A stretch of DNA of 64,000 nt from NCBI GenBank assembly GCA_029891345.1, contig CM056995.1, positions 218,888,275-218,952,274 of the forward strand, written 5' to 3'. Source of the stretch: Dryococelus australis (taxonomy: Eukaryota; Arthropoda; Insecta; Phasmatodea; Phasmatidae). The position numbers and the translations under genes were made by a program. Positions 1 through 64,000 of this stretch are shown piece after piece. The notes beneath the pieces are model-generated. The model made no database searches. It was not told the origin of the DNA and saw only the letters and a list, made by a program, of their open reading frames with translations. Position 1 is the first letter of the stretch; each line of letters starts with the position of its first letter.

Positions 1-257
1 CAGGTACTAGTGCTGTTATTAAATTTTTTTTTTCTTCACTTACTTGTTCTACTTTTTTACAAATACTTTGTAATTCACGAATTAATGGTAGGTATTTTTT
101 CTTGTTTTTTTTTCTTCATATTTTACCTCATGGTTATTTTTATAATTTCTATACTTCTCGATGAGCAATTTCTCTAGATTTACTCCCTCTGAATCCTTCA
201 ACTATATATCATTATTTTACTTATAAATGAGTTATTAAAGCATTAAGAGTTTTGAGA

Positions 258-1500
258 GATAAACTTTTCCCCCAATTGATCAAACTAGCAAAAATTTAAA
301 TGTTTACAATAACAAAATAGAATTTGATATTCCAATAAGAGATGGCCTTTCGTTTCCAAATTACGTTTATATTTTGGAAGAATATCACCTACTAAAAAAC
401 AATGTTGGTGATGGGACAAAATACAAAAAATGAGATAATATTGATGTTTCTTCGAATTTTTTTCCATTTCAGTTTTCTAGAGAAGAAACTTCAAAACGTG
501 GACAGATTATTGAGGCTGTTGATAATCCAGGAATAACTTCGACAATGATGAATAGTATGCTAAGATCACCATGTGAACAAAATTATTTAGAGTCTACTGG
601 TGTTGATAATAAATATAGAGTAAAATCTGTTCGCATTGATACAATTAATGAAATAATGCATCCATTAAGATATTTGTTCAGTTTTATTCGCGATAATAAT
701 GAAGTTTACTGGAAGGGTGGTTATAAAATCACTTTTTCCCGAAATTCGTCTGTTAAGACCTATTTATTCGTTTACGAAACAAAAAATGCAGATGGTGAGG
801 TTGATAAAACTTATTCTGCTTCAGTTAAAATTGTTATTGAAAAATTAGAAATTATGTGGCCTACTGTTCAATATGAAGCTAACACATCAATTGCAATTTA
901 AGAAAAAATACTAAAATTCTTATTGGTTTTAAGAATTGGCAATTTTTAGAAAAACAAGTTGTTGCTGGGACAACTGTTTTTAACTTTGATATAAAAGATC
1001 AGTTTAATAATTTATAATTTGACATGCCTGATTTTGTTATTGTGGGTTTCCAAAATAATAGGAAAAAATCGGACAGAGCAATATGTACATGCTTCAATGC
1101 TTTTGTTAAAAATGGTAGAAAAGAAATTTTTACAAAAGAAAATTGGAATCAAGATATTGAATATGATCTTTGTCTTAAAATATTTCTGGCTTTTAATGAT
1201 TTTAGAAATTAAGAGAAAATAATTAGATACTATATATAGAAATAATGAAATTTATTATAAGCCAACTATAAATTACCATGGCGGTATCAATTATTATTCA
1301 TTTTGGGGGCGAAACCTTTAAATGTTATTAACTGCCTATATAGAAAAATGGCAGTAGTTAAAGATAAAACAAATTAAAAATTACTGTTGATTTTAAAATA
1401 GGTGATGAGGCTGGTACAATTTGCAATGCTGTTTTAATCAGCCAACAAATTTTTACCTATGATTATTTGAAAGAAAATATCACTGAAGATATATAGATTT
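258..1500 (+). pseudogene. Broken virus-like capsid-type gene, left copy
   Basis: Reading frames run in order along the plus strand with frameshifts and stops between them. The first block (about 290-430) has an Asn-Lys-Ile-Glu-Phe-Asp-Ile-Pro strand and a Tyr-Ile-Leu-Glu-Glu-Tyr segment, and ends at a TGA near 433. The central block is an open frame at 545-901 containing FSFIRDNNEVYW and ending near LEIMWPTVQYE. The third block (1024-1212) holds FVIVGFQNNRK, and the last (about 1380-1490) holds EAGTICNAVLISQ. From memory of the family, this order of motifs resembles large uncharacterised proteins abundant in Hydra and arthropod genomes, which I suspect are double-jelly-roll virion proteins. 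The capsid role is inference. A homologous copy lies at 24.6-25.2 kb on the other strand. The sequence runs to the window edge, so the full 5' context is not visible. Confidence 0.55.
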
Positions 1501-1639
1501 TTAATTTTATTACATGGATATTGTAAATGATTTTACAGAAACAAGAAAGTGTTTTGGTATTTTAATACAATTTTTTTAACTCATAGTTAAGTGGTCGCAT
1601 TAGAAAAGCTTAAGAATTTTTAGAAATATAGATGAATTA

Positions 1640-2090
1640 TTTGATCAAATAAGAATTATTATTTTTTAATTAAAATCTTCTCATAGTATCAAATTTTTTA
1701 TATAAGATATATAAGATTTTAATATTATAAATAGGTCAAAATTATAGCTCTTTTATAAGTTTGGGATATTGGATATGAAATTATAAGAAACCTTCATTGA
1801 TAAAGTATTGGACATTTCAAACTTGTTTTAAAAATCGATAAAAATTATTTAAGATCAAATAAATTTCCTGATTTTTAAGATGTAGTTTATGGTTTGAATT
1901 TTTGTGATGGTTGGGGTTATGGAAACAGTAATGGCTATGCTTAAGATTTTTCTTTATTTTTTGACTTTAAAAAATTCACGATTTTTTCATCGAATTTCAG
2001 ATTTTAAGTTTTTAACTTTTTTCTTTACTCTTAGAAAAAATAACCCTATTTAGTGTATGCATTTATTTTTGTAATTTTAGAAGAAATAAC
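1640..2090 (+). pseudogene. Second gene fragment downstream of capsid-like copy
   Basis: This stretch matches, in the same relative order, the minus-strand open frame at 24158-24418. The shared reading includes LWDIGYEI, DKELDIVHFK and DLRSNKF-like segments and a C-terminal CDGWDYG-like motif, but the left copy is riddled with stops. The match ends where both copies reach a gactttaaa motif, with a further short AAATAACCCT stretch after about 70 bases in the left copy. It could be the C-terminal part of the capsid-like protein or a separate small gene behind it. No function is recognised. Confidence 0.4.
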
Positions 2091-2129
2091 CCTAAAAGGT
2101 GGGGTGGTTCAGGATCCCCATTTTACATC

Positions 2130-2305
2130 TACTTTTTACTGTTCCGTTGTAAAATTTATGTTTGAATGTCATGTTGTTTGTTGCAGTTTAAAATTAAAGT
2201 GTGAATGACGTGCTGTTTATTTCACTTAAAAATTGAAGTTTGAATGGCATGTTGTTCGTTTCAGTTTAAAATTAAAATTTGAATGACGTACTGTGTATTA
2301 CAGTT
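2130..2305. repeat. 39-bp minisatellite, first block
   Basis: About four imperfect copies of a ~39-bp unit with the core cagtttaaaattaaagt followed by ttgaatgacgtgctgttt. The array stops abruptly at about 2305 and the same unit resumes at 3597. Confidence 0.8.
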
Positions 2306-3597
2306 GATGCATAGTGGATCCCGGGAAAGGTTGGAATGGGATTTTCTGGAGCGATGATGGTGAGAGGTAGGCGTCGTCATTGTTGATGCTGCTCCTCTTA
2401 ATGTGGGGTTTGCGGGCCGTCCGCCTAGGACCAATCTCCTCGCTGTTAAAGTCGAAGTGTTGACATCCTCCTTGTCGACTGTTGCTCCAGATGAATGTGG
2501 TTTACTAAACGATAGCCTGTCGTTCGGCTATGCACTATTGTTGATCTTGGCAGGAAAAACTCATACTCGTTACAGACGTGTACGTGGGCTGTCAGGGCCA
2601 CCCACACACCCATACAATGCGAAACAAACTCAGAACACTTGCAGATAAAAGAACTTACGTGAAATGAATGAGCGGGTATTGTAAGGGCCGATCCCCTGAC
2701 ATGCATACTGCGACGTTAATTAAATAACATAGTGAAAGTTCACACACACAGTATTTATTATGGTAAAATTACATCCCTTCGATGAGAGCACTTAACATGA
2801 AACAATCCTGGCTATTCTGACCAGACATGCGGTAACACTGCAAATCGTCTTTCGACAATTAAAACTTACATGAAAACTGAAGCTCCCCGGGGCAATGCTA
2901 TTCCACTGGGGAGTGGAGGTTGCTTACCGGGCAGCTAAATGAAAAGAATGTTCCAAATACTTTAGAGTTTATTGCTGTTAATGTCCACATATAAGTTGTT
3001 GAAGGCTGCCCGGCGTGCGCGGGAAAACGCCGAAGCTTAACACATGCCCGCCACCTCCGATCGATGCTTCGCACCAACTGACTCTCCCTCCCGATCTGGG
3101 AGCTCGCTGTAGCTTGCCCTCGCACCGAGACGGGACTAATTTATGACATGACTTCATTATTGACCCTTGCGATATATGAAAAAGTAAATAGACATATTCA
3201 AAACAACACAAATATTCCTGCTATATAAACACTGATGAAATGACATGGACATAACACTCTGCAGAAGATGAAAAATAAATAACATGTTACCTTGCAAACA
3301 CAACAAATAAAACAATACCTGCAAAACAAACCATAAGCATTTAAATCAGCAACAGAATAAAGTCTTTTAATTAAGCCATAGTTTTCAAGTTTGGCTTAAT
3401 TGGCCTTTGCCATCTCCTTCCGCGGCGTCTCGCATTTCCATGGCAACCACTGGCTGCACTTGCACCAGCAAGCACTGCTCTTGCTCTGCACCTGGTCGCT
3501 CCGGCGACACCCGATCCAAGTATAGTGCGTAGCTCCGTTGCAGTGATGCTGCAGTTTATGGCTGGACAAACAGTCTTCAGGGGTGGAGACACACATC
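2306..3597 (-). mobile_element. GC-rich LTR-like segment interrupting the minisatellite
   Basis: A compositionally distinct, CpG-containing segment lies between the two halves of the 39-bp array. Read on the minus strand, 3290-2750 aligns by eye with plus-strand 8085-8600: both carry tgtccatgtcattt-like and TTTAGCTGCC blocks, a GGGGAG block, then a GAGGGATGT-like block. The plus-strand segment at 4080-4350 shares the later blocks. I read it as a solo LTR-like copy in reverse orientation. On the minus strand a polyadenylation-like AATAAA lies at about 2752-2757. Short open frames on both strands here are not convincing genes. Confidence 0.5.
3396..3592 (-). other. Candidate cysteine-rich terminal exon (weak)
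   Basis: The minus strand has an open frame of about 60 codons ending at TAA 3396-3398. It carries cysteines spaced as in a small secreted protein, including a CWCKC cluster and a final PWKC. It is preceded on the minus strand by a pyrimidine-rich tract and AG near 3577, which looks like a splice acceptor, and is followed by an ATTAAA-type signal. The overlapping frame on the same strand is also open, so this could be chance in GC-rich DNA. No family is recognised. Confidence 0.15.
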
Positions 3598-4030
3598 ACA
3601 GTTTAAAATAAATGTTTGAATGGCATGTTGTTCTTTTGAGTTAAAAATTAAAGTTTGAATGGCATGTTTGTTTAAGTTTAAAATTAAAGTTTTACTGACA
3701 TGCTGTCTGTTTCAGTTTAAAATTAGAATGTGACTGAAATGCTGTTTGTTTCAGTTTAAAATTAAAGTTTGAATGATCTGCTTTTTATTTCAGTTTAGAA
3801 TTAAAGTTTGAATGGCATGATGTTTGTTTCAGTTTAAAATTTAAGTTTGAATGGCATGCTGCATGATTCAGTTTAAAATTTATTTTGAATGATATGCTCA
3901 GTGTTTCAGTTTAGAATCAATTAAGGGAGTAGTGACTTTCTGTATGCTTTAATTTACAGGTGCGAGTGAGACTGGGTAGATGTTTGTTGCAATAAAAAAA
4001 GTGTTGTGAATGAAATGCTGTATCTTTCAA
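3597..4030. repeat. 39-bp minisatellite, second block
   Basis: About eight to ten imperfect copies of the same ~39-bp unit seen at 2130-2305 (cagtttaaaattaaag then tttgaatggcatgctgttt), degenerating after about 3920. Confidence 0.85.
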
Positions 4031-4079
4031 TTAAAAGAAAAGTGTACGTGCGAGATGTTTGTTATGTTTACCTCTATAG

Positions 4080-4610
4080 TCTAATTAATCAGGAATAGTT
4101 TTTTATCTGCTGCCCAGACTCTCCACCTCCATTAGGTTTGCATCGCCTAGGGAGGCTTAAGTCGCAAAATTAATTCTTTGTGACCTTCGCGCTTTTAGTA
4201 CAGTGTCACATTACCAGCAGGTTAAACTTGGCAGTAGTGTATTTTGTCTTCAAAGAAGGATGTAAATAAAACCCATTGATATTACATGAGAGTAACATGT
4301 ATCTGTGTCTTTTTTAGGGTAGCCTTCGGTCCCTTAGGGTTGTAGAACCCCACCTTCCACTTAAAGTTTAACATGCTCTCAGGGTACTGTGTCTTCATTA
4401 TTATCAAGTGTTTTGTTCATCATTTACCAGTAATTAAAGGTGTATGGTTCGCCTTAAGAATCCACTGTGCAATATGTATTTCTGATTTATAATTATCTAA
4501 ACAATATTACGTGGAAGGATTCCATCTTTGGTCGTCAGTGCACGACCCTGAGGAAACAGAGCAAGCTCTCCACTTCAGATTGGCATTGTTCCACATGCAA
4601 TGCCTGGCAC
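4080..4610 (+). mobile_element. Likely 5' LTR of Gypsy element A
   Basis: Aligns by eye with 8360-8680. Both have CTAATT, then GGAATAGTTTTT, then GCTGCC, a TTTGCATCgCCTaGGGAGG-like block and a GGATGT block with an AAATAAA near 4265. The right end carries CTGGCACCCTGG at about 4606, also found reverse-complemented near 17690, and this may include a primer-binding site. Divergence between the two ends is high, so the element is old. The boundaries were not proven by a target-site duplication. Confidence 0.45.
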
Positions 4611-5749
4611 CCTGGTATAAGTATAAACTTCATCCAAATTCCCTGGTAACTGAGTTTACCTCTCCTGAAAACCAAGCTAACCCAGTATCATCCCACACGG
4701 CCCCATCAAAATTTTGCCCAACTTAGTGGCATATCCTTCTACTAATGAATCCTACTTTCATTTTGGCGAGCAGGAATTTCCAAAAACCAATTTTCTGAGA
4801 ATTTTCCAAATTTTCAAATGAACAAATTCCCTGCTAAACACTTTTCTGCTTACCCTGACCACTGCCCACAATGACGGAGCAACGAGGACATTTCATCTGT
4901 TCAATTGGAGCCTAGGGACGCCTCCCAGATGTCGGGGAAAGGTACACATGGTCCAGTGGAAAAAGCATGCAGAAATTGGAAAGCTGCCACCATTGCTGCT
5001 AGAAAGGAAAAAGTGCTGGACAGTGGTCATTTTGGAGCATCGTGATGTCAGCAGCATCACATCACCCAGGAGCCGCATAAAAACCAAGGAGTGCACACAC
5101 ACACTTCCCCTTCCACCCATGTCGCATCATGCCACACTGCGAGGATGCGAAGGAGAAGTGGTTCGTTGACCCCTATGCCGTGCCATGCCATGATGAGTAG
5201 GGACTGCTACACAGTGCCTTCACCTGTGCCATGCCGTACCGAGCGCCGTATGCTCCCAACTCTGCTCCCGACTCACACTCCCGTGACCCGCGTCTTCTGT
5301 GTCGTGACCACGTGTATCTGTCGACACACAGTTGATGGCTTGCCGGATGCATGAAAGCGCACCAGCGCTGTTGTGTCCGCAGTGTCTTCATGTAATGCCA
5401 TAGGGCTTGGCTACTAAATGCGAGCCAGGCAATCAGTACTGCCAATGCGAACATAATACCAGATCCCCAAACAACCGCACCGTGGACAACCACATTGTGG
5501 GCAACTGCGATTGCACCATTGAAAGCAGTATCATTTCGGAACAACCACAAATAGAAAATACCATCAACATTAATCAACCTAGCTGGCGTCATAACCTAAC
5601 GTGCACAGGTCAAAGCACATCACTACTGAGTTGATAGTAGTGCAGAACACAATATCACACAGAATGAATAAGTACAAGAAACAAGCAAATTTAAACGGAC
5701 TCATCTTTCAGTGTAAGCAGTGAAGGAGACAGCAGGAAATGCCATAGGC

Positions 5750-6910
5750 AGCAATGTGCAATTGGGATTCATTCATCAATGAACTGCAACGGATAAATAC
5801 ATACAGTCACAGCGAATGTACAGGAAGAACGAAGAAATACGGAAATGCGATGTTTGCGGAACAACCGCCCATGCACAGTTTCAAACAGAATCGAAATGAG
5901 CAACCATGGAGGGAGCACATTTTACATGCAGGGCCAATACGGCCATTCGCAAGGAAGAGCCTGCCACACCACAAGTCAGCAACATGCACGTGGTAGCAGC
6001 CCGGACTTCAGCGCCTGAAACACAGTCAGCATTAATGCCAAACCTACCTATCATGCCTCTCCTGCCAATATCACAGACACCATTAATTCCATCAATGCCA
6101 ACATATTATTCAACTCCCATTTTTACTCTGCACTATCCTGCAATTTTACCGAACATGCCACAGATGTTCCCAACTGCCACAGCAGTCACAGAAATGCCAT
6201 CGAACTTCAGTGAGCCAACAGTCACCGCCAACAGCAAGCCGGAAACGGCAAACCAGCCAACGCCCTCACGTTTCCAGACACTGGCAGTGCACTCAATGAG
6301 CACCCAGCCGCGTTTGTGCAAGATTGCACAACTCATTTACAGTGGTATGGAGTTTCCAAGGATGTGTGGCCTGGTTGCGTGGGCAAACAACTAGAAGGTA
6401 AGGCTCAACAATGGTGGAAGTCCATTAATCACTATGAATTCATGTTGATCGAGTTTCATCACTCATGTCACTGCATATCGAAGGCAAATTTGCATCAATT
6501 CAAGCCCACAGCAAGTTAAAATTGCGGGAGCAACACTGTAGAAACATTAATGGCATTCATAAACCGGAAAACTCACTTGGTTCGCTGGTTCCACCAGGAG
6601 TTACCCGAATGTGAGCTGCTAGAGATTATCGCCGAGACAGCACTACCAGAGTACCGAGCTTCCCTAGTTCCCCTGTTGAACAGATGACTCGAAGAATTAA
6701 TGACAGAAACAATCATTCTCGAGAGAAGCATGAGTCAACCGCATCGCGAAATGGTAGGTGCACAATGGGACCACGGGCCTTGCGAGGATGGGAACGACTG
6801 CAATGGGAATACGGAGGTGAACCATCAAGGACAAAATAGACAGCAATGAGAACTGTAACAGGAAGCCAACAACAGTTGCTATTGCGCATGGAGAAGTAGT
6901 CAAGCAACGA
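5750..6910 (+). pseudogene. Gypsy element A gag remnant
   Basis: Broken plus-strand frames encode a proline-rich N-terminal stretch (5906-6394), then LEGKAQQWWKS (6393-6430), the tryptophan-pair signature common in gag proteins of Gypsy/Metaviridae elements. This is followed by a region resembling the gag helical domain (about 6550-6680). A CQYCKMK pair at about 6975 may be a relic of the nucleocapsid zinc knuckle. Gag would build the retrotransposon particle. Frameshifts and stops divide it into at least four pieces, so it is not functional. Bases 4610-5750 between the LTR-like end and gag hold only short frames. Confidence 0.65.
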
Positions 6911-7184
6911 ATGCGAGTGGTTTTTGTGGTGAGAATCGGTTTGTCAAGTGGGATAAAACACGGCCACCCAGGATGCTGTGCCAGTACTGCAAGATGAAGA
7001 CTACCATTGACACAACATCTGCCCAAACCACCCTCACAACAACAACAGACATTCCAATGCCACTGGCAACCACCAAGGAAACATCCAGTAGGGGTAAAAG
7101 CACTGGACGTTTCGTTTACCATTGCCCCGCAACACAACCCAACTTTGACACTTCAGCAGACTCTGGTAAAGAAGACTAGTAGCA

Positions 7185-7569
7185 ACGGGACGAAATTTAT
7201 AAGGGTCCTGGTTCCAGTAAATAATCTTCCACGTCACACACTGAGAGATAGTGTGGCATCTTATAATCTTTGTCAACGCCAACACGGAATATCATTCAAT
7301 GTGCAAATGGCCAGCATGTAAATTCAGCATAAGGGCAGACTACAGTAACCATCAGGATTAGTAATTTGAGGATGATAACAACTGCAGTTGTAACAGCAGA
7401 GATTAATGAGGACGCAATATTGGGAGTACCATGGCTCATTGGGCAAAACACCATTGTAGAACCCGCTGAGAGACGCATTCATTTTGGAGCTAAGGTAAGG
7501 AGAACGGTATACAATATTAACAATCATGCGGCTGTTTTTGTCATTTTGTATTTTGTTAACATCCACTAG
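7185..7569 (+). pseudogene. Gypsy element A protease remnant
   Basis: Frames at 7007-7321 and 7366-7569 carry VPVNNLPRHTL and then AILGVPWLIGQNTIVEP and RRIHFG. They match closely the minus-strand protease of element B at 22233-22859 (VDDIPCRALVET, VILGIPWLVEQKAVVEP, RLIHFG). The retropepsin active-site triplet expected after the dimer strand is not preserved: this copy reads Asp-Ser-Val. Everything downstream (RT, RNase H, integrase) is missing, so element A is internally deleted. Confidence 0.65.
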
Positions 7570-8084
7570 ATATTAAATACGAAATACCAATTTAAGCACA
7601 TCGCCAACTTTTTATACCGCATAGGGTCATGTGGACATAATGTCAAACAATATCATTCGGAGGGCTGTTTTTATGTTGACACGTGCTCGTTCCCCTCCCA
7701 AGCCCATTTGTCAGGCCGACCACTCCTATACAGCAGAGCATGCACTTCGACTCTACGATTGATCACCATGGTGTAGTGTAGTGTGTGTGCGATATGAGGT
7801 ATGTAAGATCAGCATGGGTAAGCTGGGGCAGTCAGTGTAGTATCTCACATGCTTCTACAGGTCGAATGTCAACAGGTCGAATGTCAACAGACTCCCCCAG
7901 CGGAGTGATACGCAAAGAGTGCCAAAGTTTGTTTTTCACTAATCAATGATTGCAAGGCTTATTGAGCACACAAAGAGACACATGTTTACATGTGTAATAA
8001 AGACAGTGTGCCAAACCCTTAGCTCCCAAAAAATCATCCTATTTGCAGTGTTTCGTCCCAAGTGTATTTTTTTCGCCACCACTT

Positions 8085-8690
8085 GTATTATGTCCACGTC
8101 ATTTCATGTGAATTTTTGCAAGGCTGGTGACAGTTGTTGATGTTTTTATATTTTAATGCAGAGTTGTGTCCATGTAATTAATATTTACAGCAGAAGTGTT
8201 TAAGCACGTGTGCCAGTAGATCCCTCTGCAAAGCATGGGCCCACTCTCGCCCGCCCTCGCGCCCCGGCGGGAAGACAGTCAGCGAGTAGCACCGAGAGGG
8301 GTCGGTCCACGTGCGATACGTCGCGTTTCCCGGACCCGGGTGGCCAGCACTGTTTGCACCAGTCATTTAACTACAAAAGACTAATTTTATCTGGAATAGT
8401 TTTTGTTTAGCTGCCTGGGATACCGCCCCTTGCCGGCCCCAATGTTTTCATCACCTGGGGAGGATAATTTGACAAGCACACTTAATTCATGAGAGATTAA
8501 CAGCATTTGTATCAGCATTTCATTCACTGCAGGTAAAAGTGTGCACCAGTGTAAAGTTATCCCCCAGAGGGATGTGTAATTTGGACATCGATTAAAAGTG
8601 ATGCATGGAACTTATGCGTGCTTTTTAATTCGACTACCACAAGGCGTTTAAGGGTATGGGCCCTCAGAATAACGCTATTTTCCTCCAGTA
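8085..8690 (+). mobile_element. Likely 3' LTR of Gypsy element A
   Basis: Carries the same ordered blocks as 4080-4350 (+) and 3290-2750 (-), including TGTCCACGTCATTTCAT, a GC-rich core at 8215-8345, GGAATAGTTTTTGTTTAGCTGCC and a GAGGGATGT block. The 7600-8085 stretch before it has no recognised coding content. It contains a tandem pair of aggtcgaatgtcaac near 7860-7890. Confidence 0.45.
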
Positions 8691-8746
8691 TTTTATGTCT
8701 TAATTTCCAATGGTAACCTTCATCAATGTGTGCTGCAACATTTTAA

Positions 8747-8848
<102 letters not shown>

Positions 8849-9177
8849 GCTTGTGGTTGGCCCCAACAATTCACAGCGTAGGGAGTCTATAATGTCAACA
8901 ATCATTTTCGCAATAATCCACAAGGTGCTTGAGATGCCCCACAATATACAAGTAAACTTCGACAATGTGGCGGAAATGGTGGCCCGAGTGATTTGCCCGC
9001 ATCACCCTGAGAATACTGAGGATCATAATGCTCTCCCAGAACTTCCACTTTGATGCCACTCTGACATCTGGCGCCTACTGGGTATAAATCTACACATTTC
9101 CTTTCACCTCAAAGTTCACCACTTCCTTTCCAGGTTTGACCCTGTGTCATTCCGTTCCTCAGCATTAACGTTATGTG

Positions 9178-9950
9178 ATTCTAAGTTGTGTGTTTTTAAG
9201 TTATGATTGTTCTAAGTTATGGCTTTATAATTTGCAACTGTTTTAAATTATGATTTTATTAGTTACGACAATTCCAAGAGCCGGTTGCCACAACATTGCT
9301 ACCGATCCTAGATCAAATGATTCTAGATCCAAACTAGGATCCAGTTCGATATTGTTTCCAATGAAAAATTGTTGCACCAACGAAATTTCATTATTCTCTA
9401 TCTCCGATTCGTAGATCTTGGTCCCAAAGTGAGAGTTCGATATTAAGTATGAGACAAATTTTGCTTTTGGTTCATAATATATGTTGTCATGGAAGTAGGC
9501 GTATATTTCAAAATAGATAGAACTAGATGGGCGATATTTTATTTGTTTTAAGTGAATTATTGCTGTGCAAATATTGTTCAAGTACGTATAATGTTGTTTT
9601 AATTTCCCAAGAAAACAATTGAACTCAGTACTGCCTGCTGGTGTATTTTCAAACTACATTTGTCGGATATAACTGGTGATCTGGGATCGAGATTTCGAAC
9701 TGCCAATTTCGGCAATTCGAAATGAACTTAATCTCGATCTACAGTTTAGATTTGAACACGAGTGGTGCAACAGTTTTCGGTGTCGATCCTAGATACGATC
9801 TAAGATCGAGTTTCGAATCACGATGGTGCAACCAGCCCTAAGTTATGCATTTCTAACTTATGACAGTTCTAAGTTATGATAGTTCTAACTTGTGTGAAAT
9901 TTTCAAGAATTATAAGGTATGACTGTTCTAAGTTGTGATTTTCTAATGCC
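9178..9950. repeat. Degenerate TAAGTTATG short tandem array split by a MITE
   Basis: Irregular ~16-20 bp units of the type ttctaagttatgattg occur at 9178-9265, resume at 9838-9950, and one more lies near 10080. The 9277-9839 interval between is a separate element. Confidence 0.7.
9277..9839. mobile_element. MITE with agRGCYGGTTGC terminal inverted repeats
   Basis: The left end reads agagccggttgc and the right end, reverse-complemented, agggctggttgcaccat. Both ends lead into GATCCTAGATC-rich palindromic sequence. The element is about 560 bp. An open frame on the minus strand at 9243-9581 (112 codons) overlaps it and the flank and has no family signature. It sits inside the TAAGTTATG array. 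No clear target-site duplication was found by eye. Confidence 0.65.
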
Positions 9951-10060
9951 CAGTTGCATTATTGTGGTTCGAACCTCGATCCTAGATCGGATGTAAGATT
10001 TTCACAGAAAACAGTTGCACCCTTTTCTAACATCTTTATTGGGTTTAAGACTGACTTAAC
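9951..10060 (+). mobile_element. Short relative of the 9.3-kb MITE
   Basis: Starts tgcccagttgcattattgtgg, then ttcgaacctcgatcctagatc, then cagaaaacagttgcacc. The same order occurs inverted at 16480-16615. It shares the terminal and GATCCTAGATC motifs of the 9277-9839 element and appears to be a shorter subfamily. Confidence 0.55.
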
Positions 10061-10089
10061 AGAATACGTTTGCAGTATTAGCTTATGAC

Positions 10090-12480
10090 TGTTTTGTGTG
10101 GGTCTTGACGGGTCATGTGCATTCTTGGCATTACTTAAAATATCGTTATATTTTAAATGTTAAGTTTTTTACACAATAGAAAACTTTAGCATTTGACTCT
10201 GTTTCCTTTCCTCGAACGAAACCACCAATATACAATATAATTGTAAAGTCAGAGTTTAGACAATTAAACATAAATTTTCTGCGAGCTTCGTAAAAAGTGT
10301 ATCTTGTTATGAAAATAATTTTTATACTAGCCAGGAATACATTTTACTTACCTTAAAAAAAAATGGCTTAAAATTTATATTAAAAGATTATTTCAAAAAC
10401 ATTTGTTTCCTGTATTAAAATATGTCAATTCACTTGTTTCCCCTTCACATTATATTTATTTGCCATTTACTTAATTTCAGACTTACTTTGTTTAATATAC
10501 CGAGATTAAAATCACCCTATCATAAAATAAGGCACTTTCCACATAAACTCAGTTAGATTCTCGGCAAAATAGCTTAATTAAATTTCAACTTTTCGAAATC
10601 GTAAAGTCAAGAGTGCTTGACTTTAGCCTTTGACAGTTCCATTGTGTCATGCTCCATAAGAAACAACATGCTGGAAAGCAAACGTAAAGTAAAATGTTAA
10701 AGTCGTAGATAAATAAGGTGTTTCTAGATCGGTATTTCCAATGTTAATATCTTCGACAGAGGATGCACTGCGATCATAGTGCCTTGTGGCTGGTCATAAA
10801 CTAAAGATCAAGATAGCGGCCAGTAGCGGGGAATTCAAATACAGTTTAATGGCAGGGAATTTGAATTGTATTATTTTAGGTGCATATATATATATATATG
10901 AAAATATACTAAATTGATATTCAATGGAATCCCAGCAGATATGAATATGTATTTGTGCATATAAATAAATTTGTTAAAAGAAATATATTTTTATAAATTA
11001 AGTGAGTATAAAATCACTTTATATATTATTTATGTATATAAATATTTTACATATATATAAATATATTTACATAAAATATGCTTTCATAAAATATATTTAT
11101 TTATATACATAAATACATATTTATCTCTATAGGGATTCCAATGACAGTCATTTTAATTTGACCAACCACAGTTTAATCTCGGTGCATGTGTTTTTATTTA
11201 TTTCCATCCTTTCCTTTTAAGTTTTGTTTTGTTTCATATTTTAAATGGCAGTCACTCATACTTTTATACTGGATTTACATTGGTGCGACTGTAAATTTTG
11301 GTTGCAACAAAGACACTGTGATGCGATGTGACACCAAAAACAATATTTTGATCACTCATGGCTCAAAATGCAAAAATTTTGCAGAGGGCCATATGTGCAT
11401 ATACCAAAATGATTATAAGAGAATAACACAATACAAAACCACATGAATGTTATGTTTTCTAGTTTTGGAAAAAATGGTATAGGCCTTACTCTATCGATGT
11501 AGGATATTATAGCTAGGTTGGCATTCCAACCGGTTTTATTTTTGCCTAGTTATGTTTGTTTGGGTTTTGTTTATTTTATTTTGGTGTAAAAGGTATCTGT
11601 AAGGGAATTTGGGGGGGGGGGGGGCTTTAGTTTTACGTCTTTTGTGAAACTACATTGTTTTGATGTTCTTATGAGTGAAAATTTTACTTCAATGAAAAGA
11701 CAAAATGTGATATATACACCACTGTTCGTATTCGTACAGATGCAGCTATACACACACACTCTGGCCGAAGTTAACCTTACACTCGTTGAATTTACGATAT
11801 AGACAAATAAACAAATAATATTTACAAACTTTAAAAGTGTTGAAAGTGCAGCTTTATTATGCAACATACCTTTTTAATGCATTATTTACAAAACACGCAA
11901 ACTTAACTGTAAAATTCACAACCCTTGAAAAGATGTTTTTCTATGGAAATCCTTACACGTTTACTTCACTAAAGTCACATTTGTTCATCACTAGTTTTAA
12001 ATAATCTATTTGCAGAATCATTCCACAAAATCAACATTGCGCAAATTTCCTGAAAGCAACAAACTTAACCAATTAAATTCGATTTGTCACTTCACTGTGA
12101 ACGGCGGTTACAGTAAGAAAAATGGCAGGAACAAGCAGTTTTTCGAAATGGTAAACACAAGCCAATTAATACTGCCTTTCACTCAAGACAACACACTACA
12201 ATGGTACCTACAACCAACTATGATTAAATAATGCAGAAAAAATAATTTCCAGATAAAATATTCCTACATCACTAACCAGATAATATCTTTGCATATTATT
12301 ACAAATGTTACCAATTAACATTGCCACACGCTCTTCCAGCAAGAAAATACACTCGTTTATTGACGATTGTTGCACCCACGACGTAATTAGAAGTTATTTT
12401 TATTCAGAAAATCTGCAGTGCCTGATATTTATGTTGCATTCTCACAAAATAATTGTCTGCAATTGGATTAAACATGACTT
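10090..12480. other. AT-rich stretch without recognised gene
   Basis: No coding signature was seen. It contains an AT-palindromic block at 10880-11110 (runs of tatata and ataaatata motifs), a run of G at about 11609-11625, and several short frames (11186-11446 +, 11571-11867 -, 12010-12231 +) without family features. A short direct repeat of ggggaattcaaat / agggaatttgaat lies near 10828-10865. Confidence 0.6.
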
Positions 12481-12482
12481 GA

Positions 12483-13733
12483 ATTAGTATTGGTACAGAA
12501 TTTGTGTGTATTTATTTTGGGTTGCTTATGTTATGTTGTATATGGTGACATATTTTACATGTAGGTCTAAGTAGAATACAAGTACAAATTTTTTATAAAT
12601 TTCTAAGACACATACTAGCCATAAATAGTACACATCCATACCATACTATATAATTAATTTTCTAGGAGCAATTTTGTTTACTTTAAATGCTGAGAGTGAC
12701 AATATATCCAACGTATCAATGGTGGGAATTGTGTGAATATTTACAGCATCACCCTTCCTCCTACTAAGTACGTGTAGGGCGTAATGTACTTGACCCATTT
12801 CTTTTAATATAAATTTATCTGAAGATAAATGTACAAAGATTATATATTTGTATAGCCTGTTCATGGTAAAGTGAGCACTTTATGATGCAATCTCATCAGA
12901 CATATTTTAACTAATAAAAACATTTAATTATGGCCTTGGCCTTTTGCTTAACATGTGGGTAAATGTATAAAATGTTTTAATTACTCACATGACAATGTTT
13001 ATCTTCACGTTACTGTACTGTGTTATATTTTTTCATAAATGACTGAAGGTACATTTGACAGTACTACAGGTGGAGTTGATTGTTACAATGCAAACCCAAA
13101 TAGAGTAGGTGAGTAGCAAAAACATCCCAAATTCTTTTGTAAAAGTAAGCAAAATTTGTGTATTAATAAAAATAGTGATTTTTATTTAAGTACAGTAAGC
13201 AATTTTATTTTAGCAAATTCACATCCCTCCACTTGTTAATGTATACATTGCCATGTGAGTACCTTATTTACAGTGCATATATTTTCCCATACTCTATAAA
13301 CAAAAGGCCAAGGCCATAATGAAATTTATTTATTGGTTAAAATGTCTAATGAGACTGCATCATAAGTACTCACATTACCATGAACAAGTTATACAATTAT
13401 ATCATCTTTGTAAATTTATCAAAGACTAATTTATACTAAACGAACTGGGTCAAGTTTATTAGTCCTATATGTTACCAAACAAACAAAAATCAAGACTAAT
13501 ATATTTTCATTAGACCCTTCAGGTACTTAGGAGGTGGAAAGGCGATGCTGTAAATATACACACAATTCCCACCATAGATACTTCGGATATATTCACGATG
13601 ATATCCATGTATCATATTACAAGTCTTGGTTAACTAAAAGGATGATAATAAAATTAGCGACAAATACTGCATACTGTATAATGAAGCCCAAAAAGTTCAC
13701 ACAAATTCTGTACTGTACCAATAATAATTCTTA
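12483..13733. mobile_element. Foldback element of about 1.25 kb
   Basis: The left arm (12483-12960) and right arm (13300-13733) are inverted copies. Matching landmarks are attagtattggtacagaatttgtgtg / its complement near 13710, tggtgggaattgtgtg / cacaattcccacca, gttcatggtaaagtgagc / its complement near 13375, and ggccttggcctttt / aaaggccaaggcc. The spacer is about 340 bp. The small frames at 12646-12864 (-) and 13534-13752 (+) are mirror images of the arms. The sequence has no visible transposase. Confidence 0.85.
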
Positions 13734-13734
13734 C

Positions 13735-13975
13735 CTGGCAAATCCAGGTTAGGCACGGAATTAAGATTCAACTGTTTCGTACCAGGGCTGAAACACATTT
13801 TCCCGAAATGCCAAATAAAAATCTTTAATTTCTTGTAGATATCGTCATTACTTAATTCCTTAAATTATGGCGACACTAATAACCGCTTCCACAATTCGAA
13901 CCGATGTGCATAAAGATCAGGGAACCTGTGTTTACTTCCCGATTCGTCCTTGAAACCTGACACGGTAATTCTTAA
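13735..13975 (-). pseudogene. Broken THAP-domain exon, copy 1
   Basis: Read on the minus strand, this contains a HRFP block followed by an Arg-x-Glu-x-Trp segment, then SPGTKQLN and PNLDLPG, and ends in a splice donor GTAAG starting at 13734. It is paralogous to 15782-16027. THAP domains are C2CH zinc fingers that bind DNA, found in host regulators and P-element-type transposases. Here the first cysteine pair reads as Val-Ser-Gly-Phe-Lys instead of Cys-Val-Pro-Gly-Cys, an in-frame stop follows the tryptophan block, and the second Cys/His pair is scrambled, so the finger cannot fold. Its 3' edge abuts the foldback element. Confidence 0.6.
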
Positions 13976-14469
13976 GAATAGGGGCTTTTTCGAAAATTGG
14001 AAAAGTAATACCTGGATGTATTAGATATGATTATTAGTAATCATAATTACAAGGATTTGGAGGGGCCTCAATTAGTTTTCTGTAAAAATAAAATGTGATA
14101 GGGTGGAGGGTTACCAAGATTGCTGTATTTATGCTATAAAATACCTATAATTTATGTAGAATATATTTATATTGGGTCGCTATATTGCATTACATATAGT
14201 AATACAGTTTGCAACGAATATTTAATGTGTAGAAGTCATGTAGGGGGTATACTTTAGCACTGCGCTGAGCTTATACAGGTAAACAACACAGGTATGCAGC
14301 AGTGTCGGAACATTATGTAATTCTGGTGAATTATTCAAGGCTTACCTTGGTCTACATTGACGAGAGGATAAAACGTATTACGAGTAGAATAAATATTGAT
14401 ATCGTAGATGATAAAGGCCCTGTTCAGAGTCTGTGTTAATCTTTGTAGACGATGTATACCATGTTATTT

Positions 14470-14595
14470 TGAATACACTAGAAACTCTCTATTACGACCC
14501 CTCACGGTACTCGAGAATAGGGTCGTTATAGAGTGATGGGGGGAGGGGGTCGTAATAAAAAATTTGGAAAATTTTGGGCCGATTTCGACCCACCC
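14470..14595. mobile_element. Pogo/Tigger-like terminal repeat or MITE end
   Basis: ctctattacgacccctc is followed by ggtactcgag and then gggtcgttatagag and gggggtcgtaata. These are nested inverted copies of a TATTACGACCC motif, a style typical of pogo/Tigger termini. No transposase is attached here, although a pogo-like transposase occurs at 55.9-60.9 kb. Confidence 0.5.
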
Positions 14596-14599
14596 CTAA

Positions 14600-15780
14600 C
14601 CACTATGCCCCCAAGCTTGCCATTTTTTGCATGAAGTTCGTGTTCAATAGTCTCTAGCGCATAAAAAAACACTTTTCAAATCAAATATAAATATGTGTGT
14701 ATATTCTAATAGCTGGACGTCTCCTGATTAATTTGCTACAGTAGAACAACAAAAAGTATAAATGAATTTGCAGACGAAAGAGAAGTAGACATGATGCACA
14801 GTGGCAAATTAACACTTCCAACATTATATACAGTAATCCACTACTATTTTATCTAAATTACTTGACTTTTACAGGTTTTCCCTGTTGGTAGCCACTCTGC
14901 TCTACAAGGTTTAGGTCCTATCACAAGATCACACAATTAAGTTATCTATGGCCAGCTCTCCTACATGAAAAGTATAAAGTTCTGTGTTAATTTCACTAAT
15001 AAATATCAGAGCAGTCATACAGTGTAACTTCAAATACTAGGTCTATTACAGCACTAGATACATGTTACTACAACCTAAAAATCCTAGGTATGAATAATAC
15101 CAGGAATTCCTAGGTTAGGTTACTAAAGCTGAATAACTGTCATTCGCTTATGATAGGGTTAGGTTAATGTTAGGTTAAATGAGCACAATTTAAAAACGTG
15201 TGCTTTAAAATGTTAAAATAATGTTTTGTAGTTAAGTTAGCTATGCTTTGTCTGTCTTAATTTTTAGTGCTTATTTATATCCCAACATTTTACCTAATCT
15301 TCATTGCCTTTCCCAACTTCTTAGAAAAATGCACTTTTGGAAAAATAACCAAGCAATGTCTAAGCTTCTAAAAACACCACAATTGGGGGGAAAATATATA
15401 TTTGTTTCGATTGTACATGTTGCTAAATCGTAGTTACCTATGTGAAAAACTTTCACACAGTAAGTAATAATATGAGGCCAAGGTCTCCAAAAAGAGCTAT
15501 GCTCAACACGACCAATTGCATTTTCAAATAACTTATGTTCTTATGAATTTGTAAAATTGTAAATAAATAATGAAAAACACGAAGGTGCAGAATACGTTTC
15601 ATTTATTTTCACACCAATCTCTGAGGGTTAGGCCTAAATAACTTTTTCTTTAACCAATACAGGGTTAAAATAGCAGAACAATTAACATATGCCTGTAAGA
15701 TGGCAATTATATCCTGTAAGACAAAAATAAATATATAAAAAATAACAATACAGGCCTGGGCCTGCATACTATAATACATA
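14600..15780. other. Unannotated AT-rich stretch
   Basis: I see no gene. A few TTAGGTTA motifs occur at 15108-15180, too few and too scattered to be a telomeric array. The frames at 15248-15433 (+) and 15609-15803 (-) show no family features. The latter runs out of the THAP exon into the intron side. Confidence 0.5.
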
Positions 15781-15781
15781 C

Positions 15782-16027
15782 CTGGCAGATTCAAATTAGG
15801 CAAAGAATTCGGATTGAGCCTTTTCGTACCAGGACTGAAGTAATCTTCACTGAAGTGTTCATTGCAAATTCTTTGAAGTAAATGTCCTTGTTAGTGCGTC
15901 CACTAATTTGGATGAATATATGCACATCTTCCAATCCTCAAATCGGTACACATCATAAGCAGAAGGGAACCTGTGCTGACTCGCTGCTCGGTCTTCACAA
16001 CCTGGCACACACAACCATTCCTCGGCA
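15782..16027 (-). pseudogene. THAP-domain exon, copy 2 (frameshifted)
   Basis: The minus-strand ATG at 16025-16027 begins Met-Pro-Arg-Asn-Gly-Cys. The next frame reads CVPGC, then QHRFPSAYD and RFEDWK. A further shift gives ICNEHFSEDYF followed by SPGTKRLN and LPNLNLPG, ending in a splice donor GTATGT starting at 15781. Order and spacing (Cys-x4-Cys, HRFP, Trp, Cys-x2-His) are those of a THAP zinc finger, so the family call is firm. Two shifts break the frame: one at a GTGTGTG run near 16010, where a dinucleotide gain would explain it, and one near 15870. It is a first-exon arrangement with an intron toward lower coordinates. No later exon was recognised. It could be a dead host gene or the N-terminus of a P-type transposase. 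Confidence 0.75.
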
Positions 16028-16375
16028 TTTTGTCGAGTATTAAACCCGAATTTAAATCCTCACAAACACCCTCTCAACGTTTGTTTTAATGCTATTGTTC
16101 CCGAAACCAAACAGCGGAAACAGAAGAACGAGCAAGCACCAGACGGGAACATGTGGTAGGCCCTGTAACTAAAATGATGGAAGACTCGATGATAAATGTA
16201 GCGCCTATAGAGATAACAGCTGGGCTTCCCCTTCTATACAATTTCACGAGTATTTTAAAAAACGAATACACAAGCAGTAACCACAGATAACTAAATATGT
16301 GTTAAATTATCAATTTCTTCAGGTTATTTCGGTTGCTTACATCTCCTACGATTTTGATTGGCTAGAATTATACTT

Positions 16376-16436
16376 AATGACTCGATAAGCACACGGAAAA
16401 TTACAATAATTTTCCGAGTGCTTATCGAGTCGTTAA
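16376..16436. repeat. Near-perfect hairpin
   Basis: Arms aatgactcgataagcac and the complementary gtgcttatcgagtcgtta are each extended by cggaaaatt / aattttccg and separated by a few bases (acaat). This gives a stem of roughly 27 bp. It may be the tip of a MITE or an unstable palindrome. Confidence 0.85.
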
Positions 16437-16479
16437 ATTCTTAATCCTTCAGTCATTAATGGTAAACACCTTATTGGAA

Positions 16480-16615
16480 GATTGAACACTCGAATGGTAC
16501 GACCAAAGATGTTAGAAGAAGGTGCAACAGTTTTCTGTGAAAATCTTACAACCTATCGAGGATCGAATTTCGAACCACGATGATGCAACGAGGCATAAGT
16601 TTTGTGTTATTCCTT
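16480..16615 (-). mobile_element. Inverted copy of the 9.95-kb MITE
   Basis: The minus strand repeats, in order, the GTTGCATCATCGTGGTTCGAA, CGATCCTCGAT, ATTTTCACAGAAAAC and GTTGCACC blocks seen at 9951-10060. Confidence 0.6.
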
Positions 16616-17149
16616 ATCGTTCTTAAGTAGTGCAGTCGATTTATTTTATTTATTCACAAAATCATACTAACAAGGTATAGTTACAAAATTATATCTTCAT
16701 GAGCAACATTCTGCCCCAGATGGAGAATGAAACTAATAAAAATTAAGTAACGGGCAGTAGAGAAAGAAAAAGCAAATACAGATGCACATACAAATCAGAA
16801 AATACAATTACAGATACAAATCTATCACACAATAATATTGTCTGACACAGGTAGGATACAGTTCACAATACCAACAAAACAAAAAACATTATAAAATAAT
16901 GACATCAATCCACAGGGAAAAGATTCAGATCTCTTGCATTTTAATTACTACAGCACAAAACTAGTTTCATTAGCACACAAACAGTGCTACCAGTCAATAC
17001 ATAGGGATAACAAAAATTCAACAGAGAGCATAGTTTGGCAATATCTTAGATGTCAATGGATAGGAATACTATTACAAGAATAAACCAAAGTGCAGAGTAT
17101 TTAAAATTGAGAGTGTATTGACTAACAAAAGGTCACTAATAGTAATGAG

Positions 17150-17500
17150 AATCAAATAATAATAATGAGAACAATAATAAAGCAATAGAAAGCGAAAATA
17201 ATAAAAGCCATGATATTGATAATAAAAATGATAATGAGATCAAATAGCACATTATATAAACAGGCCTACTTAGAGTATTTATAGGTAGATCTTATATGTG
17301 AAATAGAGACATAAATACTAAGAGTAAAAGAATAGTGAGAACAATAATAAAGTAATCGAAAGTGAGAATAATAATAGCCACGAGTTCAATAAGAATAATG
17401 ATAATGAGATCAATAACACATTATTATATATAGCACATTAAACAGGCCTACTTAGAGCATTTTATATATAGAACTGATATATTTCAACATACTGTCTATA
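17150..17500. repeat. Tandem duplication of a ~180-bp unit
   Basis: Two adjacent copies (about 17155-17325 and 17332-17500) share gagaacaataataaag, gataatgagatcaa, cacattat and aaacaggcctacttagag. They differ by small indels. The preceding 16620-17150 is AT-rich with nothing recognised. Confidence 0.7.
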
Positions 17501-17639
17501 TAACATTACACCAACTTACTGATATAAGTTTTACATTGTTTCACTGCCAGACAATATACCTTCCCAATTTACAATGACCCCAGGAGCCATTTTTTTACTT
17601 TCTGTTTAAATGCAATTACATTTGATGTGCAGCAAGCTG

Positions 17640-18230
17640 GACCATGGGGGAATAAGGAATGGTGGATAGGAAATGCTACTTGCCAGGGTTAAGGGTGCCA
17701 GCCCGCAGTGCGAGCACAAAGTTATACGTGCTAGAGACTCCTCTCGGGTCGTGACGGCCAATGACCATTGGCCTGCCCCCATGTCCACGTCTTAATGGAT
17801 GTTTTCATTTTTAAGTAGCTTTCTGCCAGTCGTAAACTAAACTCCTAATCGCCTTGTCTAGTCAGGTATGTCGGACCCCTGATATGCCTGCTCTCTCCCT
17901 AAGGGTTATTTTGGCTACCTAACCCCAATATTAAAAACATGTGTTCAATGTAAAGTTATGAGAAAAGTTTAAGTAACCGATAAGCGGTTAATCATAATAA
18001 AACATTGGTATCTCACCAGTATGTATTTATTAATAGTTCTTCCCCATCAGGGCACTCAAATTTACATACCACCATTTTAGCCAGGCAAGCTCTTGTACAG
18101 ACGAAATGGCCATAGGACTATGAGCTTAAGTTGCATAGTACGACTCTACCGTGTGAAAGCCGAGTCGAGGGTGAGAGACAGTGTACTCTGGGCGAGCAAT
18201 AAACAAGAGGTTATGGTAGACTAACTCTAT
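17640..18230 (-). mobile_element. LTR-like relative, reverse orientation
   Basis: Reverse-complemented, it shows CACGACCCGAGAGG and CTGGCACCCTTAACCCTGG, matching the right end of the 4.1-4.6 kb LTR-like block. An AATAAAT lies in a position comparable to 2750. The GTCGGACCCCTGATATGC motif recalls the GCCGATCCCCTGACATGC at 2677-2695. It may be the 3' LTR of Gypsy element B or a solo copy. Confidence 0.35.
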
Positions 18231-18239
18231 TTAAGAAGA

Positions 18240-18835
18240 ATTACATTAAAATTACTTAAAATTTAAAATGTAAAAAATGATTTTTAATGCATTGAAAGTT
18301 ATGTTAATGATCATCATAAATATTATAGAAATGTCTATGTGTCACAATAGCCTCGTCTGTGGAAGTTCAAGTAAGTGCACAAAACTTCTAGCACATGAGC
18401 TGTCAACATAATAATTACGTAAACACAGGATTGCACTCAAATACACTAAAATAACAATAATGAAATATAGAGAGACAATTTATCTCGTATTTACGTGTCA
18501 TGGGTAACATGGGAAAATAAAACACTGACATAAAATATGGCAATACATACACATTGACATTCAAAATGTAAATTATAAAAGCAAACAAAAGCACATGGCA
18601 CTCGGCCTGACGTATGGATACTGACATTCGTACAAGTATGTGCCTGGTTGCATGGTAACCTAACTTCACATATTTGTGCACTCTGATGCACGATATGGAA
18701 CACTGGCACTTACATAAAATGAGAACATTTGACATTTATACACTAACACTTGTGGTATTGTAGGATGCTGATGTACACATACAAAAATAGACACACACTG
18801 AACACTCGCTAACATCTGACAACCTTAATTACACC
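18240..18835. other. Spacer with unassigned short frames
   Basis: AT-rich stretch with two overlapping minus-strand frames (18415-18735 and 18491-18709) that are shadows of each other and show no domain. I see nothing to annotate. Confidence 0.5.
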
Positions 18836-18837
18836 TT

Positions 18838-20350
18838 CTACACACCATTGCGCTTGATAAATAACACGCATATGGCACTGGTTCGTCGACTAAGGTGCTT
18901 AACTGTGATGTAGTGTTGCATTCTTAACGTCTCTGCTGGCACGATGTGGTGAATGGCCTGAGGCCTAAGCACTATCAAAGTCAAACGGCCTCCCCTTAGG
19001 AGCCCAGTCACTCGGCGTTTCCTTTTCACACTTCGTCGCAGCATCTCGCCGGCGACTGAAGCTTTTCTCGTGGTCGCAGTTGATACAGACGAGGCCCTTT
19101 TTGTCATTGACGCCGAGCTTTGGGTGCACATTGTAGAGAATTGTCAACACACTTCTCCTCGTGTTGTTGTTTTCTTACGAACACACATGGCTGTAGATGG
19201 TAAATATTGGAGAGTTGTTCTGACAGTCCACGTGGTCGTGAAACGTCAACCTTTTCTTCCTGTTGTTGTGATGTTTGTGGCTGCCGCTCTGTTATGGGCT
19301 CACGTGGTCACAGAATGTCAACATTGGCCTGTTGTTGGTGTTCTCGCTGCCTATGTGGCCATAGTTCCTATCCAGTCTGTGGTGCTATGCAGGCTGCAGT
19401 TGTTCCAGGGGCGTGGCTGCAGGCTATGCACATTGTGTACTAATGCTTTCTTGGACGTTTCGTGCGGTGGGGAGGGGAGGAGAGTTCCCCTGCTCGTGAC
19501 TTGTCTCTGCTGATGTCCTCTACATCGTGAGGGATTCGTCTGCTTGGAGGGAAGGGGGTATTCTTGCCACGTGCTCCTCGCATTGGCTCACTTCCCATCT
19601 CTGTTGCCCTGGTCGCCTGCAAGGTGGATTGCTGACATCTCAGGAGCGTGTTTACCTCTTCCATCTCCTGACTTTATATTGTTGTTATTTCATGTTGTGT
19701 GTCCATCAGTGGCATCGTGGTGACATGAGCAGCTGTTTCCCCTGTGAACGAAATCTCGCCGGGCTTGGCAGCCGTCTGTGGGCTCAATGGCGAGGCAAAC
19801 AATCTTCCAACAGTTGTAACCTCTGCTAGCAGTGTTGTAGCTCTCTCAAGACCTTCCATATCACTTTGTTGTGATGCATTGTTGGCTTACATACTTGTTA
19901 GCCTGAGGGTGTTGTGGCGAAATACTGCAGTTCTCCACACACTCAAACACACCTCATAACACGTATTTCCCAGTTGCTTAGCGATGATGTGTGGGCCACT
20001 CGACTTCTCTGCGTACCCTGCACAGATTCCGTACTGCCCTGCAGATTGGTGATGTACCTTGACATATACAAACTAACATGGTTGGAGTTGTGGTGGGGGT
20101 TGGGACGAAACTGGCTTCCATTGCATGATATAGCGCCGTTGGATTTCCCTCACTTCTCTCACTGCATGTGCATGCCTAACCTCTCTTGCTTCGCCTCCTT
20201 CTGCACAGCTGGCGCAAACTATACTTCCACCTGCAAACTCGCCTGGGAGCATCAGGTCATGGTGCTGTAACAGTTTGGCTGATGTCATCCCCGAGTCCTG
20301 GATTACCCACTTCTGAGGGTGAAAAGGGCAGCAGTTAGTTGTTCCGCCCA
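18838..20350 (-). pseudogene. Gypsy element B, unresolved 3' part
   Basis: The GC content is clearly higher than in the flanks and continuous with the integrase upstream on the minus strand, so I assign it to the same element. It should hold the integrase C-terminus, any extra ORF and the start of the 3' LTR. Short minus-strand frames (for example 20073-20351 and 18838-19131) are arginine- or serine-rich with no recognised domain. Several overlapping plus-strand frames are probably shadows. Confidence 0.4.
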
Positions 20351-20856
20351 CTAGGTAAGGTTTTCACCCACATGCAGATGCAGCTGGGTTTGCATTTCCT
20401 GATTCCGTCTTACAGTCGGGTTTGCGCATGGATGATAAACAGCTGTTGTTTTTTGATGCACACTCCATATCTTGCACATCTTTCTCCATGTACAACCGGT
20501 AAATTGAATGCCGTTGTCACTCAATACCATGTGTGGGTATCCCAACATGCGAAAAAATCATTCTGTACCACTTTTACCATGGTGTATGCACATGCGCTGG
20601 ACACAATATATGCCTCAACCCACCTGGAAAACAAGTCTGTCACCACGACAATGAACCATTTACCCATCAAGAGGCGAGGATACGGACCCATTAAAACCAA
20701 TGCTACCGTCTCGAACAGCTCTTTCAGAGTACGGGATTGCTGTTGCTCGGCACCATCTGTGCGTTGGCTCTTGAATCTGTTGCAGGCTGTACAGTCATGT
20801 ACAAAGGTGCAGACATCATGGCACGTGACGCCAAGGTACTGTTCAACCCGCGTCAC
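20351..20856 (-). pseudogene. Gypsy element B integrase
   Basis: The minus strand encodes the zinc-binding region (CTACNRFK after an upstream His) and the RNase H-fold core: LMGPYP, then VTDLFSRWVEAY, then after a frameshift VLSDNGIQF and a NPTVRRNQE helix. Integrase inserts the retrotransposon cDNA. Relative to the family, the first catalytic Asp (expected in the DLMGP position) reads Val, and the Glu of the last motif (expected before Arg-Arg-Asn-Gln) reads Val. The second Asp is kept. With the frameshift near 20540, this copy is dead. Confidence 0.8.
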
Positions 20857-20989
20857 CAGTCTTTAACTCGTTGCTCGCATTCCAAAGTTTATTTATGTGC
20901 GATGGGGCACTCAGCTTGTTTGTTTACCACATGTGTTTTCACTGTGTTAAGGGAGGGTGCTTGTGGTAGCACGGTGATGTTCGCGCATT

Positions 20990-21317
20990 GCACACATTAC
21001 GTGGTCTGTGTCCGTGTGGCAGTGGGAGGAGGGGGTAAGACATTCTTCCATGCTTCCTCATCCTGCGCTATCTCTTCTCCTGGTGTTCGAAACAGGTGGT
21101 CGGCGAGTTGGTTTTCTACACCTGCCACGTGCTGCACTTCGAAATTGCATGCTTGCATCAAAAGAGCCCAGGGTGTCAGTTTACTTCGACTCTCCTTCAT
21201 ACTGTGTAACCACAGTAGGCAGTGTTTGTCAGTCCACAGTGTGAAGTGTTTGTATTCCAGCAGTGCTCGGTACTTCTTCAAACTCCACACCACGGCCAGA
21301 CACTCACATTCATTCAA
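20990..21317 (-). pseudogene. Gypsy element B RNase H
   Basis: Minus-strand frame of 106 codons with ECECLAVVWSLKKYRALLEY, then FTLWTDKHCLLWL and VQHVAGVENQLADHLF. These are the Glu, Asp and Asn-x2-Ala-Asp motifs of retrotransposon RNase H. It lies between the RT and integrase, as expected. RNase H degrades the RNA strand during cDNA synthesis. Confidence 0.85.
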
Positions 21318-21559
21318 GTCATTCTGCAGCTCTACTGGGCCGAACTTGGTAATTCTGAAGTCGACAATTCGCCACTTGTTGTCTTCTGAGAGTTAAAAAA
21401 TTACCACACCAAGTCATTTTTCACTTGCGCTTGTCTGGATGTACAAGTGTCGGCTGGGATCGTATCTCGACAGTGCTTGGCGTTTGTGGAAACTCTGTTT
21501 CTCCTCCTCGAAGCATTGCTGCTGTGCGGATTGCCATTTGAAACGTACACTTGGTGACA

Positions 21560-22230
21560 TTAACACAGTCAGCAGCACAGTGATGATTGAAAAGCATTCG
21601 ATGTACTCTTGTAGCGAGTGAATTAATCCAAAGAATTTTTTTAACTATTTCCTTGTTGTGGGCACCGGATACTCCTCAATAATGTTCACTTGCTCTGGCA
21701 CTGGTGTTCTCCCGTTATTGTGGATCAGGTGACCTAGGAACTGGATATTCTCTTTGCCAATATGACACTTTTTGTTGGCACATATAAGACCATCGCCAAG
21801 TGCCTGAACACTAGTGACAGGTGGTGTAGATGTTCTGGCCATGATTCACTCCAAATGGTCAAATCGTCGAGGTATGCCAATGCACAAGTGCCTATCAAAC
21901 CATCCAAGACGCGGACCATCATTTCCTGGAAAGTTGACAGGGAGCATTTCAGGCCGAATGGCGTGGTGCAAAATTGAAAACTACATCTGTCGGGTGCGGT
22001 GAATGCCGTTTTGCTCTGATCTGTGGGTTTTACCGGAACTTGTCAATACCCACTGTGGAGATAAATTGTTGTCAGTACTTTTGCTTTCCCCAGCTTATTC
22101 AGAGCATCTTGTATGTGGATATACAGCGGTGGAGCACTGCACATAATTACATTAAGGTGGTGGAAGTCCACACTAAAATGCCAGGTACTATCCTTTATGG
22201 CGCTAAGGTGATTGCCGAATTAAATCCGCT
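21560..22230 (-). pseudogene. Gypsy element B reverse transcriptase
   Basis: Contains YLDDLTIWS at about 21874-21848, the YxDD catalytic motif, preceded by a MVRVLDGL helix and followed in another frame by HIGKENIQFLGHLI and VNIIEEYPVPTTRK (21645-21842). The palm motif is intact, but the upstream fingers are broken by stops (21974-22230). It belongs to Ty3/Gypsy by order (protease-RT-RNase H-integrase) and motif style. Confidence 0.85.
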
Positions 22231-22232
22231 TT

Positions 22233-22859
22233 CTATTGGTCGGCAACGGTAAATACATTTTTCTGTTCCTTCAGCAGTCGTCGTACAGCCTCGCGGTACT
22301 CAGGGGGAACTGCATAGTCGAGGTCATCCAGGGCGACAGAGGGCGTGTCGTCAGCGTCTTGTGGTTCCAGGTTGTAAACAGTGCGACGTTCTTTACGACC
22401 AAAATGTATCAATCGAGTGGCAGGTTCAACGACTGCTTTTTGTTCCACTAACCAGGGAATACCCAGAATAACATCTTCCCTGATGTCGTGGGTGAGAAAG
22501 GCTATTGTTGTTGTAATGTCCCATATTTTTACTGCCACTTTCACTTCGTCAATAACCTCGCCTGTGTGTTGATGTGTGGCCAATTGGTTTGCTTGTTCAT
22601 TTTTCTTGATTTATGCCAGATCAATGTAACTAGTATGAGCAAAATTATGAGAGGCTGCTGTTTCTACTAACGCCCTGCAAGGAATATCATCAACTTGGAT
22701 TGGGATGCGTACGAAATTGTCAGTTTCACTTGTGATCTGGCCTAGTGTGTTGCAGGTTACGTTCTGTTGTTGTAGCGGCCTGGGGTGAGTGGCATCAGGC
22801 TGCCCTACCCCACAGTGTGTTTCCCGGCAGTGGTCTGTGTTGTTGTGTTGTTGATCCAC
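22233..22859 (-). pseudogene. Gypsy element B protease
   Basis: The 22611-22859 frame has IPIQVDDIPCRALVETAASHNF, where a retropepsin would read Asp-Thr/Ser-Gly; here it is Glu-Thr-Ala. The 22233-22583 frame continues with VILGIPWLVEQKAVVEP and RLIHFGRKERRTVYNL. The two frames are separated by a shift near 22600. It is the closest match to the remnant at 7185-7569, which proves the two elements belong to one family. Confidence 0.7.
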
Positions 22860-22869
22860 ATGGAAAATC

Positions 22870-23762
22870 TGTCCATGTCGGACACTCGTCCCAGTGTGGA
22901 CTATTACACCACCTACAAGGGCATGGAGTCGGTGGTTGCTGTTAGTGAATCTCGGGGCAGTTGTGTTGTGTCAATTCAACTCGTTCACTCTAGGCTGAGA
23001 AGTTGTTGTTTTGGTTGGAGCTTCCACTGTTTCAGGAACTCTTGTTACCATTTCTCCCACAGGTAGGTTTTTCTGTTTGTTTAGGTTTGTGTCTTGCCGT
23101 GGCTGTGGTTAATCGCGGTTGTTACCCGGTCTTGCAGTACTGTTTGCATTCAATAGAAGTATGGTTTGAAGAAATTCTTGCTCTGTTGTGTGGATGGTTG
23201 AGGGTAACGCCGGACGATACTCCTTTCTAGCTGAACCTGCCACTACCTCCAACATGTCTCGTAGCGAAAGTTCATGTTGATATGTTCATACTAAATTGAT
23301 TTTGTTGGTGGCGAAATCTTAGAGTCACTCGTCAGTTTGTTCCCTCATAATAGTCTGGCTACGTGTGCGTAGTGATGTGAATGTTGTGGCAAATCTGCAT
23401 TTAAAGTTCCTCTGGAATTTTTCCCACATTAACTGGTAGTGGGATATACCATGTCACCAGGTCTTCACATCTCCTGAAAATCTTTCACCTATACGGTGCG
23501 GCCAATCTTCCTGAACAACCCGATATCTACTCAAGCGCCATTCGCAGTCCTGAATGAAAGCTCCGTAGTTTTAACTTGCTGTACCTGCATAGGTTGGTAG
23601 TGACTGGTACCGGGCTTGTTCGCTAGATATGGTTGGCAACATTGGTGCTTGTTTACATACTCCATCACGAGTTGCCTGGCTGTGTAACAGGCTGCCATTG
23701 ATGCTGTTTGCAGGAGCGGCATCGAATGCTGTGGAGTAGATGTAAAAGGGGAGTTTTAGCAC
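22870..23762 (-). pseudogene. Gypsy element B gag remnant
   Basis: Minus-strand frames with many stops. The segments RIGERFSGDVKTW and SHYQLMWEKFQRNFKCRF at about 23490-23390 resemble the gag of element A around LEGKAQQWW. The upstream frame at 23531-23762 is Gln/Ala-rich. The higher GC content ends at about 23760, which is probably the truncated end of the element. Confidence 0.55.
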
Positions 23763-23764
23763 AA

Positions 23765-24120
23765 CTCAATTTTCACTGAAAAATCGTGATTTTTGCTCCA
23801 AAATCAAGTTTTTTTGCTACAAAATAATGATTTGAAATGTAATAAATTAAGCATTATAAAAAAGCAAGCAAATTTACTCCAAAATCAAGCATTCTTATCT
23901 CGAAATAAAGTACATTTACAACTTTTTCAAAAATGCCCGAGCAGGATTTTTGCCACCTTAAAAAACAAGCTACTTTACCCCATAACCAAGCAAATTTCAC
24001 GCTTTTCAAGCAAAATTTTAACGTTTTCTAGAAATGACAATTATGCAAGCAAATTTAGGATAAAATCAAGAAAATTGAAGCAAAAATCAAATGAAAATAT
24101 TAAATATAATTGATAGAATT
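23765..24120. repeat. Degenerate CAAAATCAAGCA-type tandem repeat
   Basis: Irregular units of the type gctccaaaatcaagca recur about ten times between Gypsy element B and the virus-like locus. The plus-strand open frame at 23793-24113 is low-complexity and not a gene. Confidence 0.6.
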
Positions 24121-24157
24121 TATAGATTTTTTCAACAAAAGCACAACACCAATAAGG

Positions 24158-24418
24158 TTATTTAAAGTCTAAAAATAAAGAAAAATCTGAAGAATAGACA
24201 TTACTGATTCCATAATCCCAACCATCACAGCAATCCAAATCATTAACATCATCTTTAAAATTAGAAAATTTATTTGATCTTAGATCATGTTTATCGATTA
24301 TTAAAACAATTTTGAAATGAACAATATCCAATTCTTTATCAATGGGAGTTGCTGTTTTTATAATTTCATATCCAATATCCCAAAGTTGTAAAAAAAAAAA
24401 AACTATAATTAGATCCAT
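24158..24418 (-). pseudogene. Virus-like downstream frame, right copy
   Basis: Open for 86 codons with LWDIGYEIIKTATP, DKELDIVHFK, DLRSNKFSNFKDD and CDGWDYG. Its relative at 1740-1960 (+) has more stops. It lies directly behind the capsid-like frame and may be its C-terminal domain. Unknown function. Confidence 0.4.
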
Positions 24419-24599
24419 TTAACAAATTTAACATTTAAAAATTTATATATAATGTATAAAAAGTGATAACATGAGGAAATTTTAATTAGAAATATTATTA
24501 TTTATTTGATCAAAAATTCTTAACACTTTTAAATGCAACCACTCAACGATGAGTCTAAAAAATTGTATTAAAATATCGAAACAATTTCTTGTTTCTGCA

Positions 24600-25190
24600 A
24601 AATATTTTACACCATCCACTTAAAAAAATTAAAAATTAATATATCTTCAGTGATATTTTTTTCAAATAATCATAAGTTAAAATTCGTTGACTAATTAAAA
24701 CAGCATTACAAACTGTACCTGCCTCAACGGCTTTTTTAAAATCTTCACTAATTTCTATATTTCTTTTATCTTTAACTATTGCTGTTTTTCTACAAAGGTC
24801 TTCGCCCCCAAAATTAATAATAATTGATATCACCATGATAATTTGTAGGTGACTTATAGTAAAGTTCATTATTTCTATATATAGTATCTAAACTTGTTCT
24901 AGAATTTCTAAAGTGATTAAAATCCAGAAACATTTTAAAACAAAGATCAATATTATCTAATTTTTTGTATTTTGCCTCATCTCCAACTTTATTACTTTTC
25001 AGTAGGCGATATTCTTCCAAAACATAAGCATCGTTTGGAAAGAAAAGCCATCACCTATGGGAATATCAATCTCGATTATATTATTGTAAATATTTAAATT
25101 CCCTCTAGTTTGATAAGTTGGGGGGGGGGGGGGGGGAAGTTTATCTCTCAAAACTCTCAATGATTTTATAACTCATTTATAAGTAAAAGA
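24600..25190 (-). pseudogene. Broken virus-like capsid-type gene, right copy
   Basis: Shares with the 258-1500 copy the Tyr-x-Leu-leu-Lys-Ser/Asn-Asn start (25020), the LCFKMFLDFNHFRN helix (24935-24910), a NYHGDINYY strand, GGEDLCRKTAIVKD (about 24810-24770) and EAGTVCNAVLISQRILTYDYLKK (about 24720-24660). The whole central part seen in the left copy at 545-1100 is missing, so this copy is internally deleted as well as frameshifted. A run of C (minus strand; G at 25121-25137) has expanded just upstream. It follows the two HGIPW genes on the same strand. Confidence 0.5.
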
Positions 25191-25409
25191 AAATATATAT
25201 AAGTGATGAGATGAGTAATCATTCATTTCTTATAGGGGGCTAAATGAATGAAAAACTTACAATGAAAAAAAATCTTGTTATTTCATTTAGCTATTTTTAT
25301 ACATATATATTTTGCAAATACATTGTTTCATTTAAGACAAAAAATATATTTATTTGCATATATATGTGTGTGTGTATTCAAAAACAGATCTATTTACACA
25401 ACACAATTA

Positions 25410-26063
25410 TTACTTTTTTACACAAGAGTTGTTATACCGAGAATTACATTTTCTGACAAGATAGTTCCCAATAAAATCTTCATTTGCAAGACAACATCTT
25501 TGTTGATATGCACTTGGATTATAAAAACCACAGGTGGCAAATTCAATTGGAAATTTGAAAGTAGCTATTACGAGTTTCTCAGCAGACACTCCCAACTGCA
25601 GCAGAAAGTGTATTTTTTTAGCACCTCTCACGACAATGATTTGGATCCAACTTTCGCTTACGATTTTGAGAATTGTTTCAATGTTAATCATCTGATGATG
25701 TTCATTACTTGGAAGACTCCAAGGTATGCCGTGTATTTTCTGGTAGAGGTACAAATTTTGCCAAAAATCACCCAAAATGCTTCTATGTGGGTGTGATAAT
25801 GGAACTGGTCCTTGGACATGAGTCATGTAAATACCCTTTTTTGTAGCACATCCTAATTCTAGTGGAATGTTTTCACCAGAATAAACACCAAGTTGAATGT
25901 AGACGACCATCGTTTTATCCAGTTCCAAATCCACTTCATCCATAGATGATATTTTGATGTAGTTAATTTGTGGAATTTCGTTCAAAGTTGTTGTTTGATT
26001 GAATTTTTCTAGAAATTCTGGCGATGACAAATCTTCTATGGTAGCTTCTTTCCAATAGCTCAT
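25410..26063 (-). CDS. HGIPW-signature protein, candidate DnaQ-like fold, copy b
   Basis: Open for 217 codons, the longest unbroken frame of the virus-like locus. In order it shows ENIPLELGCATKKGIY, HVQGPVPL, an IHGIPWS signature (about residue 113), IIVVRGAKKIHFLLQLG, then CGFYNPSAYQQRCCLANEDFI near the C-terminus. From memory of uncharacterised invertebrate proteins with the same order, I suspect a DnaQ/RNase H-like exonuclease fold. The strand where a first catalytic Asp would lie reads Val-Val-Tyr, so it may be inactive or structural. The tail CC plus later Cys/His could bind zinc. The start was chosen at the first Met of the frame (26061-26063). Copy a, upstream on the same strand, is shorter and broken. 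Confidence 0.55.
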   Translation of the reverse strand: MSYWKEATIEDLSSPEFLEKFNQTTTLNEIPQINYIKISSMDEVDLELDKTMVVYIQLGVYSGENIPLELGCATKKGIYMTHVQGPVPLSHPHRSILGDFWQNLYLYQKIHGIPWSLPSNEHHQMINIETILKIVSESWIQIIVVRGAKKIHFLLQLGVSAEKLVIATFKFPIEFATCGFYNPSAYQQRCCLANEDFIGNYLVRKCNSRYNNSCVKK

Positions 26064-26279
26064 CTCGTCATAGTCCTTTGTACACTCCTGTGGGGATTGC
26101 GTTTGTTCAATGCCCAGTTCGATACAAAATGAGTTTTTGTGTTTGCCTTATATATACACACTTGTTTATGCACAGTAAAAAAAATTATTTATTGTAATCT
26201 TCCATTGCCCTTTTCACATCTTTACTAGTTAGATCCCAAATCAACCAAACTATTGGTAGGGCACAGGCCCAAGACATTT

Positions 26280-26665
26280 TTTTTTAGAATGGCATTGGCA
26301 AATTTTTCCAAGTCCATTTGAAACGTTCATGTGGCAAATTATTTTCTTCCTGGGTACTATCATTTTTTTCGTAATTATCTAACCTGCTCTTCATTTACTA
26401 CAATTATGAGTTTAATCCAGGCTTCCTTCAAAATTGAACAAACTGTTTTGAGTTTGACGTTTTTCTCGTTAATTTTCCAGGGTATTCCATGCTCTTTCAT
26501 GTACAAATTACGATGTTGTTCAAGATCATTAGACATACTCTTTAACAAATGTATGTATGGAACAGGTCTAGATATATACAAAATGTTTGGCCCTTGTGTA
26601 GCATATCCAAACTCCAATGGATATTTTTTTTCTCATGATATCTGCCAAATTTAAAATCAACAACT
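26280..26665 (-). pseudogene. HGIPW-signature protein, copy a (broken)
   Basis: The minus strand begins in one frame with VVDFKFGRYHEKK, then shifts at an A-run near 26630 to LEFGYATQGPNILY, SRPVPYIH, EHGIPWKI and EAWIKLIIVVNEEQV, then meets a stop at about 26375. It is clearly paralogous to 25410-26063. Unlike copy b it keeps an Asp in the first strand (VVDFKF). The C-terminal Cys-rich part is not recognised. Two adjacent paralogues suggest an old tandem duplication inside the virus-like element. Confidence 0.55.
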
Positions 26666-26675
26666 AAAACAGAAG

Positions 26676-27095
26676 TTAGATTAATATTTTGCAACACTTG
26701 CTTTTTTCTTCTAGCCTTTTTCTACTCAGAGTATGTTTTTTGACCTCTTCACTAGAGTCGCTTGAAGACCCTGAACACCCCTCACTACTGTTGGTACTAC
26801 TTTGTATTTTCCTTTTTAAAATAATTTTTTGTGCTTCCTTTATATCAATGTCTTGTTCTTCTTTTATATCAAACTTTTTCTCTTCTTTTATATAAGACTT
26901 TTGTTTTCTCTTCATCAGTCGAATGTACCTTTCCTTCTTCGTCACCAGTGTCAACATCAGTATTCCATCTTGAACGCTGTACATGTTGTTGATAATGTCT
27001 CCAGTAGTCTCTCGAAGAGGATTGTATGGGTTCATCTTAAAGTTTACCATTAAAAGGTTGTAGTTGATGCTCTTTAGGATCAGCTCCATGTTCAT
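26676..27095 (-). CDS. Charged, serine-rich protein of the virus-like locus
   Basis: 139-codon frame. The N-terminal half resembles a small folded domain (NPLRETTGDIINNMYS). The C-terminal half is a Lys/Glu-rich repeat (KEEKKFDIKEEQDIDIKE) followed by a serine-acidic patch and a basic tail. It ends immediately before copy a of the HGIPW gene, in a different frame, and could be its N-terminal extension. No function is recognised. A nuclear or DNA-binding linker role is possible. Confidence 0.35.
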   Translation of the reverse strand: MNMELILKSINYNLLMVNFKMNPYNPLRETTGDIINNMYSVQDGILMLTLVTKKERYIRLMKRKQKSYIKEEKKFDIKEEQDIDIKEAQKIILKRKIQSSTNSSEGCSGSSSDSSEEVKKHTLSRKRLEEKSKCCKILI

Positions 27096-27300
27096 TAAAC
27101 ATCTTGTTGAAATAATAACTCATTGCTGGAAATAGTCAAGGTAGTTATCACTTGGAAACTACACATTCATTGCAATAGTCATTGCAACTGCACGAATGAC
27201 TGCTCTGTGATTTCCGATGCCTATATAGATATGACAGTACGAAAAAAAAAAACAAGTTTTTTATAAGACAAAAAACCAACTTTATCATGTATGGAATTAC

Positions 27301-27302
27301 TA

Positions 27303-27364
<62 letters not shown>
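27301..27364. repeat. (AT)n microsatellite
   Basis: Pure AT dinucleotide run with one interruption near 27309. Frames across it are artefacts. Confidence 0.97.
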
Positions 27365-27367
<3 letters not shown>

Positions 27368-27559
27368 CCATTTCTAAAACTCGAGTTTGCCAAAGAGCTC
27401 GTGACATCGCCAAAAACAATTTTAATATTTTCAGCATTATACACATTATGTAGTACTTTGTTCTTATTGCAACACATTGAAGATTCCGATGGAATGTTTT
27501 TATGGGCAATTGAATGTTTATTGCATTAGTTTCGTAATAAACAGGAAAAAATAACATCG

Positions 27560-27733
27560 ATGTATATTTTAAACATAATTAAAGACCAATACGTACGTCA
27601 TCCAAACGACATGAAAAAAAATATCTCTATGGTGATTGACGTTCTCAACAAGTGGTCGGCTTTCGTTGTGACCATACCCGAATATGGCGAAACTTTAATG
27701 ACTCCCGAAATGCATAGGGGTGGACAGGTTTGA
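27560..27733 (+). CDS. Short frame at the start of the plus-strand viral block
   Basis: 57-codon frame from the ATG at 27560 to a TGA at 27731, containing DMKKNISMVIDVL and FVVTIPEYGETLMTPEMHR. It reads as real protein rather than low complexity and begins the plus-strand gene block. It is either a small gene or the first surviving piece of the primase-helicase. Unknown function. The 27740-28350 interval after it has only short frames. Confidence 0.3.
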   Translation: MYILNIIKDQYVRHPNDMKKNISMVIDVLNKWSAFVVTIPEYGETLMTPEMHRGGQV

Positions 27734-28369
27734 AATCGGCTTTGATGTGGATATGTTTGCATTTAATGTTGGCCGGCAAAAATAATAACAATAGAAATGA
27801 TAATTAGGCCAATCTTTATTAGAGTTTATTCAAAAAATAGGATTTTTTTTCCTGTGTTCCATGTATACAGAAATAAAAAATAAGTGCTTAAAATACTCAC
27901 GGAAAATAACTACCCACTAAATTATATAATGGTATTAATTCACTCGAGCATCGTAGATGAGAAAAATATTTCACAGATATATAACAACCCCGTGGTTATA
28001 GTTTTGCTAATGCTCGAGTATCAGGAGTTGATAATATGAATATTGGGCCGAGAGGAAAAACATAAAACACTTATTTTGGTAAACTAAAGCACTTGGTGGT
28101 GGGTAATTGAAAGCAACAATGATGAGGTTGGCTAGGGGGATGGTAGGAATGGTGAATTTGGTAAAAGTAAGCAACATTCGACAAATGAGAAACTGGACAA
28201 ATTTATCAAAATATACAAAGATGTTTTTTCACACAATTAATATTTACATTTCATTCGTGAAAATTTCGTTTAAATAAACATGCCTGGATTTTTTGCTATG
28301 ATGGACAAAATCAACCTCATATAAATATGTAAAAAGTTATTTACAAATTTCAATCAGAAATGATCGGTT

Positions 28370-29200
28370 ACGATTTACAAGGATAAATGTATGAAAAAAG
28401 ACTAGGGCTATTTTTTTTGGCATGATAATGCGAAAAGACTATTTTCGAAAAAAGAACTTCGAGAAGAATCACTGATGCGATTAGTACTTGAAATACACAA
28501 ACAAAACTATGAGAATTAGCAACAAATGACCCAAGATAATAGAGAACATTTATCATTGCTCGAATTGTGTTATTTTGAAAAAGGTTCTTTTCTCAGCTGC
28601 TTCAAACATGTCAATACAATATGCTTATATGATGAAAATTCTAATTACGAATGGATTTGCAATAAATTAAAAAATCTCCTTTTTTCTTTAGGACATTGTT
28701 GTTTAATTTCCTCCCTCACCTTTTGTAAAATAAAATACAATTTTTAAAAAGGTATTTTTTACCAGCATAACATTGTATATAAGGCGAAAAATAAATTGTT
28801 TTCTCCCAGTCAAACACAAGTCTATTTTTTTTGGACGAGACCAACGAATACTTATGGAATAATCTCAACTATTTGTATTCTGCATTTATGGCATGAGAAT
28901 ACGGCCCAAATTATTTTCCTCGCTTCGATCAACATTTATGTCTTGTACTTGTTTGTAAGTATTCTGATATACGTCTTATTTCGCGAAAAGGATTATTAAC
29001 TCGAGGGAAATGGACTAGGAGCAGGAACATTTTGGGAAAATTATCAAATGCATTGAGGAAATTAACCGAGTAACTGTCGATACGAATCTGGATCGCATAA
29101 TAATGAAACTCATCAGCCAGTATACAGCAAATGAGATCGAAACAAAATCATCCCAATTGTCGGATCCAGTGAACTCGGTAAAATCACACTGCAGGAAATT
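28370..29200 (+). pseudogene. Decayed frames before the primase motif
   Basis: Protein-like pieces in changing frames include DLQG near 28375, EKRTSRRIT near 28450, the 28526-28747 frame (CYFEKGSFLSCFKHV, NYEWICNKLKNLLF), and 29025-29130 (IIKCIEEINRVTVDTNLDRI). They point the same way as the primase-helicase downstream and probably represent its N-terminal region. Stops and shifts every 50-200 bases show advanced decay. Confidence 0.35.
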
Positions 29201-30370
29201 TTGCCCTTTGGTTACAATCTTATGTTAAAGTGTATATTTGCTCATTGTTTGAAAAAAAAAAAAAAAAAAAAACAATGTGGAGCAGAGTACAATTTTGGGC
29301 TTGTTGCACAAAAAAATAGTTTGGCTTACCAACAAATAGTCTTGGACTTTGACATCGACAAGGAACACAATTTAGACTCATATAAAGAGAACCTCATTTG
29401 GCACGATTGTGTGTTTAAGTTTGTCGAGAATGTTAATGCAGTCACGTTTCTATTTTACGTCTAGGGGATTGTCTGGTGACACATTGGCCCGAAAATGCCA
29501 ACTTTCACCTAATTCTACACATAGTGAAGGATTTTTTTAAATGTACATGTATTTCTTGCCATCTTTCTCACATCTACTCGTGATCAAACCAGGAATTGGC
29601 ATTAAAGTGTGTGTTAGACAATCCAGCACAGAGTTCCTTGCCCACTATCCGTGATCACATTCCTGAATGGCAGAGCACGTGTGATAATTTCAAAAAATAG
29701 GTCCCATCAATATATGGACTCTAAAGGATGAGCTCGTGTCTTTTGTTCCCTTTAATGATCCCTTCAAGGAGGCGAAGCCATTGTAGTTTCCACAACTTGC
29801 AATTCATAGTGAGAAATTTTTTCTTTAAAACTCGATCGGACCGATGAATATGTCAGATGTTATACGTTCATTGATCAGGTAATCAGGCATACGCGAAATG
29901 ATGAATCGATAGTGCCAAATGACTGCAGGTGCAAATGGGAAGCAAAGTTGGTGGTTATTGCGAGGAAGGTTAGGTAAAGTCATTCATGGGATCAACTGAG
30001 CACCGGTTTGGATTTGAATATATCACTATGTATTTTGTTGTTTATTTGATGGAGAAATTACTCACAAAATTGAATCTAAATGGAAGTGACGATGAGAGTG
30101 TAATTACCCACATGTATGAATTGTATAGTCAGCATGATCGAGACAAATTTTCAGCTTGAGAACAACCAGTTGAAGAATGCTTTGTTTAACATGGAAAAAT
30201 TGGACATTTCATACGACGTCATCTTTTCTGAGTACGCATTGGGAAGTGCCAAACATCAGGTTCCTTTTTATGTCTGTGAAGCTCACCGCTTTAGTGGAAA
30301 TCAATTGTATGTAATTGATTGTTTCGAGGAGGCGATACAACAATCCGACATTGACTTTGATCATTAAAAG
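29201..30370 (+). pseudogene. Primase-like region of a viral primase-helicase
   Basis: The frame 29201-29464 carries IVLDFDID at 29336-29359. A hydrophobic strand with Asp-x-Asp is the catalytic motif I of archaeo-eukaryotic primases. In the next frame THWPENANFHLILHI (about 29480-29518) matches the following His-containing strand of that fold. A later piece, 30116-30367, includes ISYDVIFSEYALGSAKH and YVIDCFEEAIQQ. Such primases make primers in NCLDV-type and related viruses, often fused to an SF3 helicase, and one is found about 3.1 kb downstream on the same strand. A long A-run at 29251-29270 and several stops break it. The call rests on motif order; alternatives are few but a search is needed for proof. 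Confidence 0.5.
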
Positions 30371-30733
30371 GAATATTTTATGCTTGCACTCATAGGTGGC
30401 TTATTGGCTGAATATTCAAACTATTTTTACATGGCCTATGCTTTCTAGACATGTTATTGCAAAGCAAATAATATCGAAATTAGAATCATAAACATCATTG
30501 TTGAAGTAAATTAATGGCGGTACAAGTAGATTTTGGGTAAGACACGACGGTGATGGCAAGATCAGCATAAACAAAAATGTTCTAAAAATGGATCGAAACA
30601 AAGTAGAGACAAAGAATATGACTATGAATGTGAATACAATGCAGATGAAGACTATCCTCCTCAAAAAGGGTTAAGTGAATCTGCATCATTGGATATGTTT
30701 AAAGAAAATTACAACTAGTTCATCTTTGTTTTA

Positions 30734-31565
30734 ATGGAGATGGTAAATCACAAATATGTGACGGGCATGTTGTCATTGCTTGTTTGCTATGTCGACAGTA
30801 AAAATTTAATAAAGTTGATCAGATGTGTGTTCAAGTTTTTCAACCCGAACTGGTACGCAAAGTTCATCTTGAGTGGTTGGTGCACCCACGTAAATGTAAT
30901 CAATTACTTGTACGTGGGATTCTACAAGACCAACGTTCTTTACTTTTTGCTTTTGTCTTTATGTGAAGGACCTCTTGTCTGGACAAAACCTGTTCAACAT
31001 GTACAAATACACCATCTTTAGTGAATCCAATGGTCGATACGGAGGTGGTGATAATGGGGATTCGTCCTCAAATAAGAAAAAGAAATTGTCATCAGTGAAA
31101 GTTTGTAAGGCGACTAATTTCTTCCCTTTGGACATTTGCTTGACGAGGCGATGTGTCAACTAGGTGTTGTTGTTTGGCAATGGAAATTTTTTGATTATTT
31201 GCAAAAGCAAGTTGTCCTTTAGTCTCGAAATACAAGACTACAAGGCGGTTCTCGACCATCTAGGCTACCAAGTCTTTCGCGATGGGTATGTGTTTAACCC
31301 ATTACTAAATGTATTTGAAACATCTTCGCCTTCCATGACATGTCTGGTGGCTATCAAGTACCATTACAACATTCTAAAACCAATAATCACCCTGGTCCAT
31401 TTCCCTCGCATACAAGACCTGTGTTTCGACATGTGGTTGCAATACAACAAGTTGATGGTAATGTTACACTGCCCGATATTCTCAAACTTAGTGACTAAGC
31501 AGTATGCATTAATCGAACCTGATATCAAACCCCTCGACTACATCAATGAAAATTTTGTGGCATAA
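30734..31565 (+). pseudogene. Middle region of the viral primase-helicase
   Basis: Frames 30734-31021, 30963-31163 and 31164-31565 continue the same strand. The pieces DLLSGQNLFNMYKYTIFSE and then a Gly-Asp-Asn-rich linker with a Lys run are followed by LFGNGNFLIICK, DYKAVLDHLGYQVFRDG and EPDIKPLDYINENF. The last 133-codon frame is the best preserved part. I infer the linker domain between primase and helicase; no catalytic motif lies here. Confidence 0.35.
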
Positions 31566-31789
31566 GAAACAAAAGTGGGGTTGGTGGTAGAGAAGAAGAC
31601 TCATATGATGAACATGATCATGGTGTAGAAACAGATGATGATGATGAAAGAACGACCACACCATTCAACACTTCACAATCTATGAATTCTTTTTATGTGA
31701 TGATCAAGAACTTTTTGCATGTAAAGCAAAAACAACTCATTGCCTAGGATAATGCCAAACAAACTTAAAAAATTGCAGCTATAGCTTCC

Positions 31790-32570
31790 TTGTCGATAGA
31801 TGCTCATTGTCACAGCCAGATCATCCCGAGTCCGGTTTTTGAATATTACCATTGTCAAGTTAAATGTCCACAATGGGTGATGGAAACCGAGCCACTCAAT
31901 GAGGATAATTTAGTATTTGTGGTGCAAAACATAAAGTTTGGAGATAAAGGACAGGTCAAATCGCCCATCGAGCTAACCAAGTTCGAGGAAGTATTCGTAT
32001 GTAATGCGTTCGTCATATTTTCATGGTTATTGCGTATCAGGTTTCACAATTCCTATGCATATGGACTTGTTTTTTCGATATTTACATGAAAATTGCTTCG
32101 AAATTTACAATGACATAAAACAACTTGCTATCAAACATGTTGACCAACCCATGTACATGAATCATGTAAAGGTCCTTGCTAATTTACTGCGATCATTTTG
32201 TGAAAATTGAGTTCACATTCCTGTTCACATTGAGCCAAAGATTGAGTGGTGCCATCTCAAATAACTATACAATTGGTACAAACACTTGAACGTCTACCAA
32301 AGAGAGTACCAAACCACATCTGAAGAAGACTTGTTACTCATCAAATTCTTGGATCACATGTATATTGAATTTACATCCATGATTTTGTATGGCCAATTCA
32401 AAATGTATTTGATAGTTACTCTAATGAAGTTTATATCATCTTTAAATTTTCGATGTAATCATTTGCGGAATTCCCTGGTATTTTATGGTAAAACTGGTGT
32501 GGGAAAAAACATACTTTCAGATATTTTTTTGAAGCCACACAAAATGGGATTACGAGCCATCTCGTATTGA
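31790..32570 (+). pseudogene. SF3-type helicase region of the viral primase-helicase
   Basis: Frames 31790-32089, 32004-32210 and 32286-32570 chain by shifts. The first has HCQVKCPQW and a Glu-rich strand. The last has a helix (LIKFLDHMYIEF), then NSLVFYGKTGVGKN at 32472-32510. GKTGVGK preceded by a hydrophobic strand is a Walker A loop of the SF3/D5 style. The final residue is Asn where Ser/Thr normally coordinates magnesium. The arrangement primase then SF3 helicase on one strand within about 3.3 kb matches the D5 type of replicative proteins. A Walker B was not securely found in 32570-32880, which is badly broken. Confidence 0.55.
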
Positions 32571-32886
32571 ATTTGGCCAAGATCTAACACAATGATCACG
32601 ATCCCCTATCAGTTGCCCTGAGTTACATCATGTGTGTATGCATGCCGACTGCTTAAAAGTGTTCTGTAACACAGGATGTATGCCCACAAGGTCCATGTAC
32701 TCAAACAGGTCGTTCGAATTACAGATAACTGCTAAACCTATTAATATCAGCAGACAATGCTTTCGTTCATGGACATGTCCATGATGGGTAGATTACTTCC
32801 AATTATAAGTTTCGAATATGTTCAGTTCCCAATAACCTGCTAGTCTATCGCTTGCTTGTCAATGCAGAACTTGGAATCACAGCAAA

Positions 32887-33200
32887 ATGACTCCTCTGTT
32901 GGGCGGCATATTATTGAATCGACGTGTACTGGAATTTACACCTAGACAAAATATTTTGGGAATTCACCTTCTCAATAAGATGTTACCCCTCAAAATTTTT
33001 TTACAAAACAAACAGGCCAGTTTCCATGACCAAGCCCTTATGTGTCGATGCAAAATATCAAGAATGCATGCTGAATTCACACATCACTTCGAAATTCTTT
33101 TCGACGGTAAAGGTACGTGTGGCCAACAAAAATTTGTCGGAAAGGTGACTAAAGGAATTTATGCAAATGTTTTATGAAAATAATAAAAGTTTGTTTTCTG
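32887..33200 (+). pseudogene. C-terminal piece of the primase-helicase
   Basis: Two plus-strand frames overlap here. The one from 32924 reads IFWEFTFSIRCYPSKFFYKTNRPVS-like sequence, then VKVRVANKNLSER, and continues after a TGA into LKEFMQMFYENNKSLF. The aromatic strand plus terminal helix looks like a real C-terminus. The other frame is probably its shadow. After 33200 only AT-rich spacer (33200-33930) follows. Confidence 0.3.
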
Positions 33201-33929
33201 AAACAAAAATTTAATGACTTTTACCAGGAAGTTTGCAACGAATTAGACAAACATTTCGATAAATGTGATAGAACCCAAACATATTATTGTCTCTTCAAAA
33301 AATGTTATGCTTAAAAAAAAATTAAAAATAATTATTTGATTTCATAATATTCCAATTCCTGTATATTCTTGCCAATGAGTGGCTACTTATTGGCAGAACT
33401 CTGTTCGCATATGCACACACACATTTATTTGTCGGCCTGTTACCAAGCAATGTAAATAATGTACATGTGTTTTATCACCTTAATCAGGCTTTCATAATAT
33501 ATTTTTTTTATATTTCAAAACTCAAACCAAAGATAGACAAAGATCGATTCAAGCTTAATGTACCAATATATCTAGATTATTAATACCAACAATATTTGTA
33601 GATGTGGATGACCAATACCATTATCTGGTACAATTACCATAATCAAAATGATAGCAAGCATACAAAGATCTAGTTAACCTTAACATACTGATACACCTAG
33701 AATTTTTTGGACACAACGACCTTTGCAGAGTCAGATAATGTGTCCAGTATGGTACAAGTACCATCATAATGGTAAACAGGTGTATGAAGCAATATGTTCT
33801 CCAGCTAGTATCTTTTCTTAAAAATATTATAAATAAAGAGTTGTTTTAGTTATATATTTGCGAGGAATACAAATAATGCAATTGTTCTCATTACCTGAAG
33901 CATTAGTTAATATAAAGCAATATTTGTTA

Positions 33930-35480
33930 TTATACTTACCCCTTTCCTTCTGCTCTGGGAGAAAAAGTGTGATGTTTCCATGTTCAGCTCTCGTCGTTGA
34001 GTGACATCCTTTTGTCAGATTCTGCCACAATATAAGCTAAACCGAAAGGCAGGAAAGTGAGGGGAAAAGAAATACTGCACTCTGATTGTTTGCTGATGGT
34101 AGGAGTATGGTGGTGGAAGAAACTTATCCAAACATCGACTTGGATTATGACATCACACAAAAGTATGTGTTGTAGCCATAGTTGTTTACTTTAGAGACAT
34201 ATTACAATAATGTGCAGTGTAACAACAGTAGTTTACTTTCAAGAAAAACTGCAAGCATGTGTGTTGTAATCACCTTTGTTTAGTTATGAGAAAAATTATT
34301 GTTATTAAATGCCAAGAAAAATGTTGAGTGAATTTGAATTTCCCCACTCCTAATTTCAACAATCAATCATTTTGCAGCATTTCATATCCCCTCTCTGCCT
34401 CTCCTTCCTATTTGGGCTATTTGGTGGCAAAATCTGTAAAAAAAAAAAAAAAAGGATGTTAGTCTGAACATGGAAACATCTCACATACTCCCAGAGAAGA
34501 TTAGAAAGCAATAAGTTTAATAATAATAAACCATATAAAATATAAGTATTTTATATCGTATATATTATAAATTTAACTTATAAAATAATAAGTTTTTAAA
34601 TGTATATTTATTATTATACATGCTGTATTCCTTTTTCTCTGCAGTGGAGGAAGGTGGATGTTTCTCTATCCAGCTCTCACCATTGACTGAAGTTTTTTTT
34701 TTTTTTTTTTTTTTTTTTCATATTTCTCTGCCATACAGGCAAACTCTGAAGAGTTGAAGGGAGGGGAAATGAAATAGTGCTCTCTGATAATTTGTTGAAA
34801 GTCTAAGTTGTGCAGGGGAAAGGAATGTCGATAACAACACACTCTGGTAACATCTCATAGAACTAACCAAGGCTAACACAACTCATCCAAAGTTAAATTA
34901 TTTTTCACTTCACATTTACAAGACACATTTACAATACTAATTAATTGTCTATGGACCAGACACACACATGAAAGTTTTCTCTGAACTAAACTGACTTGTA
35001 TAGACTTTACACTGTCCTCCACTCCTTGCAAGATAAATTAATTTGAATTCTCCCCACTCCTAATTCTAACAATCAATCACATTACAGCATTTCATTTCCG
35101 GTCCCTTGCCCTCTTCACAGTTTGCCTACATGGCAAAGAAATCTGTAAAAAAAGACATCAGTCTATGGCAAGAGCTGGACAGAGAAACATTGGCCTTCCT
35201 TTACTCCAGGGCAAAAGGAATAAGGCAAGTATAATAATAAAAATAGTAAATATACCTTATATAATATAAGTATTTTTTTAGGTATATATAAGGTATATTT
35301 ATTATTTTACTTATACCTTTCCTTCTGCTCCATGATAAAAAGTGATGTTTCTATGTTCAGTTCTCACCATTGAGTGACATCCTTTTCCCAAATTTCGCCA
35401 CCATATAGTCCAAACAGGAAGAAGAGGAAGAGAGGGGAAATAAAATACCACAATGCTATTGGTTATTTAAAGTAAGAGCA
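33930..35480. repeat. Alternating inverted repeats (chained foldback units)
   Basis: A forward arm (ccttctgctc..gatgtttccatgttcagctctc..ttgagtgacatcc..aggaaagtgaggggaaa..) occurs at about 33940-34090, 34625-34800 and 35320-35470. Inverted arms occur at about 34340-34510 and 35040-35220. Between arms sit AT palindromes such as 34520-34620 and 35228-35325, and T/A runs (34441-34454, 34686-34717). It may be a foldback transposon that has tandemly duplicated. The sequence has no coding content. Confidence 0.75.
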
Positions 35481-36029
35481 GGTGGGAGAGAATTTGTGAT
35501 GGTAGAGTATTCTGGCATAATTGTGTGGAACTAAACAAACTTAACCATGGGTCCCTATCTACATGATATATATTCTAAGTTTGTCTTACAAAATCAATCT
35601 TGTATACTAATTACATGTATAGAGCCCAGTTGATAAGTTTGTTTATTTTCATGAAGTTTTGTCAGAGTTATCCACAATCGACAATTCTTCCCCCACCCTT
35701 ATTTCACTTTATTCATCAACTAATCAGTGTACACCAGAATCTCACTGGTGTTAGTTATTGTGCACTAAAAGACTGACCTAAAAAACATGTCCCATTCTGC
35801 TGCTGCATTGACGACTGTCACCATATTGACTAGAAATGTCTTATGCAGGTGCATGTCTCCTTCATGTCTTGTTTGTATGGTCATTTTCCTTGTATTGTGC
35901 GAGGAAAACCATTGTGATTCACATTACTGGAATATAGTTTCGCAATAGCCATTGGTGTTAGTTGGTGATGAGGGAGCCAGCACATTACGACATTACTTCC
36001 TACAACAGACAGTTACAACCAAATTTTAG

Positions 36030-37230
36030 ATAGAGTAAGTAAGACATTGCAAACATGAAATTTTTTAGTATTGAAGAATTTTTTACACTTTTAAGTTATT
36101 CATGTATTTTCACCACAGTATATTTGGATGTTTATAATCAATATTAACCATATGGGACCTTGCATATATGAAATATTTGTATTATTAATGCATTTCACAC
36201 ATTAAAGTTATTCATGCATTTGCTCCACAGTATGTCTGGACCTTTATGATCCATATAGACAATGTGTGACCTTGCAAACATGAAATATTTATATTATTGA
36301 AATATTTTTACACATTAAAGTTATCCTTGTATTTACACCACAGTATATCTGGACATTTATAATAAATATTGACCATGTGCTACCTTGCAAACATGAAATA
36401 TTTGTATTATTGTAGTATCTTTACATATTAAAGTTAGCTGCATATTGACAACATGAAATCTTGCAAATATGAAATATTTGTATTATTGAAGGATTTTTAC
36501 ATATTAAAGTTATCATGTATTTACACCTCTGTATATCTGGTAATTTATAATCAATATTGACCACATGTGATCATGCAAATATGAAATATTTGTATTGTTG
36601 AAGTGTTTTTACTCATAAAAGATATCCATGTATTTGCACCACCGTATGTCTGGACATTTATAATCAATATTGGCCACATGCAACCTTCCAAACATGAAAT
36701 ATTTTTTTTATTGAAGGATTTTTACACATTAAAGTTATCCAGATATTTACACCGCAGTATGTCTGGACATTTATACTCAATTCTGACCACATGGGACCCA
36801 AAAACATGTAATATTTGTATTATTGATATGTTTTCAGACATTAAAGTTATCCATGTATTTGCACCTATATATTACTGTACATTTATAATCAATATTAACC
36901 ATGTGCGACCTTACAATCATTAAATTTTTGTAATATTGAATTATTTTTAAACATTAAAATGGTCCAGGTATTTACATCACAGTATGTCTGGTCATTTATA
37001 ATCAATACTGACCATGTGGGGCCTTTCAAACATGAAATATTTGTATTATTGAAGTCCAAATGCACTGATGTCCAGACACATGGGAAATGTTAAAGTGTTA
37101 AAATACTGAAATAATTCAAATATTTCACGTTTGCAAGGTCCAATGTGGACCTCATTAATGATAAAAGTTGAAACTTGCTGATGTCCTAACATGTGGGTTA
37201 TTTTAAGTGTATAAATATTTTAGGTCCCAT
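36030..37230. repeat. Satellite of ~113-bp monomers with an orientation switch
   Basis: The unit accttgcaaacatgaaatatttgta recurs near 36041, 36155, 36271, 36383, 36459, 36570, 36682, 36798, 36909 and 37020, giving ~110-116 bp periods with one short (~76 bp) unit. After about 37060 two more units appear in reverse orientation (for example atttcacgtttgcaaggtcc at 37122). The open frame at 36603-36923 simply reads through the repeat. Bases 35480-36030 before it hold nothing recognised. Confidence 0.9.
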
Positions 37231-37309
37231 GTGTACAACTTTAATTGTTGTCCAGATGGGATTTTAAATATGAAATTGATTTACTTCTACAAAATATATT
37301 TAAAAACAA

Positions 37310-37490
37310 GATTTTGCTGGCTGCTCCTTATTAACAACATGATGTGGCACCTGCAGCCCAGAGGCTCTGATGGCTGACCTGCTCTCTTGAGGAGAGATAG
37401 AGGCTATGCCTTTGGGAGGCTTTCTTCCCAGCACCAGAGCATGGTGCAATAATGTACCATTTCAGTAAATAAGTGAATTTATTTTAGAGG
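37310..37490. other. Isolated GC-richer island in AT-rich DNA
   Basis: About 180 bp with cagcccagaggctctgatgg and gaggagagatagaggc stands out from the surrounding AT-rich DNA. It directly follows the satellite and could be a SINE or other dispersed repeat. No tRNA-like box pair was found by eye. Confidence 0.3.
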
Positions 37491-37499
37491 AAATAAAAA

Positions 37500-40400
37500 A
37501 TAACTTGAGATTTATTTAATATATATATTATTTTAAAAAACAAGCTATTGAAAATATAATTGGTTGAAATAAACAAAATACTTTTATGTAAATATATTTT
37601 ATATTATTTAAAAAATGGAAGTTGTATTAATATTATTTTACAATTAATTTAAAACATCTTTGGTGCTATCTCTTGGTGAATATATGATGCTACTTATATT
37701 CATATTGTAGCAAAGAATCATTTTACTACTTGTCAATATTGCCAACATAAAAAGAAGTAATTTCACTGCAGTTGCAATAAAATTCCTCCCTGTACAACTT
37801 TCTTTTACTTTATTATTATAATTATGTGAAAAAATGTGCCTGGCCTAGATAACTAAGTTTGTAAAACCAGAAATATAATTAATCTCGAAAAAACAAAGAA
37901 AATAGTGAATAAATATGCCTACAAACTTATTAGAATAAAAAAGTATCTAGACTCCACAAACTTACCAGTCAAAAAACACACATGCATATTAATGTCGATT
38001 TTAAGGAACATTTATTGTATAATTTAGATAAATATAGTGGTCATATAATTCGAATATATTATGATGCATAACTATTTATAAATCTATTTACACTTAGGAA
38101 AGTAAACTTCATTGAATATTAATAATGACCCTATATTGACAAGTTAGGAACCCACTTAATTGTTTGGATAACAACAGGGGTGTAGTACCTTTCATATTAT
38201 AATAGGTTTATAAAGAAGATCAAATAGTATATATATATATGAAATGGTCTCTTGTATTGATTAATTTCCAATAATTTGTAGATTAACTATAAAAAAAAGA
38301 TTAGTTATTTTTGTAAACATCAACAAATACATCAAACAAATTATTGTAAATATATCTACTCTGTTTATAGATAAAAAATACAATTTTAATTTATTTAATA
38401 CTTTGTACTTAAACACCTCATGCTATCTCTTGGTAAACAATAAGTTGTAATAATTATAACATATTTTTCTATTTTATACTTTAAGAAGCATTTTCCATTA
38501 AGAACACTTGTTTTGACGTAAGTAGAATGAACTAATTTACTCTTTATAATATAATATGTTTCACAAAAAATTTAATATTTGTTAAAGATGTTTTACTAAT
38601 CTCACACCACCATCAGTGACAAATGACAATAGTTTAACTAGGCATCTGTGAAGGAGATAGTAATTATTATCCAAAATGTCAGGTTCTGCCTGCTTGTTAA
38701 CATTATTTGGTTCTGTCAAAGACTTACATTTACCAATGAGTTGACAAATTTACACTCGTTTCTGGTAATCATGTGACATGCACTTTTTCAGTTTTCAGTG
38801 TGCTCCAAGGGGAGGATTTATTCTAAGATATTTGTTTCGTTTCTTCTCGCCAATATTATTTGCTATTACTCGAATTTTTGTTCACTAATGAAAGAAGCTA
38901 TTCTAAGCACATTCAAGTGTTTGTTTGACATCACTATTTCCGCTAAGAAACTCAAAATGATAACAAACCCTTTTATCCTTTGTTGCTGAGCTTTATTATA
39001 ACAAACTTGCCTGGTGTGTGAAACAAATTGTTTTTTGGAACTATGTGCCTTCAGATATTATATGAACATAAAAATGTATTTCAGAAAACTATTTTAAAAG
39101 TACCAATTAAAAATTTTGTTTTAATTGATGAACTATTTAAGCAGCAGCATAAGCTGGTTATTGTGAGGCATTTATTAGACTATTACAGTTGTTTATGATG
39201 AAATAAAAGATCATGAACACTATTTTTTTTATGCTTTGAGCAATGTGGTTTGTAAATCACATAATAGGTATTTCTAAACTGTAAATAATACTCAGTAGTT
39301 TACAACCATGATGCTTTCTCTTGAAAGTAATTGAGACAAAATTCATATTCTGATATAAATACAATCGACAAGAAACACAACAGTGTCTAGTTTGTTGTTC
39401 ACCACTTATATTATAATCTGTTTATTATAAATAACAGAGGAAAATGCTTGTTTGTAAATTGCTTGCATAAAAACAGCAAAACATTTATTGAAAAAAATCT
39501 TCAGGTATGTAACAATCAATGTTATATGTGTGCTCTCTCTTAACAGCATGCATGCAAATTTATTTGAACTCAGTATAATTGAAATTAACTCATATTTATG
39601 TGTAATACAGCATATGTTCAACCAAGTTATAGAATAGTATAATGTCGTCACCAAATTTCATATACTTGACGAGTCATACTTCTATATTTTAATTTAGGGT
39701 TTTATATACCAAAAAAAGAAAGAAATGTTTTAGAAGTTACATTTATTTTGGTTACATAACCATTATAATACACTACAATTTACAATAACAATCATTTTCA
39801 CACACATATATATATAGTATTTTTTGCATTGGTATTCCTCCACTATACATGTTTAGAAAATGTATTTTCCTTTGGTCGAATTGGTAGACATCCACTTATT
39901 GTCTTGTGTTCGAGACTTTTCCAAAAGAATAGCAAATATTGGTAATAAGATTGATATGATGCCCATGGTCAAAAATCTTTTCAGTTAAGAGGCAGAAAAA
40001 ATATGGCGAAGGAAATACACTCCCATCATCCATTGAAAATAACTTTTTACCCTAGCCATAGGAATTTACCAGATCCAAAATATCGTCTCTACTCTTTGAA
40101 CAAATCAATTCTTCTTTGATAACCTGCTTCTGCTGCACCAAAAATGAAAGATCATGAATTGCCTTCATCCTAGATGAATCTTATGTTGTAGTTGATGTCG
40201 GCAAACAAAATGGCAATATCTTTGCATAGATGTTTGTTTAACAAAACAGTAAAACTGCTGCAAATAACATTTTTGATCTTGCTGGTACCATCCTTATCAT
40301 TTCACAACATGCTTTGTTATGCTGGCTACTGAAACTGCCCATGTATTTATAGCTGGAAGTGTGTTACAAATTAAAAAAACACCACAAACTGTGTCTTTTT
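37500..40400. other. Long AT-rich interval without recognised gene
   Basis: Contains a short duplicated theme (tgctatctcttggt at 37663 and 38419) suggesting two diverged copies of an unknown repeat, and a few frames (38798-38989 +, 39406-39654 -) with no domain. Between 39900 and 40400 the minus strand reads like broken protein in several frames, possibly another lost viral gene, but I could not name it. Confidence 0.45.
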
Positions 40401-40420
40401 TCAATTATTTAACATGTTCT

Positions 40421-40690
40421 TTAACTCGGTGGCAACTCTTTAAAACTTTTATATTTGGTTTTCATCATGTTTGAAGAGATTCTAAATGTTAAATTTATTG
40501 GAATAAGTGGCCAAAATTTTTTTTTATGATGTAACGGGCTCACAATATCACCATAGCACCACATCAATTTAGTCTTACAGCACACACAAGTTTGTTGTTG
40601 TTTGCAAGATTTGATCATCTGAATCATAATTTGCATCCCCCGAATTCGATTTTGACATTGTTTTCTCACCATACAAAGAAATACTATCAA
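40421..40690 (-). CDS. Small frame with a CxCC..C cluster
   Basis: 89-codon minus-strand frame with TCVCCKTKLMWCYGDIV and basic flanks. The cysteine cluster could bind zinc. It lies beside the virus-like replication genes and reads as protein, but it is not recognised and could be a piece of a larger broken gene extending to 40000. Confidence 0.25.
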   Translation of the reverse strand: MIVFLCMVRKQCQNRIRGMQIMIQMIKSCKQQQTCVCCKTKLMWCYGDIVSPLHHKKKFWPLIPINLTFRISSNMMKTKYKSFKELPPS

Positions 40691-41179
40691 AATTTAAAAT
40701 GAAAATGTTATTGTTAATGACGATGCCAAATGTTTGATGTGATTGGCAATTACAATGTTATAAGCTAAAAGGTTTCTTTTTTTTATTTATAATATTTTGC
40801 CAATTGTGGTAGATATAGTTGGCTAATATGAGAATGGTACCTATGTCTACTTGCCTATTTAATACATGTATCGAATGAAGTGTAATAATCTTTCCATTCC
40901 ACCCACAGGGTCTTTACATCCACCCATTTGTAGTTCATAGCTTGAAAAGTTTATTTGTTTACATACAAGAAGCTATATAGGTATCCATTGATAAAGAAGT
41001 GAAAAAAACAATGAAAAAAGAAGTATGATAGTGTGAGAGAGGGGGGATGGAAAACGTTTTAAAAAATCTCCTACAATGCCATGTATAAAAGACTGTATTG
41101 TTACTAAAACTACCACAGTTCCCGAGGTACTCATTCCTCGAACTTCAAAGAGTCAGCACAGTCTATTGAGTCTGGAAGT

Positions 41180-41860
41180 ATGGATTCAAAATGGTATGCT
41201 AGTAAGGACTATGTAAAAGAGTTTATTCACACATATGAAAAACACCAAGCTCTTTGGAACAAATATAAACAGATGTATAAAAGCACACATGCAAAGTATA
41301 AGGGATTTCGAGAATTAGTTGCATTAGTGTATCGAGAACATGATGTAGAATAATACACCATTAGTAGATGGATAAAGTCGTTATGGGATTCCTACATTAG
41401 AGAGTGGAAGAAGGTAAAATATGCAAAGAAGTATGGTTGTGTTCGTGTACCAACACTGTGGTACTTTAATCTGATGAAATTCATTCAATCTAAATAACAG
41501 GGAGAGACACATTCGACCACGATGGGTGTGGAAGATGTAGGGTGTGTGATTGTGAACAACACATCCATCAAACATGGAATGATGAATGACAACACCATCT
41601 ATTTACCCATGTCTGTCAATGATGAGGTAGTTGACAATGCCGTCCACACATCTGTCAACAGTGGGGTTGATGACACTGCAGTCGATACATCAAGCAATGG
41701 TGAGGTTGGTGACACTGCACTCAATACATCAATCAACGACGAGGTTGGTGACAACACAATCGACTTGTTCCTAAACAGCAAGACTATGGACAATGTAGTC
41801 AATGATTTCAACAGTGAGACTGGGAACAATGCAGTCGTCACAACCAATACACCCATATAA
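41180..41860 (+). pseudogene. MADF-domain DNA-binding protein with 13-residue repeats
   Basis: One continuous frame runs from the ATG at 41180 to the TAA at 41858, apart from two in-frame TAA codons at 41351 and 41495. The N-terminal ~105 codons form a MADF (Adf1-type Myb/SANT-like) domain: FIHTYEKHQALWNKYK, FRELVAL, SRWIKSLWDSYIREWKK, then VPTLWYFNLMKF. The C-terminal 112 codons consist of about five ~13-residue repeats of the type DTAVDTSSNGEVG. MADF proteins bind DNA as transcription factors or partner transposases. Here the gene sits between viral replication genes, so it may be a captured regulator. Only two stops and no frameshift suggest it decayed later than its neighbours. Confidence 0.7.
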
Positions 41861-42214
41861 CACATCTATTAGAGATACAATCAAAACGTCCATCAATGGT
41901 GAGGTTTTTGAAATATCAGTTTTTTGTTATGAAATTGAAAAAAAAAAAAAAAAAACTCATGCGAATGGAACCTTCACAGAAGAGTTACTCAAAATCAATT
42001 ATCAACCATGAAGAAGATGTGGGTTTGTCTAAAGGATGGTCAAGTAGAGCCAGATATAGTATTGCTCTTTAAAAACTAACGTCATATGTATATTATATCT
42101 TTATAAAATCAAATGTTAACGAATTAAAAAAAATTGAGTTTTTATTTGTATTTTATAACAATTAATTTTCTCATCATTTATGAATCACTTGTTGTAAATT
42201 ACACATTCACTAAA

Positions 42215-45200
42215 TTATTTTGGAAATCTCCCATTTGCAATATCAAAATGCACTTTGTGTTCTGTTAGATAAAATTCATTTCTTTCAAACCATTTTTTAA
42301 ACAATTCATTGACCGTTTTTGTGTTGGTTTTTATGGAAGTCTGAGGCATGGCTACATTCAAAATTGCAAGTATGACTTTTACATAATTGCGTATATATTT
42401 ACCATAATGAATCTGATACATTTTGGGCTGTGGCACATTATTTTTTGTCTCTGTGGTAATTTGGAATACTTCTCCAAAGTTAAGTATTGATCTGCCTGAC
42501 AGTCTTCAGGATCGTACAAAAGCACAGTTTTCTTACGACCAATGTAGGAAGAACCGACACCATCAATGTACCTTTGACATGCAGATGATTTTTTTAGCCT
42601 AACCAACTTTACATTTTCGTACAATTCCGTTTGATCTATCAAATAGAGGTGGTTGTAAATAGCAAACAACACATTTTCGAAATTGAGGAATTTTTCCAAT
42701 TTATAACAGTTGGTTACTTTGGTCATATTCGCAATGAAGAAAAGTGTAGCGACATAGTTGTAGATTTGTTTCACGAAATGCGATGCATTGTGTTCGTAAC
42801 CTTTATGAAGAATAGAACAATGTTTCAACACATCTTGGTTTGGATTACTGCAAAATATACTTTAGTCAATCAGTTTTGTCAAATATAAGTATTTTTTCTT
42901 CACTAGTGAATTGGATGTATCTCAGTGCCTTCAAGAATGATGCCCCTTCCATTAATTATGCTCATTTACTCGTTTGTGAGTTCGATAAACCTGTTACTGT
43001 CCAATTTCAAAATATTTGTAAATTGATACCCATCAGTATCTGCATCTAAGAGTATTTCGCAATACTCTCGCAGAATTTTGCAAACAACTGTATGTAGTTT
43101 CGCCTCGATGTACACATCAATTTTTAATTTGCTTCCCGCTTAGAGTAGGTATCGTAGGCATATTGATGAATGAAATATACCAACTGCATGAGCTCCCCTT
43201 CCATCAGGTTGTTTATTGTTTCTTTGTGATCACGAATCGCGTGCAGTAGATACAGCATGTGTGTAACATGACATAAATGTATGAGAAGTTTGTGTGCAAA
43301 CAACATCTTGCCTATGGCTGTGGGAATGCTGACAAACTCCAGAGACTTATTATTTTTTTTTGCATTTCAGACTTTACAGATATAATTTGCTTCTTTACAG
43401 TTTTCCTATGGTCGAGTAAAGATTCTATAAAGTTTATGGTGAATGAAGTTTTGGCATGTGAGAGTAAACAAATCAGAATGGGAGTATCGCCAGCCAACAA
43501 CTCTAATTCTGTGACGGAATGTATCATCTTCCCTATAGGCTGGCCTGAATATATCAGGTTCGTGTATTCAGAATAATTTTGTTATTTGTCTTCTTCACAT
43601 TCAGAGTAATTACATCATTCCCACACATTTCATCGAACACATCGTGGGATATCAGAGCATTTTCAAACACTAGATTCAATGCTTTGGCGAAACAACAACC
43701 GACAGTCGATCTGGAAAGTCGTTTGTTGATGATGTTTAGGAAAAAACTATCGAAGTTATATTTAATAAGTTTCCCAAAAAAAAACATTGTTTACAAACAC
43801 CACAGCTCCAGGATATTCTTTTTTCGTGTACTTGAACTTTGGTTTGGTGTAAATTGGTCTAACATCCATCGTGGACATTCTTTCAGCGAGCGACAAACAT
43901 TTCAAATCGGGTATGGCCAGTAAAATGGAATCATTTCTCTGGTATCCTGGTAAAATACCAAAGGATAGTGCATGATACAGGAATGTGTTCACAATCCAGC
44001 GAGAAATGGCTCTAATCGAACTGTCTTCGAGACTGAAGTTAAAGGGATTGGCTAATTGGTTGGTGAAAATTGCCAAATTAAATTTGTTGTAAAGTCCGAC
44101 CATGGGCATGCAATTCCTCCTGTAAATTAAAGCCTGCTTCTTGCAGTAGGAAATGATAGAGTCTATGTTTGTTTCACCTGCAAGTTTACGCCAAATGCTA
44201 CCACCAATGTACTCGGTGTGGCGCACTTGCATTTTTGTGTATTGAGCATTCACTACATCAAACTTTTATTTGTTGTAGGGCTCGATGGGAAAGATATTTC
44301 TCATACATTCATGACGAATCTCATCGTCTGTAATGGTGTAATCTGGAATAAAATAAATTCGCAAAACCACAGAGTTCAAATCGATTTTCCTAAACTTTTG
44401 GCTCGGAAAGTTTTTAGATAAGTTCCCCAAAGACAAATTCCCACTCCCCAATACATTTTTTCAAGATTGTCAATGTATCGAGTATGATACCATCGCAGTG
44501 AAAACAAATGAGCGGAGCTGTGGCTAATTTTCAGAGGGTTACAAATGCTCTTATTTCACGTTGCATATTGAGAACCCACAAGCAAGTCAATAGGAATTTC
44601 AAATTGTATTCGATGATGTTGTGGACGACGAAATAATGTGGGTAATTTTGGTATCCCGTTAGCGTTTTCAGCAAGTATTCCTGACTATACCAAAAGAGAA
44701 AATTTGTCATAAATCCTCTTCATGTGAGAAAGCTTGGATCCAAATGCATTTCGCTGGCAGTATTTTGCATTTCCTCAGCATTTCCACATCGAAATCATCG
44801 GACATGCAGCGACATTTTAGGTACGAAATTATACTCACTTCGACATCTAGATACAATAGATCCCAAACATAAGCAGTTTTTCTGGAGCGACACCCCCCAG
44901 GGGCAAGTCTTCCAAATTATCCACACCAGTCTCGATGTCGAAGCTCATGACAGGACTGAACATGTACAGCGGAGTGTAACTGTAAGACATCTCCAGGATC
45001 AGATGCTTAGATTCGGTGACTGCGTACACACCATTTGCACGAAATATATTTTTCACCATGAGGTTACCGATTCCATATATCGGTCTGCGAAACTTTAGTT
45101 TTGCAAGTTGATTCCTTTTAATTAATGAATTTTGCAGTATCCTTCTGAAGTTACAGTATCGATGTACACCTCCATTTGCAACATGAGAAGCACATCAGTC

Positions 45201-45453
45201 GACTGGATGGTAAAGTAGTATGTTCTTTACAATTATTTTCCACGAGAAATTTGTAGACTGTGTTCAAGTTACTCGTGGTGAGAAATTCAATTTTTACTAA
45301 ATGATATGAAACGTATAATGTGCTTGCCACATTTTGAGTCGAAATTTCCAACAACGAGTTTGAATTAGTCTCCAGAAAGATTCTCGTATCGACGATTGAA
45401 TCGATATACAGATCATATAACTCAATCAGCAGTTGGCACACTTCATAATTCAT
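42215..45453 (-). pseudogene. Family B DNA polymerase, virus-like, broken
   Basis: About ten frames chain along the minus strand over ~3.24 kb (~1,080 codons, usual for viral family B polymerases). In order: MSFDIETG, the Exo I motif (Asp-Ile-Glu codons at 44939-44931); HNIIEYNLKFL near 44623-44590, the Exo II position; YCKKQAL at 44148-44128, the Exo III position; YNFDSFFLNII at 43760-43728, motif A; LLDHRKTVKKQ at 43418-43387, the basic helix before motif B; and DADTDG at 43046-43029, motif C. The C-terminal frames (42831-42379, 42436-42215) include IGRKKTVLLYD. The order proves the family. Several catalytic residues differ (Asn in Exo II, Gln in Exo III, Asn in motif A), partly from decay. 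Motif B was not found intact. It would replicate the element's genome. I cannot tell baculo/nudi-, nimavirus- or other-type from sight. Confidence 0.85.
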
Positions 45454-45645
45454 GTTTTCAGCAACTAGAAAGTATTTCGAGAGGGGTTAAGTCAAGATTG
45501 ATTTTTTAATTCCTATCATTTTGACATCGCTGGCCACCACATTTATCTGATTGTTGTAATGGAAGACCTCAATATAATATGTTATTTTGTAGATTTAAAG
45601 AACTTAAGAGGGCTAAAATGTATTGTTATATAAGAACCTTCAGTC

Positions 45646-45864
45646 ATGGCTAACAAACCAAGTTTTACAATGACCAGAGTATTGGAAATATTCAAAAATA
45701 TCTACAACGATCCCAAACTGCAAACTTTGGACAAATTAAAACGGTTTTACGTGTATTTTGGCAACAGTCTCTTGGAATGCATTTACACTCACGAAAATGA
45801 CGATGACAAAGACTCTGATGAAGATTTCAAAGAGTACTTAATAACAATACTTACATTCCATTAA
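45646..45864 (+). CDS. Small acidic-linker protein of the virus-like locus
   Basis: 72-codon frame from the ATG at 45646 with two amphipathic helices (VLEIFKNIYNDP, KLKRFYVYFGNSLLECIY) and an acidic DDDKDSDEDF tail. The next frame (about 45882-46001) continues with KDYLYAKQRSSSRTF and QLILLQLLLSQ, so a frameshift near 45860 may divide one ~115-codon protein. It is divergent from the polymerase, with about 190 bp between them. Not recognised. Confidence 0.4.
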   Translation: MANKPSFTMTRVLEIFKNIYNDPKLQTLDKLKRFYVYFGNSLLECIYTHENDDDKDSDEDFKEYLITILTFH

Positions 45865-46099
45865 AGTTTAAAGATTTTTAGGCCAAGTTCCCAAACACCA
45901 CACTCAAAGACTATCTATATGCCAAACAACGCTCGTCCTCCCGCACTTTTGAAATTAACTCGAAAGATCAACTAATTTTGCTACAACTACTACTTTCACA
46001 ATAAGACCATCGAGGGAACAGTGACTCTTTATTTACCTAGTTGTAAACAAAAAAAAAAGATATGATTAATTGTGTTTCCTTTGCAGAAAAAAAAAACGA

Positions 46100-46820
46100 A
46101 ATTTATGGCTGACATCAGCTTTCGCTCAAGTGAAAGTACAAAAATGCTATTCATGAGTCATTACACAGCTGCTCCCTGATTTATGATTCCAACCAAACCA
46201 CAATGTAACACACATATCATTCAGTGGGAATGACAAGGAACAAGGACGACACTCCTCTATTCACGAAATTGAAATTACACAATGTGTTTGTATACGAACA
46301 TAATCGCAGATCTATTCGAGGATCGGTCAAAGTCTCAATACTGTCTAATGCCATATCTTTAAACGAATACTTGACATCACCATTGAGATTTGTCCATTTA
46401 GTTGATAGCCTACTCCAATCGGGAGACTACATATACAACCAGTTTAAAGGTACATTAGTGCAAAAAATTTAGCCGATATATACTTTCTACCTAAATTGGA
46501 AAACTTTGATACTCTGTTTTTCAGACTGACTTTTTTCACTCATATGCAGTTAGCTGGAGAAGTGTATTCTTTCACTTGCTCGATATTTATGCGGGAAATA
46601 TGAGAATTGAGTTCACCACTTCTGTTAAAAACGAAAACTGCTACATCGTGCGGCATAAGACATTTTGTCAAACGACCAGCTCATAACTTGGCATGTTCAA
46701 TCAAGAGAACCGTGCACACACTTTACCAAATGCAAGTGACTTTCAATGTGTTCACATTACCATAAATTCTGATACAACAGGACAGAGTCCAGCCCAAGTT
46801 CACTAATCATGAATGCAAGT
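46100..46820 (+). pseudogene. Unrecognised viral frame series
   Basis: Pieces in shifting frames: MADISFRSSESTKMLFMSHY near 46105, the 46224-46472 frame (DDTPLFTKLKLHNVFVYEHN, SLNEYLTSPLRFVHLVDSLL), then FFRLTFFTHMQLAGEVYSF near 46520, and TLYQMQVTFNVFTLP near 46720. The hydrophobic strands and consistent strand suggest a single ~200-codon structural-type protein, possibly a minor capsid protein, but this is speculation. Confidence 0.35.
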
Positions 46821-46868
46821 TGTAATCATGTTTTACAAGCTCAGATAGAAAATATTGGATAAAAAGAT

Positions 46869-47063
46869 ATGGCCAAAATATATGAAAATTCTTGTTATTT
46901 CGAATCTTATTTGATACTAGCTTTTTACAATGTATTTGGCCGTTCCAACAAAATGCACACTTTATTTTGCTTGCCAAACAATTTCTTAAATTCAGTTTGG
47001 TTGAATGAGTTTAAACACTTTATTCAACATCAGAGAGACATATTATTTCTGAAGGTAATGTAA
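46869..47063 (+). other. Short unassigned frame
   Basis: 64 codons with YENSCYFESYLILAFYNVFGRSN. It follows the previous series on the same strand and could be its continuation or an independent remnant. No domain. Confidence 0.2.
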
Positions 47064-47164
47064 AAAATATAACCATTTTTTTAAATAAATAAAATTTATT
47101 TTAAAAATAATATATGTATAAAAACATAAAAAAATTAAAAAAAATTATATATATATACATTCGA

Positions 47165-47840
47165 AATGTATAAAATTTATAAACTCCAGACTTTTCAAAT
47201 TTCCACTCATCAGGACCCCGGCCACCCACCCCACAATATCTAATTCTTTTGCATGGCCTTGCTTTGAAAAAATCATCTACACTTTGTGAGTAAATACAGT
47301 GTAAACACTTTTCCCACACCACTTTACCCCTAGCACAACCCCTACATGGCTCAAATTTGGTTAAGAGCCACGGTTGAGATTGTGGTAAGGATTGGGGGTG
47401 TGGGTAATGTAGTGGTAACCGCCGCTGCTGAGTGGAAATTTGAGTCTGGATACAGTCAAAACATTTGTCTGCCCATGCCACTGTTCATGTATCGCATATT
47501 ATACATTTTGGGACTTCAATAAGTTGGGGTGATTGGAGTTGGCGCTGTTTCTTAAGCAGCTGCCCCTCGACCCATTGCTGTTGCGGATTTTGGAGCTGCA
47601 GCAGTGGCTGTTGTGGCTGGGTGAGAGGCCGGGGCCGCTAGAGCTGCTGCTGGGTGAGGGATTTGCGCCACTGGAGCTGCTGCTGGGTGAGAGGTTTTGG
47701 GCCTCTGTGCGAAAGGCTCCTATGGCTGGACGAGGGATAGCTGCTGAAGTTGTAAGAGGATATAGTTGCTTTCCGGTTCCTCTTTATCGCCTTTTCCCCC
47801 AACATTGGCTGGTAAATATGCTGTGAAAAAAAAAGAAACA
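47165..47840 (-). pseudogene. Gln/Pro-rich protein with four CxxC pairs
   Basis: The minus strand starts with Ser/Arg-rich sequence and LTQQQLQW-type Gln repeats (47841-47638; trinucleotide-like gctgctg on the plus strand). It continues in another frame through Gln/Pro-rich sequence to KCIICDT, meets one in-frame TGA near 47490, then runs WADKCFDC, a second Gln/Pro stretch, FEPCRGCARG, WEKCLHCIY and IRYCG. The four CxxC pairs look like one or two zinc ribbons. A nucleic-acid-binding or transcription role is plausible but unproven. It is the last protein-like unit of the virus-like locus before the LINE. Confidence 0.45.
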
Positions 47841-47864
47841 TGTTAAATATGTTTTACCATAAAA

Positions 47865-48310
47865 TCAAACAAAAATTAACACCAAAGTCAAACAAAAATT
47901 TACTCTTGCTTTTGTTTCTTTTGCCTCAAGTGAAAGTACACTTTTTACTTTTTTTTTTTTTTTTACAAAACCTGCATCTCTGTGTAATGTTACAATGACA
48001 ATGCTTTCGTGATTTTTTACTATTCTTTTTCGTGAAGTTTTATATTTGTGCATTTCTTCCCAAAACTCTTTATACTCCTTAACCAACTCCTTCCCTATTT
48101 TATTTAGAAACTCTAGTATTTTTTTCAATTCTTCCTTTGCTTCTGTATATTTTGCTTATAGTAACTGGATTTCCTTTCTTGTACTACAATTCATTAAAAC
48201 ATATCACAAATATTTCTAAATTTATTCTCCATTCCTTCAGATAACCCATCTAACTAACTTTTTTCCACCAACCTTGCCATTTCTGCCAAACTTGACTAAT
48301 GGTCACTACT
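47865..48310 (-). pseudogene. Coiled-coil remnant
   Basis: The minus strand encodes a Lys/Glu-rich heptad-like stretch (LKKILEFLNKIGKELVKEYKEFWEEM) preceded, with shifts, by LDGLSEGMENKFRNIC. It resembles LINE ORF1 coiled coils, but it lies on the 3' side of LINE copy 1, so it is not that copy's own ORF1. It could belong to another LINE or to the viral locus. A T-run at 47948-47964 breaks it. Confidence 0.3.
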
Positions 48311-48414
48311 ACTAATATTGTTAAATACCACACTGCTACTAAACAGTGTTATATCTGCTATCCCTAGCACACTTAAGCTAGACCAAAGTGTGTGGTGTTT
48401 ATGTACGCACCGAG

Positions 48415-49992
48415 TACTTGATGTGAGACTCACAGGTCTCACATCATTACAAATTACCCTCTCCTAAGGACATTTTAAACAGCACCTCTAAGTATTTCAC
48501 CAACTTCTGCCATCAAACTTTAGTGGTGCATTTCCTATCCCACCTGGACCCCCTGCCTTAATAGTCTTGAAACCCCTAATTCCCTTTTCTATCTCCCACT
48601 CCCTCGTCCTAAACTTACTAAACACCCCCGAACACTAGTTGCCCCCTTATTCCAATCCTCCTCTGCCTCAAACACTGACAAGTACTGTCCTTACAGGATC
48701 TCCCATTTTTCTAGGTAATTTGTCCAATGCCTACCATCCCTTCCTGTTAGCAGAGGGACCCTTCCTCTCCTCCCCTTAACCTTCTCACATACCTAAACAA
48801 TTTTCCCTATTCCTTGCCTTTCCCTTCTTCCACCATGTTCCCCAGAAATACATTCTTTGACTCTTTGATCTTCCTTTCAAGGTCCCTACCCATTTGTTTC
48901 GTCATTTTCTTAGAACTTATCAACCCTTCATTTTTCCATTCGGCATGAATTTTCTGCACTTCCTCTTCATTTTCAATATCTTCTGTCCATAATATGGCGG
49001 ATCTCTCCCCCAGTCTGTAACCTTTTCATTCCCAGGTCTGACCAACACCACATCCAGCACTGATCCAACACACTCCTCATTCTATCTCATAGGTGTTTTT
49101 ACTATCTGGACTAATCCTCTGTTGACTAACTGTGCTGCCATTCTCTGCATTATGCTACATATCCCTTCTGCACCCTCAACCCATTTCACACCTGGCATAT
49201 TCAAATCCCCTGCTACAACAACCCACTGCCCGTCCTTTAGTCTATCGACCCTCTCCTTGATCATCTCAATTGCCTGCTATCCCTGTCCTGGTGGTCTATA
49301 TGCTGCCAGCAAAGTAATTTTCTTATTACTACCACCACTCAATTTAATTTCCATTACCTCGACATCCTCACTAAACCATTCTACCACCCCTTTTAGCCCT
49401 TTCCTTAAACAACATTGATCCTCCTCCTCTCCCATCCCTGTCTCTTCTTAAGATGGCGAACTTATCCTGCCTACATTCAATGTCCAGCACTTCCTCAGTC
49501 AACCAAGTCTCCACAGCTACGACTATATCCGCCCCATATCCTTCAACCTTTCGCCAGAAGTCCTCCAGCTTGTTGTACACACTCCTACAGTTCACCACCA
49601 TTATCTTTATACTAATACTCTGCTTTACCATCCTACATTGCTCCACCCCTGCAGCCTCATCAATGTTATCCTCTCCATTTCTCTCCACTTCTGTTTCCTT
49701 GCTTCTAACTGATTGCTATTTCAACAATTGCTGCTCTGCCCTGACTCTCTCCATGCAGCCAGCTGCTTCCCTACCTAGCAGATCACCTAGAATCCTCTTT
49801 CCATGGTATGTCAAGTGAACCTGGTCCCTCCCAACACTTTCCCAGCCTACCCATTTCCTACTATCTATAAATGTAGTTCCCAAATCCCTACACACCCTCT
49901 CATAGACCTCACTCACAGCCACTGCCTTCCTGTAGTATACTCCTTTCCTAACCAGCATGCCACTGATTACTGCCCTAGCTCCAGGGAAAAAT
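48415..49992 (-). mobile_element. CR1/Jockey-like LINE, copy 1 (internally deleted)
   Basis: Matches copy 2 closely. The SGNH-esterase C-terminal part is present (VYERVCRDLGTTFIDSRKWVGW, HLTYHGKRILGDLL; 49716-49958), then the endonuclease with IMVVNCRSVYNKLE, VAVETWLTEE (49371-49688) and VVAGDLNMPGVKW (49082-49264). A junction at about 49040 joins sequence corresponding to 57330 and 57595 of copy 2, so roughly 260 bp of the endonuclease-RT linker is deleted. It ends at 48415 within the sequence just before the RT, so no RT is present. Confidence 0.8.
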
Positions 49993-50049
49993 TACCAGGC
50001 CACGACTCTTACCATTCACCTACAACTCTCACAAAACATGAAGACTAAT

Positions 50050-51250
50050 GATTACACAATAATCACTTACCGAAGCATTTATATAGATGTTTACATATTA
50101 AAAAGGTGATGTGTTGAAGCAGAGGGAAAAAATACTAATGCAGCTCACGCCATTTCTCAAAGTGAAGTAGGAGAAAAACACTCGACCGGATCTCTTTACA
50201 AGTCAGTATCGATTCATTAAATAACCGAAATAATCGATACATAATATATCGTGCTTACTTAAAATACACACATTTGCATGACATTTTTGTTAGAATAAAA
50301 TTTGGATAAACAATAGAATTAATTATTGGCAAAACTTAATATTCGAAATACTAGTTACAGAAACGATACTAAATATAACCTGCCAATTAACTTGTACTTA
50401 TAAGTCGCAATCATGACATGTACTTATTAATATCATAGAAAATATTTACTTCAAACTTGTCATCGGCAATGCCAAGAAATGTTAAACAAACATATTAATA
50501 CCAAAGGTCATTCAATAAAACGTTTGGTAAAATACTTTGACAATATGAAGTAGTCAAAAAGTCTCGATAGTACAAAATATTAAACACGAATATTTATCCG
50601 GTTTATGTGTCAGCTTACAGACTCATTGACATAAATAAATTAAACTTATATACTGAAAACAAAGTTTTAGAAAATCACACACAATAATTGTACCTCAAAT
50701 AAATTGTATAACTTCCACAAAATTGTTTAACAAATCTAACAAAATAGTTTATCTAATTGAGATATGCATAGAACAATATCACGAGAATAAAATTTCAATT
50801 ACTGTGACTTACAAAATATTCAGCCACAGAAAAGGATAAAAATTTGGAACCGAAATAGAAGTTATGCCAGAGTTAGAGAGGATAAAAAATTTGCAAAAAG
50901 GTGAATATTTAAAACGAAACAGCTCAACAAGACAAATAGGCCATAGGAAACACTGCCAACACACTCATACACATTAAACCAAATAACACAAGTCCCGATA
51001 GGTGTTGCAACAAAGGAAAATAACGTGTAAAAATTATTCGCAACACAAACTAAGTTTACCAAAGAGCAAAATGCAAATAAATTATAAAGGGGCACTTCCA
51101 AAACTTAATTTGAAAAGCAAGGGCAAAAGTATGCTTAGATTGAGAACAACTAAATGGCTCAAATCTGCAGCGACAAGAAAATTTACTCTTTGGAAAACAC
51201 AAAATTCCTAGGAACAGATAATTAAATGCTCAGTAGAGAAAACGAACTAG
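50050..51250. other. AT-rich interval, nothing convincing
   Basis: Two opposed frames overlap at 50862-51211 (- and +). The plus one is Lys/Arg-rich (KSKGKSMLRLRTTKW) and without family features. No repeat structure seen. Confidence 0.5.
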
Positions 51251-52400
51251 GTAGTACCGCATTAAGGCGGCATAACTCACATATCCGTATTTAGGTAAAC
51301 AAAGACATAAAACACCTGAAAAACACTTTACATTTACACTTGAATATTTGGTGGGAAAGGTGAAGGTCCACACCCCTAAAGCCCATCGGCAACCCGAATG
51401 AGAACGTGCATTACATATCAGTTCAGAGGAGTTTTATTAATGTTCCCTCAATAAACAGTTTACATTTAGGTACTGGGCTTTACCCACCGGCAGGGTTACA
51501 CTGTGAAATGGCACTCGGCCACAAAGAACTTACAGTAAAACTATTTAGCTAAAACTATTAATGCTAATCGTAGGGACGGAAGAGGTGAAGAATTTTGGGC
51601 AGCTGAAGAAAATAAATGTTCTTGTAATTAAAGTCTTTGCAGGTCAACATGATCAGTTCACAATAAATGAAGTGCCACCCAACTGCACGAAATGTGACCC
51701 CGTTGGTCTGCACGTTCGTCTCCCCGAGACACACAAATATGACTAACTGTACCTTTGCGCCTTCATGGCATGCCGGCCAGTGTTTGGCGGGCATGCAGGC
51801 CACACTGGCTATTTTCTTATGCACCAAAACTGTCAAAAACTTATCCACGTAACTCTGTCACTTGCAAAGCTTACATAGATAATTACCTTGTACAATGAAA
51901 CCCTTTAAAACACATATTACACTGCATGAGGTGAAATGAGGGTGAAACACTTGAAAATAGTATATTACAAACAATAACAAACAAAAGCACTGGAGTCCAC
52001 AGGGGCATTAAAGTGGTGTAGGGTTCCATATTTTACAGTCTCATGGACTGGCGGTTATGAGCGATTAATAAATATTGTCCTTTAAATTATGCTCCATTTT
52101 ACGGGGTCTAATTTTTTTAATGCGTGTGCAGGTGCACGTGGTCTTCTTACACTATACTTTCCTTGAACTTCGCCCACAACACGAGAGCTCCATTTAGCCT
52201 TGCGGCCACACTCGTAACTGGCGTTTCTCCGGTGTATCCGCTGCGGTGCACTGACTAACTGGTGCGCACTAGCACCCGGTAGAGTGCTAGTTGCTGCAGT
52301 AGCTGCCGGCGGCGGTGGGCAAATGAGCTTGGGAGGAAGTGGCTGGCGTCAATATGCAGCAGTGCTTAGTCCAGATGAACTTGTGTCCACGCTGCTTCAT
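51250..52400 (-). mobile_element. Possible further LTR-like copy (weak)
   Basis: GC-enriched segment with, on the minus strand, AATAAA-type signals near 51452 and 52070, and a CCTGCCGGTGGGTAAAGCCC block at 51482-51505 faintly like the GCTGCCCGGTAAGC of 2.9 kb. The similarity to the other LTR-like copies is low. It may instead be an unrelated dispersed repeat or host regulatory DNA. Confidence 0.2.
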
Positions 52401-52448
52401 TTCCTTAAAATTCTTGAAAAGAAGTTTTTTTTTTTTGGACTTAAGTGT

Positions 52449-53175
52449 TCATTCAGGTAGACCGGTCAGGGAGGGACTCTGAAGCTCGTCAGCAGACGAG
52501 AAATTGTGCTTATCCTTCTTAGCATCCAGGAGATTTTTTTTTGTTCCCCTCTTACAAAACTTAAACAATAAAGTTGGAGGTAATTCCTTATTAGACGATG
52601 GCAGCCCATGACATGTATCGATGTCCTTTTCATTAATTTCTACTTCTAAATGCTTTGCCAACTGAGAAGCTAAGGTTACTGAATTTACATCTTTGGTATA
52701 TGGAATGCCATGCATTTCTAGGTTGTTGATCTTTGTGTATTGTTTGAAGCTTTCATTTTCTGCCCTCAGCTCTTCAATGTCTTTGCGAAAATGCTTAAGC
52801 TCCGAGAGTGCGTTATCAAGCTGTGTCTGCCTATCTTACACTTGCGATTGCGTAAAAACTATATATTCATTGAGATCCTTGTTTTCCTTGCGAAGTTCTC
52901 TCACTTCACTTACTAGGCGAATCAACTGGTCCATGATTGACAAGAGATGTGATCTCGCCCTTGTTTAAATCGTTGGTATGCCCGACACAAGTTTACCAGC
53001 ACTACTTTGTTTGCTTATCATATTTTTCTTCCGACATTTGTACGCACATAATGCGACACCAATCCCTTTTATTTACCATCGCAACCAATTGGTTTTTGAC
53101 CTTTATTAAAAACATTAAAAATCTTTTTGCAAGAACCACACTTATCTTACTCTTTCCCGCTCGCCATCATATATT
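52449..53175 (-). pseudogene. LINE ORF1 remnant (zinc finger, coiled coil, RRM-like)
   Basis: The minus strand from about 53170 reads a CGSCKKIF..PIGCDGK zinc-finger start (PHD-like), with stops. Then from the ATG at 52933-52935 a coiled coil (RLVSEVRELRKENKDLNEYI, LSELKHFRKDIEELRAENES) is interrupted by a TAA near 52838, and then NNLEMHGIPYTKD and DIDTCHGLPSS and LLFKFCKRGTKKNLLDAKK. This is the standard order of non-LTR retrotransposon ORF1 proteins that bind RNA. No matching ORF2 follows at lower coordinates; the frame ends at TAA near 52449. The family differs from the SGNH-bearing LINE at 56-58 kb. Confidence 0.75.
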
Positions 53176-53179
53176 TTGA

Positions 53180-54075
53180 ACCTCAGCGTCGAGGTGGCGA
53201 CGACAGTTTGTGGGTGTGCCTTTTGACGTTTAGATGAGTTCGATAGACTTTCAATTGCAGGTTGTAAAAGGGTATTTTGCTTCCATGTTTAATACGTTTG
53301 GCATTGTTTTGAGCGCTAATGTTATTTGCATTCTAGATTTGTGTTAGCCGTACGGTTGGCAGAGGCCACAATGCTTTATTCGAATTTTTGGTGAAGTTCA
53401 GTTTTGTCAATAAAATCAGCCATTTTGGACACGGACTTGGAAATACTCACCTTTTCTCCTTCTGTGACACGTGTGTTACGTCTGGTACGTGTCGCAATAA
53501 TCTTGGAACTGACTTGTTCTGTCAGCAAAACTAATATTAATTTTACGGACATCATTCTGAACTGCGGTTATTTCCAGTAACATATTTTGTTTGAAGTTTT
53601 TAATTTTAATAGTCAATGTTCGCCTAATGCCTTCTGTCTCAAATGAAAATCAGATCTGAATACCCATAGTGATATCCAATTGTGAAGCATGCTTTCCAAG
53701 TTTGTAGTTAATTGAATTTATCGCTGACTTTATGACAGTAATGAAAGAAATATAGGTAAAGATGTTTGTATCAAAAATGGGTATTTGTGTAGTGACTCAA
53801 TAAGAGTGAAAGTTAACGAAAGTACATTGTGAAGACTATTCAGGAAAATTAGAAATACATTATATATGCAGCTGTATAGCGCATTCTCGTGTAGTGTGTA
53901 ATTCGAACATATAGGCCTACACTGTTTAATCTCGGCGACAATGCTAATTTAATAAACATTTTTAACCACGTTTTAACAGCATACCAACAGATGTTTGCAA
54001 TTTGAAGAAAATGCCCGGCAAAGTCTAGAATAGGGTTTTTTTTGATTAAATGTAAAAAAAAAAATTAGAGGTATA
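53180..54075. other. Non-coding interval
   Basis: Moderately AT-rich, no frame over 60 codons of interest and no tandem repeat seen. It may include the 5' UTR of the LINE ORF1 remnant on the minus strand. Confidence 0.5.
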
Positions 54076-54189
54076 ATTCCACTACTTATTACACAACACG
54101 AATGAAGTAGCGGCATCAACATGTCTGCATGCCACTAATAGGAACCCCACAAACGATAGTGTTGGTTGGGGGAGGGCTATGGTCAGCGA

Positions 54190-54490
54190 AATTGTGGGGG
54201 TAAAACAAGTGAAAAATGTTAAATTGCAGAAAGATTTAACCGAACATAACCTAAATTGACAGTTACCAATACAAGCTACAAATACGATAACGAGGAGAGC
54301 TACGAAGATCATGGAAATTATGGAGTGAAACAAATACAAAATATGTACGTTTTCATGATAAAATCATACCCCACTTTCCCTCCAGTTCATAGACCTCTCC
54401 AATATCATATTTGTAAACTATATTGGTAATATTGTCAATTTAGGTAATATTCAGCTCAATCTCATTGCAATTAAACATGTTTTCATGATA
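54190..54490. mobile_element. Foldback MITE, copy 1
   Basis: The left arm attaccaatacaag..tacaaatacgataacgaggagagctac and the right arm (gacctctccaatatcatatttgtaaactatattggtaat) are inverted copies around a short centre near 54350. Flanks include TAAATTGACAATATT-like ends. Confidence 0.65.
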
Positions 54491-54834
54491 CAGTATTAAG
54501 ATATTGCATATTACACAAAAATACATTAAATTGCAAATCTATATAACAAAACAACACCTAAATTCACAATGTTGCCAACGCACACAACTTTCCAGTCCGA
54601 GTGGGCTAACCTTGAAATTAATTTCCAAGGAAACTCCAAACTTTGCTGATGCGTGATACTTTGCGTCACTACCAAAAAATATTGCAGTCGTGCCTTGAAT
54701 CACTGTTTTGGGGATTTACTGCCTTGCTGCACTGACTGACTTGGTGCATAATGTTTGGCTATGCTTAAATAGAATTTTTCATTTCAAGGGGCCTACTCTT
54801 GACTATCATACATTATCACAGTTACATTTAGGTG

Positions 54835-55190
54835 TGTGTGTGTGTGTATCAGTAATATTGTGAGTTTAGGTATTGTTCGGTTGGTTAGTTTTGCAATATA
54901 CCATATTGTCGATAATTGTGATACAGTTGTTACATTTTATCACAAAAACATGTATAATTGCAAAAATATTGAATCAAACAGTATACAAATGGAGAATATT
55001 ACCAACACAAGTTACAAATACGATACTGGGAGGGCTATGAAATGGAAGGACATTGCGGAGTGCAATGTGATTAAAATAGTACATATTTTCCACTCATTTT
55101 ATGCTGCAACTTCCCAGATGTTAATAGCCATCCCCACTATCGTATTTGTAATTTGTATTAGTGGAGGAAACCAGGGTAATTAGAATTTTA
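54835..55190. mobile_element. Foldback MITE, copy 2
   Basis: Same arms as the 54.2-kb element: ttaccaacacaagttacaaatacgata at 54997, and the inverted atcgtatttgtaatttgtattagtgg at 55139-55165. The plus-strand open frame 54836-55183 reads through the element and is probably not a gene. A (GT)n tract lies at 54833-54848. Confidence 0.65.
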
Positions 55191-55899
55191 AGGTTATTAG
55201 AAGTTTGTTGTAGTTTTTAAATTTTGCTGTTTATCTTTAAAATACAAATATATTTTGTTAGAACATGCATTTTATAAGATACATACTTGAAACTCATTAA
55301 AAAGAAGCTTAAAATATGAAGTAATATTATTATTTGTGTAGCACAAAATATGAAGTTTGATGTTAACTTTGTGTCATGTGAGAGCCCCCCCCACACACCT
55401 GTTAAAAAAAAATAATTTTTTTATGGTTGTGTTCTCACTATGTGCATCATACACTAAGGAACTGTGGAAATGTTTATATTCAAGATTATCTGTTGATAAA
55501 ATTATTTCCAAGGGTCACTTCTATTTACCCATAAAATATGTACTTGTGGGTAAATAGATGTGGTCATTTAACTATTAATTTTCTTTTGTGGTAATTAAAA
55601 GTTTTGAGGGGTAAATAGAAGTATTTAAAAATTCTGTTGCACTCTTGTGCTAGCTATTAAAGCATAGGAAAAATACCCCAAGAAAGCCTATGTGGATATC
55701 AGAAATTAATCTAAAGTTTTAAACTGCTGAATGTTTTTACATAATCCGAACATAATTTTTTTTACAGATGTCGTGCTATAAGTAACTTACCCAAAATTAC
55801 TTTTTTTTTTTTAGGTACACTTGTGCCGCTTGTAGGTCTATGAAGGCCTAGCTGAAATTGAACTTTTAGGGCCTAGTTAATGGGTCTCACCTGAATAAA

Positions 55900-56122
55900 A
55901 TGCCACACACATATGTAAGAAAAACCATAAGTTGTCAGTATGGACCTGAGAAGATGCAAGAAGCTATTAGTGCTGTGCTCGCCGGTCACATGACACAGAA
56001 AACTGCAGCTGATCACTTTGAAGTGCCTCTTGGGACATTAGCGAAAAAGCTATCAGGTCATGCAAGTGAAATATCACATGGAGCCGGAAGGCTAACAGAA
56101 CTGTCAAAAAGTGATGGAAGAT
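55900..56122 (+). pseudogene. Pogo/CENP-B-like transposase, N-terminal part
   Basis: The ATG at 55900 starts a 74-codon piece with a basic MPHTYVRK start and a psq/CENP-B helix-turn-helix: MQEAISAVLAGHMTQKTAADHFEVPLGTL. This domain binds the transposon ends. The frame is intact up to 56122, where LINE copy 2 is inserted. The gene resumes at 58734. Upstream at 55800-55814 a T-tract followed by TTAG resembles a splice acceptor for a 5'-UTR intron. Confidence 0.85.
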
Positions 56123-58733
56123 TTTTTTTTCTGGTCCACAACCATATCTTATCAATGTCCGCCTGCAAATTTCCGCCCCCCTCTCCCACCTCAGCATATA
56201 CAACACAATCATCTGCAAACAATCTAATTTTTCCTCTAATCCCCAAACCCATGTCATTTACCATTATGGTAAATAACAAAGGACCCAGCATGCTTCCCTG
56301 TGGTACCCCTGACGTAAACTCCTCTTCCTCCGATATTGCCTCCCCCACTTTCACCCTCTGCCTTCGCCCCCTGAGAAAGTCCCCTATCCATTCCACTACC
56401 CTCATGTCTGGTATCAGTGCCTCCACTTTCCTCATCAATGTTCCATGGAGCACCTTATTGAATGCCTTCTCAAAATCTATAAAGCAGGCATCCACCTGCT
56501 TCCCCTCATCAACTACCTACACCAGATCCTCTAATAACCCAGCCAGCTGAGTCTCACATGAGTAACCCCTCCTGAAACCATGCTGGGACTCCAACCAATT
56601 CCTATTGTGCATTACCCTCACCACATACTGCACCACCAGCCTCTCCATTACTTTTCCTGTACTTGATGTGAGACTCACCGGTGTGTAGCTGCCAGGCCTC
56701 CCTTATCCTCTCCCTGCTTGTGTATAGGTGCCACCATAGCATCCTTCCAATCTCGTGGTAACTTAGCCTCACCTAAGGACTTTTTAAACAGCACTTCTAA
56801 ATATTTTGCCTACTCCTTTGCCACCAAACTTTAGTGCTGCGTTTCCTATCCCATCTGGTCCCCCTGCCTTACTGCTCCCCAAACCCCTAATTACCTTTTC
56901 TATCCCCCAATCCTCATCTTAAATTCACTATCCACCCCCCGAACCCTGTTTGTCCCCCTATTCCAACCCTCCTTTGCCTCAAACACTGACTATTATTGTC
57001 CTTGCAGCATCTGCAATTTTTCTTGGTCATTTGTCACATGCCTACCATCCCTTCCTGTTAGCAGAGGGATCCCTTCCTCTCCTCCCCTTAATCGCCTAAC
57101 ATAACTAAACAATTTCCCCCATTCCTTGCCTTTTCCTTCTTCCACCATGTTCTCAGAAATACATTCTTTGCCTGTTTGATCTTCCTTTCAAGCTCCCTAC
57201 CCATTTGTTTCATCAATTCTTCAGATTTTATCAACCCTTCATTTCTCCACTTGGCATGTAATTTTCTGCACTTCTTCATTTTCAAAATCTCCTGTCCATA
57301 ATATGGGGGATCTCCCCCAGTCCGTAACCTTTTCATTGGCACAAATTTCTCCAACATAACCTCCATTAATCTTCTAAACTCCCGCCACAACCCCTCTACA
57401 CCCTCCCCCATAGACCATTTTTTAAACCTGTCTCTCAGGAAGATTTCTGCCCCCTTCTTGTCTCCTCTCCCATACTGCCACACCAACCTTTCTGCCATTT
57501 GCACTTCTCTCATCCTGCCAATCCCAATTTCTACAACCGGAATATGATGGTCGCTTATACCATCCAATACTATTGCACCAACTACAGCATTCCTAGGTCT
57601 GACCAACACCACATCCAGCACTGACCCAACACCCTCCTCATTCCATCTCGTAGGTGTTTCTACTATCTGGACTAATCCTCTGTTGACTAACTGTGCTGCC
57701 ATTCTCTGCATTATGCTACATATCCCTTCTGCACCCTCTACCCATTTCACCCCTGGCATATTCAAATCCCCTGCTACAACAACCCACTGCCCGTCCTTTA
57801 GTCTATCGACCCTCTCCTTGATCATCTCAATTGCCTGTCATCCCTGTCCTGGTGGTCTATACGCTGCCAGCAAAGTAATACTCCTATTACTACTACCACT
57901 CAATTTAATTTCCATTACCTCGACATCCTCACTAACCCATTCTACCGCCCCTTTTAGCCTTTTCCTTACACACACACCATTATTCCTCCTCTCCCATCCC
58001 TCTCTTCTGAAGATGGTGAACTCATCCTGCCTACACTGTATGTCCAGTACTTCCGCAGTCAACCAAGTCTCCACAGCTACCACTATATCTGCCCCATATC
58101 CTTCAACCTTTCCCCAGAAGCCCTCCAGCTTGTTGTACACACTCCTACAGTTCACCACCATTATCTTTATACTACTACTCTGCTTTACCATCCTACATTG
58201 CTCACCTCCTATCTCCACCCCTGCGGCCTCATTAATGTTATCCTCGCCATTTCTCTCCCCTTCCGTTTCCTTGCTTCTAACTGATTGCTATTTCAACAAC
58301 TGCTGCTCTGCCCTGACCCTCTCCATGCAGCCAGCTACTTTTCTAGGTGACCTAGTAGGTCACCTAGAATCCTCTTTCCCTGTTCGGTCAGGTGAACCTA
58401 GTCCCTCCCTACACTTTCCCAGCCTACCCATTTCCTACTATCTATAAATGTAGTTCCTAAATCCCTACACACCCTCTCATATACCTCACGCGCAGCCACT
58501 GCCTTCCTATAGGATACTCCTTTCCTAACCAGCACGCCACTGACTACTGCCCTAGCTCCAGGAAACTTCTCCCGCACTTTCCTCAGCAATCCCCTGAGGT
58601 CCCGCTCTACCTCCTGCCCCACCTCCCTATGAGCCAGATCATTTCCCCCTACATGAATGAGAACGACCTTTGCCACCCTGCTACCTTTCATACCACTAAC
58701 CCTTTCCTCCGAATCCCTGTTATTTGCCCCCCC
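56123..58733 (-). mobile_element. CR1/Jockey-like LINE, copy 2, inserted in pogo transposase
   Basis: Minus-strand order: an SGNH-type esterase (VLIHVGGNDLAHREVG near 58670-58620, then VSGVLVRKG and RKWVGW), an apurinic-type endonuclease (IMVVNCRSVYNKLE, VAVETWLTAEV, VVAGDLNMPGVKW; 58218-57650), the linker and the RT with FIDFEKAF, SGVPQGSMLGPLLF and FADDC (56219-56205). Frames 57088-57825 (245 codons) and 56058-56495 are the longest; stops between them show it is dead. The esterase next to endonuclease and RT is typical of CR1-like LINEs. The 5' end is truncated inside the esterase. The 3' end stops at an A-run (T-run 56122-56130 on the plus strand) inside the RT gene, not at a natural 3' UTR. 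Possible target duplication AAGAT at 56118 and 58736. Confidence 0.9.
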
Positions 58734-59840
58734 AAAAGATCAACTAGCTACATTCTTAAAAGCTAGTGCTTTGTATGGAAATGGACTTACCAAGTCAAAG
58801 TGCTCGATGTTATTCAAAACAGTGTTGTGTCCCGAAACTTAAAAACTCGTTGGCCAGACGGAAAACCAGGAGATGAATTGTTTAACAGTTTCATGAAGTG
58901 TTACAAGGATCTCTCAATTAGAAAAGGTGAAGCATTATCCCTTAAAAGGCTGAAGGGTGCAGACCCATTTGTAGTACACAAATTTTATGATGACATAGTA
59001 TGAAAAGGAAAATGTAATTAGTCCTGACCTTATCTATAACTGTGACGAAACAGCTTTTTGCTATAACCCAAAAGATGTCAAAATCATTACTGAGAAAGGG
59101 GGGGAAAAAAGGTTTTCCAAAAATGTAGGTGGGTATGGGGTAGAACGTACAAACAGTTCTGGCATGTGGTAGAGCTTCAAGTGAATTGATACCTCAATTC
59201 ATCTTTCATAAAGGAAAAATCGTTATGTCATCATGATTTGCAACAAAAGAAGAGCAAGATAACCTATTTGTAAAGATGTATACCCAGGAACAAGAATCAC
59301 AGCTAGCAAAAATGGGTAGATGGAAACAGAGATATTTTCAAACTGATTTGCCAATGTTTTCTGTAAAAATATCCTCTCAAAGGAAAGTAGGAATTGTCAA
59401 AAGGTTGTGTTGTTCTTTACTGGCTACGGTGCACATGTCAAACTGACAACTCTAAGAATGGCAGTTGACAATGACGTAATTATTGTTAAACTTCCACTTA
59501 ATCTGATCCATGTTATGCAACGCGTAGATCGAACCTGCCTCAGGTCTCTCAAGCAGGCATGAAATAAGCTGCTGTTAGGGCATACTTGTACCATTCCAGG
59601 TGACAGTGACTCAAAGAAAAGATTTTCAGCATTTATTGGGAAGTTATGGTGGTCTCATTTTCATGAAAGATACCTAATTTCTGGGTTTATGTCTACTGGC
59701 TTATTTCCAATTAACAGAGACGCAATCCCAGCAGAAGATTTTGATCCACTGGCACTACAACTGTACAAAACAGTACAGGAACATAGGCCTACATCTACAG
59801 CCAACTCATACACATAAGTCTCAATTGTTGAAACACATGA
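58734..59840 (+). pseudogene. Pogo/CENP-B-like transposase, second DNA-binding and DDE part
   Basis: Resumes with DQLATFLKASALYGNGLTK, then after a frameshift (about 58800) LDVIQNSVVSRNLKTRWPDGKPGDELFNSFMK, then DPFVVHKFYDD. This is the second (CENPB-type) helix-turn-helix. Next comes the catalytic domain: LIYNCDETAFCYNPKDV at about 59028-59080 carries the first Asp of the DDE triad in the Cys-Asp-Glu-Thr context. The later parts are broken: the region expected to carry the second Asp (around 59410-59450, YGAHV-like) and the third acidic residue are not clean. It is a Tc1/mariner-superfamily pogo-type element, inactivated. Confidence 0.85.
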
Positions 59841-60155
59841 GAGCAATAATTTTACATCTGCTTTGGTTCATGTTACAACTTCAGCAACTCCAACAAATGC
59901 TGAGAGCAGTAATTTTACACCTACCTTAGACCATGTTGCACCTTCAGCTACTCCCAACAAATGCTAAGAGCTGTGATGTTACACCTATCTTGGACCATAC
60001 TTCACCTTTAGCAACTCCAACAAATGCTGAGAACAGTAATGTTAAACCTACCTTGGGCCATGTTGCACCTTCAGTGACTCCAACAAATACTGAGGACAGT
60101 AATGTTCACATACCATTTTTCATGCTGCACCTTAAGCGACTCCACCAGATGCTCA
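59839..60155 (+). repeat. Coding 63-bp tandem repeat in the transposase tail
   Basis: Five units start at 59839, 59902, 59966, 60029 and 60092, with the core gagagcagtaattttacacc and ending aactccaacaaatgct. The period is 63 bp (21 codons) except 64 bp for the second unit, which has one extra base and thus shifts the frame inside the array. Confidence 0.9.
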
Positions 60156-60159
60156 CAGA

Positions 60160-60855
60160 ACACCCGAAGATTCCTCCTCTACTAAACACACAATTTCATT
60201 TGAAAGTTTTGTTCGTGAATTTATCTGTCAGCTTGATAAGAAGAAAGCATGGCAGGAAGATGAGTCTAGCAAGGTGAGAAAATGACTGGAGTAAGGTATA
60301 TGGGCAAATATTAACAAGTGAAGATGCTATGAAGCAATTGGCTGATGAGGAACAGGAAGTAAGCCTACGTAAATCCAGAACAACAAGAAAGTCTATCAAA
60401 ACAAGTGTTAGGGCCAAGACTCATCATTCTGAATATCCTGAAGATTTAGCAAGAATGGATGAAGATACTAATTTACCTGGCTTCTCTGGTGTCGGTAATG
60501 TTCCTTCACAAAAACTAAAGGAAAATGTCAGGCAATGTAATTAAACGTGGAAAGGCAAAGAAAAGAAAATGTTTATACAGTTCATCCGAGACAGAAGAAG
60601 ACTGGTCTGAAAGTGGTGACAGTTTAGATGACATTGATCTGATAGGAATAGAAGAAGATTTGTGTGACACGTGCGAGTTATCTCATCGAAATGAGGTTAA
60701 TGTTGGTGTCTTTGTTTCTTTTCTCGGTGGTAAAAGAAGCACCATAATGTATCGCTATGCTTGTTTTGTACAAGAAATTACTGCAGATGACGTAGCTACA
60801 AGTTATGTATCTAAAGAATATAGAAAAAGATCAAAAAACATACATTACAAATGAA
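60160..60855 (+). pseudogene. Pogo-like transposase, C-terminal part
   Basis: Frames 60329-60544 and 60525-60854 hold a basic linker (LRKSRTTRKSIK), a KRGKAKKRK nuclear-localisation-like block, an acidic Ser/Asp patch (SSETEEDWSESGDSLDD), a CDTC pair and FVSFLGGKRSTIMYRYACFVQEI. The last segment resembles the small beta-barrel tail found at the end of many arthropod pogo-type transposases. A shift near 60535 divides them. The stop is at 60852-60854. Confidence 0.7.
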
Positions 60856-60869
60856 AAAGATCATGTTTC

Positions 60870-61780
60870 TTTCGTGAAAATCAATGGAATTATTGGTAAA
60901 TTACCAGTACCTTGCATTACAACCTCTGGGGACAGGGTAAAGTAAGTTTTTCCTGACAAAGTTGACACATTTGAAAAGTAGACTGTCATATAGGCCTATT
61001 TACTTCACTGTATACAAAAAAACACTCACCTAAATTACTATTCAAATTAGGCATATTATAGTTCTGTATGGCCTAATACAGAAATGAGATTTTCAACTTT
61101 TGTACTATTCTTTTGTTTAGATAGTATACTAGGCACTATTTGAGTTGTTTTCATTTGTAAATACTAATTCGTTTTAAGCAGACTGTTTTTAGAAGTTAAC
61201 AGAATTTCTTCTGAACCATGTTTATTATACTTAGTTTAAAAAAATATATATATTATTTTAAAAACGGCATCAACATAATTGCGAAAAATTTTATATATTT
61301 TTTTATTTTTAACTTTGTTCCCATTTTCAAGAAAATGCAATTAGCTCTAAATGACATAAAGCATCAGATTTTCCTATCCTTTAGCTTTAAATTCATGTAA
61401 CATTTATTACATTATGTTTCCATATAAACTGAAAAAAAAAATGAAATAACAACTATCACAAACAAATTTATATCTTGAAGTGATTTTTTTATTTTTGGCA
61501 ATATCTCGTGAACCATTCAAGCAAGAGAGCTGAAATTTGCTGGGCAATTAGAAGTAAGGCTAAGAATATTGTGTTTATCCTCCCAGTGAAACTAAACCAA
61601 TTGGTAGGAACTTCTAGCATCACTTCCAATTACCCTATCTGGGGTATTTAGAAGCAAAAATACTTAGACATATAAAAACTTTTTTTTTGTAGACAGGATA
61701 GCAAAAAACTAAAAATGTGCACCTTAGAATTACTACTTCACAGATGACAAAAAAATTTAGTTATACCAAAAATCCCCAAA
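60870..61780. other. Spacer downstream of transposase
   Basis: AT-rich, possibly including the 3' UTR and terminal repeat of the pogo element, which I could not delimit. No other feature seen. Confidence 0.4.
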
Positions 61781-61787
61781 AACTATA

Positions 61788-62035
61788 TATATGCTGTTCA
61801 TGGCAAAGTGAGCACTTTTTAAGGCTCTCCCAAAAGCCATTAACCACTACTAAATATATCTTATTGCGGCCTCAGGCATTGCATTTTGATAGTGGTGAAT
61901 TGTATACACTGTGTTTCTTGGTCACATTGCAATGTTTATATTAAAAAGCAGCAGGAAGATGGAAATTAGATGTAAGGAAAAATATATAAGATCCTTAAAA
62001 AGTTCTCACTTTACCATGAACGACCTATAGTCATC
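61788..62035. mobile_element. MITE with GTTCATGGyAAAGTGAGCAC ends
   Basis: The left end gctgttcatggcaaagtgagcacttttta at 61795-61825 and the inverted taaaaagttctcactttaccatgaacgac at 61994-62025 bound a ~240-bp element. The same end motif occurs inside the arms of the 12.5-13.7 kb foldback element at 12859 and 13375. Confidence 0.75.
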
Positions 62036-62444
62036 AGTCATCCAAAAATTTTTTTAACAAAAATCTGTTCTTATTACCCCTTAATATTGTAAATTTAGGT
62101 ATTGTTTAGTTAAGTCTTTTTGCAATTTAAAGTATTGTGATTAAATTTTACGATGTACATATTTTTAATTTTTTTACCCTACAATTTCCATGTTCTTTAT
62201 ACTCCTCCCCACTATGTTAAGTTAAATTTAATTTTGTAATGTACTCGCAGACTACATTGCCTTTGATTCATCAACATGACGTAGGTAACATTCCATTTGA
62301 CTCTTCATACATTGCCGCACAAATATTATAATTTCACTTTCTGCATAGAAATATTGCCACAGCAACACTAGTATTTTGGCATCATTATTTTATTTGTAAA
62401 ATAAACCATTTAAACAGCGAAATGACATCCACAACATGCTACAT

Positions 62445-62485
62445 ACATACATATGTACGCACACACACACACACACACAATTAGG
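62445..62485. repeat. Microsatellite at LINE 3' end
   Basis: catacatacatatgtacgc followed by (AC)n up to 62480, directly at the 3' end of LINE copy 3 (minus strand). It may be the element's own simple-repeat tail. Confidence 0.7.
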
Positions 62486-63462
62486 CTACCGCCCGATGGC
62501 GAGCTCTCTCAACTCTCCTTCACCCAACCAACTCCTTTTCCACTCCCTTCCTGAATTTACCAACCCCTCTCACAGATACCAATTCCTCCCTCAACACATT
62601 CCACTCCCTCACAGACCTCACAAGCATGGACTGCCTACCTCGTTCCGTTCTCCTCCACACCCTCTGAAGCTTCTCACTGTTGTTTCCTCTTCCCCTAAAC
62701 ACCCCCTTACTTAGCTTGCAGTGTAGCCCTCCCCATCCTCCCTCTTCATTCACCACCCTGTACATCCTGACTAACCATTCAACTTTCCTCCTGTCCTTCA
62801 ATGAGCTCCACCCCATTTCTTTCATCATCACTGATGGCGTATAGTTCCCTTCTTCCTCAATCCTGCCCTTGTCTTCTCCACCTACCCTTCACTCATCTTG
62901 CTGCCTTTCTCTGCACCTTTTCCAGTTCTCGCACCTCCACGTCCCATACTGCTGCAGCATATTCTAACATTGACCGTACCATTGTGCCATACGCCTTCTC
63001 CTTCACCTCACAGCTGACTCCATTCAGCACCCTTCCCAGCATAACCAGAGCCCTTCTTCCCTTTGCTACCACCCTCTCTACCTGTTTTTTCCACCTGAGG
63101 TCTCCCTGCAGTACAATCCCTAGATACTTATATTCTGCTGCTTCTTCTATCTCTTGTCCCTCCCATCTGTACATGTCCCTGCTTATCATCTTCCTTGTGA
63201 ACCTCACTACCTTAGTTTTTCTTACATTTATCTTCATTTTATTTTTTCTGGTCCACAACCATATCTTATCAATGTCCGCCTGCAAATTTCCGCCCCCCTC
63301 TCCCACCTCAGCATATACAATACAATCATCTGCAAACAATCTGATTTTTCCTCTAATCCCCAAACCCATGTCATTTACCATTATGGTAAATAACAAAGGA
63401 CCCAGCACGCTTCTCTGTGGTACCCCTGATGTAACCTCCTCTTCCTCCGATATTGCCTCCAT
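62486..63462 (-). mobile_element. CR1/Jockey-like LINE, copy 3 (3' part)
   Basis: Minus-strand frame of 189 codons (62893-63462) starts at the RT SGVPQRSVLGPLLF motif and continues FADDCIVYAEVG, LWTRKNKMKINVRKTKVVRF, YLGIVLQGDLRWKKQ, then AYGTMVRSMLEYAAAVWD. After a frameshift the C-terminal 62520-62831 frame has RRKVEWLVRMYRVVNE and SVREWNVLREELVSV. This supplies the 3' region missing from copy 2. It is 5'-truncated at 63462 inside the RT. Confidence 0.9.
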
Positions 63463-63469
63463 TTAACCC

Positions 63470-64000
63470 ATATACCTGAATTAATTGCAGTAAAACACAA
63501 TGTTAAGCTTTTTTTGCAAACCTACAACCATCAAAAATTTCAAACGTCCGTTCAGCGACTTCCCAGAATGCAGCTGTGATATGAACAATTGACAAATTGT
63601 CATACTATGGGTAATTTAAATATTTTGGTACATTTTGTACCAATACTACTTACTTGTCATACACAAATCCAAATAATACATGCACCACAAATGGTACATC
63701 AAACATGTCGCCGGCCAAACACAAATATACAAAGGGGACCGCTCATATATATATATATATATATATTTTTTACCGAATATATCCTCAAGCCCCGTAGATA
63801 TCGATCAGCAGGTAAGTCTTGAGTAATTCACCAGAATTACATGTTCTTCCACCACTGTTTTACACCTGAGTTGTTTATACCTGAATAATCCTATTTCCGC
63901 GGCACAAATATGCCCTGTAAATTACATTTTAAACATTAAGGGTTCATTTCAAATGGTAATCTCACATTTAATACAATTATTCGACCCAATATAAATATAT
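63470..64000. other. Window end, AT-rich
   Basis: No gene. An (AT)n tract lies at 63747-63765. The nearby 77-codon frame (63589-63822) crosses it and has no family features. Confidence 0.5.

Follow-up and report, generated by a model that had tools for sequence, protein, structure and literature searches.

A broken copy of a probable multi-copy endogenous naldavirus in a stick insect genome

The 64,000-nucleotide stretch of Dryococelus australis DNA analysed here (the window) probably contains one decayed and broken copy of a multi-copy endogenous naldavirus that would have multiplied as a giant transposable element. By gene content, the genes carried by this element are the signature of the class Naldaviricetes, and its affinity is probably to the order Lefavirales, the kin of baculoviruses and nudiviruses, rather than to giant viruses or Polintons. 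The element looks like a distant relative of the baculoviruses and nudiviruses, and it appears to have colonised well over a hundred sites of the genome, acting as a giant jumping gene.

Extent of the viral remnant

Elsewhere in this 3.4-Gb genome, on contig C17, lies a second locus that is colinear with 19,706 of the 23,210 bases (85%) of the remnant, and no bases outside the remnant were matched to the C17 copy in that orientation. The left edge is a breakpoint of the window copy, while the right edge meets a LINE. The initial annotation had placed the element at 24100 to 47840; these limits are corrected to those in the first line below.

25207..48416, no strand: endogenous virus element remnant, colinear with the C17 loci L166, L167 and L153
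25413..26147, minus: HGIPW gene A, a 245-aa open frame, motif at 25719-25733
26378..26632, minus: fragment of HGIPW paralogue B, second motif at 26477-26491
29135..29461, plus: primase-like (AEP) piece with LDFDID, named from the motif alone, colinear in L167
29339..29359, plus: motif VLDFDID
32265..32781, plus: SF3-like helicase pieces with Walker A and motif C
32481..32510, plus: Walker A, FYGKTGVGKN
32728..32745, plus: motif-C-like TAKPIN
34347..37055, no strand: foldback repeats and 113-bp tandem array within the element, foldbacks common to L167
41108..41350, plus: MADF-domain gene piece, member of the element
42218..45486, minus: family B DNA polymerase, broken, from motifs and from PF00136 in the colinear copy
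44928..44945, minus: polymerase motif SFDIET
44594..44629, minus: polymerase motif VVHNIIEYNLKF
44128..44151, minus: polymerase motif SYCKKQAL
43795..43815, minus: polymerase motif YPGAVVF
43728..43760, minus: polymerase motif YNFDSFFLNII
43023..43046, minus: polymerase motif DADTDGYQ
203..1974, plus: double-jelly-roll capsid-like pseudogene, outside the element
24158..25199, minus: second capsid-like pseudogene copy, internally deleted, abutting the element and not a member of it

L167 is colinear at 35345-36065 and 37016-38130, and matches only about one unit of the 113-bp array. One of the C17 copies has counterparts in other copies over about 46 kb, with gaps, which shows that the element is larger than the window remnant; judged by continuity, it may extend to about 82 kb.

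A single element of more than 20 kb had been proposed in the initial annotation. Because a colinear copy exists elsewhere, the polymerase, the primase/helicase-like gene, HGIPW and MADF can be assigned to one large element, and the polymerase and HGIPW are joined by genome-wide linkage as well. Linkage of the genes at other places, on which the proposal had been staked, was found within the one genome checked. The capsid gene does not belong to the set, and a CxxC protein listed with it was not identified.

The capsid-like gene is a separate repeat outside the element, which abuts it at the 25.2 kb breakpoint. The piece at the breakpoint is an inverted copy of the pseudogene near the start of the window (77-80% identical), and other HGIPW copies pass the 25207 point into different sequence that is common to them. 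The best E-value for the capsid-like gene in a tblastn search of nine element loci was 0.03. PF21738 was matched to positions 434-898 at E=0.0039, with a score of 16.9 bits that falls below the cut-off of 27. Loci with PF21738 are abundant in the genome (126 scored of 18,151 candidates, with matches on contigs C1-C17), and these double-jelly-roll loci are presumably Polintons. The capsid piece of the window differs from them, matching one of their proteins at no better than E=0.47.

Gene content of the remnant

The family B polymerase motifs described in the initial annotation are present in order on the minus strand. The identity of the gene is supported by the colinear copy rather than by the broken pieces in the window: DNA_pol_B (PF00136) was matched in L166:6544-7416 at E=9.6e-6 (25.1 bits, cut-off 23), whereas the window pieces gave no polymerase or primase match in Pfam, and the profile searches with them, PHROGs included, yielded neither a polymerase nor a helicase. 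Unrelated Pfam families score comparably on some window pieces (DUF359, 0.0018, on the SF3 piece; Vac14, 0.0039). No relative was found when the polymerase piece was scanned against IMG/VR, and no PDB match was obtained for an exonuclease piece from the window. Three home-made polymerase profiles were discarded. One built from 25 mostly phage-like IMG/VR proteins placed the right piece at the top of 1199 with 4.6 bits, no better than the best scores of 1.7 to 5.8 in 20 shuffles; another with 14 sequences, made with a faulty filter, also ranked it first, with 4.3 bits as compared to 5.2 for reversed pieces, and in the third, with 33 sequences, the right piece came only sixth.

The primase-type Asp-x-Asp and the SF3-type Walker A reported earlier are both present, without backing from profiles. 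For the AEP piece, no relevant profile match was obtained from the window or colinear-copy pieces; for the SF3 piece, there was no helicase profile match and the PDB matches were at chance level only. The Walker B (CIDEL) of the SF3-like gene was read in the L167 copy. The primase and SF3 labels are putative, given from motifs alone. This AEP-SF3 gene is absent from the core-gene list for the class in the part of PMC10271883 available to us, which counts against a naldavirus placement.

The MADF gene is confirmed by PF10545 (E=4.5e-4), which was matched by one of 55 window pieces, assigned to its position by reading its motif, and by a piece with 73% identity at the colinear place in L166. Both of the HGIPW paralogues that had been noted were located on the minus strand. 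HGIPW had no match among 108 candidates from a library of 5.8 billion proteins, none in Pfam or PHROGs, and no relative in IMG/VR in a search able to show close relatives only; it is a gene family without a relative in the four collections searched.

Naldavirus genes in other copies

The naldavirus genes sit in other copies, the window copy being truncated before reaching them. There, the unit of polymerase, HGIPW, MADF and primase/helicase-like genes is followed by genes for PIF3, matrixin, BRO and a LEF-9-like protein. The initial annotation had stated that the combination matches no element that could be named, but since the element carries naldavirus genes, it is nameable.

A stretch with PIF3 and matrixin adjoins HGIPW in all three copies fetched there (L168, L169 and L170), each of them gapped, and a BRO-N stretch lies beside HGIPW in two of the three, L170 having no BRO. 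The pif homologue and the family B polymerase (PF00136, L166) are traits of Naldaviricetes. PIF3 was identified in L170:958-1359 (E=1.8e-13, 51.3 bits, cut-off 22.2), the only copy in which it scored above the cut-off; L168 was below it at 0.004 and the L169 pieces gave no match. It was the sole pif gene among the pieces scanned, and it had no relative in a large protein database. Bro-N was matched at E=3.2e-20 and matrixin at best at E=1.8e-14, with no match for the matrixin piece in PDB.

Further out are LEF-9-like, Ac81, BIR and dUTPase pieces. Of 45 pieces scanned, one matched PF05820 (E=1e-14), the profile of Ac81, which is a trait of Lefavirales. The late transcription genes lef-4, lef-8 and lef-9 are a further trait of that order: LEF-9 reached E=3.5e-6 in one copy (26.3 bits, 0.7 bit short of the cut-off of 27), the corresponding L171 pieces giving no score, and lef-4 and lef-8 were not seen among the pieces scanned. 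A whole-genome profile search with PF05094 gave no match anywhere, and its controls were likewise silent. BIR (1.5e-15) and dUTPase (6.8e-25) were obtained in the profile scan and are assigned to the element by continuity of one copy only.

Copy number and constraint

Many dispersed copies, a trait of giant transposable elements of the endogenous-nimavirus type, were found both for HGIPW (150 matches listed in the genome, distributed over 15 contigs) and for the polymerase piece (136 listed). An HGIPW match was located within 30 kb of 40 of the 136 polymerase matches, on the same strand in 39 of the 40 and on the expected side in all 40, as compared to a mean of 0.5 and a maximum of 3 in 200 shuffles. 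Segmental duplication could account for part of the copy counts.

Variants found in single copies were nearer to neutral, with ratios of 0.92 for HGIPW (20 best-scoring copies) and 0.70 for the polymerase (8 best), whereas variants shared among copies, which include parallel hits, were more constrained (0.54 and 0.50, the polymerase test resting on few counts). This difference indicates that the source stayed coding during copying.

Origin and mode of spread

The data are best explained by a large dsDNA virus (Naldaviricetes, Lefavirales-like) that would have integrated into an arthropod germ line and multiplied as a giant transposable element. Replication may have started from a copy that still produced a polymerase and late transcription machinery of its own, with its DNA reinserted repeatedly, and each inserted copy would afterwards have decayed neutrally. 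In the window copy, the part to the left of 25.2 kb would have been lost, beside the unrelated capsid-gene repeat. It is unlikely that the copies instead arose passively, a single ancient insertion or a small number of them having been multiplied through segmental duplications and other rearrangements of the host genome. Rearrangement is seen in the window copy and in others, and some matches lie close together on one contig, but HGIPW is found on 15 contigs, L165 and L181, the pair compared at their outer edge, have unrelated flanks, and the shared variants are constrained. A giant virus (Nucleocytoviricota) or Polinton-like element with a double-jelly-roll capsid and a D5 primase-helicase is very improbable. 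AEP and SF3-like motifs, a family B polymerase of the RNA-primed type and the adjoining PF21738 fragments would fit such an element, but the capsid is a separate repeat and PIF3, LEF-9, Ac81 and BRO indicate another affinity, so that the giant-virus or Polinton affinity is unsupported.

More open to consideration, if still doubtful, is composite transposition, in which the outer inverted repeat of a Merlin-like (IS1595/ISXO2-type DDE) transposon ends the mobile unit and its transposase moved the virus. Inverted ends of 23 bp delimit a transposon (L165 1129-4065; L181 1577-4270) that abuts viral sequence, with the junction at the same viral base in all four copies read there (L165, L181, L182 and L186). 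DDE_Tnp_IS1595 was matched at 4e-11 in a batch scan. At the outer junction, homology begins at the same base with unrelated flanks in both comparable copies (L165 and L181), where the outside flank does not duplicate the viral flank inside. Fixed ends and an integrase or transposase belonging to the element are further traits of giant transposable elements of the endogenous-nimavirus type, and of these one fixed end, beside the Merlin-like transposon, was observed. Against composite transposition, the sequence read stops short of the unit's far end, neither a partner end nor a target-site duplication was seen in it, and no further copy of the transposon end was found in L171, L172, L183 or L184. 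Among the six edge places fetched, L185 and L187 did not match L165, L182 breaks off within the transposon and L186 is rearranged; in L178, the same end is inserted inside the virus, which is how a transposon moving independently would behave. The Merlin-like transposon may have given the virus an end for transposition. That a virus of the Lefavirales type, equipped with an unusual AEP-SF3 replication gene, lives, or formerly lived, as a giant transposon by means of this edge transposase is a tentative reading, which, if true, would represent a second, independent virus-to-giant-transposon origin beside crustacean nimaviruses and Teratorn.

If multiplication of an integrated naldavirus is the right reading, a virus of the baculovirus class has turned into a high-copy repeat family in an insect-type genome, and the route of large nuclear viruses to life as transposable elements becomes testable in insects and crustaceans. 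The many decayed copies would then be a fossil record of the virus lineage.

Comparison with known systems

Members of Naldaviricetes have a circular genome, an enveloped rod-shaped particle and nuclear replication; the element described here is fossil sequence alone. The Nudiviridae, including endogenous nudiviruses and bracoviruses, belong to the same class. In Teratorn of medaka, a piggyBac transposon is joined to a herpesvirus. The stick-insect element resembles it in that a large DNA virus lies beside a cut-and-paste transposon, their joining being only suggested here, and differs in both virus class and transposase.

The core genes of the Nudiviridae, as given in the part of PMC10271883 available to us, include DNA polymerase, pif, lef-9 and ac81, and the AEP-SF3 gene of our element is missing from that list. 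In the same text, lef-9 and ac81 are core genes in baculo-, nudi- and hytrosaviruses and not in nimaviruses, from which the stick-insect element thus differs by its lef-9-like and ac81-like genes. Endogenous nimaviruses of crustaceans, large genomes of the class Naldaviricetes that have increased in number within the host genome, have been called giant transposable elements (Kawato et al. 2023, PMC10871703); one lineage, according to the accessible sections, has acquired a Ginger2-like DDE transposase and 46-bp inverted ends. Like these, our element is probably a large naldavirus genome with many copies in a host genome; unlike these, it is represented by broken copies among those read, and the adjacent transposon is Merlin-like rather than Ginger2-like. 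Viruses of the LGDV type, as described in the available part of PMC12548425, belong to Lefavirales and have pif, lef, ac81, iap and DNA polymerase genes. Elements related to them are integrated in insect genomes, those of ants being reported to have 1-37 viral homologues per scaffold and to be under purifying selection. Our element resembles them in its probable Lefavirales affinity and in its integration into an insect genome, but is found at well over a hundred sites of a single genome, and its private changes are near-neutral.

A colinear copy of the element and its linkage across the genome

A second copy of the decayed virus-like element was found on contig C17 of the same genome (loci L166, L167 and L153), where it follows the order of the window from 48416 to 25207. 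The long pieces of this copy are 74-85% identical to the window and cover 19,706 of the 23,210 bases of the window element, with none outside the element in that orientation. Four genes are colinear together with the foldback repeats, namely the polymerase, MADF (its piece 73% identical), the primase/helicase-like gene and HGIPW (a gene family of the element named for its motif), which bears out the proposal in the initial annotation of a single unit of more than 20 kb carrying these four genes. A 113-bp tandem array is mostly specific to the window, with about one unit at that place in L167. The left edge of the element in the window is a breakpoint peculiar to this copy, since other copies go on sharing sequence with each other past the point where the window departs.

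The assembly searched comprised 3,415,067,245 bases in 646 contigs, with the window at C3:218888275-218952274. Searching with the HGIPW protein yielded 159 matches (150 scored out of 733 candidates; at least 150 rows), and the polymerase piece of the better copy gave at least 136 (134 of 724 candidates scored), in which at least two copies are each split over two matches; both counts are lower bounds because only the best candidates were scored. The linkage that had been anticipated was recovered elsewhere in this genome, as 40 of the 136 polymerase matches had a listed HGIPW match no more than 30 kb away, compared to a mean of 0.5 and a maximum of 3 in 200 rounds of random dealing of the HGIPW matches along the same contigs (three contig sizes guessed). 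The two genes were on the same strand in 39 of the 40 pairs, on the same side as in the window in all 40, and spaced by 8-25 kb in 38 of the 39 same-strand pairs. Contig C17 was the densest in listed element matches, with about 20 per 100 Mb as compared to 2-12 on other contigs (best scorers only; three contig sizes guessed).

Profile searches of the window and the replication genes

The motifs named in the initial annotation were present in the window where they had been reported, and the coding pieces are badly broken, with 52 stops in one frame at 42200-46200. No Pfam match to a polymerase, primase or helicase was obtained for the open window pieces (10 pieces, then 55), nor any in PHROGs for 10 pieces, which gave two weak families of unknown function. 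MADF (PF10545) was recovered, at E=4.5e-4 in one of the 55 pieces in Pfam; matches near 1e-3 need caution because unrelated families reach 0.0018-0.004 on other window pieces. A home-made polymerase profile ranked the correct window piece first of 1199 with 4.6 bits, and later profiles gave no improvement. The top match in 20 shuffles scored 1.7 to 5.8 bits, a range that takes in the score of the real piece, and the claim could therefore not have been made with statistical support from the window alone.

Pieces placed in the window:
203-1974 (+), capsid-like pseudogene, copy 1
24158-25199 (-), capsid-like pseudogene, copy 2, middle missing
41108-41350, MADF piece, placed by reading its motif

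In the C17 copy, DNA_pol_B was identified above cut-off in L166:6544-7416 (E=9.6e-6); an exonuclease piece matched PF03104 below cut-off (0.017). In the PDB, the weak neighbours of this polymerase piece are the polymerases alpha (best E=0.007) and delta (0.08), in keeping with an enzyme of the RNA-primed type. The same copy contains ILDFDVD, which we take to be the primase motif, and, in our reading, the helicase motifs YGKTGAGKN (Walker A), CIDEL (Walker B) and TAKPI (motif C) in order; neither name received profile support in the pieces scanned.

The capsid-like pair and its surroundings

The two capsid-like copies are 77-80% identical, inverted and about 22 kb apart, and the double-jelly-roll capsid profile PF21738 was matched below cut-off at 434-898 (0.0039). 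The capsid-like gene had been counted as a member of the element, an assignment that was not upheld: the best tblastn match of the 434-898 piece in nine element loci had E=0.03, and the pair is best seen as a different element. At least 126 PF21738 loci above cut-off, some without stops, were found in the genome, and the capsid piece matched one protein from these loci with only E=0.47. These loci appear to form a large Polinton-like population, and the pair is far from this common type.

Beside the capsid pseudogene, 39-bp tandem repeats at 2142-3917 are 67-76% similar to repeats in a Merlin-like transposon (L165 2344-2808). Ty3/gypsy-type pieces with reverse transcriptase, RNase H and integrase domains (batch scan; placed by reading) are located at 20524-22970 (-), and the stretch 48451-63463 (-) holds copies of non-LTR retroelements that have both endonuclease and reverse transcriptase, two of these copies being 85-91% identical. 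A GDSL esterase (E=2.2e-11, batch scan) was placed within the non-LTR stretch, at 58401-58739.

Gene block past HGIPW and virus class

A gene-dense block adjoins HGIPW on its far side. L169 and L170 match L168 in pieces at 86-89% identity, with L169 covering most of L168 12-7787 and L170 covering 6-212, 2698-7976 and 9834-10000; L170 extends into L171 1-3301. A stretch with PIF3 and matrixin is common to all three copies, and a BRO stretch to two of them (Bro-N in L168, 3.2e-20). PIF3, the only pif gene seen, was above cut-off in L170 only (1.8e-13), reached 0.004 in L168 and had no match in the L169 pieces. Matrixin scored 4.9e-5 in L168, slightly below cut-off, and 1.8e-14 at best in the batch scan. 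LEF-9 was matched in L170:8740-9348 (3.5e-6; 26.3 bits against a cut-off of 27), and Ac81 in one of 45 pieces scanned (1e-14). BIR (L171, 1.5e-15), dUTPase (L172, 6.8e-25) and AAA (L183, 4.7e-5) lie at a greater distance along the C17 copy, placed by continuity of that one copy. A whole-genome search with PF05094 gave no match anywhere, and neither did the controls.

One review (PMC10271883) has pif genes as the defining feature of Naldaviricetes, and its gene lists give lef-9 and ac81 to baculo-, nudi- and hytrosaviruses but not to nimaviruses. From these lists, the element can be assigned with good confidence to the naldaviruses as judged by its gene content, and with fair confidence to a Lefavirales-like group.

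Spread of the element and its edge transposon

The 20 best-scoring HGIPW copies have a median pairwise difference of 11.4% (range 7.0-16.2%), and the 8 best polymerase copies one of 9.3%. The nonsynonymous/synonymous ratio was 0.92 (HGIPW) and 0.70 (polymerase) for single-copy variants, and 0.54 and 0.50 for shared variants, which also include parallel changes. These ratios are consistent with repeated copying from a source that was still coding, and with decay of the copies afterwards.

At the other edge of the element lies a Merlin-like transposon of 2.7-2.9 kb with 23-bp inverted ends and, presumably, a DDE_Tnp_IS1595 domain (4e-11, batch scan; taken as L165:2851-4002). It is possible that the unit is composite, with the outer end of the transposon used as the end of the whole mobile unit: the junction with the virus falls at the same base in all four readable copies (L165, L181, L182 and L186), and the outer ends of L165 and L181 begin at one and the same base although their flanks are unrelated. 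However, L185 and L187, chosen for this edge by the same reckoning, contain nothing similar, there is a rearrangement in L186 and a truncation in L182, and in L178 the same transposon end is inserted within a virus copy.

In the left block of the element that the copies share, L181 5729-7120 (+) is an open frame of 464 amino acids with no match attributable to it among the 45 pieces scanned. A Lipase_3-like piece (3.4e-5, batch scan), likewise in sequence common to the copies, was placed by its motif at L165 4878-5297 (+).

Comparison with known systems

The putative AEP-SF3 (primase- and helicase-type) gene, if rightly named, would be unusual for the class, because such a gene is missing from the core table of PMC10271883 and the word primase does not occur in the body of the paper on ant viruses (PMC12548425). 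No high-copy naldavirus in an insect genome was named in the titles and abstract openings of the open-licence papers that the searches brought up, which is weak evidence of absence. LGDV-like naldavirus elements are present in ant genomes, as described in PMC12548425. Endogenous nimaviruses are described as giant transposable elements that acquired different integrases, one lineage having a Ginger2-like DDE transposase and 46-bp inverted ends (Kawato et al., 2023, PMC10871703).
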